Shown: positions 1-64,000 of the stretch, piece by piece
Position numbering within the stretch: position 1 is the first letter of the stretch
Layout of the letters: the number at the start of each line of letters is the position of its first letter
Assembly: GCA_030447865.1 (NCBI GenBank)
Contig: JAUJOD010000001.1
Coordinates: forward strand, 1 to 64,000
From: Nocardioidaceae bacterium
GTDB lineage: Bacteria > Actinomycetota > Actinomycetes > Propionibacteriales > Nocardioidaceae
Length of the DNA: 64,000 nt
Direction: 5' to 3'
Program-made: the position numbers and the translations under genes
The notes under the pieces: model-generated
What the model was told of the DNA's origin: nothing
The model's database searches: none
The model's input: only the letters and a program-made list of their open reading frames with translations

Positions 1-2418
<2,418 letters not shown>

Positions 2419-2494
2419 CACCCCTCCTTCGGTGGGGGCGTGCGGACGGTGGACGCTGAGGGGGTACGCCGCTAGGGCGTCACCGGCCCGCGGT

Positions 2495-3595
2495 CTAGTG
2501 GCCGTGGCCGTCCGAGGAGTGGCCGCCGTCGGCGGCTCCGGACGGGACGGGCTCGGCCGGGGCAGTGGGGACCGGGACAGTGGGGCTGGTCGTCGCGCCG
2601 TGCCCGGCGTGGCCGCCGCCGGAGGAGGCCGTCTTCCGGTCGCCGGCGGTCGCCGGAGCGGTGAACGAGGCGGTGCGAACGGTGTCCTGGTGCCGGAAGT
2701 CCAGGAACAGCCCGTAGTCACCCTCGGTGGGGGCGCTGACATAGAACGTGATGCCGGGGCCGGCGGGGGTGCGGCCGTCACCGGGTTCGCCGTCGGGGTG
2801 CACGTGCAGGTAGGCGAGGTCCCCGTCGCGCAGCGCGACCAGGTGGCCGTAGGCGGCGAGGTAGGGCTGCAAGTCGGTAACCGGCTGGCCGTCCTTGCTG
2901 ACGGTGAGGGTCAGCTTCGACTCCTGCCCGGCGACGAGCTCGCCGTCCAGGGTGACGGTGTAGCCGCCGTCGACGGTGGCGGTGCGCTGCGCCGCGGGTA
3001 GCGGTCGCGGGGAGTAGTCCCCGGCGACCGACAGGTCCGCGCCCAACGTGATGGCGGTGGTGCTGTCGCCGGGAGCGAAGTCAGCGAACACCCGGTACTC
3101 CCCGGCGGTCGGCAGGGTGACCGGGACGGTCCAGGTGCCGGTGTCGTCACGGCTCGGGTGCAGGTGCTGGAAGCCGGTCAGGTCCCGGCGCACCAAGATC
3201 AGGTGCAGGTCCTTGTCGTGGGTGGGGGTGTAGGCGGTGACCGGCTGGCCGTCCGGACCAGTGATGGTCAGGCTCAGGGTCGCGGGCTGCCCCGCGGACA
3301 GGGCATCCTGGCCGAGTTGCAGGGTGTAGCCGTGCTGGGACATGGCGAGGCCTCCAGGCAGGTCGGCGCTGTCCGCGCCACCGGTGTCGGTGAGGCGGTC
3401 GGTGTCGCCGGGGGTGGCGGCGCCTGAGGTCGTCGGCCCGTGCGCGGCGCCGTGGCCTCCGTTGGCGTGGGCGCTGTCGTGCGGGGCGTCGGTGGCGAAG
3501 CCGATGGGGCCGGCGGAGTTGCCGACCGCGGTGGCGCCGCCGAACACGACGGCCAGGGCGACGGCGAAGGCACCGAGCTTGGCGGGGGCTTTCAT
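2495..3595 (-). CDS. Exported His-rich protein of the copper operon
   Basis: A 366-residue protein with an N-terminal signal sequence or membrane anchor (residues 1-30, [20 protein letters not shown]). A low-complexity His/Asp/Thr segment follows, then two beta-rich repeats of similar pattern (around 95-185 and 200-310). Each contains HLILV...FQHLHP or HLVAL...YLHVHP elements reminiscent of YtkA/FixH-like extracytoplasmic domains. The C-terminus is again His/Gly-rich (GGHAGHG..., SSDGHGH), suiting it to bind metal outside the membrane. It lies between copZ and copA, so a periplasmic or cell-surface copper-binding role is inferred. No enzymatic motif is seen. The family name is not certain. 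Confidence 0.8.
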
Positions 3596-3715
3596 GATGG
3601 GTTCCTCACTGCGCTGGTTGCGCTGGCCGGTTCGGGTGGCCGGGTTGGCCCGGCTGGGATGGGCTGTACCGGGCGCTGAGTCCTTCGTCGGGCGGTAGTG
3701 CCGAGCGGCCTGGGG

Positions 3716-3925
3716 TCAGGAGCCGGCGAGCTCGAAGCCGGCCTCGTTGATAGCCTCGCGGGCCTTGGCCGGCTCGATGGGGCCGTCGCTGGTGATGGTG
3801 ACCGCGCCGGTGGCCAGTTCGACGTCGACGTCGCGGACGCCCTCGACCTTGGTCAGCTCCTCGGTGACGCTGCTGACGCAGTGCTCGCAGGTCATGCCGG
3901 TGACGGTGTATGTGGCAGTGCTCAT
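3716..3925 (-). CDS. copZ: Copper chaperone, heavy-metal-associated domain (CopZ-like)
   Basis: A 69-residue single HMA domain with the ferredoxin-like pattern and the GMTCEHC metal site (Cys13, Cys16). Small stand-alone HMA proteins carry Cu(I) to CopA and to the CsoR repressor. It sits 91 bp downstream of csoR and about 120 bp upstream of the His-rich exported protein in the same orientation. The length is full for the family. Copper rather than another soft metal is inferred from the CPC-type ATPase and CsoR in the same operon. Confidence 0.93.
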   Translation of the reverse strand: MSTATYTVTGMTCEHCVSSVTEELTKVEGVRDVDVELATGAVTITSDGPIEPAKAREAINEAGFELAGS

Positions 3926-4016
3926 GGCGAATGTCTCCTCGTCGTGGTCTGTCGGGCGGTGGGTCGGTAAGGCAGCGGGGATCGGGAGTGCGGTGGTCAG
4001 AGAGCGTCGCGTGGCG

Positions 4017-4319
4017 TCAGGAGCGGACCAGGCGGGCGATCGCCTCGGACGCCTCGCGTACCTTGGCGTCGGCCTCCGGGCCGCCAGCGGCGGCGGCCTG
4101 CACGACGCAGTGGCTCAGGTGGTCCTCGAGCAGGCCGAGCGCGACGGCCTGCAGCGCCTTGGTCGTCGCCGAGACCTGGGTGAGGACGTCGATGCAGTAC
4201 TGCTCGGTCTCGACCATCCGCTGCAGGCCGCGAACCTGCCCCTCGATGCGCCGCAGCCGCTTGAGGTAGTCGTCGTTGCGGGAGATGTAGCCGTGCGGGC
4301 CGTTAGCCGGGCTGTTCAT
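4017..4319 (-). CDS. csoR: Copper-sensing repressor CsoR
   Basis: A 100-residue all-helical repressor of the CsoR/RcnR family (DUF156). The Cu(I)-binding triad is present: Cys42 (EQYCIDV), His67 and Cys71 (EDHLSHC). The basic N-terminal helix (YLKRLRRIEGQVRGLQRM) is the conserved DNA-contact region. Cu(I) binding releases CsoR from its operator and induces the operon. A palindrome with a C-run core lies 40 bp upstream of the start, as expected for autoregulation and control of copZ and copA downstream. Confidence 0.95.
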   Translation of the reverse strand: MNSPANGPHGYISRNDDYLKRLRRIEGQVRGLQRMVETEQYCIDVLTQVSATTKALQAVALGLLEDHLSHCVVQAAAAGGPEADAKVREASEAIARLVRS

Positions 4320-4358
4320 CGCGCTGCTCCTGTGTCGTCGCCGTCACCTGGTTCCAAC

Positions 4359-4378
4359 ACCATACCCCCCTATGGTAT
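4359..4378. promoter_or_regulatory. Putative CsoR operator
   Basis: ACCATA (4359-4364), six C, TATGGT (4371-4376): a perfect 6-bp inverted repeat around a C6 core, embedded in ATACC...GGTAT. CsoR boxes typically are A/T-flanked palindromes with a central C-rich and G-rich tract. It lies upstream of csoR. The function is inferred from position and pattern. Confidence 0.8.
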
Positions 4379-4519
4379 TTCATGCAAACTTCTGCCGCCG
4401 ACTGAGGGGGCGCGGCCGGGACGGTGAGCAGCGCCAGTGGGGGCCAGCGCCGGGAGCGCGTTGCCGACCGGCACGAGCGCGAGCGAGCGGGCCGCTGAGG
4501 CCGTGGGTCGTCACCTCGC

Positions 4520-5083
4520 CTAGGACGTTTCCTCGAGGTAGCGGTGGACGAACTGCACGGCCATCGCCCCCTCGCCCACTCCGGAGGCGATCCGCTTGAC
4601 CGAGCCGTGCCGGACGTCGCCGGCGGCGAAGGAGCCGGGGAAGCTGGTCTCCAGGTAGTACGGCTGTCGGTCCAACGGCCAGCAGGCCGGAGGGTTGCCG
4701 CCTTCGAGAAGGTCCGGCCCGGTGACCAGGTAGCCGGCGGGGTCGCGGATGATGCTGGTGTCCTTTGCCCACTCGGTGTGCGGACGGCCGCCGATGAGGA
4801 CGAACAGCCGGCTCACGGCCACCTCTGTTTCCCGGCCGCCGCGATCCAGCGTGACCGCTTCCAGGTGGTCGGTGCCGGTCAGGGCGGTGATCCTGGTGCG
4901 GGTGCGGATCTCCACGTTCGGGGTCTCGCGGAGCCGGTTGAGCAGGTAGGCGGACATCGAGGCGGCGGGCTTGTCGTCGCGGATGACCAGGATGACCTTG
5001 CGGGCGTAGCCGGCCATGTGCATCACTGCTTGCCCAGCGGAGTTGCCGCCGCCGACGACGTACACGACCTGGCCGGAGCACAT
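4520..5083 (-). pseudogene. Thioredoxin-reductase-like FAD/NAD(P) oxidoreductase, C-terminal fragment
   Basis: A 187-residue fragment of the thioredoxin-reductase-like pyridine-nucleotide disulfide oxidoreductase family. It starts inside the NAD(P)-binding domain: VVYVVGGGNSAGQAV is the GxGxxA/G dinucleotide fold, and ETSFPGSFAAGDVRHGSVKR is the C-terminal FAD-binding ATG/GD motif. The N-terminal FAD domain, and the redox-active CxxC region if the parent had one, are absent. Family-like sequence continues upstream of the ATG for about eight codons (ATEAP) before an in-frame TGA at 5111-5113. The gene therefore appears cut at about 5100, probably by recombination with the DNA that precedes the DUF222/HNH gene. 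It is unlikely to be functional as an oxidoreductase. Confidence 0.8.
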
Positions 5084-5369
5084 CGGCGCTTCGGTGGCGC
5101 CCGCCTTCCCTCAGCAACCGCCAGGGATCCAGATGGTGCCAGCGCATGCCCATCTGAAACCTCCAGCCGCGACGCGGCAATTGTCACCCGCCTGACCTCC
5201 CGAAGCAGATCCGGTACATATCGCTGGTCCACCACCCCCCGCGCACGCACGTCGCATGGCCGTCCGCAGCCGATCCGCTAATGGCACCTACCCGAGGTGG
5301 CGGCGGCGAAGCAGGAGTCAAGCAGAGGTGGAGTCAAGAACTGTCGGTGGTCGAAGATACATTCGAGTT

Positions 5370-6848
5370 ATGGAAAGCGAAGAGCGAACTGACGCTGATG
5401 GGCACGAGCGCGAGCCACTCGCTGGTGGTCAGCCGGCTAGCCGGTGGGCTGTCCGCGAGGACGCTGTGTCGGCCACCCTGGACAGCATCGGCGATCTGCA
5501 GCGGCAGATCTGTGCGCTGCAGGCCGAGCAGGTCCGGCAGGTAGCTGCCTTTGTTGACCAGCGCAACTCCCTCGACGCTGACCTTGGGGTGCCGGATTCG
5601 CCGGGGCGGTACCGATCCCTGATCGCTGAGATCTCGATCGCCTGCAACGTCTCGACCTTGACCGCGCAGTCGTACGTGGCTGACTGCTACAACCTGGCCA
5701 CCAAGCACCCGCACACCCTGGCGGCGTTGCGGCACGGCAAGCTGAACGTCACGACCGCCCGCGCGGTAGCCCGCGAGACCCAACTGCTGAACGACCCGGC
5801 CCAGCAGGCGTTGGCTGACCAGGTCATCGCCGAAGAAGCCGCCGATGTGCCGGCGGGCAAGATCCGTGCCCTGGTGGAGCGGCGGGTGATCGAGATCGAC
5901 CCCGACGCAGCCGCCCGCAAAGCCACCCGAGAACGCGCCGACAGACACGTCACGGTCAACCCCGCCACCCCTGGTACGGCGTATCTGGCGGCCTACCTGC
6001 CCGCCGAGCAAGCCGCCGCGTGCTGGCACGCCCTCGACGACCACGCCCGTAGCCTGCGCGCCGCCGGCGATGACAGGTCGATCAGCCACCTGATGTGCGA
6101 CACCCTGGTCGAACGGGTCACCGGCGCCACCAAGCCCGACGACGTCAAGGTGCACCTCAACCTGGTCATGACCGACACCACCCTGTTCGGCGCCGATGAC
6201 AACCCCGCCGACCTGACCGGCTGCGGACCCATCCCCGCCCCGGTCGCCCGGCTAATCGCGACCACCGGCAACACCTGGGTCAAACGGCTCTACACCGACC
6301 CCCTCGACGGCACCCTCACCGCCGCCGACACCTGCCGGCGCCGCTTCGACGGCGCCCTGCGCGACTTCATCACCATCCGCGACCAACACTGCCGCGGCAT
6401 CAACTGCGCCTCCCCCATCCGCGACATCGACCACATCATCGAATACGCCAACGGCGGGGCCACCACCGCCAACAACGGCCACGGAACCTCCACCAACTGC
6501 CACACCACCCGAGAACACCCCCTCATGCGCCTCTACCACGATCAGTTGACTGATGTCGTCACCTGGCGCACTCCATCCGGGCTCACCTACCACTCCCTGC
6601 CGCCGGTCGCGCTTGGGGCCGGCGGCGCCACCGGCCGTCAACGCCGACACCGATCGCGGTTGTTGCATCCGCCGCCTTCAACGATGGAACAACGGCTGAT
6701 TAGGTTCTACTCGGCACGGCAGCGCAGCCAGCCGGTGAGGCGGCAGCAAGCCAACTACCAGCGGACGGGACGGCACGAAGGGAAGCGCCGGCGGAAGGGC
6801 AGAACCGCTCGGCAGAACCGCCGGAAGGCTGAATCGCCTTGGCAATGA
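5370..6848 (+). CDS. DUF222 / HNH endonuclease domain protein (13E12 repeat family)
   Basis: A 492-residue protein with an N-terminal DUF222 helical region and a C-terminal HNH nuclease domain around residues 335-390. That domain shows C-x4-C (HCRGINC), the core DIDHIIEYANGG, and a later Cys-His pair (NCHTTREHP). The family is multicopy in many actinobacteria and is related to the mycobacterial 13E12 repeats, often behaving like a mobile or rearrangement-associated gene. The ATG at 5370 is preferred because the 38 upstream in-frame codons are Arg/Ser-rich and unlike the family. The C-terminal ~70 residues are basic (RHEGKRRRKGRTARQNRRK). It is divergent from the truncated reductase next to it. 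Confidence 0.88.
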   Translation: MESEERTDADGHEREPLAGGQPASRWAVREDAVSATLDSIGDLQRQICALQAEQVRQVAAFVDQRNSLDADLGVPDSPGRYRSLIAEISIACNVSTLTAQSYVADCYNLATKHPHTLAALRHGKLNVTTARAVARETQLLNDPAQQALADQVIAEEAADVPAGKIRALVERRVIEIDPDAAARKATRERADRHVTVNPATPGTAYLAAYLPAEQAAACWHALDDHARSLRAAGDDRSISHLMCDTLVERVTGATKPDDVKVHLNLVMTDTTLFGADDNPADLTGCGPIPAPVARLIATTGNTWVKRLYTDPLDGTLTAADTCRRRFDGALRDFITIRDQHCRGINCASPIRDIDHIIEYANGGATTANNGHGTSTNCHTTREHPLMRLYHDQLTDVVTWRTPSGLTYHSLPPVALGAGGATGRQRRHRSRLLHPPPSTMEQRLIRFYSARQRSQPVRRQQANYQRTGRHEGKRRRKGRTARQNRRKAESPWQ

Positions 6849-7003
6849 CCACAGTGTGCCGGCGCTCGAGGCGGGCTGTCGATACTCAGGTTGGGCGGCC
6901 GATCACTTCATGCCCGGTGACGTTCCTGTGTCAGGGGGTCGACGGCACTGCGTGGTCGATGCCCAAACATGCACCGACGTCGCGACGCCGCAGCTAGGTT
7001 GGC

Positions 7004-8452
7004 TCAGCCGCCCAGCTGGCCGAACAGCTTGATGTATTGAGACAGGTGCCGGTCCCCCAAGAACTGGCTGCGGACCCGGTCGCGGGCAGCGTCCCCAAGG
7101 CTCCGTGCGCGGTCGGGGTCTGCGAGCAGACCGCAGACGGCTTCGCCGCACGCCTGCAGGTCGCGCGGGTCGACGAGGATACCGTGGACACCGGAGTCAA
7201 TCTGGTCGGGGATGCCGCCCACAGCCCCGGCGACCACCGCACGGCCCTTCCACATCGCCTCGGTGACGGTGAGGCCGAAACCTTCGGCGAAGCTCTTCTG
7301 CACGACCACGGCAGCCCGGCGCTGGATCGCGTTGACGATGATCGCGTTCTCGTCGAGGTCGTCCATGGGCACTCGGACCAGGTGCACCCGACGGCGTACG
7401 TCGTCAGGTAGCTGCGCCCACTGCGCAACGCACTCCGCGAGCACCTCCGCGCCCTCGGGGTCATCGGCGACGCCGGAAACATCCGGACCGACCAAGAGCA
7501 GATGAGCTTGGGCGTGTGTCTCGGCCACATGGTCGGTGAACGCCGTCATCACCCCTGCCATGTCCTTGAGCCGGTCCCACCGGCTCACCTGAACCACGAG
7601 GGGAGCGTCGGCCGGTGGAGGCTCGGACGCCCCGTCGGTGAGACCGGAGTGCCGACGAACAGTGCGTGACGAGCCGTCGCGGCCCGGAAAGGTCACCGGC
7701 TCCTCCTCGCGACCGTTCGGGGCAAGGCCAACCGTTCGCAAGATGCGATCGACCTCCACCGGGTCGAGTTCACAGTTCTTCAGGGAGAAGGGGTCGATGG
7801 AAGGCGCGATCACCTGCAAGCGCTCTGGCGCTACCCAGTCGGGGGCGTACTGCGCCCGCGTGAACACCAGCGCGTCGGCGTTCTCGACGTAGCGCCGAAG
7901 GAAGTCCCAGGCCTGCTCGGTGTGCTCGGTGGACTGGTCGGCTCCGATGTGGCAGCGCCAGATGACCACAGCCCCGGCTTCGCGCAGTACGTCGACCAAC
8001 CCCGCTGTCTGCGGGTCGTGGAGCAGGACGACGTCCCCGGGACGTACCCGCTGCTGGACGTCGGAGTGGTGGTCTTCGAGCACCGCGGAGTACAGCGAGT
8101 GCTCTTCGGGGCCGAGTGGGCCGCCGTCACCTGGCGAGCCGTGCAGGAAGTTGTGCAGCCGCTTTGTCAGCGCGAAGAAGGGTGGGTCGCCGTGGATGAC
8201 CAGCCAGCGGGTGTCGACCTCGGCTCCGAGAGCGTAGGCGATCAAGGCTTGCAGCATCTCCGCGACTCCGCCGCCTGATGCGGTGGAGTTGACGTTCCAC
8301 ACAACACGGTCGTCGAGAAGCTCCTGGGCCTTCCCGATGATCGCACGGAACCGCTGCGACTGCTCTGCTGGCAGCAGCTCAACGAGCCGCTCAAGGGGAG
8401 CGGGGGCGAGTGGCACCTCGTGCAGGCGACGTGCCATTTGCTCTGTTGTCAT
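7004..8452 (-). CDS. Glycosyltransferase family 4, trehalose synthase (TreT)-like
   Basis: A 482-residue retaining GT-B glycosyltransferase. The N-terminal half has VVWNVNSTASGGGVAEML, a hallmark of TreT-type trehalose glycosyltransferring synthases, which make trehalose from NDP-glucose and glucose. The C-terminal half has the GT4 nucleotide-sugar motif (KSFAEGFGLTVTEAMWKGRAVV, the EX7E-type segment) and VVQVSRWDRLKD. The length is somewhat longer than archaeal TreT (about 410). The gene is monocistronic as far as can be seen, with about 140 bp on each side. Related GT4 enzymes with other substrates cannot be excluded. Confidence 0.75.
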   Translation of the reverse strand: MTTEQMARRLHEVPLAPAPLERLVELLPAEQSQRFRAIIGKAQELLDDRVVWNVNSTASGGGVAEMLQALIAYALGAEVDTRWLVIHGDPPFFALTKRLHNFLHGSPGDGGPLGPEEHSLYSAVLEDHHSDVQQRVRPGDVVLLHDPQTAGLVDVLREAGAVVIWRCHIGADQSTEHTEQAWDFLRRYVENADALVFTRAQYAPDWVAPERLQVIAPSIDPFSLKNCELDPVEVDRILRTVGLAPNGREEEPVTFPGRDGSSRTVRRHSGLTDGASEPPPADAPLVVQVSRWDRLKDMAGVMTAFTDHVAETHAQAHLLLVGPDVSGVADDPEGAEVLAECVAQWAQLPDDVRRRVHLVRVPMDDLDENAIIVNAIQRRAAVVVQKSFAEGFGLTVTEAMWKGRAVVAGAVGGIPDQIDSGVHGILVDPRDLQACGEAVCGLLADPDRARSLGDAARDRVRSQFLGDRHLSQYIKLFGQLGG

Positions 8453-8592
8453 GTCATCCTCTTAGCCGCAGTCGTTAGGCGGTGGACCAGAAGGTATGCG
8501 CACTTCTGTGCCGAGTGTGACATGAACGAACCAGCCACCCGCCGCTCCCGGCCCAGTGTCGTTCTTGCTCTTCGGGGGTCACAGCAGATGCA

Positions 8593-11500
8593 TCAGGCAG
8601 CCGCCGGCACGGTCAGTCGAACGAGCGAGTGCTGCGGCCCGTCGAGGTTGCGCTCCGCCCATGCCGCCACCGACTCCTCCTGAGCGAACAGCACCACCTG
8701 ACGGCCCTCGTCAGCGAGCGCCTTGCACATGCGCAGTATCGCCACTGTGCGGGTAGGGTCGGCCTGGACCGTGACGTCGTCGAGCAGCAGCGGGCTCACC
8801 GTCGACGCGTTGGCCAGGTGCTCGGCCAGCGCAACCCGCAGCAGCAGGTAGACCTGCTCGGCCGTGCCGACACTGAGCAGCTCCGCCCGGCGTAGCGCCC
8901 CGGTCTCAGACTCCACCCGAACCGCCAACGTCTCGGGGTCGACTCGCGCGCGGCGGTACCGACCGCCGGTGACCTGTGGGAGCCACTTCTCCAGAGCCGC
9001 GCTGAGCACTGGTGCGAGATTGTTGTACGTCGTCTCCTGCGCTCTCGCCAGGAACGACTCCGTCAGATCGAGCACCTGACCGAGTGACCTCACCCGGTCG
9101 AGCTCGCATTGCGCCCGGTCGAGGGCCTCCTCAGCCTCTGCCACACTCGGGATGGACCGCTCGCGCTCGGCGACCTTGCCGTGCTGCCTCGAAGCCTCCT
9201 GGGACAGCTCCGCTTCACAATCACGAGCACGCTCGAGCCGTTCTCGGCGCGCCACGAACAATGCCTGCGCAGTCTCCCGGTGAAGGGGATAGTCCGCGCC
9301 GGCCTCCGCTGCGGCGACCTTGAGCGCTTCGGTCTTACTCTGGAGATGCTCGAGTGCCGCGTGCGCCTGCTGCGCTGCCGCTTCGGCCGCCTCGGCATCG
9401 GCTGCGGCTGCCGCCTGCAGCTCCTCAAGGCTGCGCCCGTCGAGCAGCGCCTGCAGCTCCTGCCACCGGCCGCGCTGCTGGTCGGCCTCTTCTAGCGCCG
9501 CGCCGCGGTCGTGCAGCCATCGCCGCAACCGCCCGACGAGCGCCTCGGCGTCCGCCGCGGTCGGCCCGAGCGGGTCATCGGACCCGATGAGGTCGAAGCG
9601 GCGGGCGACTCGAAGCAGCTCCTCGAGAGCTTCGCTTGTCGCCTGCTCTGCGCGCTCGGCCGCACGTTCGGACGCCAGCCGGTCGCGCAGCCGCGCCTCG
9701 AGCTCGTCGCGCCGTTGCGCGTGACGAGCCTGTTCGGCGCGGGACGCACAGCCGCGCTCGTACGCCGCATAGCCCTGCATCGCGTCAACGTGACCGTCGC
9801 ACCCCCGGTCGCGGAGCGCCTGCGCCAGTCGCTGCTCGCTGGACTGCCGGGCGCGCTGGTCGGCGTCGTACTCACGGAGCCAGCGATCGAACGCTTCGCG
9901 TTGAGAGCGCACTCGCTGAGCAAGGTCGGCAAGAGTGCGCAGCTGCGCGGCGTCCGCCGGTAGTCCCAGCCTGGCCGCCTCGTCGGCCGCCGCCTGCCGA
10001 CGGGCTGCGCTCGACGACGCCGCGGTGCGGGCTGCGTCGAGTCGGGCTTGAGCGCCAAGGTAGGTGTACTCGTCGCGGGCGTTCGTCTCGCGGCACTGTC
10101 GCAGGTCTTCCCGCGCCGCTTCGAGTTGCTCCTGGAGCGTGTCCGCCGAGCGCGTCACTGTGCTGGTGCCACGGCGGGCAGTGCGTCGTACGACCGCGCC
10201 GGTCACCACAGCACCGGCACCGATCGCAGCAGAGGCCACTCCTGCCACGGGTCGGCCGGACACAACGAGGAGGAACGCGACGGCGAAGAGCAACGCCCCA
10301 CCAACCCATGCGACCGCGGTGAGACGCGACGGACCCGAAGCCGCGTGAGCAGGGGTTCCGCTCTGGCGGGCGGCTGCGAGAGCAGCGGACTCCTGCTGTT
10401 CGGCGCGCTGGACCGCTGCGGCAGCCTGATCACGCTGCCGCACCGCAGCTTCCACGTCAGCGAGCAGCCGCGGGTCTACCGCTGCGACGGGCGCTGCCAA
10501 CCTCTCGATCAGCGACCGCAGCGCAGCCGGGTCGGCTTCGACGGCCGCTGCGACGGCCAGATCGGCGATATCGGGAGGGTGCACCCGGTTGCGCTCGTCC
10601 CGCTCGACGACGGCGGCGGCTTGCAGATAGTCGTCACGAAGACGTTCGACGGTCGGGTCGACGGCGACGTCGCCGTCGGGGGGCGCAGGCAAGCCGTCGA
10701 TCTCGGCCTGCAGATCTTGCGACGACGGGCCCGGCAACGATGGAACGTCCGGCGTCGACTCCCAGCCGCCCAGCGCTCGGGCGACCTGCTGGGCGAGCGC
10801 ATCGTCGTCGCTGGTGCTGCCTGGTGCAGCGTCTGGCACAGTCATCGCCAGCGCACCAGCTCTGGCGATCCGGGACTGGCTGGCGCTGGCCTTGGCTCGC
10901 TTCTCGTCGGCAAGTGCCTGCGCCTGAGCGACCGCTGCCTGCGCTGAAGAGAGCCCCTCAGCGACCTGCATAAGTCGTTCGGCGGCGTCATTGGCCACCT
11001 CGGCCGCCGCACGTTCGACCGCCGCCGCTGCGGCAGCTTCCTGCGCAGCATCCGACTCGACGACGAGGCGCAGGTAGTCCTGGTGAGCGCGCTGGGCTTG
11101 GTCGTACGCCGCGCGGGCGCGCTCGTGGTCATCAAGCGCCCGCCGCAACGGCCTTCTGGAGTTCACCCGGTCGAGTCCGACGTGGTCGCTGGAGTACTTC
11201 TTCAGCGCGGCGAGCGCAGCAGCTGCCGTTTCGTCCCTGCCGGCGGTGGCCGCGGCGCGTTGGATGTCCGTTTGCAGCTCGTCAGCGGCGTCGAGCACAC
11301 GCAGCAGCTCGGCCTGGTTGACGCATGCGGTCGCCGCGAACGTACGCCGGTTGAGCCCGAGCCATCGCGAACCGTCAGGTGCCCCGTCGTACATGATCTC
11401 GCTGGAGAGGTCGCGACCCCGCTCGTCGACGGCACAGCAGTCGACCTTGCCGTCGAGGTCATGCCGCAGCGTCACCGTGCGGCCGTCGTCGAGCCGGACC

Positions 11501-11742
11501 TCGCACCTGACCTTCCAGGAGTTGCGGTCCCACGGGCGACGCCGATCGGCGAAGTCACGATCTTCGAGCTTGTTGGCCCCTTTGCCCCGACGGCGGCCGC
11601 ACAGCGCAGCGTAGATCGCGGCGTGCCAGCTCGACTTCGCCGACTCGTTGTCGCCGTGCACGACGGTGAGACCGGGGCTGAGCGTCAGGGTCTCGTTGAC
11701 CAGGGGACCGAACGCCTCGGCGGTAACGGACTTGATGTGCAC
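8593..11742 (-). CDS. Membrane-anchored Rad50/SbcC-like ATPase (YhaN type)
   Basis: A 1049-residue SMC-like ATPase. The N-terminal Walker A is HGDNESAKSSW (residues 29-39), with Ala in place of the usual Gly before Lys. Long Ala/Arg/Glu-rich coiled coils follow. The C-terminal lobe has a signature-like LLSVGTAEQVYLLLRVAL at about 955-973 and Walker B PLLLDD at about 985-990. The middle, about residues 465-515, contains two hydrophobic helices (VAWVGGALLFAVAFLLVVS and VASAAIGAGAVVTGAVV). This arrangement is seen in Bacillus YhaN but not in canonical SbcC, and no CxxC zinc hook is present. It starts 2 bp after the stop of the metallophosphoesterase gene, so the two are translationally linked. 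A membrane-associated DNA-end-processing complex is inferred. Confidence 0.85.
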   Translation of the reverse strand: MHIKSVTAEAFGPLVNETLTLSPGLTVVHGDNESAKSSWHAAIYAALCGRRRGKGANKLEDRDFADRRRPWDRNSWKVRCEVRLDDGRTVTLRHDLDGKVDCCAVDERGRDLSSEIMYDGAPDGSRWLGLNRRTFAATACVNQAELLRVLDAADELQTDIQRAAATAGRDETAAAALAALKKYSSDHVGLDRVNSRRPLRRALDDHERARAAYDQAQRAHQDYLRLVVESDAAQEAAAAAAVERAAAEVANDAAERLMQVAEGLSSAQAAVAQAQALADEKRAKASASQSRIARAGALAMTVPDAAPGSTSDDDALAQQVARALGGWESTPDVPSLPGPSSQDLQAEIDGLPAPPDGDVAVDPTVERLRDDYLQAAAVVERDERNRVHPPDIADLAVAAAVEADPAALRSLIERLAAPVAAVDPRLLADVEAAVRQRDQAAAAVQRAEQQESAALAAARQSGTPAHAASGPSRLTAVAWVGGALLFAVAFLLVVSGRPVAGVASAAIGAGAVVTGAVVRRTARRGTSTVTRSADTLQEQLEAAREDLRQCRETNARDEYTYLGAQARLDAARTAASSSAARRQAAADEAARLGLPADAAQLRTLADLAQRVRSQREAFDRWLREYDADQRARQSSEQRLAQALRDRGCDGHVDAMQGYAAYERGCASRAEQARHAQRRDELEARLRDRLASERAAERAEQATSEALEELLRVARRFDLIGSDDPLGPTAADAEALVGRLRRWLHDRGAALEEADQQRGRWQELQALLDGRSLEELQAAAAADAEAAEAAAQQAHAALEHLQSKTEALKVAAAEAGADYPLHRETAQALFVARRERLERARDCEAELSQEASRQHGKVAERERSIPSVAEAEEALDRAQCELDRVRSLGQVLDLTESFLARAQETTYNNLAPVLSAALEKWLPQVTGGRYRRARVDPETLAVRVESETGALRRAELLSVGTAEQVYLLLRVALAEHLANASTVSPLLLDDVTVQADPTRTVAILRMCKALADEGRQVVLFAQEESVAAWAERNLDGPQHSLVRLTVPAAA

Positions 11743-11744
11743 CG

Positions 11745-12854
11745 CTACAACACCTCCAGCTCGTCGGAGCGACCAGCGAGGGAACGCAGCCCAGTGGTGA
11801 GCACCCTGCGGCGTACGGTCTCGTCAAGGCCGGGGTCACCCTCGACTAGACGAACGAACTCGCCCCGCACAGACTTCTCGAGGCGGAGCTCGTCGAGGTC
11901 GTAGGCGACGCTGATCTGCCCCCGACGCGCGACGAGCGCCTCCAGGTGGTCCCAGCCGCCATCGACGTCACCGAGTCGTACGTCGACCTCCGGCTCGACC
12001 TCGCCGGTAAGCGTCACCCGCACCACACCTGCCAGGCCCTTGACGTCGGCCGCGACCCGCTCCCGGACCTCACCAGAGTGGGTAACCCCGGTCAGGTCGA
12101 CGACCCGGTCGTGCACCTCCGACACGGCAACCCGGTGGCGGGTGCGGGTCGGAGCTCCATCGCTGCCGATGTCGGCGACCACCGCGCCGCGCTCCCCTGA
12201 CTCACCGAACGTCAACGGGTCGGGGTTTCCGGGATAGGTGTGCCACTCGGCGTCGCGAGGGCTGTGGAAGTGCCCGCAGAACGCGTGAGCAAGGCCGGCG
12301 GCGGGAATCTGACGTGCACTGAACGGGGCGTGCGGTGCCTTACCGTCCTCTTGCCAGCGGAAGTCAGAGCTCTCGCTGCCGTGGATGAGAGCCACGTTGA
12401 CACCACCGCGGTCGACCTGGAAACCGTTGCCGAAGAACCCGTCGGTGTTTGCCGGCGCACAGTGAGCGGCACCCCACAACGTCAGGCCAGGCGTGAGCTC
12501 CACAGGCGCCAACCGCGACTCCGTGAAGACGTGGACGTTGGGTGACCAATCACCTTGGCGGTAGAGGCTCTGGTCGCCGTACCAGTCGTGGTTGCCGGGT
12601 GCGAGGAAGACGGGGCGTGGGTGCAGCCGCGCAAAGGCCGCGCGCAGGAACACCCGGGTGTCTGGCGTGAACCGGTCGTGCTCGTAGAGGTCGCCACCGC
12701 ACAGGACCGCGTCGACGTCTTCAGACTCGGCGAGATCGCAGATGCGGGTGAGGGTGGCCCGCAGCGCCCGGCGCCGAGCGCGCGCCAAGTCGCGACCCGC
12801 CCACCTGAACGGCGTGTCGAGATGCAGGTCGGAGAAGACCAGCAAGCGCACCAC
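11745..12854 (-). CDS. Metallophosphoesterase, Mre11/SbcD-like (YhaO type)
   Basis: A 369-residue calcineurin-like phosphoesterase with the full metal-binding set: FSDLHLD (Asp9, His11), GGDLYEHD (Asp55), GNHD (Asn88, His89), LIHGS (His158) and CGHFH (His195, His197). Mre11/SbcD-type enzymes use two Mn ions to cut DNA ends and work with an SMC-like ATPase, which is encoded immediately downstream (2-bp gap). The length is close to YhaO. The C-terminal ~100 residues form a cap or ATPase-contact region. Nuclease activity is inferred from the family. Confidence 0.88.
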   Translation of the reverse strand: MVRLLVFSDLHLDTPFRWAGRDLARARRRALRATLTRICDLAESEDVDAVLCGGDLYEHDRFTPDTRVFLRAAFARLHPRPVFLAPGNHDWYGDQSLYRQGDWSPNVHVFTESRLAPVELTPGLTLWGAAHCAPANTDGFFGNGFQVDRGGVNVALIHGSESSDFRWQEDGKAPHAPFSARQIPAAGLAHAFCGHFHSPRDAEWHTYPGNPDPLTFGESGERGAVVADIGSDGAPTRTRHRVAVSEVHDRVVDLTGVTHSGEVRERVAADVKGLAGVVRVTLTGEVEPEVDVRLGDVDGGWDHLEALVARRGQISVAYDLDELRLEKSVRGEFVRLVEGDPGLDETVRRRVLTTGLRSLAGRSDELEVL

Positions 12855-13361
12855 GCCACCTCCTCATCACTACTACGGCCGCGACTGCGGGCCGTTGCAG
12901 CAATGATGCCGATGACCACCGACAATTCCTGGCGCAACTCACAACGTGTCGCCTGCGTCCTGATCCGCGCGGTTGCGGGCGGTACGTCGACGCCAGCGCA
13001 TCGGGCGGTGGGTGACCTCTCGTGAGGTGGCTCGCAACCGGTCGACGGCATGGGCAGCCGGTGGCCGGGCGTCCCATTCGCGTTGCCGGCGTTCACGTTG
13101 GCGGGTGCTCCTCAGGTCGATCTCGCGCAATGTCGGTTGACCTCATCCCCGGTTGAGTGGCGGTGAGTTCGGTCGGGAAGGAAGGCGACGGTCACAGAGC
13201 GCCAGTAAGGCGGCATCTCCTCAGTGGCGGCTCACTTCCACGCTTGAGGACGGCGCCCCTGGTCGCCTGGGAAGCGTGGGGGCCGGCGCGAAGAATTGTT
13301 CAGTACCTTTCACTTGTTCCCGACTATCGCCTGGTTCAAGAGGAAGACCTACTTCGACTCG
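12855..13361. other. 507-bp stretch without a convincing gene
   Basis: Upstream of the metallophosphoesterase gene and downstream of the ABC permease gene. A minus-strand frame at 12939-13130 (63 codons, Arg-rich, beginning MREIDLRSTRQRERR) is open but has no recognisable family or ribosome-binding site. The stretch from about 13140 to 13361 shows nothing clear. Base composition changes to more A+T near 13300, marking the left side of the accessory island. Confidence 0.5.
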
Positions 13362-15899
13362 TCATTCGCCTTCGTCCCGCCAGCCGATAGCCTCCGAGGC
13401 AGCGAGGGATCGCGTCGCTAGGAAGCATGCGACCAGCACTGAACCAAGCACAGCTATGAGCAGAACCGATATTTGTGGCCAGGGAACCACGACGGTCATC
13501 TTAGGGACGAGGACATGGACCACGAGGAGCGGAATGGTGCCAGCCAACAGTCCTACGGGAATAGCAATCGCCAGGAGCCACAGGTACTGTTTCCACATCA
13601 CCATGCGGGCCCAGCTGGTCTTGACACCCAGCTGAGTCAACCGGCTCGCCCAAAGCCGCATCGCCGAGACCTGTGACCGCGTGCCTGACCAGGCAATGAG
13701 CAGTATCAGCAAGGACAGTCCGACCGCGGATCCGATTAGAGCGGCATCAGGAATGAGGGGCGGCAACGACCTGTGGATCTCAGCGTTCTCGGGGTTGATT
13801 CCAGCCTGGCTCAATGCGGTCAAGACGGCCTTGGCATCGGCTGGCGAGACGCCGGTGTAGATCATCGCGCCTGGGGTCAGCGGCAGTCCGCCAGCCTTCG
13901 CCGTCCTCGTCAACGTTATAGCGGCGGCCACCGAGAACCACGGCGTGGGCGTGATGTTGGCTCGTAACGCCGGAAAGGTACCCAAGGATTCTTGGGTTAC
14001 GTTGTCGAACAGCTCGACGCTCCCATGCTGGATCCGTACACGCTCGTCGGGAACCAGGACCCCACCGGCCTCCAGAACTCTCACCTCATCCTCGGTTAGG
14101 GCTCGGCCCAAAACCCGACCTAAGTCGTCAACCGAGTCGAACGCCCACGTCATACCGGGCAGCCCCGCCGTGCCGGCGGTGTCAATGATGTCGGTGATTT
14201 CGCCGTCAGGATTGCGCACAAGCCGGGCCACGGCCCACATCTGGACTGGGGTCTGATCCTCGAGCGAGGCCACGGTTTCGGCTGCCCTGACAACCGACTC
14301 AGGCACCGGCAACGAAGGGGTGCCGTCGCTGTCAAGCGCCACCTGGCCTTCGAGCGCCGTCGTCTCACGCGTCAGGGCATCAGCTTCCATCGCGCTGCTG
14401 AAAGACGTCAAGAAGCCAGCGGTGAGAGCGACGGTGAGAACGACGATTGCAGCCGTTGCAGCAGCTCGCGCTGGGAAAGCCGCCAGCAGCCGTTTCGTGA
14501 GACGGTCCGTCAGCCGTCGCTCCGGCATTTGCCGGACTACGGCGCTCACTAGATCGGGGGTTACGAGGGCGGCGCCCACGGCTACCAGCCAAGTCAGAGC
14601 CATTCCGTCAGCCGGGCCGCGCACGCCGCCGAGGGTCAGGATGACAATACATGCGATGACGGTGCAAGCGGCATGACGAAAATGGCGTAAGACGGTTGGA
14701 GACCACCAACGCGGGCGCCGGTCAAGATGCGACGCATGCCTGGGACGCCGCACCTTGCTTGCCAGCAATGCCCACCCGAGGAGCGCACCGATCACGAAGG
14801 TTATGCCGGTCGCTGCGGTAGCTGCCGTCGGGTACCGCCACGTCGGGGATGGATTGCCCCACGAACCAGCCGCCAATTGAGCAGCTAGATGCCCGACAGT
14901 CATGCCTACTGCAGACCCGACCAGCAGGGAGCCAACCACCCAGGCCATGAACGCCAGCCACGCCCCGCCGACCGCGGTGGCGCGCGGAACACCGGCTCGA
15001 ACCATCATGCGCATCGCGGGCCCAAGGTGCCGCATCACGCCAAAGAGTCCCAACAGAATTGCCAGCGGCGTCAGCAGGAGACTCGGCGCCCAGAAGCTCA
15101 GTGGGGATCGGGAGGTCCAAGGAGCTTCTTCTCGTTCCTGTGCCTTGTCCCAGGTCACGAGCGCCCGCTGCGCAGCAGCACGCATCTCCGACTCATTGAC
15201 ACCAGACCGATGCTCCGTGCCTCTGACCGCCAGGGAGTGAACCACGGCCGCCACCGCAGGCCCGTGCTGTTGTCCCTTGAAGTAGAACGTGGGTGATGCG
15301 CCGAGTTGCGACAGATCCAGGTCATCGGAAGGCCTCAGGGTCTGCCAGGTGCCAGGCGCCGCCAAGACGCCCTGCCGCCTCACCAGCCTGTCCGCGACCA
15401 AGCCCACTACCGTCAGCGCGTGTTCGTCGGCTAAGACGCTGAGGCGGTCCCCGACTTCCACGGAGGTCAAATATCCCTCACCTATCACAGCTACTTCACC
15501 CGGCTGACTTGGAAACCTCCCCTCCTTGACGCTGAGCGCACCAGGAAAGGGATTGGGTGACCAATCCATCTCCCGGTAGTAGAGGCCATCCTCCGCCAAG
15601 TCGTAGAGGGGGAAGTCCGGGGCGACAAGCCCCACCTCAACGCCGAGGTTTGTCCGCTCAATATCATCGTGCACCTGACGCATCACTGCCGACCCTGGCG
15701 GCAATGACATCGACAACCGGGTGAAGGTTGCGTCATAGATGCCTAGTGCACTGTCCGCCTCCTGAGCACCGGTTAGGGTCTGCTCATCGAAGAACACATT
15801 CGTTGCGAAGACGAAAGCGGCCACGACCAGAATGGGCAACACCGCCGCGACAGCGCGGATCCGTCTCACCAGCCTGCTGGCTAGAGACCAGCTCAGCAC
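13362..15899 (-). CDS. FtsX/MacB-type ABC transporter permease
   Basis: An 845-residue integral membrane protein with a first transmembrane helix at residues 17-35. A large extracytoplasmic domain follows (about 40-270), then helices at about 275-300, 325-350, 365-385, 410-430 and 435-450. A second unit starts with a helix at about 480-500, has another external domain (about 515-720), and ends with three helices (725-745, 775-800, 815-835). The duplicated FtsX-like layout is that of MacB/LolE-type mechanotransmission permeases. Such permeases move or extract substrates at the outer face, or act in peptide resistance, rather than importing nutrients. Its start overlaps the ATPase stop by 7 bp. 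Codons are visibly less GC-biased than in the flanks. Confidence 0.88.
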   Translation of the reverse strand: MLSWSLASRLVRRIRAVAAVLPILVVAAFVFATNVFFDEQTLTGAQEADSALGIYDATFTRLSMSLPPGSAVMRQVHDDIERTNLGVEVGLVAPDFPLYDLAEDGLYYREMDWSPNPFPGALSVKEGRFPSQPGEVAVIGEGYLTSVEVGDRLSVLADEHALTVVGLVADRLVRRQGVLAAPGTWQTLRPSDDLDLSQLGASPTFYFKGQQHGPAVAAVVHSLAVRGTEHRSGVNESEMRAAAQRALVTWDKAQEREEAPWTSRSPLSFWAPSLLLTPLAILLGLFGVMRHLGPAMRMMVRAGVPRATAVGGAWLAFMAWVVGSLLVGSAVGMTVGHLAAQLAAGSWGNPSPTWRYPTAATAATGITFVIGALLGWALLASKVRRPRHASHLDRRPRWWSPTVLRHFRHAACTVIACIVILTLGGVRGPADGMALTWLVAVGAALVTPDLVSAVVRQMPERRLTDRLTKRLLAAFPARAAATAAIVVLTVALTAGFLTSFSSAMEADALTRETTALEGQVALDSDGTPSLPVPESVVRAAETVASLEDQTPVQMWAVARLVRNPDGEITDIIDTAGTAGLPGMTWAFDSVDDLGRVLGRALTEDEVRVLEAGGVLVPDERVRIQHGSVELFDNVTQESLGTFPALRANITPTPWFSVAAAITLTRTAKAGGLPLTPGAMIYTGVSPADAKAVLTALSQAGINPENAEIHRSLPPLIPDAALIGSAVGLSLLILLIAWSGTRSQVSAMRLWASRLTQLGVKTSWARMVMWKQYLWLLAIAIPVGLLAGTIPLLVVHVLVPKMTVVVPWPQISVLLIAVLGSVLVACFLATRSLAASEAIGWRDEGE

Positions 15900-16591
15900 A
15901 ATACTGCTGACCCAAGAACGCGGCCATCCAGCATCTCGACCAATCGTGTGGCGTACTCCCTACACATCGGATCGTGCGAGGCAACGATGACGAGAGCTCC
16001 CTCCTCACACAAGTCGCGCAGCAGGCCGAAGATCGAAGCCGCATTCTTGGAGTCGAGTGCGCCAGTCGGCTCATCCGCGAGCAGTATTCGTCGACCACCC
16101 GTCAAAGCTCGCGCAATGCCAACCCGCTGGCGCTGACCCCCGCTGAGCTGCCGGGGCAGTCGGCCTCCGTAACCCTCCAAACCCACACGTTCTAGGAGTA
16201 CCGCGGATTCAGCCAGTGCGTCGTTAGCAGGGAAGCCACGTGCTTCCAGCGGCAGAGCGACGTTCTCCGCAGCCGTGAATTCCTCGATAAGGAAGTCCGT
16301 TTGATGGACCATCCCGATCGTCTCTCGACGCAACCGGATCCGGTCGTCCTCAGCCATGTCACCTAACGGCTCGCCGTCAACAACGATTGAGCCTGATGTT
16401 GGCAGATCAATACCGGCCATAAGGTTAAGGAATGTGGTCTTCCCTGACCCGCTGTGGCCGAACAGACAGATGAACTCTCCAGGCTTCGCAGCCATGTCGA
16501 CATTATCAACAGCGTTCACAGTCTCTGCCTCGGAGACGTATTGCCGACAAACCTTCTCGGCAACTATCAAATCTACCAAAGTTGCTTTCAA
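15893..16591 (-). CDS. ABC transporter ATP-binding protein, LolD/MacB type
   Basis: A 232-residue nucleotide-binding protein: Walker A GHSGSGKTT, Q-loop region, signature LSGGQRQRVGIARAL, Walker B ILLADEPTGALD and H-loop VASHD. It begins 5 bp after the stop of the small secreted I36-like protein gene and overlaps the permease gene by 7 bp. The three genes therefore form one operon and probably one functional unit. TGALD after Walker B is typical of the MacB/LolD/FtsE group. The substrate is unknown. The secreted neighbour is the obvious candidate, either as cargo or as the agent the transporter protects against. Confidence 0.93.
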   Translation of the reverse strand: MKATLVDLIVAEKVCRQYVSEAETVNAVDNVDMAAKPGEFICLFGHSGSGKTTFLNLMAGIDLPTSGSIVVDGEPLGDMAEDDRIRLRRETIGMVHQTDFLIEEFTAAENVALPLEARGFPANDALAESAVLLERVGLEGYGGRLPRQLSGGQRQRVGIARALTGGRRILLADEPTGALDSKNAASIFGLLRDLCEEGALVIVASHDPMCREYATRLVEMLDGRVLGSAVLC

Positions 16592-16596
16592 TTCGT

Positions 16597-16968
16597 TCAG
16601 CAGCCGTACTTAGTCCTCATCGATGAGGTCTCATTGCTGTTAAACCACGCCATGTCCTTGTCGGAAGAGCCCTCAGCCATCGTAAGCCGGTCTCCCCCAC
16701 CGTCGACGTGTTCCGCCATGCAACCGGTGTAAGTCACGGAACGGTTCGCCCAGGAGTCGTTCTCGTCATTCTCCTCCCCCGTGAAGGGATCGAGCCAGTC
16801 ACTGTTGCCATGGTACCGCTCAGCGATCATCCACCTGAAGTCGTTGAGCCCCCAGACGCACATGTGGTTCGCGTTGCAATCAGATAGGTACGCCTGCGCG
16901 TGTGTTGGCGCAGCCAACCCACTCAACGCCAAGGCTCCCATTACCAATATTGACTTTCTACGACTCAT
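16597..16968 (-). CDS. Small secreted protein, peptidase-inhibitor I36-like
   Basis: A 123-residue protein from the ATG at 16968, with a purine-rich GGGGAAGCC just upstream. A Sec signal peptide is present (MSRRKSILVMGALALSG...THAQA, cleavage near residue 26). The mature part has four Cys and a pattern of SDCNANHMCVWG...WANRSVTYTGC. This fits the beta/gamma-crystallin-like I36 fold of Streptomyces metalloproteinase inhibitor relatives and similar secreted proteins. It is rich in Asp, Asn and Trp. The ABC ATPase starts 5 bp after its stop, so it leads the operon. Inhibitor activity is not shown. A bacteriocin-like or signalling role is equally open. Confidence 0.75.
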   Translation of the reverse strand: MSRRKSILVMGALALSGLAAPTHAQAYLSDCNANHMCVWGLNDFRWMIAERYHGNSDWLDPFTGEENDENDSWANRSVTYTGCMAEHVDGGGDRLTMAEGSSDKDMAWFNSNETSSMRTKYGC

Positions 16969-17190
16969 GAGGCTTCCCCGATCGCAACTAGACGAGGCGC
17001 CCCGAGTTGACGCGCCACCGTGAGTGTGACCACGATTCCCGCCGGTGTCAAGACCCGGCCAGACGTCTGTCAAGTTCAAGTACTCAGCTTGGCTCTTGAC
17101 GCGCGGCCAAGGCTGGGCTGTCGTCCTCCGGGGTTGAGCCGCATCACCAAGCCCGCCCGGCCCTCTGCTGTCGGAAACCACCCATACGAG

Positions 17191-17228
17191 TTGACAATCT
17201 TGTCAAAAAGTCTGACAGCCAGTGTCAG
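17191..17228 (+). promoter_or_regulatory. Two inverted repeats in the island intergenic region
   Basis: IR1 is TTGACAA-TC-TTGTCAA (17191-17206), a perfect 7-bp inverted repeat. IR2 is CTGACA-GCCAG-TGTCAG (17212-17228). TTGACA also fits a sigma-70-type -35 element, though no good -10 box is spaced from it. They lie 35-72 bp before the GTG at 17263 and about 90 bp from the 3' end of the XRE-TPR gene. A related TGTCAAG/CTTGAC pair lies at about 17068-17100. Operator function for the neighbouring XRE regulator is a guess. Confidence 0.4.
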
Positions 17229-17262
17229 GACAACCAAGCACTTGAATAACTCGGAGGCCATC

Positions 17263-17649
17263 GTGAGGCACTACTTGGCACGGTTCATAGCGGCGCTCGC
17301 TCTAGCCGCGTCACTGTTATCGATCAACGCCGCGACCGCCGCCGCGGAGGGACCCAGAGCCCACGTTCCGGTCCCCCTGGCTGCTGCGTTTGATCTCGTC
17401 TATCCGGTATGGCGGGGCCAGCACGCCTGCCGCGTTGCTCGCAGCGCGGTACGCGTCCAGCGCCTCGTCAGTTCGACCCAGACGAGCCAAACTTTCGGCG
17501 ACCTCCCGCCACGCCGAGGCGGCTTGCCGATCGGCACCGCTGGCCCGGAGGTCGGCAGCTGCGGCGGCATAGCAGGCGGCAGCGGCTTCGACGTCGCCTT
17601 CGACGGTATGAGCATCACCGATGAGCAGGCGCACACGCGCGGCTTCTAG
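17263..17649 (+). CDS. Possible small secreted protein (signal-peptide ORF), partly antisense to the regulator gene
   Basis: A GTG at 17263 has an excellent ribosome-binding site (CGGAGG at 17252-17257) five bases upstream. It opens a frame beginning MRHYLARFIAALALAASLL...ATAAAEG, a textbook signal peptide. After about 30-45 codons the frame enters the antisense strand of the XRE-TPR gene and the sequence becomes non-descript. The 5' part looks like a genuine secreted-peptide gene that has been fused to, or cut by, the regulator's 3' end. The regulator's last ~25 residues (Gly/Arg/Ser) are the antisense of this signal peptide, so the junction near 17385 may be a deletion breakpoint. Confidence 0.4.
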   Translation: MRHYLARFIAALALAASLLSINAATAAAEGPRAHVPVPLAAAFDLVYPVWRGQHACRVARSAVRVQRLVSSTQTSQTFGDLPPRRGGLPIGTAGPEVGSCGGIAGGSGFDVAFDGMSITDEQAHTRGF

Positions 17650-18735
17650 CCGCGGCCCGTCCGATGACAGGCGTTCGCTCAGCGATTCCGCTTTCACGAG
17701 CGCGGCTTGCCAATCACCCTTGAGCAGGGAGCATCTCGCCAGCTCGGTCTCGGCGTACGCCATGTCAAGCGTGCTGCCGACGGAGGCCAGCTCGTTCACG
17801 GCGCGCGTCAGGAGTTCATGCGCCTCTTCCAGCTGCGGTTCCTCTGCGCGGAGCATCAGCCAGGCAACTGTCACCCGTAAGAGCGCCGTCGCCCGAGCGT
17901 TGTCGGTCTCACTGTAGAGAGCCAATGCTCGCTCGACGTAGGAGCGCGCCGTGCGCAGGTCTCCCCGCGCTTCACTGATGAGGCCAGCGTTCCACAATGC
18001 CGCCGCCCTCGCCACAGGTGACCCGGCTTGCTCGGCACGGGCCAACGTCTCCCGCGCCAGCAGTTGTCCGCGAGTCAAGTCGCCGCGCTCGTAGTAGCAG
18101 CCGACCAGAGTCGACGCTAAGGCGACGGACGCCTCCTGCACGATCGGGTTATCGGCGACCCCTGCGCCCAGATTGAGAGCGTCCTCACCCACCTCGATTG
18201 CCCGAGCCAGGTCGCCACACTCTCGGTATGCCCGGCAAAGCGCGGTCAGCACAACTTCCTTCAAGAGGCCCGCGGGCAACGAATCTGATCGGGAGAGCGC
18301 CTCGTAGGCGCCGATCGCCAAGTCAAGCGACCCAACGGACTCCAGTGCGCGCGCTCTCCCCCACAGTGCCTCCAACTCGACCTCGCGGGCGCCGCTCCGC
18401 AGTGCCACCGCCAAGATCTCGGTGAAGCGCGCCAGCGCCGCAGTCGCATCGCCCGAACGCAGGGCCAGCTCGCCGAACCTGAGGTCCAGGTCAATGTCAG
18501 TCTCCCTACGGCCCCCCAATCCGGTTCGCAGGTACTCAACAGAGCAGCCCAACGCCGGAGCCAAACGCTCCAAAATACCCTCACTGGGCTTGCGGCGACC
18601 GGCCTCAAGGTACGAAATGTAGCTTCCGGTCATCCCTGTCTGGCCCCCCAGCTGCTCTTGGGACATCTCTCGCTTGAGCCGCTCCTGCCGGATCCGCGAG
18701 CCGACCTCCCTATCCCAAGCTGCCACACACCCCAT
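17317..18735 (-). CDS. XRE-family transcriptional regulator with TPR repeats
   Basis: A 472-residue protein. Residues 11-66 form a Cro/C1-type helix-turn-helix (SRIRQERLKREMSQEQLGG, then GSYISYLEAGRRKPS). The rest is Ala/Leu-rich helix pairs with TPR spacing (FTEILAVALRSG, GDLARAIEVGEDAL and similar), ending near residue 450. XRE-TPR proteins often sense small peptides or control secreted-product clusters in actinobacteria. The last ~25 residues are Gly/Arg/Ser-rich and lie antisense to a signal-peptide frame, so the native C-terminus may be lost. It is upstream of, and in the same orientation as, the I36-like/ABC operon, with 348 bp between. Confidence 0.85.
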   Translation of the reverse strand: MGCVAAWDREVGSRIRQERLKREMSQEQLGGQTGMTGSYISYLEAGRRKPSEGILERLAPALGCSVEYLRTGLGGRRETDIDLDLRFGELALRSGDATAALARFTEILAVALRSGAREVELEALWGRARALESVGSLDLAIGAYEALSRSDSLPAGLLKEVVLTALCRAYRECGDLARAIEVGEDALNLGAGVADNPIVQEASVALASTLVGCYYERGDLTRGQLLARETLARAEQAGSPVARAAALWNAGLISEARGDLRTARSYVERALALYSETDNARATALLRVTVAWLMLRAEEPQLEEAHELLTRAVNELASVGSTLDMAYAETELARCSLLKGDWQAALVKAESLSERLSSDGPRLEAARVRLLIGDAHTVEGDVEAAAACYAAAAADLRASGADRQAASAWREVAESLARLGRTDEALDAYRAASNAAGVLAPPYRIDEIKRSSQGDRNVGSGSLRGGGRGVDR

Positions 18736-18949
18736 TGTGTCGACCGAAACCGCCTTGACCGACCTTTCGGCCGCGTGTCGGGCACAACCTGATCGGCCTC
18801 ATACGGCTCGCTGCCGGCTCCTTCGGAGGCAGGCGGTAGACGGAGCCCGGACCGACGCGTCCATCGGTCAAGCGCCAGCCCGCCACCCCCATGGCGTGCC
18901 ATCAAGAGGTCTTGAACAGGAGCCCTTAGTGAGGCCACACTGCCGTCTG

Positions 18950-19654
18950 TCAGGCGTATCGGTACGCCAGTCGCAGCACCGGGTCGTTCTGCCAGAACCA
19001 CGCCACCACGTCACGCTGGAGGACCGGCGTGAGCGTGTAGCCGTAGTTGCGTTCCGTTCGGGGATCGTCGCCAAGAACGGTCGGCTGGACGTCTCCGTCC
19101 TTGAACGGCATCAGAACGTACACAGACACCCGGCCACCGGCCGGGTGTCGTCAGCAACGGCGACGGCGCGACTGTCTGGAAGACGAAAGCACCGTCAGTT
19201 GGGTCAGGCAGCACACGCAGCCGCTGCTGCAGCACAATGCGCCGCTGTGCCCCCGCCTCAATGTGGGTCCGGCCAATCTTCCGGCGCTCCGCACTTCGCA
19301 GCGCGGCTAGGACGAACTGGCGAGCCGCCTCCTGCGTCGCTGCATCGGCACCGCCGGCTGCGACCCGACGAACCGCCTCCTCCGCAGCCGCCGCCTCGTC
19401 GACCTCATCGAGCACCACCGGCTGGCTGCCGTTGAGCACCCGGGGCTCGACCGACTCCGGGGCCGTTGCGTTGGCGCCCGAGTCGGTGCTGAGGACCATG
19501 AACGGGAACTCGATGCGCTCGCTGCCCGTGTTGTGGATCTGCATCTCTACCGCTGCCAGCACGGTGTCACTGCTATGGCCGAACCTCGAGGTGGGCGCAA
19601 CAGTAAACGTCACGTCGTACTCCGTAGCGGGGATCCCGCCAGTGGAAACAACAT
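18950..19654 (-). pseudogene. Hypothetical protein, frameshifted
   Basis: An unrecognised protein that is coherent only if frames are joined. An ATG at 19654 has a strong AAGGAG ribosome site, but its frame stops after a few codons. The adjacent frame reads ATEYDVTFTVAPTSRFGHSS onward to FVFQTVAPSPLLTTPG near 19145. The sequence continues in a third frame from about 19135 with GGRVSVYVLMPFKDGDVQ and ends in VLRLAYRYA at the TGA at 18950-18952. Two indels, near 19650 and 19135-19145, are implied. No domain is recognised. The predicted intact protein is about 230 residues, beta-rich at the start and helical in the middle. Confidence 0.6.
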
Positions 19655-19954
19655 GTCTAGCTCCTTCGGTTTCGCCGAGCGAACGGCGAAGTCGCTGAGG
19701 CGAGGTTCGCACGTCTACCGTGCCGTGAGACACCCCTGGTGACGTCCAAGCGCCAGTGCGCGGTTCCCGACAGCCCCGACGGTACGACGAGCGCGGTCGC
19801 TTACTTCCCCGAGGTAGCGATGCGGCCCCTACTACAACGGTGACACCGAATGTCGCGTCGTGCGCCCGACTGGGTCAGGAGACGCTTCAGTGGCGGCGCT
19901 CAAACGGACACTGCCGAACCGAACACAGCACCACGCTGGCGCAGCGCCCAGGCC

Positions 19955-20145
19955 TCACTCCGTCTTGACGTTGATGGATGCCGTCGGGGCAAGGCGTTTG
20001 ACATCGTCGATCTCCTGCGCGCCCGCCTTCGAGGAGTAACCCTCTGCGGAATCAGCATTGATCCGGTTGTTGCCGCTTTGGAGGCGCCACTCAGTACTCC
20101 CCTGGGCCCTACATCGTCCTCATAGAGTTCAAACTCGGCCGCCAT
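19955..20145 (-). pseudogene. DUF1508 (YegP-like) small protein, frameshifted
   Basis: The ATG at 20145 is preceded by AAGGAG and reads MAAEFELYEDDVGP. After a one-base shift near 20100-20108 the frame continues STEWRLQSGNNRINADSAEGY...IDDVKRLAPTASINVKTE to the TGA at 19955. This is the compact DUF1508 fold: a YxD start, WRLxxGNN, SEGYxSK and IxxVKxxAPxA. The intact length would be about 62 residues. Either the gene is inactivated or one base is wrong in the assembly. The function of the family is not established. Confidence 0.7.
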
Positions 20146-20349
20146 CAGTACTCCTTGGTTCCCCCGCGGGGACACCATGCCTAACTCGTGACACCGTTGT
20201 CAAGCCAGGCCAGGGAACCTTGACACCAGGGGTTGATGGCGGCGTCGACATGGGGAGATATTCGTTGAGTACCAGGGAGCCACCCCTGACGGCGAGGTGT
20301 ACCGGGTCGGCGCCACGATTCGATTGACCGGCGTGGCTCTGCGACAGTT

Positions 20350-20724
20350 TCAAGGGTGAGTACGCGCGAGATGCTGCCTGCCACGGGCTCTCAGCAACAT
20401 GGTGACGCCGGTCAGAAGGAGGGCGAGACCGCCAAGCGCAAAGAGGGCGGCGGCACCCCTCTTCTTCGTCGTGAGCGATTCACACGCTGATATGCCAGGT
20501 TCTTCAGCCGGTAATGCCCGAGGCGCTACAGCCAGTCCACAGTCAAAAAAGGCTTCGTCGGCGTAACTGGTGTCTACGTGAACAGAGTTTGGGATAACCA
20601 TGAGTCCAAGCGCCACGAGCAAGCAGAGCCCTGACAGGGCACCCAGGGCTGCGCCGGTGCGAAAGGTTCTGACTCGCTGAGCCTTCCCCTCCTTCGGAAT
20701 AGGGCCTGCTTGGTCAATAGGCAT
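20350..20724 (-). CDS. Small membrane protein, hypothetical
   Basis: About 124 residues from the ATG at 20724 (a GTG at 20736 would add four). There are two transmembrane helices, about 25-45 (ALGALSGLCLLVALGLMVI) and about 90-112 (GAAALFALGGLALLLTGVTM). Between them is an external loop with two Cys (FFDCGLAV...GISACESL) that could form a disulfide. The short basic C-terminal tail is cytoplasmic. No family is recognised. It lies in the accessory island between a frameshifted DUF1508 gene and a recombinase remnant. Confidence 0.6.
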   Translation of the reverse strand: MPIDQAGPIPKEGKAQRVRTFRTGAALGALSGLCLLVALGLMVIPNSVHVDTSYADEAFFDCGLAVAPRALPAEEPGISACESLTTKKRGAAALFALGGLALLLTGVTMLLRARGRQHLARTHP

Positions 20725-20825
20725 AACTACCCCCACGCGGCGGTTTGCACTGGTACCGAAACGTCATGGCATAGCGGGCAGTACAAGGACCGGTGGCTCT
20801 GCCGCAACCTAGACAGCATGCAGGA

Positions 20826-20990
20826 TCAGCGGGTCTGCCACCAGCAGCTCGTACCAATCCGGACACCCTTCGCCGTGTCTCGCCGCCACTCGTCAAAATT
20901 CCACGTGGGGGCGGTCCAACCGGCGCCGATCGCTCCGCCGGGGCTGCGCGGGATCCAGTCCCAGTAGCGTACTCGATGAGGTCTATCCAT
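20826..20990 (-). CDS. Possible Trp-rich micro-protein
   Basis: A 54-residue frame from the ATG at 20990: MDRPHRVRYWDWIPRSP, later TAPTWNFDEWRRDTAKG and SCWWQTR before the TGA at 20826. The amino-acid composition (six Trp, few Arg runs) is unlike an antisense shadow. A second frame of 30 codons follows (20819-20727) and contains SLYCPLCHD, a zinc-knuckle-like CxxC. Neither has a known family or a clear ribosome site, and they may be pieces of one decayed gene. Confidence 0.25.
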   Translation of the reverse strand: MDRPHRVRYWDWIPRSPGGAIGAGWTAPTWNFDEWRRDTAKGVRIGTSCWWQTR

Positions 20991-20996
20991 AAGACT

Positions 20997-21465
20997 GTAT
21001 ACAAGCCCTGGAAGACCTACTCACCGAGACGCTGCGTGACCAGCACCACTCACCGTCCAACGCACCGCAACCTCAAGAACGAACTTGCCCGGCTCGACGC
21101 CAAAGAAGAACGACTGCTCGAGGCCCTCGAAGACGGCAACCTGCCAAGAGCCAGGCTGACCGAGCGCCTACGGACTGTCGGCCAGGATCGCCGCCGCGTG
21201 CAAGAGTCCATGACCGACACCACCAAGGAACTGAGCGCCGGCGCCAAGGTGCTTCAGGGCTACCTACACCTGCTCTGCCAACCGCAGGCCCTCTACGAAG
21301 CAGGCGACGACGACTCCCGGCGACACATCAACCAAACCTTCTACGAGCACTTCTTCCTCGATGACCACGGCCACGTCGGAGCAGTCCTCAAGCCTTCGTT
21401 CGACGAGCTGCACGACGCCGCCGACGCCTTCGCCCTCATCGACGTCGAGAACTCAAAACGGAAGC
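20997..21465 (+). pseudogene. Serine site-specific recombinase, C-terminal remnant
   Basis: The sequence HRNLKNELARLDAKEERLLE...LPRARLTERLRTVG, then INQTFYEHFFLDD and FDELHDAADAF, matches the C-terminal coiled-coil region of large serine recombinases. The segment just upstream (ALEDLLTETLRDQHH, 21003-21050) belongs to the same protein but is in a different frame, so there is also a frameshift near 21055. The N-terminal resolvase catalytic domain and zinc-ribbon domain are missing. The fragment points toward, and ends about 110 bp from, the 3' end of ssrA. It is probably a relic of an integrated element. Confidence 0.75.
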
Positions 21466-21576
21466 CCAGACAAGCAAACAGACGCCCCGGCTATGCCAAG
21501 GCGCCTGCTGCTACCACAACCTCCGTACCGAACCTCCGAGACATTTTCTTGGACCGGGGTTCGAGTAAGGGGGTCC

Positions 21577-21947
21577 TGGTGGAGCTGCCGGGAATCGAAC
21601 CCGGGTCCTCTGACGCCGAACCACGTCTTCTCCGAGCGCAGTCTGCAGAACGCCTTTCTCAGCCCCGGCGCTTGAGCAGACACATCGCCGACAGGCTCAG
21701 TCGCTGTGAGAGTCCCACAGACCCCCCGCGACCGGGGATCTGCAGCAAGCCTCCTTAGTGAGGCCGGTTACTGGAACGGAGGCGGGTCCAGACCGACCCT
21801 TCACCTAGTCGCCGTCAGGCGGCGAGAGCGAAGTCAGTGCGCGTTGAGTTGGCACCTATGGTTTCCAAGGATCGTTTACGAGATGACCCTGGCTCCTCGG
21901 CTCGCTTCACGTGGTTGCAACGACCAAAGTCGAAACCGTTCAGCCCC
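21577..21947 (-). ncRNA. ssrA: tmRNA (transfer-messenger RNA)
   Basis: 371 nt on the minus strand. The 5' end reads GGGGCTGAACGGTTTCGAC and the 3' end reads GGGTTCGATTCCCGG followed by CAGCTCCACCA. The ends pair to form the tRNA-like acceptor stem, with CCA encoded. The tag reading frame is 21853-21815 and encodes ANSTRTDFALAA followed by TGA, the ALAA ending that marks proteins for ClpXP-type proteolysis. It rescues stalled ribosomes together with SmpB, whose gene lies about 1.9 kb away at 23851, separated by a toxin-antitoxin pair and an SDR gene. Confidence 0.96.
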
Positions 21948-22061
21948 TGTTGAGTTGTGATGCATGTAAGGCTACCCGTTACAGCCGACAGACCACACCA
22001 GAGATTCCCGTTCACGACAAGCCCTCACCCATGGGTGACCCTCGAGTGCTACGATTGCTAC

Positions 22062-22310
22062 ATGCCGGAGCGACTTGCACATCGAGATCTCCGTAACCGT
22101 AGCTCCGAGGTCCTGCGCGAGGTGGCGGCTGGCGCTACCTACGAGGTCACCAACCATGGTGAGGTAGTGGCCGTGCTGTCGCCGCCAGCCCGGGGAACGA
22201 ATCTGCGGATCAGGAAGGCTCGCTTCCACGGCGGATTCTCCGGGCTCGCTCGGGTCCGCCGCGACCAATCCGTGCAAGAGGTGCTGGACGATCTCCGCGG
22301 CGAGCATTGA
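22062..22310 (+). CDS. Type II antitoxin, Phd/YefM family
   Basis: 82 residues from the ATG at 22062 (MPERLAHRDLRNRSSEVL). The motif of an N-terminal helix followed by GATYEVTNHGEVVAVLSP is the Phd/YefM DNA-binding fold. The C-terminal tail (FSGLARVRRDQSVQEVLDDLR) would wrap the toxin. The stop overlaps the TTG start of the PIN-domain toxin gene, the usual translational coupling. It lies directly upstream of ssrA's 5' end in the opposite orientation, and the pair appears to be inserted between ssrA and smpB. Confidence 0.9.
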   Translation: MPERLAHRDLRNRSSEVLREVAAGATYEVTNHGEVVAVLSPPARGTNLRIRKARFHGGFSGLARVRRDQSVQEVLDDLRGEH

Positions 22311-22696
22311 TCGTCTACATCGACGCATCCGCGGCAGCGAAACTCGTCGTACAGGAGCCTGAGTCCGACCCCGTGGCGTCCTACCTCGACGACCTTCTGC
22401 CTGCTGAGGGACCGGTCTCAAGCGCCCTGCTGGAGACCGAGTTGCGCCGCGTGGCTGGGCGGCTGGAGGTGCAGCAGGCCGCAGTCTCGGAAGTTTTGGC
22501 GCGGGTGACGTTGATTGAACCCAGCCGTTCCTTGTTCACCGAGGCTGGTCTGCTACCGGGAACTGCGCTGCGCAGCCTGGATGCCGTGCACCTTGCCACG
22601 GCTTTGCGGCTAGATGATGCGGTGCTGGTGGCCTACGACGTTCGTTTACTCAGGTCGGCGCTCGAACTGGGCATGGACGTCGTGTCGCCGACTTGA
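22307..22696 (+). CDS. vapC: PIN-domain toxin VapC
   Basis: A 129-residue PIN-domain ribonuclease with the acidic metal site: Asp6 (YIDASAAAK), a mid-protein Glu (LLETELRR), LDAVHLATA and YDVRL. VapC toxins cleave RNA, often tRNA or rRNA, and are silenced by the cognate antitoxin. It starts with TTG at 22307, overlapping the antitoxin's TGA. The length is normal and all key acidic residues are present, so it should be active when free. Confidence 0.9.
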   Translation: MIVYIDASAAAKLVVQEPESDPVASYLDDLLPAEGPVSSALLETELRRVAGRLEVQQAAVSEVLARVTLIEPSRSLFTEAGLLPGTALRSLDAVHLATALRLDDAVLVAYDVRLLRSALELGMDVVSPT

Positions 22697-22712
22697 GCGG
22701 TGATCTCGCGGG

Positions 22713-23519
22713 CTACAGCGGCATGCCGCCAGTGACCGCCAACACTTCCCCGGTGATGTAGCTCGACTCGGGCGAGGCGAAGAAGACGAAGGCCGGTGCC
22801 AGCTCCGCCGGCTGTCCTGCGCGACCGAGCGGTGTGTGCTCGCCGAACCCCTCGATGTTGTCGTCCGGCATCGTGGCTGGGATCAGCGGCGTCCAGATCG
22901 GCCCCGGCGCCACCGTGTTGACCCGGATACCCTTCTCGGCCACCATCGAAGCGAGCCCCTTGGTGAAGTTGACAATGCCCGCCTTGGTGGTGGCGTAGTC
23001 CAGCAACTCCGGGGACGGATGAGTCGCCTGGATCGACGAGGTGTTGATGATCGTCGCCCCGGAGTCCATGTGCGGCAGCGCCTTCTTGCACAGCCAGAAC
23101 ATCGCGTACAGGTTGGTCTTCATCACCCGGTCGAACTGCTCGGTCGTGATGTCCTCGATGCCCCCGGGCTGCCCCATCTGGTACGCCGCGTTGTTGACCA
23201 GGATGTCGATGCCGCCAAACTCGTCAACTGTCTTGTCGATCAGCTGCTGGCACTGCTGTTCCTCGGTGAGATCACCCGGTACGGCGAGCGCTCGCCGGCC
23301 GGCGTCCTCGATCAACCGCACCGTCTGCTGGGCGTCCTCCTCCTCGCTCTCGAGGTAGGCAATCGCCACGTCAGCACCCTCGCGGGCGAACGCAATCGCC
23401 ACCGCGCGACCGATGCCGGAGTCGCCGCCGGTCACAATGGCTCGCTTGTCCTTCAGCTTGCCGGTCCCCTGGTACGACGACTCGCCGTGGTCCGGCTCGT
23501 CGTCCATGTGGCCGGTCAC
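22713..23519 (-). CDS. SDR-family oxidoreductase, N-terminal extension frameshifted
   Basis: A 268-residue short-chain dehydrogenase with GGDSGIGRAVA (TGxxxGxG), NNAA, INTSS, the catalytic YATTK and APGPIWTPLIP. It resembles the YhdF/YghA-type general-stress SDRs. Relatives carry a longer N-terminus, and the matching sequence MTSQPETNEDPTQQHSQ... is found up to 23610 in another frame. Joining the two needs removal of one G in the GGGG at about 23522-23525. So either the gene is 22713-23610 with a homopolymer error, or the GTG at 23519 is used as start. The substrate is unknown. Confidence 0.85.
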   Translation of the reverse strand: MTGHMDDEPDHGESSYQGTGKLKDKRAIVTGGDSGIGRAVAIAFAREGADVAIAYLESEEEDAQQTVRLIEDAGRRALAVPGDLTEEQQCQQLIDKTVDEFGGIDILVNNAAYQMGQPGGIEDITTEQFDRVMKTNLYAMFWLCKKALPHMDSGATIINTSSIQATHPSPELLDYATTKAGIVNFTKGLASMVAEKGIRVNTVAPGPIWTPLIPATMPDDNIEGFGEHTPLGRAGQPAELAPAFVFFASPESSYITGEVLAVTGGMPL

Positions 23520-23663
23520 ACCCCGGGTGCGGGATCTGGTCCTCGCCCTCGGTGTCTGGCTGGCTGTGCTGCTGGGTGGGGTCTTCGTTGGTCTCTGGTT
23601 GTGACGTCATGCGGTCGCCGTACCCGCACAGTCAGCCGCCCAATCGCCGCCCAGCTCCCCGAC

Positions 23664-23831
23664 TTGTCAGACTCCACTCGGCCCAGAGGTCGACTACGTT
23701 CTGACAACTCCGGGACCCTTGAGAGTTGTCAGACTCCACTCGGCCCAGAGGTCGACTACGTTCTGACAACTCCGGGACCCTTGAGAGTTGTCAGACTCCA
23801 CTCGGCCCAGAGGTCGACTACGTTCTGACAA
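23664..23831 (-). repeat. Three tandem copies of the 44-nt TTGTCAG palindromic element
   Basis: Units at 23664-23707, 23726-23769 and 23788-23831 are identical 44-mers separated by an identical 18-nt spacer (period 62 bp). Each unit begins TTGTCAGACTCC and ends ACGTTCTGACAA, with 8-bp terminal inverted repeats and a partly paired interior. The array starts 19 nt behind the smpB stop codon. Related copies lie at 40588-40695 and 52758-52801. The period is not a multiple of three, so it cannot encode a repeated peptide. Confidence 0.95.
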
Positions 23832-23850
23832 CTCCCAAAGAGAGCGCGTG

Positions 23851-24330
23851 TCAGTCGACTCTGCCTTTGGCGCGGCGGCCCAGCTCGCGGACGGTCTCGC
23901 GTTCGGCGTCCCGCTTGGCCAACACCTGCCGCTTGTCGTAGGTCCGCTTGCCCTTGGCCAAGGCCAGCTCGACCTTGGCGCGGCCGTCCTTGAAGTACAT
24001 CGACAGGGGTACGACGGTGAGCCCGCGCTCGTTGACACGCGACGCCATCTTGTCGATTTCCTTGCGGTGTAGCAACAGCTTGCGCTTACGTCGCGGAGCG
24101 TGGTTGTTCCAGGTCCCTTGCAGGTACTCGGGAATGTGCGCGCCGTGCAGCCACACCTCGCCGTCGCTGATCTCCGCGAACGCGTCGACGAGGGTGGCTC
24201 GGCCGGCGCGCAACGACTTGACCTCGGTGCCAGTGAGGACCAGCCCTGCCTCGACGACGTCCTCGATGAAGAACTCGTGCCTGGCCTTGCGGTTCTGCGC
24301 GATCAGCTTGCGCCCGCGCTCCTTGGCCAT
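23851..24330 (-). CDS. smpB: SsrA-binding protein SmpB
   Basis: 159 residues from the ATG at 24330 ([20 protein letters not shown]). An OB-fold core contains [25 protein letters not shown] and the Lys/Arg-rich RRKRKLLLH, followed by the basic C-terminal tail ([20 protein letters not shown]). It binds the tRNA-like domain of tmRNA and mimics a codon-anticodon helix in the stalled ribosome. It follows the M23 peptidase, ftsX and ftsE genes on the same strand, a common actinobacterial order. Three tandem palindromic repeats follow its stop. Confidence 0.97.
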
Positions 24331-24376
24331 GCCGACCATCCTTCCGCACCGAGCCAGCGGGACCGAAATCCGGCGG

Positions 24377-25708
24377 TCAGAGCCAGCGCGCCGGGTCGAC
24401 CGTGTGGCCGTTGACGTCGACCATGAAGTGCAGGTGACAGGCGGTCGAGTAACCGGTCGTTCCGGAGTACCCGATCAGCTGGCCGCGGTCGACGCGCTGC
24501 CCCACCCCCGCGGCGAACGTCGCCAGGTGGTTGTACGTCGTCGACAGGCTCACTCCCCTGACGAACCCATGGTCGATGAGGATCCGATTGCCGTACCCGA
24601 CGTTGTAGTACGCCGATAGGACCCGACCGTCGGCGGCGGCGTAGATCGGCGTACCGCAACCGGCGTGGAAGTCGGTGCCGTCGTGCAGCTTCAGCACCCG
24701 CAGAATGGGGTGCATCCGCATGCCGTACGACGACGTGACGTAGGTGTGGCGCACCGGATAGCTCAAGAAGCCGTCGTCACCGGCTGCTGCCGCCCGCTGC
24801 TGCTGGCGCACCTGGGCCAGCTCGCGGGCATGGTGGCGGGCGCGGCGCTCGGCGATCTTGCGCAGCCGCTCCTCGACCCGGTCACGCTCCCGCTTCAGGG
24901 TCTTGAGCCGGCTGATCTCGGCCTGTTTCGCCGCCGCCATCTCGCCACGGAGTTCGCGCAGCGTTGAGACCCGGGTCACCACGGCTTGCTTGGCGGCCTC
25001 GGCTTGCGCCTCTAGCTCGCGTTTCGTCTGCAGGTTCGCGGCAGCGACCGCGCGCTGCTCAACGACCGCCTGCTTCGCCTGCGCGACGCGCTGGACGGTC
25101 AGCTTCAGCAACACCCGGGCCGCCTGAACCTCCTGCAGCGCCACCGACTGCTTGTTGAGAACCGTGTCGGTTGCCTGCAGACCATCGAGCGCGTCGTGCA
25201 GCGACTCCGAGTCAAAGGCGATCCCGAGGCTGATTGTGCCGCCCGCCTGAGAGTTGGAGACCGCGTACGCCGCCAGTGCCGCCCGGTTCTCCTGTACGTC
25301 GGCTCGCCCCGCCGCCAAGTCCGCTCGGGCGTCGCCGAGCCGGGCCACCGCCCGGGTCAACCGCGCCTGCATCTGACGGTCAGTCCCCGCCGCCACACGC
25401 ACTAGTTCCCGGACGCGGGCCAACTCCGCCCGCGCGTCAGCCAGGTCGCGGACCGCCCCGTCGAGTCGACCTTTCAGCCTGAACAGCTTGGTCGACACCT
25501 CGTCGATGTCGCCGGTCTGGGTATGGATCGCCCGCTCCAGCCGGGATTTGCGGTGGTGCAGGTCGGAACTGTCGTCGGAGGCGGCGCTGGGTGCCGAGCT
25601 CGTGCCAGCGACGCTGAGCAGTGACGCGCTGAGCGCTACGACCACGCTGATCCGAGTTCTTGATGTGCGTCCGTTGGGGAGGTTCCGGACCACAGGTAAG
25701 GACCTCAT
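24377..25708 (-). CDS. Murein hydrolase activator/peptidase, coiled coil plus M23 (LytM) domain
   Basis: A 443-residue exported protein. The signal sequence spans residues 15-40. Long coiled coils (about 45-310) are rich in Arg/Ala/Glu. The C-terminal LytM/M23 domain has the zinc ligands in HDGTDFH (H-x3-D) and HLHF, plus [11 protein letters not shown], so the metal site is intact, unlike EnvC-type degenerate activators. The fold and neighbourhood (directly downstream of ftsE-ftsX) match PcsB/EnvC/RipC-like partners. FtsEX regulates these to cut septal peptidoglycan. The gene is 44 bp from ftsX. Confidence 0.92.
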
Positions 25709-25751
25709 CTGTGCGGTCGGTTACTGGCGTCTCGACCGTAGCCGAACGAGG

Positions 25752-26669
25752 TCAGACTTTGAGGTATTTACGCGTCATCAGCAGTGTCGGAATCACCGCG
25801 AGGGCCAGCGCGATCGCGACGATGAAACCCATGGCGTCAACAGCGTCGCCCCAGTTGACCCACGGCAACACCCGCACGTGCTCTCGAAGCCAGGGCACGA
25901 AGAACACCATGACGGTGACCACCGACCCACAGGCCAAGGCAGCCCCAACCAGCGCCGAGACCACCACCTCGAGCACGAACGGCAACTGAATGTAGAGGCT
26001 GGACGCGCCGACAAGTCGCATGATCCCGATCTCACGGCGTCGCGCCATCGCGGCCAGCCGGATCGTGTTCGACACCTGCAACACGGCGGCGAGCACCAGC
26101 AAAGCCGCCCCGCCCAGCGCCAACCACTTGAGCGCGTTCAGCATCCGATAGATCGGGTCGAGTTCCTTGCGCAGATCGAAGATCTGGCCGACACCGGCAA
26201 GGTTGCGTACCTGGCTCACCAAGGCGACGTTGTCGTCGGGGTCGGCCAACGTCGCCCAGTACGCCGTCGACATATCCGAGACCCGGAGCTCACTGGCAAT
26301 CGCATCCGGGTTGCCGGCCCGGTCGGTGTGCGTAGCCAAGAACCGCTGGTAGGCGACGTCGCGGCTCTCGTAACGGTAGGAGTCGACGTACTCGCTGGTG
26401 GACAGCACCCGCTCGACTGCCTTCTCTTGCTGCTGGGTGGCCTGACCGCCAACACACGCCGGGGTCTGGCTGTTCTCGGCGCAGAAGACGATTTTCAGCT
26501 CGAGCCGGCTGCCCAGCGTCCGCTCACTGGTCTCGACCTGCGCGCGAATCAACAACCCGAGGCCCACCAGCGTCAAGGAGATCCAGATGGTCAAGATGAC
26601 AGCGATCGTCATCGAGACATTACGACGCAGGCCGTTGCCGAGTTCGGTGGCCACATATCTCAGTTGCAT
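25752..26669 (-). CDS. ftsX: Cell division ABC transporter permease FtsX
   Basis: 305 residues with the FtsX topology: an N-terminal cytoplasmic segment, TM1 about 21-41 and an extracytoplasmic domain (about 45-170) with a Cys pair (VFCAENSQTPACVG). Three C-terminal helices follow, about 178-200, 225-255 and 275-298. The ATG start at 26669 gives MQLRYVATELGNGLRRN, the conserved FtsX N-terminus. Together with FtsE it forms a transmembrane mechanical switch that activates the peptidoglycan hydrolase encoded next. Confidence 0.95.
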   Translation of the reverse strand: MQLRYVATELGNGLRRNVSMTIAVILTIWISLTLVGLGLLIRAQVETSERTLGSRLELKIVFCAENSQTPACVGGQATQQQEKAVERVLSTSEYVDSYRYESRDVAYQRFLATHTDRAGNPDAIASELRVSDMSTAYWATLADPDDNVALVSQVRNLAGVGQIFDLRKELDPIYRMLNALKWLALGGAALLVLAAVLQVSNTIRLAAMARRREIGIMRLVGASSLYIQLPFVLEVVVSALVGAALACGSVVTVMVFFVPWLREHVRVLPWVNWGDAVDAMGFIVAIALALAVIPTLLMTRKYLKV

Positions 26670-26720
26670 GGTTCCCTGGTTGTCGTTCGGAGCTGCGTGC
26701 CCGTACGGCGGGCGGCGCAG

Positions 26721-27410
26721 TCAGGTCTGGTAGCCGTAGAGGCCGCGCGCCTGGTCGCGCACGACCTTCCCTGACTGCAGCTCGATGACCCGCTTGCGCA
26801 TCTGGTCGACGACGCCGGAGTCATGGGAGGCCATGATGACGGTGGTCCCCGTTCGGTTGATGCGGTCGAGCAGCTTCATGATGCCGACGGACGTCGCCGG
26901 GTCGAGGTTGCCGGTCGGCTCGTCGGCGATCAGGATCATCGGGCGGTTGACGAAGGCGCGCGCAATGGCCACCCGCTGCTGTTCACCACCGGAGAGCTCG
27001 TCCGGCATCCGCTGACCTTTTCCGTCGAGGCCAACCAGCTGCAGCGTCTCGGGAACCACCTTCTTGATGGCGCTTTTTGGCTTTCCGATCACCTGCAGGG
27101 CGAACGCGACGTTCTCGCTGACCGTCTTGTTGGGCAGCAGCCGGAAGTCCTGGAACACCGTGCCGATCTGGCGGCGCAGCCCCGGCACCTTCCAGCTGGC
27201 CAGCCGGTTGATCTCCTTGCCCGCGACGTACACCCGACCATTGGTCGGGCGGGCCTCGCGCAGCACCAACCGCAAGAACGTGGACTTTCCCGAGCCGGAA
27301 GGGCCGACGAGAAAGACGAACTCGCCCTTGTCGATGTCGACGTCGACGGTGTCAAGCGCCGGACGGTGGTGGCCGCCGTAGGACTTGGTGACCTTTTCGA
27401 ACCGAATCAC
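26721..27410 (-). CDS. ftsE: Cell division ATP-binding protein FtsE
   Basis: 229 residues from a GTG at 27410 ([13 protein letters not shown]). The 31 in-frame upstream codons are Arg/Pro/Ser-rich and not family-like. Walker [10 protein letters not shown], signature [15 protein letters not shown], Walker [12 protein letters not shown] and H-loop MASHD are all present. It is the nucleotide-binding partner of FtsX, controlling septal hydrolysis by ATP turnover. Its stop lies 51 bp from the ftsX start. Confidence 0.95.
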
Positions 27411-27474
27411 TGGCGAGATTCTAGGTGAGGAGGAACGGCTTGCCCGGCAGGGGAGGGCCGGGCGCGTCCCCGGC

Positions 27475-27981
27475 TCACTTGCGCAGGGCCTCCGCAGCGG
27501 CAAGGTGGAGCTCGCCGAGCTCGTCGTGCTGCGACGTCGCCCGCTGCAGCAACTGGTCGAAGTCGGTTGCCTGCAACCGCTGATCGGTGCTGCTCAGCCG
27601 TTTCAGCAACTGCCAGAGGTCAATCTTCGCCGCGACACCGGACCGCATCGCCTCCAGCTCCAAGACGTCACTCAGCGGCGACCGCCGTAACAGGGTGCCA
27701 TTGGGCTTGAGCCGGCCGACCTTCTCGACGGCCCAGCCGGCGACGACACGGTACGTCGGGCGGGGGACGTCCAGCCGGTCCATCAGCCTGATCACGGTAT
27801 CCCTGTCCTTGTCGATCTCGGCGGCCAGCCGAGCGAGCGCCGCCCTCCGCTCGGCGTCGGTCTGGGACTTGGCCGCGCGTCGGAACAGCTCCAGCCCGGC
27901 GGTGGCCGCGGTCAGATGATCTTGCAGGTAGATAGCGAGCAGTTGCTCAGCCGACACGTTGGCATCCGGAAGAAGATTCAT
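27475..27981 (-). CDS. Conserved hypothetical, helical-bundle protein
   Basis: 168 residues, all-alpha, soluble and without a signal peptide. The pattern of four long helices ([78 protein letters not shown]) recalls ferritin-like or DinB-like bundles. The expected di-iron ExxH pairs are not clearly placed, so the assignment stays open. It sits 64 bp upstream of ftsE on the same strand and downstream of a prfB/sugar-transport block. Confidence 0.75.
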
Positions 27982-28035
27982 GTCTAAGCAGTACCACGTT
28001 CACCCGCCTAGCAGGGTCACTGGGAGCAGAGGCCC

Positions 28036-29098
28036 TCAGTCGGTCTCCCAGGAGAAGAACCGGCTTGCGAGGAGCAGCACAGCAACGGCGAAGCCGACCA
28101 GGATCAGGATCGGCATGACGGCTGCCCCCGGCCCCTGGCCACGGACCATGACGTCAAGCATCCCGTCGTTGAGGTGGCGAAGCGGCAACAAGGTGCGAGA
28201 CAACGTCGAGCCACCTGGGGGCGTCGTCGAGCGGGAAGAACGAGCCGGACAGGAACGCCATCGGCAAGACGAAGATGTTCGCCAGGGAGGTCGCCCCCTC
28301 GACCGTCTTGGCGATCGCACCTGCCAACAGGCCCAGCGCCATGAACGACAGCGTTCCGCAGATCAGCAGCGGAACGCTCATCCACCACGAGCCCGAGAGC
28401 CGCAGGCCGAACGCTGCAATCGCCAGCCCGACGAAGATCACCATCTGCACCAGCGCGATCGCGACGGTGACGCCGATCCGGGCTGCCACCACGGTCCGGG
28501 TGGATACGGGAGCGAGCCGGAGCCGCCGCAGCAGCTTGTTGCTGCGCCAGCCCGTGAGGGTGGCAGCTGCTCCGAACGTCGCACTTGTCGCTATCGCCCA
28601 GCCGAGCAGGCCAGGGGTGACGAACTGGATCGTCTGCAACGACTCGTCCTCGACCCGCTGGGAGCTGTAGCTGTACCTCGGCGGCTCACCGGTGGCGGCG
28701 AGGTTCGCCGACTGCACGAACGCTTGCAGTGTTCCTTGCGCCACTGCCGCCTGGACCCGATCAGCGTCGCTGTAGTGCACGACCACCTCGTTGCCCCGCT
28801 GCTCAATGGCCAGTGTGTCATCGCCGGCGCGGACATCCTCCAATGCCGCGTCCAAATCGTCAGACTCCTCGACGGCGAACGCGTCATCGAACGCCGCCTT
28901 GGCTTGCGCCGGAAGGTTGTCGATCAAGGCAACGTCGCCGACTTGGACGACGTCGATCTCGCTTTGGGACTGGTCGGAGAACACCCCGCCGAACAAGACG
29001 AGGAACATCAGTGGGAAGAAGATCGAGAAGAACACCGCCTGCCGGTCCCGGACGAACCCCTTGAAGATGGCCACCGAGAGGCTCCAGAAGGCGGTCAT
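28036..29098 (-). pseudogene. ABC-2 type transporter permease, frameshifted near the C-terminus
   Basis: The frame from the ATG at 29098 encodes an ABC-2 permease. The N-terminal helix is FFSIFFPLMFLVLFGGVF, with an external domain to about residue 165, then helices to ANIFVLPMAFLSGSFFPLDDAPRWL. After WLDVVS it loses coherence and stops at 28154. The expected end (RTLLPLRHLNDGMLDVM, then ILILVGFAVAVLLLASRFF) is read in the next frame down to 28036. One base is missing or extra near 28195-28202. Its start overlaps the stop of the partner ATPase gene by 3 bp. Drug or lipid export is typical of the family. Confidence 0.85.
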
Positions 29099-29997
29099 GC
29101 GCGGTACTCCCGGCCGGTCAGGGTCAAGAACACGTCTTCGAGCGTCGCGCTCTTGACCTGCAGCCCCTGCAGCGCCTGCCGCTCGGCGAGCTGCGCCAGC
29201 ACGGTAGCCGGGTCGTGTGTCGCCAGGACCACCGAGGAGTCCTGCTCCTCAACGCTGTCCACGCCGTCGAGCTGGCCGGCCGAGCTGGCGTCGATGGCGC
29301 TGGGTTCAACGCTGATCCGCACGCCGGCGTCCAAGTCACGGATGAGAGCGGCCGGGGAGGCAAGCTGCAAGATCCTGCCCCGGTCCATGATCGCGACCCG
29401 GTCGCACAGGGCCTCTGCCTCGTCCATGTAGTGGGTGGTGAGCACCACTGTCCGGCCGTGGTCGTTCAACGAGCTCAGCAGATCCCACAGGTTGCGCCGC
29501 GCCTGCGGGTCCAGGGCCGCGGTCGGCTCGTCGAGGAACACCAGTTCCGGCTCGTGAACCAGCGCGCAGGCGATCGAGAGCCGCTGGCGCTGACCACCTG
29601 ACAGCTTCTCGGTGCGGGTGTCAGCCTTGTCGTCCAGGCCCACCCGGTGCAGCCATTCGTCGCCTGCGGCGGCCGGGACGCCCGTACAAGGAGGCGAAGG
29701 TGCGGATCTGCTCGCGAGCGGTCAGCTGTTCGAAGAACGCGGAGGCCTGCAGTTGGACCCGATCCGGGGCAGCAGCGCGGCGTTGCGCGGCCAGGGAGAC
29801 GCCCCGAGCAGCGACACCGAGCCGCTGTCGGCGGCGCGCAGACCCTCGATGATCTCCAGCGTCGTCGTCTTGCCGGCTCCGTTGGGTCCGAGGATGCCGA
29901 AGAACTCTCCAGCGCGCACGGTGAAGTCGACCCCGTCGACGGCGGTCAGGGTGCCGTAGACCTTGCGTACGCCGGCGACCACGATGACGTCCCCCAT
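29095..29997 (-). pseudogene. ABC-2 exporter ATP-binding protein, two frameshifts
   Basis: Three frames together make one DrrA-like ATPase. 29997 to about 29760 gives MGDVIVVAGVRKVYG and Walker A GPNGAGKTT. About 29760-29680 gives VQLQASAFFEQLTAREQIR. From about 29665 downward comes DEWLHRVGLDDKADTR, signature LSGGQRQRLSIACAL, Walker B LVFLDEPTAALD and H-loop TTHYMDEAE. The first shift is explained by one missing G after GGG at 29758-29761. The second lies in the GC-rich stretch 29665-29680. Both halves of this exporter are thus broken in this assembly, either by true decay or by indel errors. Confidence 0.85.
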
Positions 29998-30034
29998 GCC
30001 GAGAACCCAACGAGGCCAGCGGGTCAGCCAGCGC

Positions 30035-30958
30035 CTACTCCTTGCTGCCGCTCACCGAGATGCCCTGCATGATGTACTTGCCGGCCACCGCGAACAGCAG
30101 GAACATCGGCAGCACCACCAACACGTTGGCCGCCATCACGACCTCCCACTCGCGCTGCCCGCCCTGACCGAACTGGTCGAGCACGGACTTCAGACCCCTG
30201 GGAAGCGTGAACAGGCTCTCGTCGCGCAGGTAAACGAGCGGCTTGAGCAGGTCGACCCAGCTGGCCTGGAACTCCAGGATGAACGTGATCGCCAGCGCCG
30301 GCTTCGACATCGGCAGGGCGATCCGCCAGAACAACCCGAAGAAGCCGGAACCGTCGACGCGGGCTGCGTCGAAGATCTCCCGCGGCAAGCCGCGGAAGAA
30401 CTGCCGGAGCAAGAAGATGTAGAACGCCGAGCCGAACAGGTTCCCTGCCCACAACGGCACCTGGGTGCTGGCGAGCCCGAGATAGTTCCAGATGAGGTAC
30501 GTCGGGATCAGCGTGGCCGCCGAGGGCAGCATCATCGAGCCCAGCACCAGTGCGAACAGCGCGTTCTTGCCCCGGAACTGGAAGTACGCGAAGCCAAACG
30601 CCACAAGTGCACTCGACAGCGTTACCGCTATCGCTGCCGCCATACCCACGACCACGCTGTTGAGCGTCCACTGCAGGAACGGCAGCTCCTCGAGGACCTT
30701 GGCGTAGTTGCCGAACGCGAACGGGTCGGGGATCAGCTTGTTGTTGAAGACGTCCTGGCGCGGTTTCAACGAGGCGCTGACGAGCCACACCAGCGGGTAC
30801 ACGAAGATCACCGCGAACACCCCGCAGGTCAACCAGACGGCGACCCGACGGGCCCAGCCGGCCCCCCCACGCGGCGATGGCGACGTCGGTGCCGGAGTGA
30901 CCTCCCGGGCGGCGGCTAACGGGGCAGTGGCGGGCACGCTGGTCATGTCGGTCGACAT
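30035..30958 (-). CDS. Carbohydrate ABC transporter permease, MalG/UgpE type
   Basis: 307 residues from the ATG at 30958. There are six transmembrane helices and the EAA loop (FFRGLPREIFDAARVDGSGFFGLFWRIALPMSKP) that contacts the ATPase. The first residues (MSTDMTSVPATAPLAA) are a Thr/Ala/Pro-rich cytoplasmic tail. The start overlaps the stop of the MalF-type permease gene (TGATG), so translation is coupled. It is the last gene of the binding protein-permease-permease operon. No ATPase gene is nearby, so a shared MsiK-like ATPase elsewhere is likely. Confidence 0.92.
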   Translation of the reverse strand: MSTDMTSVPATAPLAAAREVTPAPTSPSPRGGAGWARRVAVWLTCGVFAVIFVYPLVWLVSASLKPRQDVFNNKLIPDPFAFGNYAKVLEELPFLQWTLNSVVVGMAAAIAVTLSSALVAFGFAYFQFRGKNALFALVLGSMMLPSAATLIPTYLIWNYLGLASTQVPLWAGNLFGSAFYIFLLRQFFRGLPREIFDAARVDGSGFFGLFWRIALPMSKPALAITFILEFQASWVDLLKPLVYLRDESLFTLPRGLKSVLDQFGQGGQREWEVVMAANVLVVLPMFLLFAVAGKYIMQGISVSGSKE

Positions 30959-31842
30959 CAGTCGCTCCGGTAGTGGACGAGTCGTCGGCTGACGACGAGC
31001 TGGACGGCGGTGATCGCCATGATGATGAGGAACAGCAGCCACGACAGCGCCGCGGCGTACCCCATCTCGAAGTCCCGGAACGCCTGCTCGAACAGGTAGA
31101 CGACGTAGAACAGCGCCTCCTCAGGCGGCGGCGTCGTCGTGGCGCCGAAGTACATCGTGTAGACCTCGCTGAAGAGCTGCAGCGAGGCGATCGTGTTGAC
31201 CACCACCGAGAAGAAGATCGCCGGGCTGATCATCGGCAACGTGATGTGGTAGAACCGGCGCCACGCCCCCGCCCCGTCGACAAGGGCCGCCTCACGCAGA
31301 TGCGCAGGCACCTCGGCCAGGGCCGCGAACAAGATCAATGTCACCGAGCCAACGCTCCACAGCGACATGATGACGATCCCTGGCTTGATCCACATGGGGT
31401 CGGTGGTCCAGTTCGGCGTCGGCAGCGCGAACGTGCCGAGCACGTTGTTGATCAAGCCGGTCTGGCCGTTGAGCAGCTGCAGGAACAGTACGCCGGTCGC
31501 GACAGGCGGTGTGACCACCGGCAGGTAGATGACGGTGCGGAACACGCCTTTCAGCCGCCCGGCCGACTGCAGCAGCAGCGCCAGCCCCAAGGCAATCCCG
31601 ATCGACAGCGGCACATAAAGGGCGGTGTAGAAGAACGTGTTCTTCAGGGCCGCGTGTGCGTGCGGGTCGTCGAGCGCGTCGCGGTAGTTCTCGGCGCCCA
31701 CCCACTGCGTCGACGACAACACGTCGTAGTCGCTGAACGACATCACGAACGTCGCGATCACCGGTCCCAGCGTCAACCCGAGGAAACCGATGACCCACGG
31801 CGACAAGAATCCATAAGCGGCCCGGGTCTCCGGGCGCATCAC
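30958..31842 (-). CDS. Carbohydrate ABC transporter permease, MalF/UgpA type
   Basis: 294 residues, six helices. The first is YGFLSPWVIGFLGLTLGPVI, and the EAA loop EVPAHLREAALVDGAGAWRRFYHITLPMISP precedes helix five. It can start at the GTG at 31842 or at the ATG at 31839. Both overlap the TGA of the binding-protein gene, indicating coupling. With the MalG-type partner it forms the membrane pore of a CUT1-family sugar importer. The sugar is not evident from sequence. Confidence 0.92.
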   Translation of the reverse strand: MMRPETRAAYGFLSPWVIGFLGLTLGPVIATFVMSFSDYDVLSSTQWVGAENYRDALDDPHAHAALKNTFFYTALYVPLSIGIALGLALLLQSAGRLKGVFRTVIYLPVVTPPVATGVLFLQLLNGQTGLINNVLGTFALPTPNWTTDPMWIKPGIVIMSLWSVGSVTLILFAALAEVPAHLREAALVDGAGAWRRFYHITLPMISPAIFFSVVVNTIASLQLFSEVYTMYFGATTTPPPEEALFYVVYLFEQAFRDFEMGYAAALSWLLFLIIMAITAVQLVVSRRLVHYRSD

Positions 31843-33254
31843 TGCGCGTCCGCGATGGCCTCGGTCGCCTCCTTCTGCGCCTGCTGCAGCGCCTCCTCGG
31901 GGCTTTGGTCGCCTTGGAGCGCCCGTAGTACGGCGTCCTCCCAGGCCTTCTTGACCTCAGCGGCGGCTGGCGACGGCGGGTCGACTATGGCGGAGTCCTG
32001 CAGTGACTGCAGCACCTTGACGGCCTGGTCGAGCGACTCGATTCCAGACGGCTCGTAGACCTCGGCGAAGATGCGCTCGTCGGCCTCCTTGTTGGCGGTC
32101 CACGTGCCGAGGTAGGCGCCGCCGGACTTCTTGCGGTCGGCCTTGCTGGCCTCCGCTGCGGCCATCCAGGCATCGGTCGAGGTCATGGTCGCCGCGAACG
32201 CGCACGCCGCGGTGGGGTTGTTCGAGCCCTTGGGCACCGACCAGGCCTGCCCAGTGGCGTACGTCAGCAGGTTGCCCTCCCTGTCCTTGAACGGCATCGC
32301 CGTGACCGGAGCGTTGGGCGAGACGTCGGCCAGCACGTCGAGGTACCAGTCCTCCATCGGGAAGGCGCCGAGCTGGTCGGCGACGAACTGGTTGTTGTCA
32401 CCGAAGAAGTCCCACGTGTCGCGGAACGTCTTGAAGTCCGACCAGCCGCCGTTCGCATCGACCAGGGACACGGTGTAGGTCAGCGCCTCGACCGCCTCCG
32501 GGGAGTCCAGGTACGCCGTCTGGCCGTCCTCCGACACCAGCTCCCCGCCGGCAGCGGCGACCCACAGCGGGAAGAACTCCGGGATCTTGGGGTCGAAGCC
32601 GATGCGCTGGATGCCCGACCCACCCGTTTGGTAGAGCTGCTTCGACGCGGCCATCACGCCGTCCCAGTCCGACACGTCGATGTCGTCGGGGCTCAGGCCC
32701 GCATCCTGCAAAGCGTTACTGTTCGCGAGGACGAGGCGCACACTGTTGAACTCGGGTATCCCGTAAATCTGGCCGTCGTACGTCACCTGGCTCACCGCGG
32801 ACTCGCGGTACAGCGACATGTCGATGCCCTGGGCCTCGATGCAGTCGTCCAGCGGCAGCAGCGCTCCCTTGGCGGCGTAGGTGCCCAGCTCGGACCTCGG
32901 CAGGTACACGGCGCTGGGCGGCTTTCCGGCGGCGACCGCGGAGAGGAACTGCTGCTCGTCGAACGCGCCGCTAGTCACCTTCAGGTCGAGATCAGGGTAG
33001 GCCTGCTTGACCTCCGCGACGCGGGCCTTGGCGATCTCGTCCTCGACACTGAACCCGAGCGTCGTCATGCTGCCGGTGACGTTGATCTCGTTGTCGCTGC
33101 CGCCGGCCTTGCCGTCACCGCCGGTCGTTTCGCCGCCGAAGGAGACCTCCGATCCGTCCCCGCCTGCGGTGTCGTCGCCGACCCCACCGCAGGCGGCGGT
33201 GGCCAGGCTGATGGCCGCCACGCAGCCCAGGACTCGCAGAGATCGTGCGCGCAT
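31839..33254 (-). CDS. Extracellular sugar-binding lipoprotein (CUT1 family)
   Basis: 471 residues from the ATG at 33254, with GGAGGG nine bases upstream. The lipoprotein signal is MRARSLRVLGCVAAISLATAAC, with the acylated Cys22. A Gly/Asp/Ser linker and a two-lobed extracellular solute-binding domain follow (family 1 features such as YDGQIYGIPEFNSVRLVLAN and FPMEDWYLD). It captures a sugar or oligosaccharide and delivers it to the two permeases encoded downstream. A LacI-type palindrome lies 90 bp upstream, suggesting sugar-responsive repression. The regulator gene is not in this window. Confidence 0.92.
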   Translation of the reverse strand: MRARSLRVLGCVAAISLATAACGGVGDDTAGGDGSEVSFGGETTGGDGKAGGSDNEINVTGSMTTLGFSVEDEIAKARVAEVKQAYPDLDLKVTSGAFDEQQFLSAVAAGKPPSAVYLPRSELGTYAAKGALLPLDDCIEAQGIDMSLYRESAVSQVTYDGQIYGIPEFNSVRLVLANSNALQDAGLSPDDIDVSDWDGVMAASKQLYQTGGSGIQRIGFDPKIPEFFPLWVAAAGGELVSEDGQTAYLDSPEAVEALTYTVSLVDANGGWSDFKTFRDTWDFFGDNNQFVADQLGAFPMEDWYLDVLADVSPNAPVTAMPFKDREGNLLTYATGQAWSVPKGSNNPTAACAFAATMTSTDAWMAAAEASKADRKKSGGAYLGTWTANKEADERIFAEVYEPSGIESLDQAVKVLQSLQDSAIVDPPSPAAAEVKKAWEDAVLRALQGDQSPEEALQQAQKEATEAIADAQ

Positions 33255-33343
33255 AATGATTTCCCTCCGTCGCGTAGGCGGAAGAGCCAGATGGTGCTCG
33301 TCGCGTCCCAAGCTCCGCCGCTGGTGAGGACAAGGTAAGCGAT

Positions 33344-33355
33344 AGAAGCGCTTCT
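33344..33355. promoter_or_regulatory. LacI-family operator palindrome
   Basis: AGAAGCGCTTCT is a perfect 12-bp palindrome with the central GAAGCGCTTC typical of LacI/CcpA-family sites. A similar half-site (CCGCTTCT) follows at 33363-33370. It lies about 90 bp upstream of the sugar-binding lipoprotein start and just behind the prfB stop. Operator function is inferred. Confidence 0.7.
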
Positions 33356-33383
33356 CGCTAGAGCCGCTTCTCCGGCCGCAGCG

Positions 33384-34490
33384 TCACGCCACCGCAGCCC
33401 GGCGCCAGCGAATGCCCGCCTCGATGAAGCCGTCGATGTCGCCGTCAAGGACTCCGGAGGGGTTTCCCTCCTCGTAGTCGGTGCGCAGGTCCTTGACCAT
33501 CTGGTAGGGATTGAGAACGTAGCTGCGCATCTGGTCGCCCCACGACGCGGCGACGTCTCCTCGCATCTCGTCCAGCGTCGCCTTCTCCTCGGCGCGCTTG
33601 AGCGCCAGCAGCTTGGCTTTCAAGATCACCATCGCGGTGTTCTTGTTCTGCAACTGGCTTTTCTCGTTCTGCACCGCGACCACGATGCCCGTCGGGACGT
33701 GCGTCAGCCGAACCGCCGAGTCTGTCGTGTTGACGCTCTGGCCACCAGGACCCGAGGAGCGGAAAACGTCGACCCGGACCTCCTCGTCGGGCACCTCGAT
33801 GGCGTCGGTCTGCTCCAGCACGGGAACCACTTCGACCGCTGCGAACGAGGTCTGCCGCCGACCCTGGTTGTCGAAGGGGGAGATCCGCACCAGCCGGTGT
33901 GTGCCTTGCTCGACGCTGAGCGTCCCGTAGGCGTACGGCGCCTTGACCGCGAATGTCGCTGACTTGATACCGGCCTCTTCGGCGTACGACGTGTCGTAGA
34001 CCTCGGTGGGATACCTGTGCCGCTCGGCCCACCGCAGGTACATCCGCATCAGCATCTCAGCCCAGTCGGCGGCGTCCACGCCACCCGCCCCGGAACGGAT
34101 GGTCACGAGGGCCTCGCGCTCGTCGTACTCACCGGAAAGGAGGGTGCGGACCTCGAGCGCCTCGATGGTCTTGGCCAGCCGGTCGACCTCTACCCCCACC
34201 TCGGAGAACGACGCGGCGTCGTCCTCCTCGCCGGCCAGCTCGAGCAGCACCTGTACGTCATCGACCCGGCTGCGTAGATCGGTGATGCGCTCGATCTCTG
34301 CCTGCAGCGTCGAGAGCCGGCTGGTCACCCGTTGAGCGTTCGACTGGTCGTCCCAGAGGTCGGGGGCAGCGACCTGTTGGCCGAGCTCCGCTACCTCGGC
34401 GCGCATCCCGTCGACGTCAAGCACCTGCTCGATGCTGCTCAAGGTCGCGTCGAGCTGCTTGATCCGCTCCGCGAGGTCGGGGGCTGCCAC
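33384..34490 (-). CDS. prfB: Peptide chain release factor 2
   Basis: 368 residues starting with GTG at 34490. It has the stop-codon-recognition tripeptide SPF (RISPFDNQG) specific for UGA/UAA and the universal GGQ ([18 protein letters not shown]) that triggers peptidyl-tRNA hydrolysis. The N-terminal helical domain 1 is complete. The frame is uninterrupted: the programmed +1 frameshift with an early UGA found in many bacteria is absent. In many actinobacteria prfB precedes ftsE, but here the sugar importer and ABC-2 genes intervene. Confidence 0.97.
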
Positions 34491-34527
34491 GTGGCAAGAT
34501 TACGGCGTGGCCGCCTGGTCCTACCCG

Positions 34528-34782
34528 TCAGTGGGGCGGGTTGGGCCCTTGGGTCCCCCAGCCGCCTCGGTGCTCGGCCTGGTCGTCAATGGACGCAAAG
34601 CCTGACGGCACATCGGGGTCATCGCCAGCGCCCACGTCGGCAGGGTCTGGCGGCACTGCCGGGTCGCGGTTGGGGGCGTTCGGCACGGCTTCGGGGTCGG
34701 TGCCCAGGTCACCGCGGGCATCTGCGTCCTCGATGCCCTCTTCCGGCGGCACGCCTTGCTGTCCAATCGATGATTCGGTCAT
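34528..34782 (-). CDS. Small acidic hypothetical protein
   Basis: 84 residues from the ATG at 34782 (MTESSIGQQGVPPEEGIED), strongly acidic and rich in Pro, Gly and Asp, with no hydrophobic core. It is likely disordered. It follows the glutamate dehydrogenase gene on the same strand (50 bp) and precedes prfB. Composition and codon pattern favour coding in this frame, but no family is recognised. Confidence 0.5.
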   Translation of the reverse strand: MTESSIGQQGVPPEEGIEDADARGDLGTDPEAVPNAPNRDPAVPPDPADVGAGDDPDVPSGFASIDDQAEHRGGWGTQGPNPPH

Positions 34783-34831
34783 GTTCGCCGGTGTACCCCC
34801 GGCGCCGCCGATCATGCGACCGGCGGAGGTG

Positions 34832-37800
34832 CTAAGGCGTTGCCAGCAGGGTGCGGACAACGCGCAAGCCAACCGACATGCGGGCAAGGTCGTTGGTCTC
34901 ATCGGAGGTGATATCTGAAAGCGTCGCGGTGGCGCGGCCAACTTGGGCGTCGTCGGCTCTCTCCCAGGCCGCGACCTGCTCGTCTGCACTGAGGCTGGGA
35001 TCGGCGCCAGCCAGGATCTGGGCGGTGAGGGCGGCGTGGACGGCGTACAGGTCGTCGCGCAACGAGGCGCGTGCCATCGTCTGCCAGCGGTCGTCGCGGG
35101 GCAACGCGACGATCTTGGCCAGCAGCGCACTGAGACCCAGCCGCTCACCGACCGCGAAGTGCACGCAAGCCGCCTCCAGCGGGTCGCGCCCATCGCGCTT
35201 GGCGACCTCGACCACCTCCAACGCGGCGTACGCCGGCGGCAACGCCGCGACAGTGGACGCCAGTTCGGCCGGCACGGAGTTCTTGGTCAGGGCGTCTCGC
35301 CGGTAAGCGAAGTTCTCCGCCTCGGCACCGGTGAGCACCTCTGGCAACGCCTCGACCAACCGTTGGATGTCGGCGCTGAAGTAGGCGACAGTTGCCTGGG
35401 AGTCCAGCGGAGAGCGCCGGTTGTTGACGATCCACCGGCTGGCCCGCTCGATCAGCGTGCGTACTGCCAGCCGCATGCCGGTCTGCACGCTGGCCTCCAC
35501 CTGGTTGTCGAGGTCGTTGATCGAGGCGAGCAGGCGGTCAGCTGCAAAGATGTCCCGGCCCACCAAGTGGGCGCGAGCCAGCTCATCCGCCGTCGCTCCC
35601 GTCTCTTGGCTGAGCCGGTGGAAGAACGTGATCCCGGCGAAGTTCACCAAGTCGTTGACCACCTGCGTGACGACGATTTCTCGCCGCAGCGGATGCGCCT
35701 CCATCCGATCCTGGTACCGCTGTCGCATCTGCGTTGGGAAGTAGCCGTGGAGCTTGCCGCGCAGGAACGGATCGTCATGGAGGTCGCCGGTCAGCAGCTC
35801 GGCGGCCAGCACAATCTTGGTATAGGCCAGCAGCACCGCCAGCTCGGGCGCCGTCAGCGGGACGCCGGCGGCCTGTCGATCCTCGAACTCCTTGGCCGAG
35901 GGCAGGAACTCCAGCTCACGGTCCAGCAACCCGCGCTTCTCCAACCGGCGGACCCAGTCGGCGTGCACGTGCGTCAGCCCCAGCCCTACCCGCTGGGCGC
36001 TCGCCAGTGCGAGGTTCTGCTCGCGGTTGTCGGTCAGCACCAAGCTCGCCACCTCGTCGGTCATCGACACGAGGAGCTCGTTGCGCTGCTTTGCCGTCAT
36101 GTCCCCTGAGTTGACGACGCGGTCGAGCAAGATCTTGATGTTGACCTCGTGGTCGGAGGTGTCGACCCCCGCGGAGTTGTCGATGAAGTCGGTGCAGATA
36201 CGCCCGCCGGCGAGCACGTACTCGATCCGCCCGCGCTGGGTGAGGCCGAGGTTGCCGCCCTCTCCGACCGCCTTGCATCGCAGCTCGGCGCCGTTGACCC
36301 GCACCGCGTCGTTGGACCGGTCGCCCACCTCGGCGTTCGTCTCCGTGGACGCCTTGACGTAGGTGCCGATACCGCCGTTCCAGAACAGGTCGACCGGTGC
36401 GGTGAGGATCGCCCGCATGAGCTCTGCCGGCGTCAACCTGCCCGGGTTGGTGTCGAGTCCCAGCGCCGAGGCCACCTCCGGGCTGATCGGGATTGCCTTC
36501 AAGCCGCGCGAGAAGACACCCCCACCCGCGGAGATCAAGGTCCTGTCGTAGTCGGCCCAGCTAGACCGGGGCAGCTCGAAGAGGCGGCGACGCTCGGCGT
36601 ACGACGTCTCGGCGACCGGTTGCGGGTCGAGGAAGATGTCGCGGTGGTCGAACGCCGCGACCAGCCTGATGTGCTCGCTGAGCAGCATCCCGTTCCCGAA
36701 CACATCACCGCTCATATCGCCGACGCCCACGCAGGTGAAGTCCTCGCTCTGGGTGTCGATGCCACGCTCGCGGAAGTGCCGGCGCACCGACTCCCAGGCG
36801 CCGCGTGCCGTGATCCCCATGGCCTTGTGGTCATAACCCACCGAGCCGCCCGACGCGAAGGCGTCGCCGAGCCAGTAGCCGTAGTCCTTGGCCACGCTGT
36901 TGGCGATGTCGGAGAACGTCGCGGTGCCTTTGTCGGCCGCTACGACCAAGTAACTGTCGTCCCCGTCGTGCCGGACGACCCGAGGCGGCGGCACGTTCTC
37001 GCCACCGGCGAGGTTGTCGGTGATGTCGAGCAGGCCGCGGATGAACGTCCGGTAGCAGGCGATGCCCTCGGTCAGCCAGGCGTCGCGGCCGGCGGCTGGG
37101 CTGGGCAGCCGCTTGCAGTAGAAGCCGCCCTTGGCTCCCACCGGGACGATGACGGCGTTCTTGACCATCTGCGCCTTGACCAGGCCGAGGACCTCGGTAC
37201 GGAAGTCCTCCCGCCGGTCAGACCACCGCAGGCCGCCTCGGGCGACCGGGCCGAAGCGCAGGTGTACTCCCTCCACCCGCGGCGAGTACACGAACACCTC
37301 GAAGGCGGGACGCGGCTCGGGTAGGTCGGGGACGCGTGCCGGGTCGAGCTTGAGCGCGATGCTCGGCTTGGGATCGCCGGCGTCGTCGACCTGATAGAAG
37401 TTCGTCCGCAAGGTTGCCTTGATCCCCGCGAGGTAGCTGCGCAGGATGCGGTCCTGGTCAAGGCTCGCTACCTGGTCGAGGGCGGTCCTGATCGAGGCCT
37501 CGATGTCGTCGGCTCGCTGCTGCCGAGCGGCGAGGTCGCCAGCGTCAGCCTCCGCGAGATCAAGGGCGAGATCGAGGTCAGGGTCGAAGCGAACCTCGAA
37601 CAACAGCACGAGCAGCTGGGCGATCGGCACGTTGGCCAGCAGCGAGGACTCGATGTACTCCTGGCTGAACGGCGACCCGCCTTGGCGGAAGTACTTCGCA
37701 TACGCCCGCAAGATCGACACATGCCTCCACGGCAGGCAGCCCGACAGCACCAGCGCCGAGAACCCGTCGCTTTCGGCAAGCCCGCGCCAGACCGCCATGA

Positions 37801-39718
37801 AGCTGTCCTGGAACCGTTCTCGGACGCCGTCGGGGAACCCTTCCGGCCGGCGCAGCCCGAAGTCGTAGATCCAGGCCCGGCCGGCTGGTCCGGTGAGCTC
37901 GTACGGCCGCTCGTCCACTACCTCCACGCCCATGGCGGACAGAATCGGCAGCACCTCAGACAGGCTCAACGGCGAACCCGTCCGGAACACCTTGAAGCGG
38001 GCCTCAGTGTCAGCCGCGCCGACGGGGGAGTACAGCGACAAGCCGATGGAGTCCGGCGCGACCTCCTCCATCCTGCCGACGTCGGTCGCCGCCATCCGCG
38101 GCCGGAAGTCCTCCTTGTAAGCCTCCGGGAACGCTTCGCCGTACGTCCGCGCGAGTTTGGACCCCGCCTCCTCGCCGAACTGCTCGACCAGGGCGGCGGC
38201 CAGGTCCTCGGTCCACGATCGGGTCGCGTCGGCGAGCCGCTGCTCGATATCGGCCTGGTCGAAGTCGCGCAGGGTCTGCTGGGGCGCCGCGCGAACGACG
38301 AAGTGCAGCCGGGCGAGCACCGACTCGCTTACCCGCGCGGTGTAGTCGATCGTGTCGCCGCCCAGGGTCGTCATCAGGATTGTCTGTATCCGCTCCCGGA
38401 TCTGTGTGGTGTAGCGGTCGCGCGGGAGGTAGACAAGACAGGACAGGTAGCGCCCGTAAGTGTCGCGACGGGCGAAGAAGCGCAGCTGGCGCCGCTCACG
38501 CAGGTGCAGCACCGCCTCGGCCACGGGTATCAGCTCCTCGACCGACGTCTGGAACAGCTCGTCGCGTGGATACGTCTCGAGGATGTCCATCAGCGCCTTG
38601 CCGCTGTGGCTGTTGGGCGAGAAGCCGGCTCCCTCCAGAACCTGGCTCACCTTGTCGCGCAGCACAGGGACCCGCGTGACGCTCTCGGTGTACGCCGCGG
38701 AGCTGAACAGGCCGAGGAAGCGCCGCTCCCCGACCACTTCGCCCGACTCGTCGAACGTCTTGACACCGACATAGTCGAGGTACGCCGGCCGGTGCACGGT
38801 GGAGCGCGAGTTCGCCTTGGTGATGATCAGCAAGGTCTTCTCGCGCGCTTTCGCGCGCACGGCTGGGGGCAGCTTCCCGAACGACGGCGACATGTCCTGG
38901 TCCGAGCGCAGTACACCAAGACCGGTTCCCGGAACCGCGCGCAGCACGTCGTCGCCGTCGGCGGTCTCCAGCTGGTACTCGCGGTAACCGATGAAGGTGA
39001 AGTGGTCATCGGCGAGCCATGACAACAGCGCTCGGCTCTCGTCGACCTCGTTGTCGGGCAGCGGGGGTGGGGTCTGCTCGAGGTCAGCGACGATCTGCCG
39101 CGCCTGGTCGCGCATCTTGCTCCAGTCCTCGACGGCCTCCCGCACGTCGCTGAGGCTCTGGGAGACGGCACGCGCCAGGTCAGCCACCACGTCGGGGTCG
39201 CTTTCCCTGTCGATCTCGATGTGCATCCACGACTCACGCAGCACCTTGGGCCCGTCCGCGGACTCAACGCCCTCGCCGTCGCATACCTCCTGCAGACAAC
39301 CGGCGACGTCGCGGCGTACGAGCAGTTGAGGGTGGATCACCACGTGGATCGCGCGCTCTTGCGCCGTGAGCGCCATCGTGAGCGAGTCGACGAGGAACGG
39401 CATGTCGTCGGTGACGACCTCGACAACGGTATGACCGGCGGCGGTCCACCCGTGGTCGTGCACCGACGGCGTGAACACCCGGACGGCCGCGGTGCCTTGT
39501 GGCCGGTCAGCGGCCAGCCGGTAATGGCTCATGGCTGCGCCGAACACGTCGACGGGGTTGCGCTCGATGATGTCGTCGGGCGCCACATGGCGGTAGTAGA
39601 GGTTCAGCAGGCGACTCGTCGTGTCAACATCGAGGCCGGCTCCTCCCCTGCGGGCGCCGGCCAGCGCCGCCGCCTCGTCGACAAGTTCCCGTTTGGCGTC
39701 TTCCAGCTTGGTGGGCAT
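34832..39718 (-). CDS. gdh: NAD-specific glutamate dehydrogenase, large (180-kDa) type
   Basis: 1628 residues, the length of the Streptomyces/Mycobacterium L_180 GDH class. It converts L-glutamate to 2-oxoglutarate and ammonia with NAD. The N-terminal ~700 residues are ACT-like and helical regulatory domains. The catalytic region has RGGLRWSDRREDFRTEVLG followed by VKNAVIVPVGAKGGF (substrate lysines) and the NAD fold GVGDMSGDVFGNGML. A C-terminal helical domain follows. The neighbouring pruA and tryptophan dioxygenase genes in the next 10 kb also serve amino-acid catabolism. No clear Shine-Dalgarno precedes the ATG at 39718. Confidence 0.97.
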   Translation of the reverse strand: MPTKLEDAKRELVDEAAALAGARRGGAGLDVDTTSRLLNLYYRHVAPDDIIERNPVDVFGAAMSHYRLAADRPQGTAAVRVFTPSVHDHGWTAAGHTVVEVVTDDMPFLVDSLTMALTAQERAIHVVIHPQLLVRRDVAGCLQEVCDGEGVESADGPKVLRESWMHIEIDRESDPDVVADLARAVSQSLSDVREAVEDWSKMRDQARQIVADLEQTPPPLPDNEVDESRALLSWLADDHFTFIGYREYQLETADGDDVLRAVPGTGLGVLRSDQDMSPSFGKLPPAVRAKAREKTLLIITKANSRSTVHRPAYLDYVGVKTFDESGEVVGERRFLGLFSSAAYTESVTRVPVLRDKVSQVLEGAGFSPNSHSGKALMDILETYPRDELFQTSVEELIPVAEAVLHLRERRQLRFFARRDTYGRYLSCLVYLPRDRYTTQIRERIQTILMTTLGGDTIDYTARVSESVLARLHFVVRAAPQQTLRDFDQADIEQRLADATRSWTEDLAAALVEQFGEEAGSKLARTYGEAFPEAYKEDFRPRMAATDVGRMEEVAPDSIGLSLYSPVGAADTEARFKVFRTGSPLSLSEVLPILSAMGVEVVDERPYELTGPAGRAWIYDFGLRRPEGFPDGVRERFQDSFMAVWRGLAESDGFSALVLSGCLPWRHVSILRAYAKYFRQGGSPFSQEYIESSLLANVPIAQLLVLLFEVRFDPDLDLALDLAEADAGDLAARQQRADDIEASIRTALDQVASLDQDRILRSYLAGIKATLRTNFYQVDDAGDPKPSIALKLDPARVPDLPEPRPAFEVFVYSPRVEGVHLRFGPVARGGLRWSDRREDFRTEVLGLVKAQMVKNAVIVPVGAKGGFYCKRLPSPAAGRDAWLTEGIACYRTFIRGLLDITDNLAGGENVPPPRVVRHDGDDSYLVVAADKGTATFSDIANSVAKDYGYWLGDAFASGGSVGYDHKAMGITARGAWESVRRHFRERGIDTQSEDFTCVGVGDMSGDVFGNGMLLSEHIRLVAAFDHRDIFLDPQPVAETSYAERRRLFELPRSSWADYDRTLISAGGGVFSRGLKAIPISPEVASALGLDTNPGRLTPAELMRAILTAPVDLFWNGGIGTYVKASTETNAEVGDRSNDAVRVNGAELRCKAVGEGGNLGLTQRGRIEYVLAGGRICTDFIDNSAGVDTSDHEVNIKILLDRVVNSGDMTAKQRNELLVSMTDEVASLVLTDNREQNLALASAQRVGLGLTHVHADWVRRLEKRGLLDRELEFLPSAKEFEDRQAAGVPLTAPELAVLLAYTKIVLAAELLTGDLHDDPFLRGKLHGYFPTQMRQRYQDRMEAHPLRREIVVTQVVNDLVNFAGITFFHRLSQETGATADELARAHLVGRDIFAADRLLASINDLDNQVEASVQTGMRLAVRTLIERASRWIVNNRRSPLDSQATVAYFSADIQRLVEALPEVLTGAEAENFAYRRDALTKNSVPAELASTVAALPPAYAALEVVEVAKRDGRDPLEAACVHFAVGERLGLSALLAKIVALPRDDRWQTMARASLRDDLYAVHAALTAQILAGADPSLSADEQVAAWERADDAQVGRATATLSDITSDETNDLARMSVGLRVVRTLLATP

Positions 39719-39751
39719 GAGGAGCTTGGACCTGTTCTACAAACTGCCGGC

Positions 39752-39791
39752 CGCGACGCGTTGACGTCGCGATCACCCAGCGGGTGGGTGA
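39752..39791. terminator. Two adjacent hairpins between uma2-like gene and gdh
   Basis: CGCGACG-CGTTGA-CGTCGCG (about 39752-39771) and TCACCCA-GCGGG-TGGGTGA (39773-39791) are perfect 7-bp-arm inverted repeats. They lie between two minus-strand genes, where they could end transcription of the upstream Uma2 gene or structure the gdh leader. There is no T tract. Confidence 0.45.
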
Positions 39792-39843
39792 CACCTTCGA
39801 CCTTAGACCTGTGCAGTCAGCTGCACACCTCGTGGATGGGCGA

Positions 39844-40401
39844 TCAGGGCTTCAGCTGGTCGATGGCCAGCTCAACCCTGAACGGCTCCATGATTAGCGC
39901 GGTCTGCCCCTCGCTCCAGGTGCCGAGTTCGGTGTAGACGCTGGCGCTCTCCTCGAGGGTGTACACCGTCAGGCTGATCACTCCCTCCGTCTCCACGCGC
40001 CAGTACGCCGGGATGCCTGCGTCTGCGTACTTCGCGGGCTTGGTGATCCGGTCAGTGGTCCGTGAGCCAGGCGACACGATCTCAATCACCAGGGCTACGT
40101 CGCGGGGAGCCGTGAGCACGGCATCGTGCTTGGCCGTCTGCGCACTGATGACGACGAGGTCGGGAATGAGGTAACTCGGGTCGAGGTCGAGGTTCTGCGG
40201 CCCGATCACTCGCCAGGACGCCCCCAGGGACGCGCGCAATGCGGCGCGCAAGTTGTCTGAGATCACCTCGTGTCGGCGCCCCGGCCCGGGAGTCATCATC
40301 AGGCTGCCGTCCAGGATCTCAAAGCGCCAGGGACTCTCAGGGATCGCCTCAAGGTCGGCGAACGTCCACGGCGCAAAGGGCTCGTGCACGAGATTGACCA
40401 C
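39844..40401 (-). CDS. Uma2 family (DUF820) putative endonuclease
   Basis: 185 residues from a GTG at 40401 with GGGAG upstream. The PD-(D/E)xK-like Uma2 fold is evident: FEILDGSLMMTPGPGRRHE, IPDLVVIS (active-site Asp), ALVIEIVSPGSRTTDR (Glu-x-Ser motif) and KPAKYADAGIPAYWRVE. Uma2 proteins are abundant in cyanobacteria and actinobacteria. Nuclease activity is predicted but rarely tested. The upstream codons to 40569 are not family-like. It is a single gene. Confidence 0.88.
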   Translation of the reverse strand: MVNLVHEPFAPWTFADLEAIPESPWRFEILDGSLMMTPGPGRRHEVISDNLRAALRASLGASWRVIGPQNLDLDPSYLIPDLVVISAQTAKHDAVLTAPRDVALVIEIVSPGSRTTDRITKPAKYADAGIPAYWRVETEGVISLTVYTLEESASVYTELGTWSEGQTALIMEPFRVELAIDQLKP

Positions 40402-40587
40402 GCAGCTCCCTTCGGCCACCCGTTCAGTTTGGCACGGAGTCCCGCCCGGGCGATGGCTCGGCGGACACCTGACAACGCCATCTACTGAGGATCCGACTCT
40501 TCCACGTGGTGCGGCGAGGGAGAGTGTGAACCTGTGGATGAACCACGGTCGCGGTGCAGTTGAGGACAACAGCTCCTCCCCCTCGAC

Positions 40588-40695
40588 TTGTCAGTCTGTA
40601 GTCGACCTATAGGTCGACTACGTTCTGACAGCTCCCGAGCCTCCGAGACTTGTCAGGGTCCACGGCCCCAATGCAGGCGTGAGTCGTCCTGACAA
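40588..40695 (-). repeat. Two copies of the 44-nt TTGTCAG palindromic element behind the dioxygenase gene
   Basis: Unit 1 at 40588-40631 (44 nt) contains a perfect central palindrome, GTAGTCGACC-TATA-GGTCGACTAC, between TTGTCAG and CTGACAG. Unit 2 at 40650-40695 (46 nt) keeps the ends TTGTCAG...CTGACAA but has a diverged interior. The spacer between them is 18 nt, as in the 23.7-kb array. Unit 2 ends 11 nt from the tryptophan dioxygenase stop codon. Confidence 0.9.
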
Positions 40696-40706
40696 CTTCG
40701 GGGGGC

Positions 40707-41546
40707 TTAGAGGTCGGAGCGCAGGTCCCACAGCTGGGGGTAGTACCGCAGCGGCACGCGGCTGCGCAGGTAGGCAGCCCCCGCCGAGCCGCCGGTGCCC
40801 GTCTTCGTGCCGATGACGCGCTCCACCATCGTGACGTGCCGGGAACGCCAGGCGATCGCCAGCTCGTCGTGTTGGATCAACGACTCGGCTAGTTCCCAAA
40901 CGTCGAAGTACTTGTCCCGGTTGCTCGCTATGGCGTGTAACGAGGTGCTCACCTCGGCGTCGGACGCCACGGCCAAGCCGCGCCCCTCGAGCAAAGCAAG
41001 GAACCCATCCCACAACGTCGGCTCGTCGATTTTGCGCTGCAAGCTTGCCGTCTCGGCGTCGGTCAGGCCCTTGAACCGGCGTACGAACGAAGGGTCCTTG
41101 GCGCCGGAGAGGAACTCCAGCTCGCGAAACTGCACCGACTGGAAACCGCTCGCCGGAGCGAGGTGCTTGCGGAACGCCAGGAAGTCCTGCGGCGTCATCG
41201 TCTCGAGCACCTCGATCTGCTCGACCAGGACCCGCTCGATCACATGGACGCGACGCAGCAGGTGCTTCGCCAACCACACAGCGTCAGAGAACATCGCGTC
41301 GCGCGCGGTCTCGCACTCGAACAGCAGCTGCTTGAACCACAGCTCGTAGACCTGGTGGACGGTGATGAACAGCAGCTCGTCGTGGGCGGGCGGGTTCGAC
41401 TCCAGCCGCTGCGACGACAACAACCGCTCGAGCTGCAGGTAGCCGCCGTAGGTGAGCTTGCCTCCCGACTCGCCGAAGTTGATGTCGACGCCGGACCAGT
41501 CACCCACCGTCGGGTCGGTCAGACCTGACCGCTCGTCGGTACTCAC
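40707..41546 (-). CDS. kynA: Tryptophan 2,3-dioxygenase
   Basis: 279 residues, full length. This heme enzyme opens the indole ring of L-tryptophan to N-formylkynurenine. The substrate-site His64 is in FITVHQVYELWFKQ. The proximal heme ligand His237 is in SRHVTMVERVIGTKTGTGGS, whose GTGGS loop closes over the substrate. No kynurenine formamidase or kynureninase gene is adjacent, so the pathway is completed elsewhere or the gene acts alone. It is followed by two palindromic elements. Confidence 0.97.
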   Translation of the reverse strand: MSTDERSGLTDPTVGDWSGVDINFGESGGKLTYGGYLQLERLLSSQRLESNPPAHDELLFITVHQVYELWFKQLLFECETARDAMFSDAVWLAKHLLRRVHVIERVLVEQIEVLETMTPQDFLAFRKHLAPASGFQSVQFRELEFLSGAKDPSFVRRFKGLTDAETASLQRKIDEPTLWDGFLALLEGRGLAVASDAEVSTSLHAIASNRDKYFDVWELAESLIQHDELAIAWRSRHVTMVERVIGTKTGTGGSAGAAYLRSRVPLRYYPQLWDLRSDL

Positions 41547-41578
41547 CTTGTCAGGCTAGCGGTGGCACAATCCTCGCC

Positions 41579-42079
41579 ATGGATGTGCGCGCCGAGATCA
41601 ACTACCCGACGACGACGCCGGAACAGGTTTACACCTTGGTGACCGACCAGATGTTTCGCAGTGCGGTGTGTGAGGCGACAGGCGCCCTGACCTACGACGT
41701 CGATGTCGACAAGCGACCCGACGACACCGCTTCGGTGACGGTTCGCCGCACGATGCCGGCCGAAGTGCCCGACTTCGTCAAGAAGTTCGTCGGCGAGACC
41801 GTCGACGTCGTACAGACCGAGGAGTGGGGTGCCCCTGACCACCTTGGTCAGCGCCAAGCCGACCTGGCCGTGCAGATCAAGGGGCAGCCGGTGAAGATGG
41901 CGGGCACGCTGCACACGCAGGTGGTGGGCGAGGGCACGCGGACGTCGATCCGGGGCAATCTGACGGTGTCGATGCCGTTCGTCGGCAAGAAGATCGAGCC
42001 CGAGATCGCCAAGGGGATCTTGGCTGCAGTAGCAACGGAGCAACGCACCGCTGACAGGTGGCTGGGCGAGCCTGCCTAG
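41579..42079 (+). CDS. DUF2505 domain protein
   Basis: 166 residues, SRPBCC/START-like hydrophobic-pocket fold as in DUF2505. The start MDVRAEINYPTTTPEQVYTLV and the strand pattern SVTVRRTMPAEVPDFVKKF...ETVDVVQTEEW are typical of the actinobacterial family. It has no signal peptide. It is transcribed divergently from the tryptophan dioxygenase, with only 32 bp between the starts. The ligand and role are unknown. Confidence 0.88.
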   Translation: MDVRAEINYPTTTPEQVYTLVTDQMFRSAVCEATGALTYDVDVDKRPDDTASVTVRRTMPAEVPDFVKKFVGETVDVVQTEEWGAPDHLGQRQADLAVQIKGQPVKMAGTLHTQVVGEGTRTSIRGNLTVSMPFVGKKIEPEIAKGILAAVATEQRTADRWLGEPA

Positions 42080-42111
42080 AACTGTCGGACGGGTCTGGCA
42101 CGATGCGGAGC

Positions 42112-42306
42112 ATGAACGACCGAGCCGAGATCTTGATGCTCAGCGGCCTAACCCGCGAGTGCCCCGACTGCCGCGGTGAGCGCATCTTCGTGCCCGTCGA
42201 CGAGTGCGACGGCGAGGGGTGTGAGTTCTGCTGTACGTCGTGTGGCGCCGCAGTCATGATCGACCCGGTCTGCGACTACGCCGTGCTCAGCGCCCGCGTC
42301 GCTTGA
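42112..42306 (+). CDS. Small zinc-ribbon-like protein
   Basis: 64 residues from the ATG at 42112 (GGAG upstream; a second ATG at 42103 is possible). Cys pairs ECPDCRG and CEFCCTSCGA suggest a single zinc ribbon, with a loop rich in Asp/Glu between them. It follows the DUF2505 gene by 32 bp and is probably co-transcribed. No partner domain is seen. Confidence 0.7.
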   Translation: MNDRAEILMLSGLTRECPDCRGERIFVPVDECDGEGCEFCCTSCGAAVMIDPVCDYAVLSARVA

Positions 42307-42377
42307 CGGCAAACCCTTCCCAACGTCCCGGTCGGCCGGGCGTTCGCCGCCCTGATCCGCCATGACAGCGGGCCAGG

Positions 42378-42998
42378 TCACCGGGCGGTGCCTATCAGAT
42401 GCGGTGCCACCACAGCGGGAGCGAGCCGGACAGTGGTGTCGCGCAGCTGCGTGGTGTCGAAACCGGCGGTGAGCAGGATCTGGCGCGTGTCTCGGGTGAG
42501 GTGACAACCGGCGGCGAGGCGTGACCACAGCGGGTCAAGCCGATCCTGCCAGGGCCGCAGCCAGCTGTCCGGCGAGGCGTGCACGTGTTCGAGGACGTGT
42601 AGCGTGCCTCCCGGGCGCAGCACCCGGCGTAACTCGGCAGCTGCCATCGCTGGGTCTGACACCGAGCAAAGCACCAACGCCACGAGTGCCGCATCGACGG
42701 AGGAACTCCGAAGAGGTAGTTCTTCGGCTGTTGCCCCGACGAGCCAGGTTGGCGCCGGCGCCCGGCTAATGCGTCGCGCGGAGCGCGCGCGCATCGACGG
42801 TTCTGGTTCGACCGCGACGACTTCGGTGACGCCGGTCGGCAGATGCGCCAGGTCGTGCCCCGGGCCCAGCCCGACCACAAGCAGCCTGCCCCGCGCATCA
42901 GCGAGAGCTTCGGCTCGGCGACGGCCGTAGCCGGTCCGCTCGCCGATGGCCGCCACTCCGGTGAAGACGGCGGCGAAGATGGGGTGGGTATCCCGCAT
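42378..42998 (-). CDS. Class I SAM-dependent methyltransferase
   Basis: 206 residues from the ATG at 42998 (MRDTHPIFAAVFTGVAAIGE). It has the Rossmann-like SAM-binding set: motif I LVVGLGPGHD, motif II acidic VVAVEPEPSM, and VDAALVALVLCSVSDP followed by LRRVLRPGGTLHVLEHVHA (post-motif region). It belongs to the UbiE/methyltransferase-11 group. The acceptor molecule cannot be told from sequence. It is convergent with the zinc-ribbon gene and divergent from the VapBC pair. Confidence 0.88.
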   Translation of the reverse strand: MRDTHPIFAAVFTGVAAIGERTGYGRRRAEALADARGRLLVVGLGPGHDLAHLPTGVTEVVAVEPEPSMRARSARRISRAPAPTWLVGATAEELPLRSSSVDAALVALVLCSVSDPAMAAAELRRVLRPGGTLHVLEHVHASPDSWLRPWQDRLDPLWSRLAAGCHLTRDTRQILLTAGFDTTQLRDTTVRLAPAVVAPHLIGTAR

Positions 42999-43093
42999 GC
43001 GATGGACCCTACGGCCACCGCCCGGCTCGGGCGATCCACCTCGGGCCAAGGACTTGCCGCTCTTGGCTCCCAGGCGGTCTGCCGCGTCCCGAG

Positions 43094-43130
43094 TACACGT
43101 GTGATACACGTCAGGTGTACGTTAGGTGTA
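43094..43130 (+). promoter_or_regulatory. Probable VapBC operator
   Basis: The stretch before vapB contains TACAC-GTCAG-GTGTA (43105-43119), an inverted repeat with a 5-nt spacer. It is flanked by TACACGTGT (43094-43102) and a further GTGTA reaching the start codon: four TACAC/GTGTA half-sites in 37 bp. This fits autoregulation by a ribbon-helix-helix VapB-VapC complex. The last half-site overlaps the vapB ATG. Confidence 0.6.
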
Positions 43131-43342
43131 TGGCGAGGATCCGCACCAACATCGAGGTCGAGGACACATACGTACGGGCGATCATGGACCGCTACGGGCT
43201 CCGGACCAAGACCGAAGCCGTCGAACTCGCACTCCGACACCTGGCGGGCCAACCCTTGACGCGTGAGGAGGCGCTGGCGATGCGGGGAGCGCGCGCCATG
43301 GATAGCCCCCCGACGGACATCGGCCCCCGCGGCGCCACGTGA
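43130..43342 (+). CDS. vapB: Type II antitoxin VapB
   Basis: 70 residues from the ATG at 43130. The N-terminal segment RIRTNIEVEDTYVRAIMDRYGLRTKTEAVELALRHL is the VapB/DUF2191 ribbon-helix-helix type, followed by a Pro/Arg-rich toxin-binding tail. Its TGA overlaps the GTG start of vapC. The half-site cluster before it suggests autorepression. Confidence 0.9.
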   Translation: MARIRTNIEVEDTYVRAIMDRYGLRTKTEAVELALRHLAGQPLTREEALAMRGARAMDSPPTDIGPRGAT

Positions 43343-43749
43343 TTCTGGCCGACACCTCTGCCTGGGTGGAATACGACAGAGCCACCGGCAGTGCGGTAGA
43401 TCTACGCCTGACCGAGCTGATCGCGGCGGACGGGCCGCTGGCCGTCACGGAGCCCGTCGTGATGGAGGTCCTGGCCGGCGCACAAAGCAATCAGCGCGCC
43501 GACGATCTGCGGCGCCTGCTGCTTCGCTTTCGGTTGCTCGGCTTCGACGCCAGCACCGATTTCGACGCCGCCGCATTGATCTATCGTCGCTGCCGCAGCT
43601 GCGGAATCACGCCGCGAGGGATGATCGACTGCATGATCGCAGGCGTGGCCCGGCGTCGCGGAGCTTCCCTGCTTGCCCAGGACGCCGACCTTGCTCGCGT
43701 CGCACAGGTGGTCGGAATCGACCTTGACGAGGCGTCGCTTCGCGCCTGA
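43339..43749 (+). CDS. vapC: PIN-domain toxin VapC
   Basis: 136 residues starting with GTG at 43339. The PIN ribonuclease signature is complete: Asp5 (LADTSAWVEYD), EPVVMEVLAG (Glu), RGMIDCMIAGVA (Asp) and LLAQDADLARVA (Asp). The four acidic residues bind Mg/Mn for RNA cleavage. It is coupled to vapB. It is a different VapC subgroup from the one at 22307. Confidence 0.92.
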   Translation: MILADTSAWVEYDRATGSAVDLRLTELIAADGPLAVTEPVVMEVLAGAQSNQRADDLRRLLLRFRLLGFDASTDFDAAALIYRRCRSCGITPRGMIDCMIAGVARRRGASLLAQDADLARVAQVVGIDLDEASLRA

Positions 43750-43809
43750 CCGGGGCAGGTAAATCGGAACGCGGCCGCGCACTGCCAGCTGACAGTGCAA
43801 ACCGCCGGC

Positions 43810-45438
43810 TTAGCCCATGTGCGGGTAGTGGTACGACGTCGGCGGTGCGAAGGTCTCCTTGATCGAGCGCGGTGAGGTCCACCGCAGCAGGTTCAGCACT
43901 GAGCCCGCCTTGTCGTTCGTGCCCGACGCGCGGGCGCCGCCGAACGGCTGCTGACCGACCACCGCGCCGGTTGGCTTGTCGTTGACATAGAAGTTTCCGG
44001 CGGCGAACCGGAGCCGCTCCATCGCCCAGCCGATCGCTCGGCGGTCCTGGGCGATGATCGACCCGGTGAGCGCATAGGTGGCGATCGACTCCATCTGGTG
44101 TACGGCGTCCTCGAAGTTCTCGTCGTCGTACACCAGCACCGACAGGATCGGTCCGAAGTACTCGTTCGCGAAGATCTCGTCTGTCGGGTCGTCGGCAACG
44201 ATGATCGTCGGACGGACGAACCAGCCGACCGAGTCGTCCACCCGCCCGCCGGCTATGACGTCGAGGCTGTCGGAGTCTTGTGCGCGTTGGATGGCGGTGC
44301 GGTGCTTCTCGAACGCCCGGGCGTCGATGACCGCGCCCATGAAGTTCGAGAAGTCGCTGACGTCGCCCACGGCGATCGACTCGGTCTCGTCGATCAGGTC
44401 GTCGCGCATCCGGTTCCACACCGACCGGGGGACGTAGGCGCGGGACGCGGCCGAGCACTTCTGCCCCTGGTACTCGAACGCGCCGCGGATGAGCGCCGTA
44501 CGCAGCACGTCGGGGTCGGCCGAGGGATGGGCGACGACGAAGTCCTTGCCGCCGGTCTCGCCGACGACGCGCGGATATGACCGGTACGTCGAGATGTTCT
44601 CGCCCACGGTCCGCCACAGGTGTTGGAAGGTCGCCGTCGAGCCGGTGAAGTGGATGCCGCCGAGATTGGGGTGTGTCAGCGCGACGTCGGACACGGCCAG
44701 CCCGTCGCCGGGGAGCATGTTGATGACCCCGGGAGGCATGCCGGCCTCCTCCAGCAGCCGCATGGTGAGGTGCGCGGCGAACTGCTGGGTGATCGACGGC
44801 TTCCACAGCACGGTGTTGCCCATCAGTGCAGGTGCCGTGGGGAGGTTGGCGGCGATCGCGGTGAAGTTGAACGGCGTGATGGCGTAGACGAACCCCTCGA
44901 GCGGGCGGTGGTCGGTGCGGTTCCACACGCCCTTGGAGTTCGCCATCGGCTGCTGGCTGAGGATCTGGGCGCCGTAGTGGACGTTGAAGCGCCAGAAGTC
45001 GATCAGCTCGCAGGCGGCGTCGATCTCGGCCTGCCACGACGTCTTCGACTGCCCCAGCATGGTGGCGGCGTTGAGGGTCTGCCGCCACGGACCGGCTGCC
45101 AGCTCGGCGGCTTTGAGCAGGATCGACGCGCGGTCCTCGAACGGCATCGCGCGCCATGCCGGTGCCGCCTCAGCCGCCGCCTTGACGGCGTCCTCGGCAT
45201 CTTTGCGATCGGCACCCCGGGTGACGCCCAGCACCTGCTGGTGGTTGTGCGGCTGGACGACGGTGAACTCCTCGCCGTTGCCCCACCGCTGCTCACCGCC
45301 GATGGTCGCCGTGAGATCAGTCTCTGCCTTCTGCAGCTCGACGAGCTTCTGCTCCAGCGCAGCGCGCTCGGGGCTGCCGGGGGCGTAGTCGAGGTTCGGC
45401 TCGTTGACCGGTGCGGGAACGGCGGCGTAGGCGTCCAT
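43810..45438 (-). CDS. pruA: L-glutamate gamma-semialdehyde dehydrogenase (1-pyrroline-5-carboxylate dehydrogenase)
   Basis: 542 residues, the monofunctional P5CDH length. It oxidises glutamate-5-semialdehyde to glutamate with NAD, the second step of proline catabolism. The catalytic Cys lies in FEYQGQKCSAASR and the general-base Glu in VVGETGGKDFVV. ITPFNFTAI and NEYFGPILSV match the P5CDH subfamily. Its product feeds glutamate dehydrogenase, also in this window. No proline dehydrogenase gene is adjacent. Confidence 0.96.
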   Translation of the reverse strand: MDAYAAVPAPVNEPNLDYAPGSPERAALEQKLVELQKAETDLTATIGGEQRWGNGEEFTVVQPHNHQQVLGVTRGADRKDAEDAVKAAAEAAPAWRAMPFEDRASILLKAAELAAGPWRQTLNAATMLGQSKTSWQAEIDAACELIDFWRFNVHYGAQILSQQPMANSKGVWNRTDHRPLEGFVYAITPFNFTAIAANLPTAPALMGNTVLWKPSITQQFAAHLTMRLLEEAGMPPGVINMLPGDGLAVSDVALTHPNLGGIHFTGSTATFQHLWRTVGENISTYRSYPRVVGETGGKDFVVAHPSADPDVLRTALIRGAFEYQGQKCSAASRAYVPRSVWNRMRDDLIDETESIAVGDVSDFSNFMGAVIDARAFEKHRTAIQRAQDSDSLDVIAGGRVDDSVGWFVRPTIIVADDPTDEIFANEYFGPILSVLVYDDENFEDAVHQMESIATYALTGSIIAQDRRAIGWAMERLRFAAGNFYVNDKPTGAVVGQQPFGGARASGTNDKAGSVLNLLRWTSPRSIKETFAPPTSYHYPHMG

Positions 45439-45476
45439 GAGGGAATCCTGCCACGGCCTCTCCCCCTCCCCAACCG

Positions 45477-46478
45477 TCAGGCGGACTTCTTCGCGGCCCG
45501 CTTCTTCGGCTCGGACTTGGTCGTCTTCGCTGCGCTCTTGGCCGCCGGTTCCGAGGCCGGCTTCGCTGTCTGCTGGGTGGGTTTCTTCCGCGTGGTCGTC
45601 CGCGACGACGCGGCTGACTTCGTGCCGGTCTTGGCCGTCGCCGCCCCATCCCCGGCAGCGTCGTCTGATAGGTCTGAAGCGTCGCCCGCAGCGGCGGCCT
45701 CGCGCCGCTTCTTAGCCGCGTCCACACTCGCCCGCAGCGCCGCGACCAAGTCGACGACCTCCGCGGTCTCGCCGTCGTCGGTGTCGGTGTCAGGCATCGG
45801 CAGCCCGGCGGCCTTGGCCTGCACCAGCTTCTCGAGCGCCTCCCGGTAGTCGCTGGAGTAGCGTGCCGGATCGAACTCAGCAGTAAGCGTGGAGATGTAG
45901 GACTCCGCCATCCCCACCTCCTGGCTGCGGATGCTCACCGAGTCGTCGGGCACCGCGAAGCCGCTGTCGCGCACCTCGTCGGGCCACAGCATCGTCTGCA
46001 GCACGAGCGCGCCGTCCTTCTCCCGCAGCAAGGCCAGCGTCTCGCGGGTGCGGATCGCGACCTTCACCAGCGCGCACTGCCCGGTCTTGGTCAACGCGTC
46101 CCGCAGCAGCACATAGGGCTTGGCGCCGACCCCGTCGGCAGCCAGGTAGTAGGCCTTGGAGAAGTACAGCGGGTCGATCTGCTCGGCGGGCACGAACTCC
46201 AGCACCTCGATCGACTTCGCGGTCGGCAGCGGCAGCTCGCCGAAGTCCTCGTTGGTGAGTACGACGAGTCGTCCGTCGGGCAGCTCGTAGGCCTTGCCGA
46301 TGTCGGAGTACGGCACCTCCTCGCCGTCGACCTCGCATACGCGCTTGTATCGGATCCTGCCCCCGTCGGCCTCGTGCACCTGCCGAAAGGAGATGTTGCG
46401 CTCCTCGGTGGCGGAGTAGACCTTGATCGGGATCGTCACCAGACCGAACGAGATCGTGCCCTTCCAGATCGCCTGCAT
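45477..46478 (-). CDS. ku: Non-homologous end-joining protein Ku
   Basis: 333 residues from the ATG at 46478 (MQAIWKGTISFGLVTIPIKVYSA, the conserved bacterial Ku start). The Ku core beta-barrel spans about 1-255. A long Lys/Ala/Thr-rich basic tail ends in KRAAKKSA, an extension found in many actinobacterial Ku proteins that aids DNA bridging. Ku binds double-strand ends and recruits LigD, whose gene is not in this window. Confidence 0.96.
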   Translation of the reverse strand: MQAIWKGTISFGLVTIPIKVYSATEERNISFRQVHEADGGRIRYKRVCEVDGEEVPYSDIGKAYELPDGRLVVLTNEDFGELPLPTAKSIEVLEFVPAEQIDPLYFSKAYYLAADGVGAKPYVLLRDALTKTGQCALVKVAIRTRETLALLREKDGALVLQTMLWPDEVRDSGFAVPDDSVSIRSQEVGMAESYISTLTAEFDPARYSSDYREALEKLVQAKAAGLPMPDTDTDDGETAEVVDLVAALRASVDAAKKRREAAAAGDASDLSDDAAGDGAATAKTGTKSAASSRTTTRKKPTQQTAKPASEPAAKSAAKTTKSEPKKRAAKKSA

Positions 46479-46687
46479 GGTGCCTCCCATCGGTGTGCGC
46501 TGCGTTCACGCTAGCAACTCGGTGGGCATGTTCGGCTGCGTCCGGGCGATTGCGGCCGCCTGCATGCGCTCCTGGCGAGGGAGCGAGCCGGTACGGCGGG
46601 CCGGCCCCTCACGCCCGTATCCTGGCGCTTCCCGGCGCCGCGGCAACCTTGACCCTCGATCCCGACAGCAACGGAGGACCTGCCCCG

Positions 46688-47056
46688 ATGAGCTTGACCC
46701 GTCCCGCCGGCCTCGCCGGCGCTCTGCTGGCCGTCGTTCTCAGCCTCACCGCCTGCGCTACCGGCTCCACCAATTTTGACGCTGGCCCCGTGGGGGTCGT
46801 CGTCAAAATCACCGAGCAGGACGGCACCATCAAGCCCAGCGGCGACACCGTCAAGGTGGAGAAAGGCCAAGAGATCTTGCTGCTCGTGAGCTCCGACGCC
46901 GAGGACGAGATCCACGTCCACTCAGACCCAGAGCACGAGTTCGATGTCAAGGCCGAAGACGACCAGGAGTTCACGTTCTCCATCGACGACCCGGGCACCT
47001 ACGAGGTGGAGTCGCACGAGCTCGGGGTCGTCATCGTGAAGCTGCAGGTCAGCTAG
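46688..47056 (+). CDS. Cupredoxin-like lipoprotein
   Basis: 122 residues from the ATG at 46688. The lipoprotein signal is MSLTRPAGLAGALLAVVLSLTAC (Cys23). The rest is a beta-sandwich resembling the EfeO/plastocyanin-like cupredoxin domain: VKVEKGQEILLLVSSDAEDE, HVHSDPEHEF and GTYEVESHELGVVIVKL. His residues in HVHSDPEHE and ESHELG could bind a metal, but there is no Cys in the canonical copper loop. The membrane protein gene starts 3 bp after its stop. Confidence 0.82.
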   Translation: MSLTRPAGLAGALLAVVLSLTACATGSTNFDAGPVGVVVKITEQDGTIKPSGDTVKVEKGQEILLLVSSDAEDEIHVHSDPEHEFDVKAEDDQEFTFSIDDPGTYEVESHELGVVIVKLQVS

Positions 47057-47059
47057 CTC

Positions 47060-48403
47060 TTGCCGAGGTCTCTTCCGACCAGCGAGGTGCTGGCGCACGG
47101 CATCGGCGGGCGCAGCGACCTGCCGGTACCGGCCGATTACGTGCTGGTCGCCGCCGCCGTCGCACTGCTCGTCTCGTTCGCCGTGTTGGCACTCGCCTGG
47201 CGTGCGCCGCGGTTTCGCGGCGACGACTCCGGTCACGCGCTGCCGGGCTGGCTCGCATCGCTCGCCGACTCCGCCGTCACGCGGGCGGTTGTCGTCGCGG
47301 CGGCGCTGCTGTTCGCGGCCTGGGTGACGATGGCGGCGGTATTCGGCGCCGACAGCCTGGTCAACCCGACGTTCGGCACTGTCTACGTGCTGCTCTGGGT
47401 TGGGCTGGTCCCGGCCGCGCTGCTGTTCGGACGCATCTACCGGCTCTGTAACCCGCTGCGCTGGCTGTTTCGCGGGATCAACAAGCTCGGAGGCGGCGAC
47501 CCCAGTCGAGGTGTTCTCGAGTACCCGGCCCGGCTCGGCTACTGGCCAGCGGTGGGACTGCTGTTCGCGTTCGTCTGGCTGGAGCTGGTTCATCCGGCCA
47601 CGACGCTGGACCTGACAGCGGTCCGGCTGTGGTTCGCCGTCGTAGCGTCAGTGCTCCTGGTGGGCGCCGCACTGTTCGGTGACACGTTCTTCGAGCGCGC
47701 CGACCCGTTCGAGGTGTACTCGTCGCTGGTGGCGCGGCTGTCGCCGTTCGGGCGGCGCGCCGACGGTGCCCTGGTCGTGCGCAACCCGCTGCAGAACCTC
47801 GACGGGCAGCCCGCCGTACCTGGACTCGTGGGCGTCGTGGCCGTGCTGTTCGGCTCCACGGCGTTCGACGGCTTCAAGGACTCCTCCCGCTGGCTCAACT
47901 TCTCCCAGCAGCACTCCGCGCACCCGATGCTGCTCAACACCGCCGCCCTGCTCGGCTTCTGCCTCGCCGTGCTCGTCACCTTCTCGATCGCCTCGGTGGC
48001 CACCGCCGGCATCGGCCACCTGGAGCGCCGCCGCCTGCCCGCCCTCATGGCACACTCGGTGGTGCCGATCCTCGTTGGGTACGTCGTCGCGCACTACCTG
48101 TCGTACTTCCTCGTCGTCGGCATCACCACCGTGCAGCAGCTCGGCGATCCGCTGTCACGCGGCTGGACGCTCACCTCGTGGGCGTACGGCGTGAACAAAT
48201 ACGCCATCTACGACCACCCCACCGCTCTCGCGGTGACCAAGGTGGTCGCGGTCATCACCGGCCACGTGCTCGGCGTGATCGCCGCCCACGACCGCGCCGT
48301 CCGGCTGCTGCCCCGCCGGCACGCCCTCACCGGGCAGCTACCCATGTTCGTCCTCATGGTCGGTTACACCCTCACCGGCCTCTGGCTGCTCTTTTACTCA
48401 TGA
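47060..48403 (+). CDS. Polytopic membrane protein of unknown function
   Basis: 447 residues, starting at a TTG at 47060 (a GTG at 47090 is an alternative). About ten to eleven transmembrane helices, including YVLVAAAVALLVSFAVLALAW, VLLWVGLVPAALLFG and FVLMVGYTLTGLWLLFYS. Conserved-looking polar features are RIYRLCNPLRWLFRG and QQHSAHPMLLNT. No transporter motif is recognised. It is tightly coupled to the cupredoxin lipoprotein gene, suggesting a shared task such as metal or electron handling at the membrane. Relatives are sometimes labelled fenitrothion hydrolase, a name not supported by anything seen here. Confidence 0.8.
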   Translation: MPRSLPTSEVLAHGIGGRSDLPVPADYVLVAAAVALLVSFAVLALAWRAPRFRGDDSGHALPGWLASLADSAVTRAVVVAAALLFAAWVTMAAVFGADSLVNPTFGTVYVLLWVGLVPAALLFGRIYRLCNPLRWLFRGINKLGGGDPSRGVLEYPARLGYWPAVGLLFAFVWLELVHPATTLDLTAVRLWFAVVASVLLVGAALFGDTFFERADPFEVYSSLVARLSPFGRRADGALVVRNPLQNLDGQPAVPGLVGVVAVLFGSTAFDGFKDSSRWLNFSQQHSAHPMLLNTAALLGFCLAVLVTFSIASVATAGIGHLERRRLPALMAHSVVPILVGYVVAHYLSYFLVVGITTVQQLGDPLSRGWTLTSWAYGVNKYAIYDHPTALAVTKVVAVITGHVLGVIAAHDRAVRLLPRRHALTGQLPMFVLMVGYTLTGLWLLFYS

Positions 48404-48445
48404 CCCCCACCCGCCGACACGTCAGCGACCGCCACGACCCGCGTC

Positions 48446-49711
48446 CTACCGCCTGGCCAACCTTCGCCTCTTGCCACCGTTCTCCGATACGCCGGCAAGG
48501 TCGGCAGCCATCGCCCGCAGCGCCTTCGTCACCTTCGCGTCGGGCGCGCACTCAGTCAGTGTGCGGCCGTGCACGAGAGCCCGGTCGCATGCCTGGCGGT
48601 CGTCGGGCAGCGTTCGAACGCTGGCCACTCCGCTCAATCGAGCAACCGTCTCCACGATCTCGCTCTCGGTCCACCCCAGGCTGTCTCGGACCCGGTTGAT
48701 CACGACGTACGGCGTCGCGCCGGGCACAACCTGACTCAGCTCATGCAGGGCGCGGATCAGCCGGCCAAGGCTGACCGGGTCCGCACCACCAACCACGACG
48801 ACAGTGTCAGCGTTCTCGATCGCCTCGAGTGTCGCCCCGTTGCGACGAGGTGCGGCCACGTCATAGCTGATCTCTTCGTCAATCTCGATGCTGAACCCGC
48901 AGTCGATCACCGTGAACGCGCACACTGACCGAGCCATGTCGATGACGTGGCGCAGCAAGACCGGCTTGACCTCGGTCCACCGGTCCGCCCGAGGAAGGCC
49001 GGTCAGCACCCGGAGCGCTGGGTTGACTCGACGGGCGTGGCGGGCTAGCGACTCACCGTCTAGGGCGCCAACGTTGGCGGCCCGAGCGGCAGCGAGTAGG
49101 CCGGACGTCTCGTCCAGCATGCCCAACATGGAAGCCACTGCGCCGCCGAAGACGTCGGCATCGATGAGCAACGTCGCGGCCCGCAAGCGCGCGAGCTCCG
49201 CGCTCAACCCAAGCGAGACCACCGACCTGCCCGGCGCACCGCTGCCGCCCCAGACGGCGATCACCTGGCCCCGTCGGCGCGGTTCTTGACCGTCGAAATC
49301 CTGGTCGTCCGGGGACGGTGCCACACTCATCCAGGCGTCCGCGACCGACACCGCAGCCGGATCGTTCATCGCCTCGGTGAGCACCTCGCGCAGGGTGGCC
49401 ACATCGTCGGCGAAGACCAACGACTCGAGGCCGAGACGCCGAAGCGCCGCCTCGTCGGCGCTGGACGCCTCAGCGGTTGCGCCGACGACGGCGACGTTGT
49501 CCTGTCGCAGTCGGGCGATGACGTCGCGGTCGAGGTTTCGCAGGTGCGCGGAGACGACGGCCAGCTGCGCCTGATGGGCTGCGGCGGCAGCCAAGAGGTC
49601 AGCTACGTCGACGCAGCGGCGTACGACGTGAAAGGAGGGGCCCTCCAACGCCGTCAGTAGCCCAGCCTCGAACTCAACGGCGCCAACGGCGACAAGCACT
49701 CCCGACGACAT
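48446..49711 (-). CDS. CpaE-like MinD/ParA-family ATPase
   Basis: 421 residues. An N-terminal receiver-like domain of about 120 residues is followed by a MinD/ParA-like fold. Its P-loop is degenerate: WGGSGAPGRSVVSLGLSAELA, with Gly-Arg-Ser where Gly-Lys-Thr is usual, a form I recall from actinobacterial CpaE homologues. TLLIDADVFGG (switch/Walker A' region), FTVIDCGFS and TVVVVGGADPVSLGRL follow. CpaE positions pilus-secretion machines. The SAF-domain gene 3 bp upstream on the same strand supports a Tad/septum-type cluster, though no TadA or TadBC gene is in view. Confidence 0.85.
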   Translation of the reverse strand: MSSGVLVAVGAVEFEAGLLTALEGPSFHVVRRCVDVADLLAAAAAHQAQLAVVSAHLRNLDRDVIARLRQDNVAVVGATAEASSADEAALRRLGLESLVFADDVATLREVLTEAMNDPAAVSVADAWMSVAPSPDDQDFDGQEPRRRGQVIAVWGGSGAPGRSVVSLGLSAELARLRAATLLIDADVFGGAVASMLGMLDETSGLLAAARAANVGALDGESLARHARRVNPALRVLTGLPRADRWTEVKPVLLRHVIDMARSVCAFTVIDCGFSIEIDEEISYDVAAPRRNGATLEAIENADTVVVVGGADPVSLGRLIRALHELSQVVPGATPYVVINRVRDSLGWTESEIVETVARLSGVASVRTLPDDRQACDRALVHGRTLTECAPDAKVTKALRAMAADLAGVSENGGKRRRLARR

Positions 49712-49714
49712 GGC

Positions 49715-50410
49715 TCAGCCGCTGATTCTGACCAGGACCACGGTCGCCCCGTTGAGCGCGTCAAGCACGGCAGAGGTCTCGTCCGGGTCTGGCAACGCGA
49801 CCACGACCTGCCGGTCCGAGCCGAGTCCAGCAACACCCAGCTCGCCGACCGACATGACGGTGGCATCGGGCAGGACGAGCGTCGCTGAGCGGTTGGCCTC
49901 TTCGGGTTTCGGCACGGCCCACACCTCGACGTGGTCGCCCACCGAGATGTCGGCTGGCAGGCCAGCGCTGGTCACTCCCAGCGGGAGTTGGTGAGGGAAC
50001 GCGGTCGGGTCAGTGGAGACTGCCGACCTGGCCAATAGTTCGCCGGCGCCGATATCACGGGTGAAGGCAGCAGCCGCCGGCAACGGATCACTGGCCGGCC
50101 AGTAGCGGTCGGCATCGACGGAATCGGTGAAGTGCACCCGCACCGTGCGCAGGTCCGAGGCGCTGGCCGACATGCCGGCGCCGACGTCGCGGTTAAGGGC
50201 CCACACCGCAACAGTGTCGTCAGCCGCGGCGAGCACTCTCGCGCCGATCACCACCGACGCGAGAACAAGCAGAGCGCCGAGCCATAGCCGCGGGTCTCTC
50301 CACCGCGACCGGCGCGGCCGGTTCGCCGGGGGGGACGCGAGGCGGCTGTCGGCGTCAACGGCATCCGGTGCGCGGACCGACGTGCGGTGCAAGAGGGACA
50401 CGGCGCACAT
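49715..50410 (-). CDS. SAF-domain membrane protein (CpaB-like)
   Basis: 231 residues from the ATG at 50410. There is a basic cytoplasmic N-terminus, one membrane helix (WLGALLVLASVVIGARVLA), then a SAF domain: VWALNRDVGAGMSASASDLRTVRV, AAAFTRDIGAGELLARSAV and GDHVEVWAVP. CpaB/RcpC proteins use SAF domains in pilus secretin assembly. Gram-positive homologues sit with CpaE, as here (3-bp spacing). It is divergent from the BldC-like regulator gene. Confidence 0.87.
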   Translation of the reverse strand: MCAVSLLHRTSVRAPDAVDADSRLASPPANRPRRSRWRDPRLWLGALLVLASVVIGARVLAAADDTVAVWALNRDVGAGMSASASDLRTVRVHFTDSVDADRYWPASDPLPAAAAFTRDIGAGELLARSAVSTDPTAFPHQLPLGVTSAGLPADISVGDHVEVWAVPKPEEANRSATLVLPDATVMSVGELGVAGLGSDRQVVVALPDPDETSAVLDALNGATVVLVRISG

Positions 50411-50503
50411 TCTGCCTGGGTGTGCAGATCCGTGGGAAGACTTATCCACACCGCCCCCTCAGCGTTGCCGTTTCCCGTCCTCGGCACATGCGACAATGCC
50501 GCC

Positions 50504-50779
50504 ATGGCTGGTTCCCCGCCTCGGTTCTACGGGCTGGCAGACGTGGCTGAGGTTCTCAACATCTCTCCAGCGCAGGTCTACGCGCTCGTACGTCGGGGCG
50601 ATCTCCCGGCAATAAAGATTGGTGGCCGCGGGCAGTGGCGGGTCGAGCACACTGAGCTTGAGAACTACATCGCGAACGCCTACGAGAGCACCAAGCAATA
50701 CATCCAGGAGCACCCGTACTCCTCCGACGAGCTCGCCGACAGTGAGTTACAGCCAGATGAGCCGGTGCTCGACAGTTAA
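50504..50779 (+). CDS. BldC-like MerR/excisionase-type DNA-binding protein
   Basis: 91 residues from the ATG at 50504. The winged helix-turn-helix FYGLADVAEVLNISPAQVYALVRRGDLPAIKIGGRGQWRVE is of the BldC/Xis type. The tail (ESTKQYIQEHPYSSDEL) is acidic. BldC-like proteins bind direct repeats cooperatively and control development in actinobacteria. It is transcribed divergently from the SAF-cpaE pair. Confidence 0.88.
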   Translation: MAGSPPRFYGLADVAEVLNISPAQVYALVRRGDLPAIKIGGRGQWRVEHTELENYIANAYESTKQYIQEHPYSSDELADSELQPDEPVLDS

Positions 50780-50800
50780 GCGCGGACGCGGATAACCGCT

Positions 50801-51364
50801 TCAGAGCCATCCCTGGCCGCTGCGTCTGACGGCGCCGATGGCGTCGAATGACACCGTGACCCGCCCGCGTACTGTCGAGCGACGGGGAGCTTCGCCGAGT
50901 TCATGTACGGCGAGATCGACGAAGTCAGCACCCACGCGGTCGGGCGTGCCCGTGACCTTGTCGCCGGCGCGCGTGAGCACCGTTACCGCGCACCGGTCGA
51001 TCGCAATCGCACGTAGAGCCGCGGTCATCGGCAGCCTTCCAGTCACCCGACCAACGCCGGCAGGACCAGTCGCGGTGGTGGGAAGGTTGCTCACCGTGAT
51101 GATCGCTGAGCCGGGAACGACGACCTCGTCGGGCGCGTTCAGTAGCAACCAGTTAGCCCCGACCTGCAGCAAGGGACCGCTCAGGGAGCCGGCTCCGCTG
51201 GTCGTCAGAGCAATGTGCTGGCCGACCTGCGCCCGTATCCGGTTCAGCAAGGTGACCTGAGCGATCTCGCCTCGGGTGCGGTCCGCGACCTCCGCATCGA
51301 TCTCAGCCCACTCCAAGGCTCCAGCCTGGCCCTCCAGGTCGGCGAAAAGGTCCTGCCAGCGCAT
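50801..51364 (-). CDS. Conserved hypothetical protein
   Basis: 187 residues from the ATG at 51364 (MRWQDLFADLEGQAGALEWAE). It is soluble, alternating helix at the N-terminus and beta-rich afterwards (HIALTTSGAGSLSGPLLQVGANWLLL, DRCAVTVLTRAGDKVTGTPDRVGADFVDLAVHE), suggesting small barrel repeats. It is convergent with the BldC-like gene (21-bp gap) and divergent from the LysM gene. Similar proteins accompany this cluster in other actinobacteria, but the function is not known to me. Confidence 0.78.
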   Translation of the reverse strand: MRWQDLFADLEGQAGALEWAEIDAEVADRTRGEIAQVTLLNRIRAQVGQHIALTTSGAGSLSGPLLQVGANWLLLNAPDEVVVPGSAIITVSNLPTTATGPAGVGRVTGRLPMTAALRAIAIDRCAVTVLTRAGDKVTGTPDRVGADFVDLAVHELGEAPRRSTVRGRVTVSFDAIGAVRRSGQGWL

Positions 51365-51509
51365 GTCGCTGAACGCTAACCGGCTGTTGCGCTCCCTGTC
51401 ATCCGTCCCGTTCCGCCCGAGAGACCTCAACTGTGGATGACCTCTTGACCGGAACCCCATCTGGAAGCTAGAAAAAGCAAACGCAAGCAAACGAAGGTAA
51501 AGGCACCAT

Positions 51510-52199
51510 ATGCGCGCGTCAGATCTAATCTGTGCTGGGCTCAGGAGGCTGCTCCGCTTGGGTCGAGCCGTGCTCGCGATCGCAGCCATCGGCGGCATGA
51601 TGAGCGTCGCCTGGTGGGCGGCGACACCTGCAGTTCACGACGTACGTGCAACGCTCACGACGGGTGCGGCGCCGGCCGGTGGGTGGACGCTAGAGCAACT
51701 GGTTGTCGACATCGCAGCAGGTGCGCTGCTCGTCGTGGTTGCGGTGCTGGCCGCGCTCGTTGCGCTCAATCTTGCCGGAGCCGCCATGGCGAGTCGGGCG
51801 GCGCGGCTCGACCGGCTGGCCGCCCGGATGAGCCCGCGATGGCTGCGTCACTGCGTCTTCGCCTGTTGTGGATTCGCCCTCACCGCCCCGGCGCTGGCTT
51901 CGACCGCGAGCGCGCATGACAACGGTACCGACGGTGCATCGGGTCAGCGCTCCGTCGCTCGACTCGAGGGGCTCCGCTTGCCCGACCTGCCCGCCGCTCC
52001 GCCGACGCACATTGTGACCGTACGACCCGGTGACACCTTGTGGTCAATAGCGGAGCGCGGCCTCCCACCCGAATCGACCGACAGCGCCATCGTCACCCGG
52101 GTGAACGCGCTCTACGCGGCGAACCGCCAAACGATCGGTGCCGACCCCAACCTGATCTTCCCCGGACAGCAACTCACGACACCCGGAGGTGCCTCATGA
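51510..52199 (+). CDS. LysM-domain membrane protein
   Basis: 229 residues. The first membrane helix is about 19-38, a second about 65-90 (LVVVAVLAALVALNLAGAA) and a third about 113-128. An extracytoplasmic Pro-rich linker leads to a C-terminal LysM domain: HIVTVRPGDTLWSIAERGL...IVTRVNALYAANRQTIGADPNLIFPGQQL, which binds peptidoglycan. Its TGA overlaps the ATG of the Rv3235-family gene, forming a two-gene operon. Confidence 0.88.
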   Translation: MRASDLICAGLRRLLRLGRAVLAIAAIGGMMSVAWWAATPAVHDVRATLTTGAAPAGGWTLEQLVVDIAAGALLVVVAVLAALVALNLAGAAMASRAARLDRLAARMSPRWLRHCVFACCGFALTAPALASTASAHDNGTDGASGQRSVARLEGLRLPDLPAAPPTHIVTVRPGDTLWSIAERGLPPESTDSAIVTRVNALYAANRQTIGADPNLIFPGQQLTTPGGAS

Positions 52200-52744
52200 C
52201 CAGTCACGCACCGACCCCCATCGCTCCCGGCGTACCGACGCGCCATCCTCGCGGTTGGGCGGCGAAGCCTCGATCAGCACAGGACTGCGGCGCAAACTAC
52301 AGCCAGGGAGCTCTTGCTCTCACCTATCCCCTGCCCAGCGGGCTGGACTGCACTCCCCGCTCCACCGCGTTGTGCCTGGTGCAGCCCCCAGTGGACGGCC
52401 AATCGCAGACGCGGTCGGAGTCGGAGGCGTGGGCGGCGCGTTTCCTGCAGGCGGTCGTCGAGGTCGTGTCCAGCGACCGGCCACTGGCGCAGCTGGTCCG
52501 GTGGACTGACGAGGCGGTGTACGGCGAGATCGCTCGACGCAGACAGCGAGTCGCCTCAGCGCGAAAGGCGCCGACTGCTCGAGCGGGACGCGCTCAGGTG
52601 GTGACCGTCCACATCGGGCACCCCACCTCTGACAGCGCAGAGGTGGCTGCTCGAGTCAGCATGGGTGGGCGCTCCCGGGCCATCGCGGCTCGGTTGGACC
52701 GGCATCGCGACCACTGGATGTGCACGGCTATCCAGTTCGGCTGA
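52196..52744 (+). CDS. Rv3235-family protein
   Basis: 182 residues from the ATG at 52196. The N-terminal ~60 residues are Pro/Ser-rich. The C-terminal domain (ARFLQAVVEVVSSDRPLAQLVRWTDEAVYGEIARRRQ, then VVTVHIGHPTSDSAEVAARVSMGGRSRAIAARL) has the pattern of the mycobacterial Rv3235 family. In mycobacteria Rv3235 also lies near secA and the mtrA region. The function is unknown. A copy of the 44-nt palindromic element starts 13 nt behind its stop. Confidence 0.85.
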   Translation: MTSHAPTPIAPGVPTRHPRGWAAKPRSAQDCGANYSQGALALTYPLPSGLDCTPRSTALCLVQPPVDGQSQTRSESEAWAARFLQAVVEVVSSDRPLAQLVRWTDEAVYGEIARRRQRVASARKAPTARAGRAQVVTVHIGHPTSDSAEVAARVSMGGRSRAIAARLDRHRDHWMCTAIQFG

Positions 52745-52757
52745 CACTGACTCAGGC

Positions 52758-52801
52758 TTGTCAGAACGTGCTCGACCCATAGACCGACTGGAGTCTGACA
52801 A
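52758..52801 (+). repeat. Single copy of the 44-nt TTGTCAG palindromic element
   Basis: TTGTCAGAACGTGCTCGA...GAGTCTGACAA, 44 nt with 8-bp perfect ends. On the reverse strand it matches the 23.7-kb units at most positions. It lies 13 nt behind the Rv3235-family stop. Read in the direction of the gene it follows, its orientation is the same as for the other sites. Confidence 0.92.
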
Positions 52802-52846
52802 CTCTGCTCCGTTCCGCCCGCTGGCGCCGTGCGAGAGGGTAGCTGC

Positions 52847-53732
52847 GTGGATCCCGAACTGCGCGACCTGGTGGCGCACCACTGGTCGGTGCAGGGCGAA
52901 GCAACACCTCTGCTGGGCGCTGGCGACGAATGCCTTCTGGAGAGTTGCCGGCGCGTCGGACGTGGCGGTCCGCGTCTCTCCCAGTTGGCGCTCCAAGAGG
53001 GAGCTCGACTGGGCGTTCACGGTCGCGACCTCTTTCCGTAAGCACGTCCCTGAGGTGATCGCCCCCCTCCCGGCTGTCGGCGGAGGCTTCGTCGTGCTGT
53101 GGCGTGACCAACCGGTCAGTGTGTGGCCGTTCGTGCGTGGTCTCCTGCTGGACCGCGACAACCCACGACAGCGTCGGGCGGCAGGTCGGCTCCTCGCGGT
53201 CTTGCATCGGGTTGCCCTGGGGATTGGGTGTCTTGACCCGAGGCCGGCAGCACGGCGACCTCTCCTGACTGCTCCGGTCCCTGGGCTACTGAGCGACGAG
53301 CAACTTGACGCCGAGCTGGAGGAATGGCGGTCGGCTATGGCTGACAAGCAGCTGCGCGGACCTGTTCACGGCGATTTCTACCGACGTAATCTCCTGTGTC
53401 GGTCCGACGCGATCGTTGGACTGCTCGACTGGGATGACGCCCGTGACGACTACCTGGAGACCGAGCTCGCCTGGTCAGTGTGGGAGTTTGCCAAGGATCC
53501 AATGGACGACTGGTCGCAAGATCGAGCTGCTGACTTTCTGAGTGCTTACCTAGCCCACGGCGGACCCGTCCAGCCTTCGCGTCACGTGATCCCCCTCATC
53601 CGCGGTCATCTCAGGCACGAGGTGTGGCAGGCGCATGCTTGTCATACTCGCGGCGACGCCTTCGACAGGGAGTACTACGACCGGGAGGTCGCGGCCTTCT
53701 GGCACTTGCGCGGCGTCGAACTGTCGGCTTGA
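52847..53732 (+). pseudogene. Aminoglycoside-phosphotransferase-like kinase, frameshifted
   Basis: From a GTG at 52847 (GAGAGGG upstream) the frame reads VDPELRDLVAHHWSVQGEA...LGAGDE and then breaks. From about 52930 the next frame continues AFWRVAGASDVAVRVSP to the end. The APH/choline-kinase fold is clear: LRGPVHGDFYRRNLL (Brenner motif with the catalytic Asp) and IVGLLDWDDARDD (metal site). One indel near 52928-52934 is needed to join them. The substrate is unknown. Such stand-alone APH relatives often phosphorylate small metabolites, not drugs. Confidence 0.8.
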
Positions 53733-53822
53733 CCATCCCAGGCACTGAGCCGCTGCCGAACCGGCGCTCGCCCCGTTGCCACAAACTAGCTGCTCCGTAG
53801 TACAGACCCCTCGGCGGCTGGC

Positions 53823-53912
53823 CCTTCACTAGGTGGGGGCCATGTTCACCGGGCAGCAGCATGACGATTCCCGACAATTGGGACGCGGAAGCAACCCCTC
53901 ACCTAGTGAAGG
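53823..53912. repeat. 13-bp perfect inverted repeat with 64-nt loop
   Basis: CCTTCACTAGGTG (53823-53835) and CACCTAGTGAAGG (53900-53912) are exact inverted copies in the space between the convergent phosphotransferase and secA genes. The loop contains further short repeats. It may be a bidirectional terminator or the ends of a very small mobile element. There is no T tract. Confidence 0.6.
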
Positions 53913-53955
53913 CACCCGGCCCGGCTCTGCCGGCAACCGTGCCTCCCCCGGTCAG

Positions 53956-56958
<3,003 letters not shown>

Positions 56959-57062
56959 TCGAGTGGAACTCCCTCGTCAGGCTTATCCGGTGGCTAGTCC
57001 ACCAGGTGAGTACGTCGGTCAGCGGTGCAACCCTGCCCATAGTAGGTGACCTGGCGCCCCGA

Positions 57063-58259
57063 TCACGACGTGCGCAGGCTGGCGCTGAGGGCCGGCGCCA
57101 GGTCTCCCTTCGGGGCCACCCGCACGTCACCGAGACCCAGCCAGTCGGCCAGCTCGCGCAGTGCGGCAGCCAGCTCGGCGGCTGTCACTGCGGGTGCCGA
57201 TGGCTCGGCGTACGCCGCCTTGACCAAGAGGACTCCGGCCTTGCGGTCGGCCTTGAGGTCGACGCGCGCGACCAGCTCGTCACCGAGCAGAAAGGGCAGC
57301 ACGTAGTAGCCGTACTCTCGCCGCGGCTCGGGAACGTAGATCTCGATGCGGTAGCGAAACCCGAACAGCTGCTCGGTGCGGGTACGCTCCCACACCACCG
57401 GGTCGAACGGGCTGAGCAGGGCTCGCGCCTGAACCCGGCGGGGCAGCCGTGCCGCGTGGAAGAGATAGGCCGGTCGCTCCCACCCCTGGATGCGGGCCGG
57501 AATCAGCTCTCCCGCCTCGACCAGCGTCTGCACGGCAGGGCGCACCTGGGCGTGGTGCATTCGGTAGTAGTCGCGCAGGCACGCTTCGGTGGCGATACCG
57601 AGGGAAGCCGCCGCACGGCGGACGAGCTCGACGTGCGCCTCCGCGTCGGTGGGCTCCCGCCGGCCGAGGACGTCAGGCGGGAGGACCCGGTCGGGCAGGT
57701 CGAAGATCCGCTCGAACTGGGCGTTGCGGCCAGCGACCGCGAGATCGCCGACGGTGAAGAGGTAGTCGAGCGCCTGCTGTGTGGTCGACCAGTTCCAACC
57801 CCAGTGTTCCTTGGTCCGCGGCAGCCCCGCGTCCAGGTCGCGCGGAGTCGACGGGCCGCGCTCCTTGACCTGGGCGAGCACCGACGCAACCAGCTCTGGC
57901 TGCTCGTCGCGGATCCGCCACTGCATCGCGCGGTATCGCCGCATCCGGTGCTGCATGTACGGCCACAGCTCTACCGGCATGTACGCCGCAACGTGCGCCC
58001 AGTACTCGACCAGCCGACGCGGTCGGCGCTCGGCCGCTCGGCTGAGCAACCGCACGTCGTACGGACCCATCCGGCTGTAGAGCGGCATGTAGTGCGCGCG
58101 CTGGAGCACGTTGACCGAGTCGATCTGCAACACACCGGTGCGGCCCACCGTGCGCGTCAGCGTGCGCATCGTCGGCGGGGTGTGGACCGGGTCGAGGAAG
58201 CCTTGCGCGGTGAGCGTGATCCGCCGGGCCAGCGCCCGGCTGATGCTCTCGCGGGTCAC
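57063..58259 (-). CDS. YcaQ-like winged-helix DNA glycosylase family protein
   Basis: 398 residues, starting with GTG at 58259 overlapping the hpf stop (GTGA). It belongs to the HTH_42/YcaQ family, whose tandem winged helices form the fold of interstrand-crosslink DNA glycosylases. Seen here: LQIDSVNVLQRAHYMPLYSRMG, VEYWAHVAAYMPVELWPYM, HWGWNWSTTQQALDYLF and LLSPFDPVVWERTRTEQLFGF. The QxD-like catalytic element of characterised members is plausible in IDSVNVLQR. Coupling to hpf looks incidental. Repair activity is inferred from the family. Confidence 0.9.
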   Translation of the reverse strand: MTRESISRALARRITLTAQGFLDPVHTPPTMRTLTRTVGRTGVLQIDSVNVLQRAHYMPLYSRMGPYDVRLLSRAAERRPRRLVEYWAHVAAYMPVELWPYMQHRMRRYRAMQWRIRDEQPELVASVLAQVKERGPSTPRDLDAGLPRTKEHWGWNWSTTQQALDYLFTVGDLAVAGRNAQFERIFDLPDRVLPPDVLGRREPTDAEAHVELVRRAAASLGIATEACLRDYYRMHHAQVRPAVQTLVEAGELIPARIQGWERPAYLFHAARLPRRVQARALLSPFDPVVWERTRTEQLFGFRYRIEIYVPEPRREYGYYVLPFLLGDELVARVDLKADRKAGVLLVKAAYAEPSAPAVTAAELAAALRELADWLGLGDVRVAPKGDLAPALSASLRTS

Positions 58260-58873
58260 TCCTGAGTCAGCTTGATCACGCCGTAGTCGTAGCCCTTGCG
58301 GCGGTAGACGACGGCTGGCCGGTCGTCCTCCTTGTCGATGAAGAGATAGAAGTCGTGTCCGACCAGCTCCATTTCCTCCAGCGCTTGATCGAGCGGCATC
58401 GGCGTGGCGGGATGAGCCTTCTCGCGTACGACGAGTGGCCCGTCTCCGACGACCGTCAGGGGCCCGATCTTGTGTTCGGGCACCTCGTCGTCCTCGGTGT
58501 CGGCGTCGTCAGCGGTGACCGGGAGATCCTCCAGTGCCTCGGCGAGGGAGGGTGGGGTCCGGGTGCCGTGGTGCACGCGGCGTCGGTCGGCGGCCTTGCG
58601 AAGTTGCGTCTCCAACCGTTCGACGGCCTTGTCCAAAGCTGTCAAGTTCTCGTCGGCAGCCGCCTCGGCTCGGATCACCGGTCCCTTGCTGCGCATCGTG
58701 ATCTCGACCCGAGTCGACTGGTCGGCAAGCCGCGGGTTCGGTTCCTTCGAGACCTCCACATCGACCCTGATGATCCGATGGTCGTACTTCTCCAACCTGG
58801 TCAGCTTGTCATCGACCTGGCTACGGAACCGGTCAGACACCTCACAGTGCCGACCCGTGACCACGACCTCCAT
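58256..58873 (-). CDS. hpf: Ribosome hibernation-promoting factor, long form
   Basis: 205 residues from the ATG at 58873 with AAGGAGGC upstream. The N-terminal S30AE domain (MEVVVTGRHCEVSDRFRSQVDDKLTRLEKYDHRI) occupies the ribosomal A/P sites. An acidic linker joins the C-terminal dimerisation domain (MPLDQALEEMELVGHDFYLFIDKEDDRPAVVYRRKGYDYGVIKL) that pairs ribosomes into 100S particles. Upstream is a 393-bp gap with strong hairpins that may attenuate read-through from comF. The alternative start at 59014 adds a non-conserved segment. Confidence 0.95.
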   Translation of the reverse strand: MEVVVTGRHCEVSDRFRSQVDDKLTRLEKYDHRIIRVDVEVSKEPNPRLADQSTRVEITMRSKGPVIRAEAAADENLTALDKAVERLETQLRKAADRRRVHHGTRTPPSLAEALEDLPVTADDADTEDDEVPEHKIGPLTVVGDGPLVVREKAHPATPMPLDQALEEMELVGHDFYLFIDKEDDRPAVVYRRKGYDYGVIKLTQE

Positions 58874-59266
58874 ACACCCGCCTCCTTCGTTCGTATCGCT
58901 GCCAGGGCAGTACCCGCGGCCTGAGCCGCTCAACCCCCCGTAGGAGGCACCCGTCCGACCGACCTGGTCTTCGTCCCCACACTCGCCTGCTGAGGCCTTC
59001 GCAGCTTGTGCCACTCACTGCCTTCTCCCGGAGAAGGAGAGCGTCTGGCTCTCCCGCGGGGCAGGGCTTACCACTAAGCCGCTCCGTGCTCGGCCGATCA
59101 GGGATTGCCGGATCGACCTTACGTGGGCCGTTTCGCCTGCGGCTGGCATCGGCTTGCTGACCGGGCGCCGACCAAACGGCGCTCCACCAGCGCAACCACG
59201 GACCCGGACGGGTGCCATGGCATGACCCTAATGGGTTGGGCAGGCAGCCCGACAGTGCGAGCTCCG
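58874..59266 (-). terminator. 393-bp intergenic region with paired hairpins (59022-59054)
   Basis: Between comF and hpf, both on the minus strand. CTTCTCC-C-GGAGAAG (59022-59036) and GGAGAGC-GTCTG-GCTCTCC (59036-59054) are perfect 7-bp-arm hairpins sharing a base. They could end the lpqB-comF transcript or form an hpf leader. The rest shows no gene, tRNA or recognised riboswitch. Confidence 0.55.
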
Positions 59267-59983
59267 CTATGCCGGCGGCCGACGACGTGTGGTGGCGGCG
59301 ATGACGGCAACTCCCAGCACGTTTCCTCCGGCTGCTGCGGTCGCGCGGGCCGCCTCGGCCGCTGTCGCTCCGGTAGTGCAGATGTCGTCGACGACAACGA
59401 CGCAACGGCCGTCCAGCCGTCGCCGGGGGCGGGCGGCGAAGGCACCGGCCAGATTGGCGGCTCGCTCGACCGCGGTGAGTCCCGCCTGGTCGACCACCGG
59501 ACGGTCGACGCGCAGCACCGGGTCAACGACCGCCGCCACCCCCGACTTCCGCAACGCACGCCCGCATTCGCGGGTGATGCGCAGCAGCGGGTCGTGACCC
59601 CGCTCACGGACGGTACGCCGCGTGGACGGCGCTGGGACCAGCGTGACCACCCCCGGCGACCCGGCGGCCGACCGGGATCTCGACCGGGACAGTACGCCGA
59701 AGACGCTTAAGGCCAACGTCCGACCGAGCGGTCTGGCCAGCGAAAGCCGCGCCTCCTCCTTGTGGGCGACCAACGCCGCCTTGACGACAGCGTCATACTC
59801 GGCGACCGCAAAGACCACGGGCAGACCTGGTGGCGCCGGCGACGGTCGCGCCTCGGACGGCAGCCGGTCCAGGCTGCTGGAACAGCACAAGCACAGCGCC
59901 GGTCCGGGTCGCCGACAGCCGACACAGGCGCCGCCCAAGAACAAGTCGACGGAGGCCGCCATCAGCTCACGAGAGCTCCCCAT
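59267..59983 (-). CDS. comF: ComF-family phosphoribosyltransferase-like protein
   Basis: 238 residues from the ATG at 59983. The N-terminal Cys cluster (GACVGCRRPGPALCLCC) is a zinc-binding motif. The C-terminal PRTase fold has VVVVDDICTTGATAAEA (PRPP-binding loop) and LVPAPSTRRTVRERGHDPL. ComF homologues in naturally competent bacteria help internalise transforming DNA, while in actinobacteria the role is uncertain. It is the conserved neighbour of lpqB in this chromosomal block. Confidence 0.92.
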   Translation of the reverse strand: MGSSRELMAASVDLFLGGACVGCRRPGPALCLCCSSSLDRLPSEARPSPAPPGLPVVFAVAEYDAVVKAALVAHKEEARLSLARPLGRTLALSVFGVLSRSRSRSAAGSPGVVTLVPAPSTRRTVRERGHDPLLRITRECGRALRKSGVAAVVDPVLRVDRPVVDQAGLTAVERAANLAGAFAARPRRRLDGRCVVVVDDICTTGATAAEAARATAAAGGNVLGVAVIAATTRRRPPA

Positions 59984-60186
59984 GGCATCCACTGTGCCCC
60001 TACGGCGACGCTCTCCAGGACGCGCCGCCCAACCTGTGGATACGCCGCCACGCTGCGGCGACTGTGGAAGACCGGTTGCCGACAAGCACCACTCGCAAAG
60101 AATCCGACGCTCAGCACGCCCTAACGAGCTTGACGTCGGATCTTGGGCCGGGGTCGGGCATAGGGGGCGGCGGGCAGGGGGGTCGC

Positions 60187-61956
60187 TCACCCGGGGTAGA
60201 AGGGAGCGCGGAGCGGGGTTGTCCCGCCGAACCGGTCCCACTGCAGTTCCGGTGTCTGGACGTAGATCTCGCCGTTGCCGCCGCTGATCACGACCGGCGC
60301 GTCGACGTTCGGGCCCGCCGCCACGCTGACCGGTTCGATCGGCAGGAACTCACTGACTGCACGCGCCCGGGACCCGTCGGTGCTCACCTCGAAGGGCTGC
60401 CGCTCACCGCCTTGCTCACTGGCCAGCACCATCACAGCCGTTGGACTAACCCAGGCCAGTCCCGTGAGGCCGGTTGCAGTGAAGCTCGGACTGACGAGAG
60501 GACGCGCCTTGGAAAGCGAGACAGCAGCGGGGTTGCGGGAGGCTCTGTCGATCACCGACGTGACAAGCCGACTGGCGTCGCCCTTCCCCAGGATGGCGGC
60601 CAGGCGCACCCCGTCGCGGGACACGGCGAACGCCTCGACCCGGTTACCGTCGATGCCCGGGGCCGGCACCCGGCGTCTCCCCTCGGCAGTCACGGCGTAC
60701 ACCGCCGCACCGGTCTTGGGGTCCTGGTCGACCAGCCAGAGCACCTGGTGAACGTCCCAGGACGGCTGCAGCAACGAGGTGCTGCCCCTGAACCACTTGG
60801 CGGGAGCTTCGGCGGAGGCGGCAATGCCCCCGACGAGCACTCGCCCGTCGCGGTGGACCACCGCCGCCAGCGCAGCCGACGGGTCGACGGCGGCGTACCT
60901 GGCTCGTTTCGCCGCGGCAGCGATCGGCCCCGGCAGCACTGTGGCGTCATCCTCGGTGACGGTGACGAGACCATCCGGGCTCAGCGCGAACAGCGCGAGC
61001 TGACTGGCGAACGCTGGGTCGTAGCCCTCGAACTCGTCAATGTCGAACACGCCGTTGACGCTGACACCGGGTACGTCGAGGCGGTTACCGTCGACGGTGA
61101 GGCTGATCGCCTCGACCTCGGGGAGTTGCCGCATCGTCCAGGTGAGCTGGGCCGCGAAGAGGAGGCGCGCTTCGGCGGAGAGGTCCGCCACCGTCGCACT
61201 CAGCGGTATCTCGGCCTGCCCGTTGTCATCGATCGAAACGGCGACGTCGACTTCGGTGTCCAGCGGGACAGCTGTCGCTGCCACTCCGGCGAGGTCACGC
61301 GTCGGGCCGAGGAGCAGATCCGACACCAACGCGGTGGCGGTGGTATCGCCGAGGAGCAGATAAACCGGGTCTGGGGTGAGCACCTTCAAGGTCGGGTCGA
61401 AGAAGTACAGCGAGAACTCCCGGAAGTACAGGTCGAAGTAGTCGCTATCAACGAACGTTCCCGCTGGGGGGTCGGTGATACGCCACTCACCTTTGACCCG
61501 CTCGAGGTGGATCCGCGCCGTGGCTGACCTGGTGGCCGGCTTCGCCGACGACCACGAGCCCCGCGCGTCAAGCGACCCAAGGACGTCCGTCTTGACCGAC
61601 ACACTGCCTGGCCGCTCGATGATCGCCTGGTCGTCGTAGACGACAAGCCCCTTGCTCGGGTCCCACGACGCGGCCGCGCTCGGCGTAAGGAACTGCCGGG
61701 CCGTCGCCGCGGTCTGGGGATAGGCCAGCATCGCCGCAAAGAATCCCGACACCACCTCTTCGCGGCTCGCCCCGGGAGCCGGCCCGGGGGGATCATTGCT
61801 GATGAGCTCGCTGATGAGCTCCGGCTCACCCTGCACACCGACCGGCTGACCGGGCCGCACGGGGGAGTCGGAGGGGATCGACACACAAGCCGTCGTGAGT
61901 ACGCCGATCAGCGCTCCCAACGCCCCGCGGCGTAGCACCGCCACCAACGAGGTCAT
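60187..61956 (-). CDS. lpqB: Lipoprotein LpqB
   Basis: 589 residues. The lipoprotein signal is MTSLVAVLRRGALGALIGVLTTAC (Cys24). GerMN/sporulation-type domains cover about residues 60-300 (EVVSGFFAAMLAYPQTAATARQFLTP, PDPVYLLLGDTTATALVSDLLLGPT). A C-terminal beta-propeller-like region with repeated strands reaches the end. LpqB binds the extracellular part of MtrB and tunes the MtrAB response. Its ATG overlaps the mtrB stop (ATGA), so the three genes form one operon. Confidence 0.95.
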   Translation of the reverse strand: MTSLVAVLRRGALGALIGVLTTACVSIPSDSPVRPGQPVGVQGEPELISELISNDPPGPAPGASREEVVSGFFAAMLAYPQTAATARQFLTPSAAASWDPSKGLVVYDDQAIIERPGSVSVKTDVLGSLDARGSWSSAKPATRSATARIHLERVKGEWRITDPPAGTFVDSDYFDLYFREFSLYFFDPTLKVLTPDPVYLLLGDTTATALVSDLLLGPTRDLAGVAATAVPLDTEVDVAVSIDDNGQAEIPLSATVADLSAEARLLFAAQLTWTMRQLPEVEAISLTVDGNRLDVPGVSVNGVFDIDEFEGYDPAFASQLALFALSPDGLVTVTEDDATVLPGPIAAAAKRARYAAVDPSAALAAVVHRDGRVLVGGIAASAEAPAKWFRGSTSLLQPSWDVHQVLWLVDQDPKTGAAVYAVTAEGRRRVPAPGIDGNRVEAFAVSRDGVRLAAILGKGDASRLVTSVIDRASRNPAAVSLSKARPLVSPSFTATGLTGLAWVSPTAVMVLASEQGGERQPFEVSTDGSRARAVSEFLPIEPVSVAAGPNVDAPVVISGGNGEIYVQTPELQWDRFGGTTPLRAPFYPG

Positions 61957-63707
61957 TGCATGCCCCCCCGGGAACCGGGAAAGCGCGCATAAGGCCCGCC
62001 AACGGCTACCGGAGCCGCTGGTTCCACCATCTCCAGCGGAAGCGGGGACTCTTCCAACCGGTCGCCGGCCCGCCGCGGCAGCGTCAGCCGGAACAGCGAC
62101 CCCCGGCCAGGGCGCCCACAGGCGTCGAGCCGGCCGCCGTGCAGAGCGGTGTCCTCGATGGCGATCGAAAGCCCGAGGCCGGTACCTCCGCGAGTCCGCG
62201 CGCGAGCGGGGTCAGCCCGCCAGAACCGATTGAAGACCAAGACTTCTTCGCCGCTCTTCAGCCCGACTCCGTAGTCGCGCACGGTCAGCGCGACGGCGTT
62301 GGAACCGGTGGCCACCGTCACCTCGACGTCGCGACCTTCTCCATAGGTGATGGCGTTCACCACCAGGTTGCGCACGATGCGCTCGACCCGACGTACGTCG
62401 GCCTCGGCGTAGCACGGCTCGTCGGGTACGGACACGCTCACGCGAGTGCCGCGCTGAGCCGCCAACGGGGCCGCCCAGTCGTCCACGCGACGCGCCACGT
62501 CGCGAATGTCGACGTCACCCAGGTCGAGCACCGCGGCCCCGGCATCGAACCGGCTGATCTCGAGCAGGTCGGTGAGCAGTCCTTCGAACCGGTCCAGCTC
62601 GCCTTGCAGCAGCTCAGCCGAGCGAGCGGTGACCGGGTCGAAGTCCTCGCGGGAGTCGTGCAGGACGTCAGCTGCCATCCGCACGGTCGTGAGCGGCGTA
62701 CGCAGCTCGTGGCTCACATCGGCCACGAAGCGGCGCTGGACGCGGGAGAGCTCCTCGAGCTGGCGGATCTGTCGCTGCAGGCTGCTGGCCATCTGGTTGA
62801 AGGACACGCCCAGCCGCGCGATGTCGTCCTTGCCCCGCACGTGCATCCGCTCCTCCAGCCGACCGGCTGCAAGGCGCTCGGCGATGCGGCGCGCCAGCCG
62901 CACGGGCGTGACCACCTGCCGGGTGACCAGCCACGCGATGGTCCCCAGCAACACAACCAGCACGACCCCCGTGGTGATCAAGGCGCTGCGTACGACGAAC
63001 AGGGTTTCCTGCTGCTCGGTCAGCGGGAAGACGTGGAACAACGCGTAGATCTGCCCGGTGGTGGGAACGCGCAACTGAGACCCGACGACCAGGCCCGGCT
63101 CAGCTGGCCGGTCGCGGTCGTTGAAGTAGAGGGTCGAGTAAGCCCACCAGCTCCCGGGCTCGGCCCGGACCTGCTGCATCAGCGCCGCTGGGATCGACCT
63201 GCTGGGCGTCACCGCTCCCGACACCAGGCGACCGCCAGAACCGTCCGTGCCAGTGCTGGGGCTGAGGGGGCCGATTATCACTAGGTCGTACTGGTCGCGG
63301 GCCTCGTCGCCCCGTGCCAGCGAGTCGATGAGGTTACGAAGCTCGGGGCCAACGTCGAAAAAGTTGCCGATCTCGGCGCTGTCAAGTTGCGATTGGGCGT
63401 ACTCAGCGCCCCCCGCCGCTTCGGCCAGCGAAGCGTCCACCTTGCTGTCGAGGATGCGGTCGGTGACCTGGCGCAGGAGCACCTCGCCGGCCAAGATCGC
63501 CAGGACCGCCGACAGGGTCAGCGTGCCGATCACGACCCGAGCCTGGATCGACCGGCGCCACAGGTCGACAAGGTGGCGCACCGGCGCGGTGATGAACCGG
63601 ACCGCGGCGCTCAGCGCTCGTGCGGCTGAACTGCCCGGCCACCGCTCCACCGAGGAAGCGCCGGGGCGCTGCGGGGCTGCGTCTGGCGAGGAGAGATCGT
63701 GCGCCAT
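61953..63707 (-). CDS. mtrB: Sensor histidine kinase MtrB
   Basis: 584 residues from the ATG at 63707. TM1 is about 54-75, an extracellular sensor lies in between, and TM2 is about 250-275. HAMP is followed by HisKA with FVADVSHELRTPLTTVRMA (phospho-His) and HATPase_c with NLVVNAITYGEG (N box), RDYGVGL (G1) and GGTGLGLSIA (G2). It controls cell division and envelope genes through MtrA. The start overlaps none of mtrA, with 5 bp between stop and start. Upstream in-frame codons to 63866 are not conserved. Confidence 0.96.
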   Translation of the reverse strand: MAHDLSSPDAAPQRPGASSVERWPGSSAARALSAAVRFITAPVRHLVDLWRRSIQARVVIGTLTLSAVLAILAGEVLLRQVTDRILDSKVDASLAEAAGGAEYAQSQLDSAEIGNFFDVGPELRNLIDSLARGDEARDQYDLVIIGPLSPSTGTDGSGGRLVSGAVTPSRSIPAALMQQVRAEPGSWWAYSTLYFNDRDRPAEPGLVVGSQLRVPTTGQIYALFHVFPLTEQQETLFVVRSALITTGVVLVVLLGTIAWLVTRQVVTPVRLARRIAERLAAGRLEERMHVRGKDDIARLGVSFNQMASSLQRQIRQLEELSRVQRRFVADVSHELRTPLTTVRMAADVLHDSREDFDPVTARSAELLQGELDRFEGLLTDLLEISRFDAGAAVLDLGDVDIRDVARRVDDWAAPLAAQRGTRVSVSVPDEPCYAEADVRRVERIVRNLVVNAITYGEGRDVEVTVATGSNAVALTVRDYGVGLKSGEEVLVFNRFWRADPARARTRGGTGLGLSIAIEDTALHGGRLDACGRPGRGSLFRLTLPRRAGDRLEESPLPLEMVEPAAPVAVGGPYARFPGSRGGMQ

Positions 63708-63712
63708 GCGTT

Positions 63713-64000
63713 TTATCCGGTAGCCGGTGCGTCGCCGGCCTTGTAGCCGACACCGCGCACCGTCATCACGATCTGCGGGTTCTCCGGGTCGATCTCCACC
63801 TTCGACCGCAGCCGCTGCACGTGGACGTTGACGAGCCGGGTGTCGGCTGCGTGCCGATACCCCCATACCTGTTCCAGCAGCACCTCGCGGGTGAAGACCT
63901 GCCAGGGCTTGCGCGCCAGGCAGACAAGCAGGTCGAACTCCAATGGGGTCAGCGACAAAGGGGTGCCGTTGCGTTTCACCGTGTGGCCGGCGACGTCGAT
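63713..64000 (-). CDS. mtrA: Response regulator MtrA, C-terminal part (cut by window edge)
   Basis: The visible 95 residues are the OmpR/PhoB winged-helix effector domain: NGTPLSLTPLEFDLLVCLARKP, FTREVLLEQVWGY, VNVHVQRLRSKVE and VRGVGYKAGD. The receiver domain lies beyond base 64000. With mtrB and lpqB downstream this is the essential actinobacterial MtrA, which represses or activates division and wall-remodelling genes. Confidence 0.95.
   Translation of the reverse strand: MDVAGHTVKRNGTPLSLTPLEFDLLVCLARKPWQVFTREVLLEQVWGYRHAADTRLVNVHVQRLRSKVEIDPENPQIVMTVRGVGYKAGDAPATG

Follow-up and report, generated by a model that had tools for sequence, protein, structure and literature searches.

Three genes in the window, which is the whole stretch of 64,000 nucleotides analyzed here, are followed just behind their stop codons by short palindromic elements; the question is what these elements are and how they reached their places. 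An earlier note had described six of them, and all six were recovered, 19, 11 and 13 nt past the stops of smpB, a tryptophan dioxygenase gene and a PF20060/DUF6459 gene, respectively; the last is the gene that the note called Rv3235 family. The smpB gene (PF01668; 23851..24339, minus strand) is host to an array of three 44-nt units, all on the minus strand. Counting from the gene, unit 1 (23788..23831) and unit 2 (23726..23769) were found with both the exact pattern and a covariance model, and so was unit 3 (23664..23707), at 67.3 bits in the model; the 18-nt spacers on the same strand lie at 23770..23787, between units 2 and 1, and at 23708..23725. The tryptophan 2,3-dioxygenase gene (PF03301; 40707..41546, minus strand) is host to a second group, which consists of a 46-nt form next to the stop (40650..40695), an 18-nt spacer (40632..40649), both recorded without a strand, and a 44-nt element on the minus strand with one altered end base, CTGTCAG (40588..40631; covariance model, 55.7 bits). 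The copy nearest this gene had been taken for a degraded one; it has rather the length and core of the 46-nt form, with identical ends. The PF20060 gene (52391..52744, plus strand; start uncertain) is followed by a single 44-nt element on the plus strand (52758..52801; exact pattern and covariance model). A pattern search of the window with up to 3 mismatches gave 7 matches, 5 of which are these elements, with 1.34 expected by chance. At gathering threshold Rfam matched tmRNA and raiA in the window and none of the elements; in a search of five loci with E up to 1, the one match that overlapped an element was to a miRNA and stayed below threshold (31 vs 67 bits). A literature search, covering the titles and abstract starts listed and few subscription journals, returned nothing on this motif.

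A search of the source genome, as the note had proposed, indicated that the elements are members of a dispersed family. The exact pattern TTGTCAG-N20..40-CTGACAA occurs at 56 places, while the reversed control gave 0. The covariance model, built from 36 copies, gave 127 matches, which fall on 64 separate 44-nt places, 63 with a match on each strand; the weakest is C3:1211220 (E 0.0016), and 64 is possibly an undercount because the search scored 150 of 1658 candidates. The ends TTGTCAG/CTGACAA are indeed shared, but this description is too short: conservation extends to GA(G/C) before and (C/G)TC after, so that the conserved ends are GASTTGTCAG/CTGACAASTC. In the same way, the near-constant length of 44 nt holds for one form, while a second form with the same ends measures 46 nt; among the listed places in this genome the length from TTGTCAG to CTGACAA is 44-46 nt, or 50-52 nt with GAS/STC included. 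Base counts of the flanks show a C-rich 5' side and a G-rich 3' side. A three-way-junction fold, first read from single sequences of the 46-nt form, was abandoned; in this genus the form has no common inner fold, and the alignment supports the outer stem alone. Choosing a strand from G-U pairs in the source genome (32 vs 16 cells) also failed, with near-equal energies and arms without covariation.

The tandem arrays have a regular build. All units of an array lie on one strand (14 adjacent pairs), and the 18-nt spacing noticed in the window recurs as a 62-nt period in 13 of the 14 pairs, the remaining pair having 63. The spacer at 23708..23725 has the same letters as the spacer of an array at C3:1344350, 1.3 Mb away, and the elements of the two arrays differ. 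Shared ends and a nearly fixed length among the matches listed, together with a period that by our reckoning is close to six helical turns, are what one would expect if a protein of nucleoid or chromosome organization bound the elements as double-stranded DNA through two end boxes at a fixed distance. The period is not constant elsewhere, however, being 60 in L213, 104 in L220 and 107 in L195, and a duplex site of this build has no need of a paired core.

Such pairing is evident when genomes are compared. The cores differ from genome to genome and the stem covaries strongly: in 27 elements drawn from separate genomes or bins, 85.3% of the cells are paired vs 68.6% after shuffling, and the covariation score is 0.412 vs 0.137, a value reached by 0 of 500 shuffles, with slid versions at or below 0.104. 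These elements were chosen by hand among matches to the end pattern, so that their end pairs are predetermined; the 13 core pairs alone pair in 272 of 351 cells. No covariation of the core arms is seen within the source genome, where 0 pairs changed on both sides and pairing is slightly below that of the shuffles. With the strong covariation across genomes, the protein site is improbable.

We analyzed the fate of individual places with a second species of the same genus. From the source genome (G000), 28 groups were queried in this species (G001); 22 were located and 20 examined, the window's dioxygenase locus being among those not located. The elements mostly stay in place, with an element at 17 of the 20 examined loci, and many cores differ as blocks between the species at these kept positions. 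At the place of smpB unit 1 the second species has a single element of the other core type (the types are regular-expression labels), and at the place behind the PF20060 gene it has a 46-nt element. We obtained 40 pairs of orthologous elements whose matched flanks are 88-98% identical; the pairs are not all independent, as several stem from a single locus or array. Left out of this set were L104 and L106 (without a match among the source-genome loci compared), L347 (at a contig end), L356 (which the pattern does not fit), L365 and L366 (element-free in G001) and L090 and L091 (elements in G001 without a partner in G000). Core identity was ≥0.90 in 12 pairs, ≤0.71 in 25 and between these values in 3. 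Mean core identity was 0.707 in orthologous vs 0.627 in non-orthologous comparisons, with 30 of the 40 pairs above their own background; this modest excess of likeness between orthologous cores means that turnover is incomplete. Two copies look chimeric by eye (C4:289309-289362 of G001, and L356). The downstream flanks of two element-free loci in G001 have diverged, as have the flanks of two G001 elements without a partner in G000, and a clean empty site with a target duplication was not found between the two genomes.

This pattern could be the work of a core-exchange system, in which a putative actinobacterial enzyme would recognize the folded ends and replace the interior, so that places persist while cores turn over in concert in each species. 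The unit would have been moulded such that one frame can be read through on either strand, and it could therefore survive inside genes. We put this forward tentatively, as a possible reading and not the leading one. The G001 assembly is 70% complete with 2% contamination, and a mixed bin could consequently mimic part of the core swapping.

Copies do occur inside genes. Of 138 copies from other genomes, 19 are situated within a gene or at its end, in some cases right where the frame closes, and every one of the 19 is in phase 0; they include copies in frame in unrelated protein genes. The copper ATPase of L190 and of Isoptericola luteus (L368) has two inserts, and the orthologous proteins of I. 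cucumis (L369), L371 and L374 are without both; the boundaries of the inserts are blurred because the comparison is made at ~80% identity. For the 138 copies the search pattern dictated both the ends and the N30 length, so that diverged copies are missed. The family is patchy. A search that allowed N24-36 found it in 17 of the 391 genomes covered in the order, the richest having 68 copies; the matches listed are 50 to 52 long, and the control gave 0 among those listed. Across the phylum 1 of 197 genomes has elements. A broader genome scan returned at least 118 stretches, and all 80 titled ones are from actinomycetes. Viral contigs gave 0 matches for the exact N30 and N32 forms. With a shorter pattern there was one reversed-control match, in G052.

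The position of the copies relative to genes was measured with a home-made codon-score caller, so that the stop distances and gene-arrangement classes given here carry errors. Copies lie ~17 nt past stop codons (median 16-18 nt); the distance is ≤40 nt in 48 of 56 measured cases in the source genome and in 109 of 127 in other genomes. The idea of a fixed polarity did not survive this analysis: among 50 groups, a stop within 40 nt lies on the AACGT side only in 14, on the opposite side only in 10, on both in 12 and on neither in 14, and the split of 14 vs 10, the orientation count set beforehand as the refuting test, is close to 50:50. Divergent gene gaps hold 8 of 50 groups in the source genome and 16 of 137 in other genomes; the latter have 35 convergent vs 16 divergent groups, with 10.7 vs 27.0 kb of the respective control intergenic DNA, which includes the element-bearing gaps. 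The elements are thus located mostly near 3' ends, in convergent and co-directional gaps, as is typical for REPs.

The same location could suggest, in place of a mobile element, a selected bidirectional terminator or an RNA structure of 3' ends that has spread through gene conversion; the C-rich and G-rich flanks would then form with the palindrome one long hairpin past the stop on both strands. The median distance, the excess of convergent over divergent groups, the flank composition and the places kept at 17 of 20 loci in spite of many different cores are all consistent with this. However, the flank base counts reveal no T-run after the hairpin, so that the element is not a canonical intrinsic terminator; copies occur in frame inside genes and in short co-directional gaps (e.g. 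C6:135600, C2:676225), and a hairpin terminator has no need of shared 10-nt ends. In addition, the flanks of the source genome are equally complementary within and across loci (8.41 pairs in both comparisons; 49 groups, the fiftieth being left out because of an N), which also speaks against a unit inserted into the loop of an older terminator hairpin; the values in other genomes, 9.96 vs 9.26, lend weak support in a comparison that does not control for genome. Together, these results make a terminator as the primary nature of the elements rather unlikely.

If the elements are mobile, what moves them? The source genome, which is 97.8% complete, has no match to the Y1 transposase family (Y1_Tnp, PF01797). 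The same holds for the element-bearing genomes G001, G002, G003, G037, G045, G010, G267, G287, G343 and G354, among which G267 is a single contig with 68 copies. Y1 matches are present in four element-bearing genomes (G353, G379, G391 and G052), and G082 has a match, yet no match to the extended pattern. A RAYT partner, which the note had asked to look for, is hence not indicated; Y1 genes do not track the elements. The size class, the 3' location and the intragenic copies agree with REPs as described in part of PMC3733652, but the window elements are without an unpaired GTAG or CGTC tag, and we consider a classical REP moved by a RAYT transposase highly improbable. What stands of the earlier reading is a dispersed 3'-end element that has seemingly spread, as indicated by the stop distances and by presence and absence in frame.

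The inverted ends and dispersed copies might also be the tail of an ordinary insertion sequence family with these terminal repeats, i.e. a MITE. The exact motif CGASTTGTCAG occurs at 51 places in the source genome, and 47 of them are element ends, which also argues against a dispersed single-site signal such as an uptake or restriction site. Three of the four lone ends are in coding DNA and the fourth (C6:151270) is in a gap by a possibly decayed element. No insertion sequence lies between paired ends of this motif in the source genome; the sole inward-facing pair, C6:150233/151270, is ~1 kb apart and encloses no transposase. Since the core itself is palindromic across genomes, unlike a deletion derivative, we regard this origin as very doubtful. 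When 1095 neighboring ORFs were clustered, inspection by eye of the 45 largest clusters recognized neither a mobile-element gene nor a recurrent neighbor gene. Genes of the DUF222/HNH type, whose promoters we take to resemble the elements, were also considered as partners; the source genome has 24 matches, and no consistent TTGTCAG was found near the 16 loci examined.

We therefore hold with moderate confidence that the elements are small palindromes, mobile but non-autonomous, which form a REP-like family in Actinomycetota. The unit is ~50 bp: the shared inverted ends GASTTGTCAG/CTGACAASTC enclose a core of 30 or 32 nt, and in the 50-nt form this core folds back on itself. Comparison of the sequences shows dispersal, presence and absence in frame, growth or shrinkage of arrays, block differences of the cores and compensatory change in the stem. 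A trans-acting enzyme, or replication or recombination acting on an extruded DNA hairpin, may copy the unit by its ends. New copies would survive chiefly right past stop codons, where the hairpin may be harmless or useful. Some may also persist as in-frame inserts, since the unit generally leaves one reading frame open on either strand. A putative side effect on transcript 3' ends (termination, stability) is plausible.

The SPRITE, RUP and BOX repeats of pneumococcus differ from the elements in host and structure. They are likewise small repeats, one of them terminator-like according to part of PMC10969869, and are likened here by description only. Rickettsia palindromic elements, as portrayed in part of the same source, also lie in frame in unrelated genes as a translated insert; they measure ~150 bp, whereas our elements are ~50 bp and mostly intergenic. 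MITEs share the non-autonomous nature, the inverted ends and the intergenic bias, but for the elements neither a parent transposon nor a target duplication was found (source genome; ATPase comparison at ~80% identity with blurred boundaries), and they have a nearly fixed length and genome-specific palindromic cores. The closest likeness is to the REPs of the GTAG and CGTC superfamilies, which, in the relevant part of PMC3733652, are short high-copy palindromes in convergent and co-directional gaps near 3' ends, with some copies inside genes or other palindromes and with dimers whose spacers are similar in length and different in sequence. Unlike REPs of 20-40 bp, the elements are ~50 bp; their ends are alike and paired, no GTAG/CGTC tag stands unpaired (the TGTC letters of the end are paired), and they show direct tandem order in the source genome, no link to RAYT and an Actinomycetota host. 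In the main text of PMC3733652 the word starts actino, nocardi, frankia, streptomyces and mycobacteri occur 0 times.

The elements would thus extend REP-like palindromes to Actinomycetota, in a form that has neither the known tag nor a RAYT enzyme tracking it. The short (D/E)LS...D(N/K)S peptides that some proteins of actinobacteria carry may derive from inserted elements. Because the ends are shared, the cores swapped and the loci orthologous between two close species, the spread and homogenization of tiny palindromes, a question that part of PMC3733652 leaves open for CGTC REPs, now becomes approachable.

All six elements of the earlier note were found, in three groups. Three identical 44-nt elements (window 23664-23831) lie behind smpB, 19 nt from the stop codon. 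One 44-nt and one 46-nt element (40588-40695) start 11 nt from the stop codon of tryptophan dioxygenase; the unit nearest to this gene, thought to be degraded, belongs to the 46-nt form. A single 44-nt element (52758-52801) stands 13 nt from the stop codon of a PF20060 gene. The described ends TTGTCAG/CTGACAA are present, but the conserved part is longer, with GA[G/C] outside TTGTCAG and [C/G]TC outside CTGACAA. The window also contains a tmRNA gene (RF00023; 21577-21947, minus strand), about 2 kb from smpB, a raiA RNA motif (RF03072; 58950-59212, minus strand; 129.9 bits) and, at 1-90, which is also the contig start, a nearly pure G run that is possibly an assembly or sequencing artefact.

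Exact matches to the pattern TTGTCAG-N20..40-CTGACAA occur at 56 places in the window's own genome (3,117,807 bases, 9 contigs, 97.8% complete), while the reversed control gave 0. A covariance model built from 36 copies located 64 distinct 44-nt places. By length, two core types can be told apart in the genus: one, the 44-nt form, has a middle close to CYATRG, and the other, the 46-nt form (45-46 nt), has no inner fold in common. The 14 adjacent tandem pairs of the own genome keep to a single strand per array, with a period of 62 nt in 13 of them and 63 nt in one. Their spacer sequences mostly differ; an identical 18-nt spacer is common to the smpB array and an array at position 1344350 of contig C3, 1.3 Mb away, and the elements of these two arrays differ. 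At position 151270 of contig C6 (locus L383) a lone end motif lies in a gap beside a possible decayed element. DUF222 (13E12-type) genes are numerous in this genome (24 matches) and its relatives.

Next to genes, as placed by a home-made gene caller, a stop codon lies within 40 nt in 48 of 56 measured cases in the own genome and in 109 of 127 in other genomes (median distances 18 and 16 nt). The 50 own groups comprise 16 convergent, 24 co-directional, 8 divergent and 2 inside genes; the 137 groups of other genomes comprise 35 convergent, 57 co-directional, 16 divergent, 19 inside genes and 10 at edges, where the control intergenic DNA, with element-bearing gaps counted in, amounts to 10.7 kb between convergent and 27.0 kb between divergent genes. 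The fixed polarity proposed from the window did not hold: a stop codon within 40 nt is found on the AACGT side only in 14 of the 50 own groups, on the other side only in 10, on both in 12 and on neither in 14.

We compared orthologous loci in G001, a congeneric species whose assembly is 70% complete with 2% contamination. The 28 own groups queried gave 22 located and 20 fetched loci, with an element in 17, none in 2 and one cut by a contig end; additional orthologous loci were obtained starting from the elements of G001 itself. In the 40 orthologous element pairs the matched flanks are 88-98% identical; core identity is at least 0.90 in 12 pairs, at most 0.71 in 25 and between these values in 3. 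A 46-nt form stands opposite a 44-nt form in 11 pairs, and two 44-nt core types are opposed in 12. Orthologous cores are somewhat more alike than non-orthologous ones (mean identity 0.707 vs 0.627). The two-humped spread of core identity favours replacement in blocks over drift. Two G001 elements look chimeric by eye: at C4:289309-289362 one core type is joined to another, and in locus L356 the left side is like the own 44-nt element and the right side like the 46-nt form. Array length differs by one unit between the two species at three of the loci listed.

In other genomes 138 elements were found by the pattern GASTTGTCAG-N30-CTGACAASTC. The two bases beyond their ends are mostly CC (120-125/138) and GG (118-121/138), followed outwards by C-rich and G-rich stretches. 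A role as bidirectional terminator would be possible; against it stands the absence of a T-run from the flanks in the own genome and in these 138 elements. Arrays with longer periods and well conserved spacers occur in L195 (4252-4843, 107 nt) and L220 (313-570, 104 nt); L112 from Microlunatus speluncae (5719-6608) has a larger repeated unit, also with well conserved spacers.

The fold was analyzed in 27 elements that, judging by titles and handles, each come from a different genome or bin; every one matches the end pattern, so that the end pairs are fixed by choice. Stem cells paired in 85.3% vs 68.6% in shuffles, and the covariation score was 0.412 vs 0.137; none of 500 shuffles attained the observed score, and shifting the structure by one to three columns gave at most 0.104. 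When just the 13 pairs of the core are counted, pairing is seen in 272 of 351 cells, only 16 of them G-U, a scarcity that would indicate that the DNA, or both strands, are constrained. The own genome shows the reverse: double-sided changes are seen in no pair, and the paired fraction is a little lower than in shuffles (87.8 vs 89.2%). The fold is thus maintained between genomes, whereas copies in the own genome combine dissimilar arms.

Called reading frames contain 19 of the 138 copies, either internally or at their end; every one is in phase 0 and encodes (D/E)LS...D(N/K)S; phase 2 is closed in every case by the TGA of CTGACAA. Read on both strands, the 64 own elements all have an open phase 0 (128 of 128); these readings stem from related copies and do not amount to 128 independent observations. 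Phase 1 is open in 38. The corresponding values in other genomes are 218 and 111 of 276, the former being about what base composition alone predicts on a rough estimate. Double in-frame elements with a 60-nt period occur in L213 (1222-1331), L127 (about 5278) and L131 (about 685), the period in the latter two being taken from peptides; 60 is a multiple of three, as against the 62-nt period of the own genome's intergenic arrays.

A copper ATPase, assigned to the P-type ATPases, has two element inserts in both L190 and I. luteus (L368) and neither of them in I. cucumis (L369), Luteimicrobium (L371) and L374. L370 has another insert at the second site, and inserts resembling DLS and DNS occur in L373. 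In L372, whose gene is also represented by L377, a single element stands where the other orthologues have the segment that separates the two sites, their SEHP stretch included, as if two elements had recombined. Because of this spread of states among orthologues, we infer that the differences are insertions and not losses.

Of 391 genomes from the window's order, 17 have the extended pattern; the highest copy number is 68 (G267), and the control had no matches among the genomes listed. A shorter pattern gave one reversed-control match, in the searched genome G052. In 197 genomes from across the phylum the window's own was the sole positive, which indicates a patchy family. A scan of genome contigs gave at least 118 stretches with an element, and all 80 titled ones listed are actinomycetes. 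The matches listed include Microlunatus, Isoptericola, Luteimicrobium, Cellulomonas and Propionicimonas, and bins of Propionibacteriaceae, Nocardioidaceae, Frankiaceae and Geodermatophilaceae. Viral contigs contained the exact N30 or N32 form in no case.

The nearest precedent is a REP survey (PMC3733652), whose available text places REPs near 3' ends, in gaps flanked by convergent or co-directional genes, and sometimes in genes, and includes CGTC REPs without a known transposase. Compared with these, the present family lacks an unpaired tag, is longer, has ends that are alike and occurs in Actinomycetota. The in-frame habit is common to RPEs, as far as the available text of PMC10969869 goes. 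RepRanger applies a general criterion to count the REPs of three actinomycetes, and the available part of PMC12306157 names no such motif; among the matches listed in a literature search nothing concerned GASTTGTCAG/CTGACAASTC.

The RAYT/TnpA-REP partner suggested in the earlier note did not emerge, since the distribution of Y1 transposases does not follow the elements across the genomes searched. In the largest neighbour-gene clusters none was recognised as a mobile-element gene, and the own genome shows no parent transposon with exact ends. Comparison did reveal dispersal, array change, block differences of cores, in-frame presence and absence, and probable chimeras. Most likely, the folded unit would be copied by its ends, or units would recombine with each other, and new copies would survive behind stop codons. 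Judged from sequence comparison, the repeat turns out to be real and would represent REP-like mobile palindromes in a new form, in which the combination of shared ends and exchanged cores is unusual.
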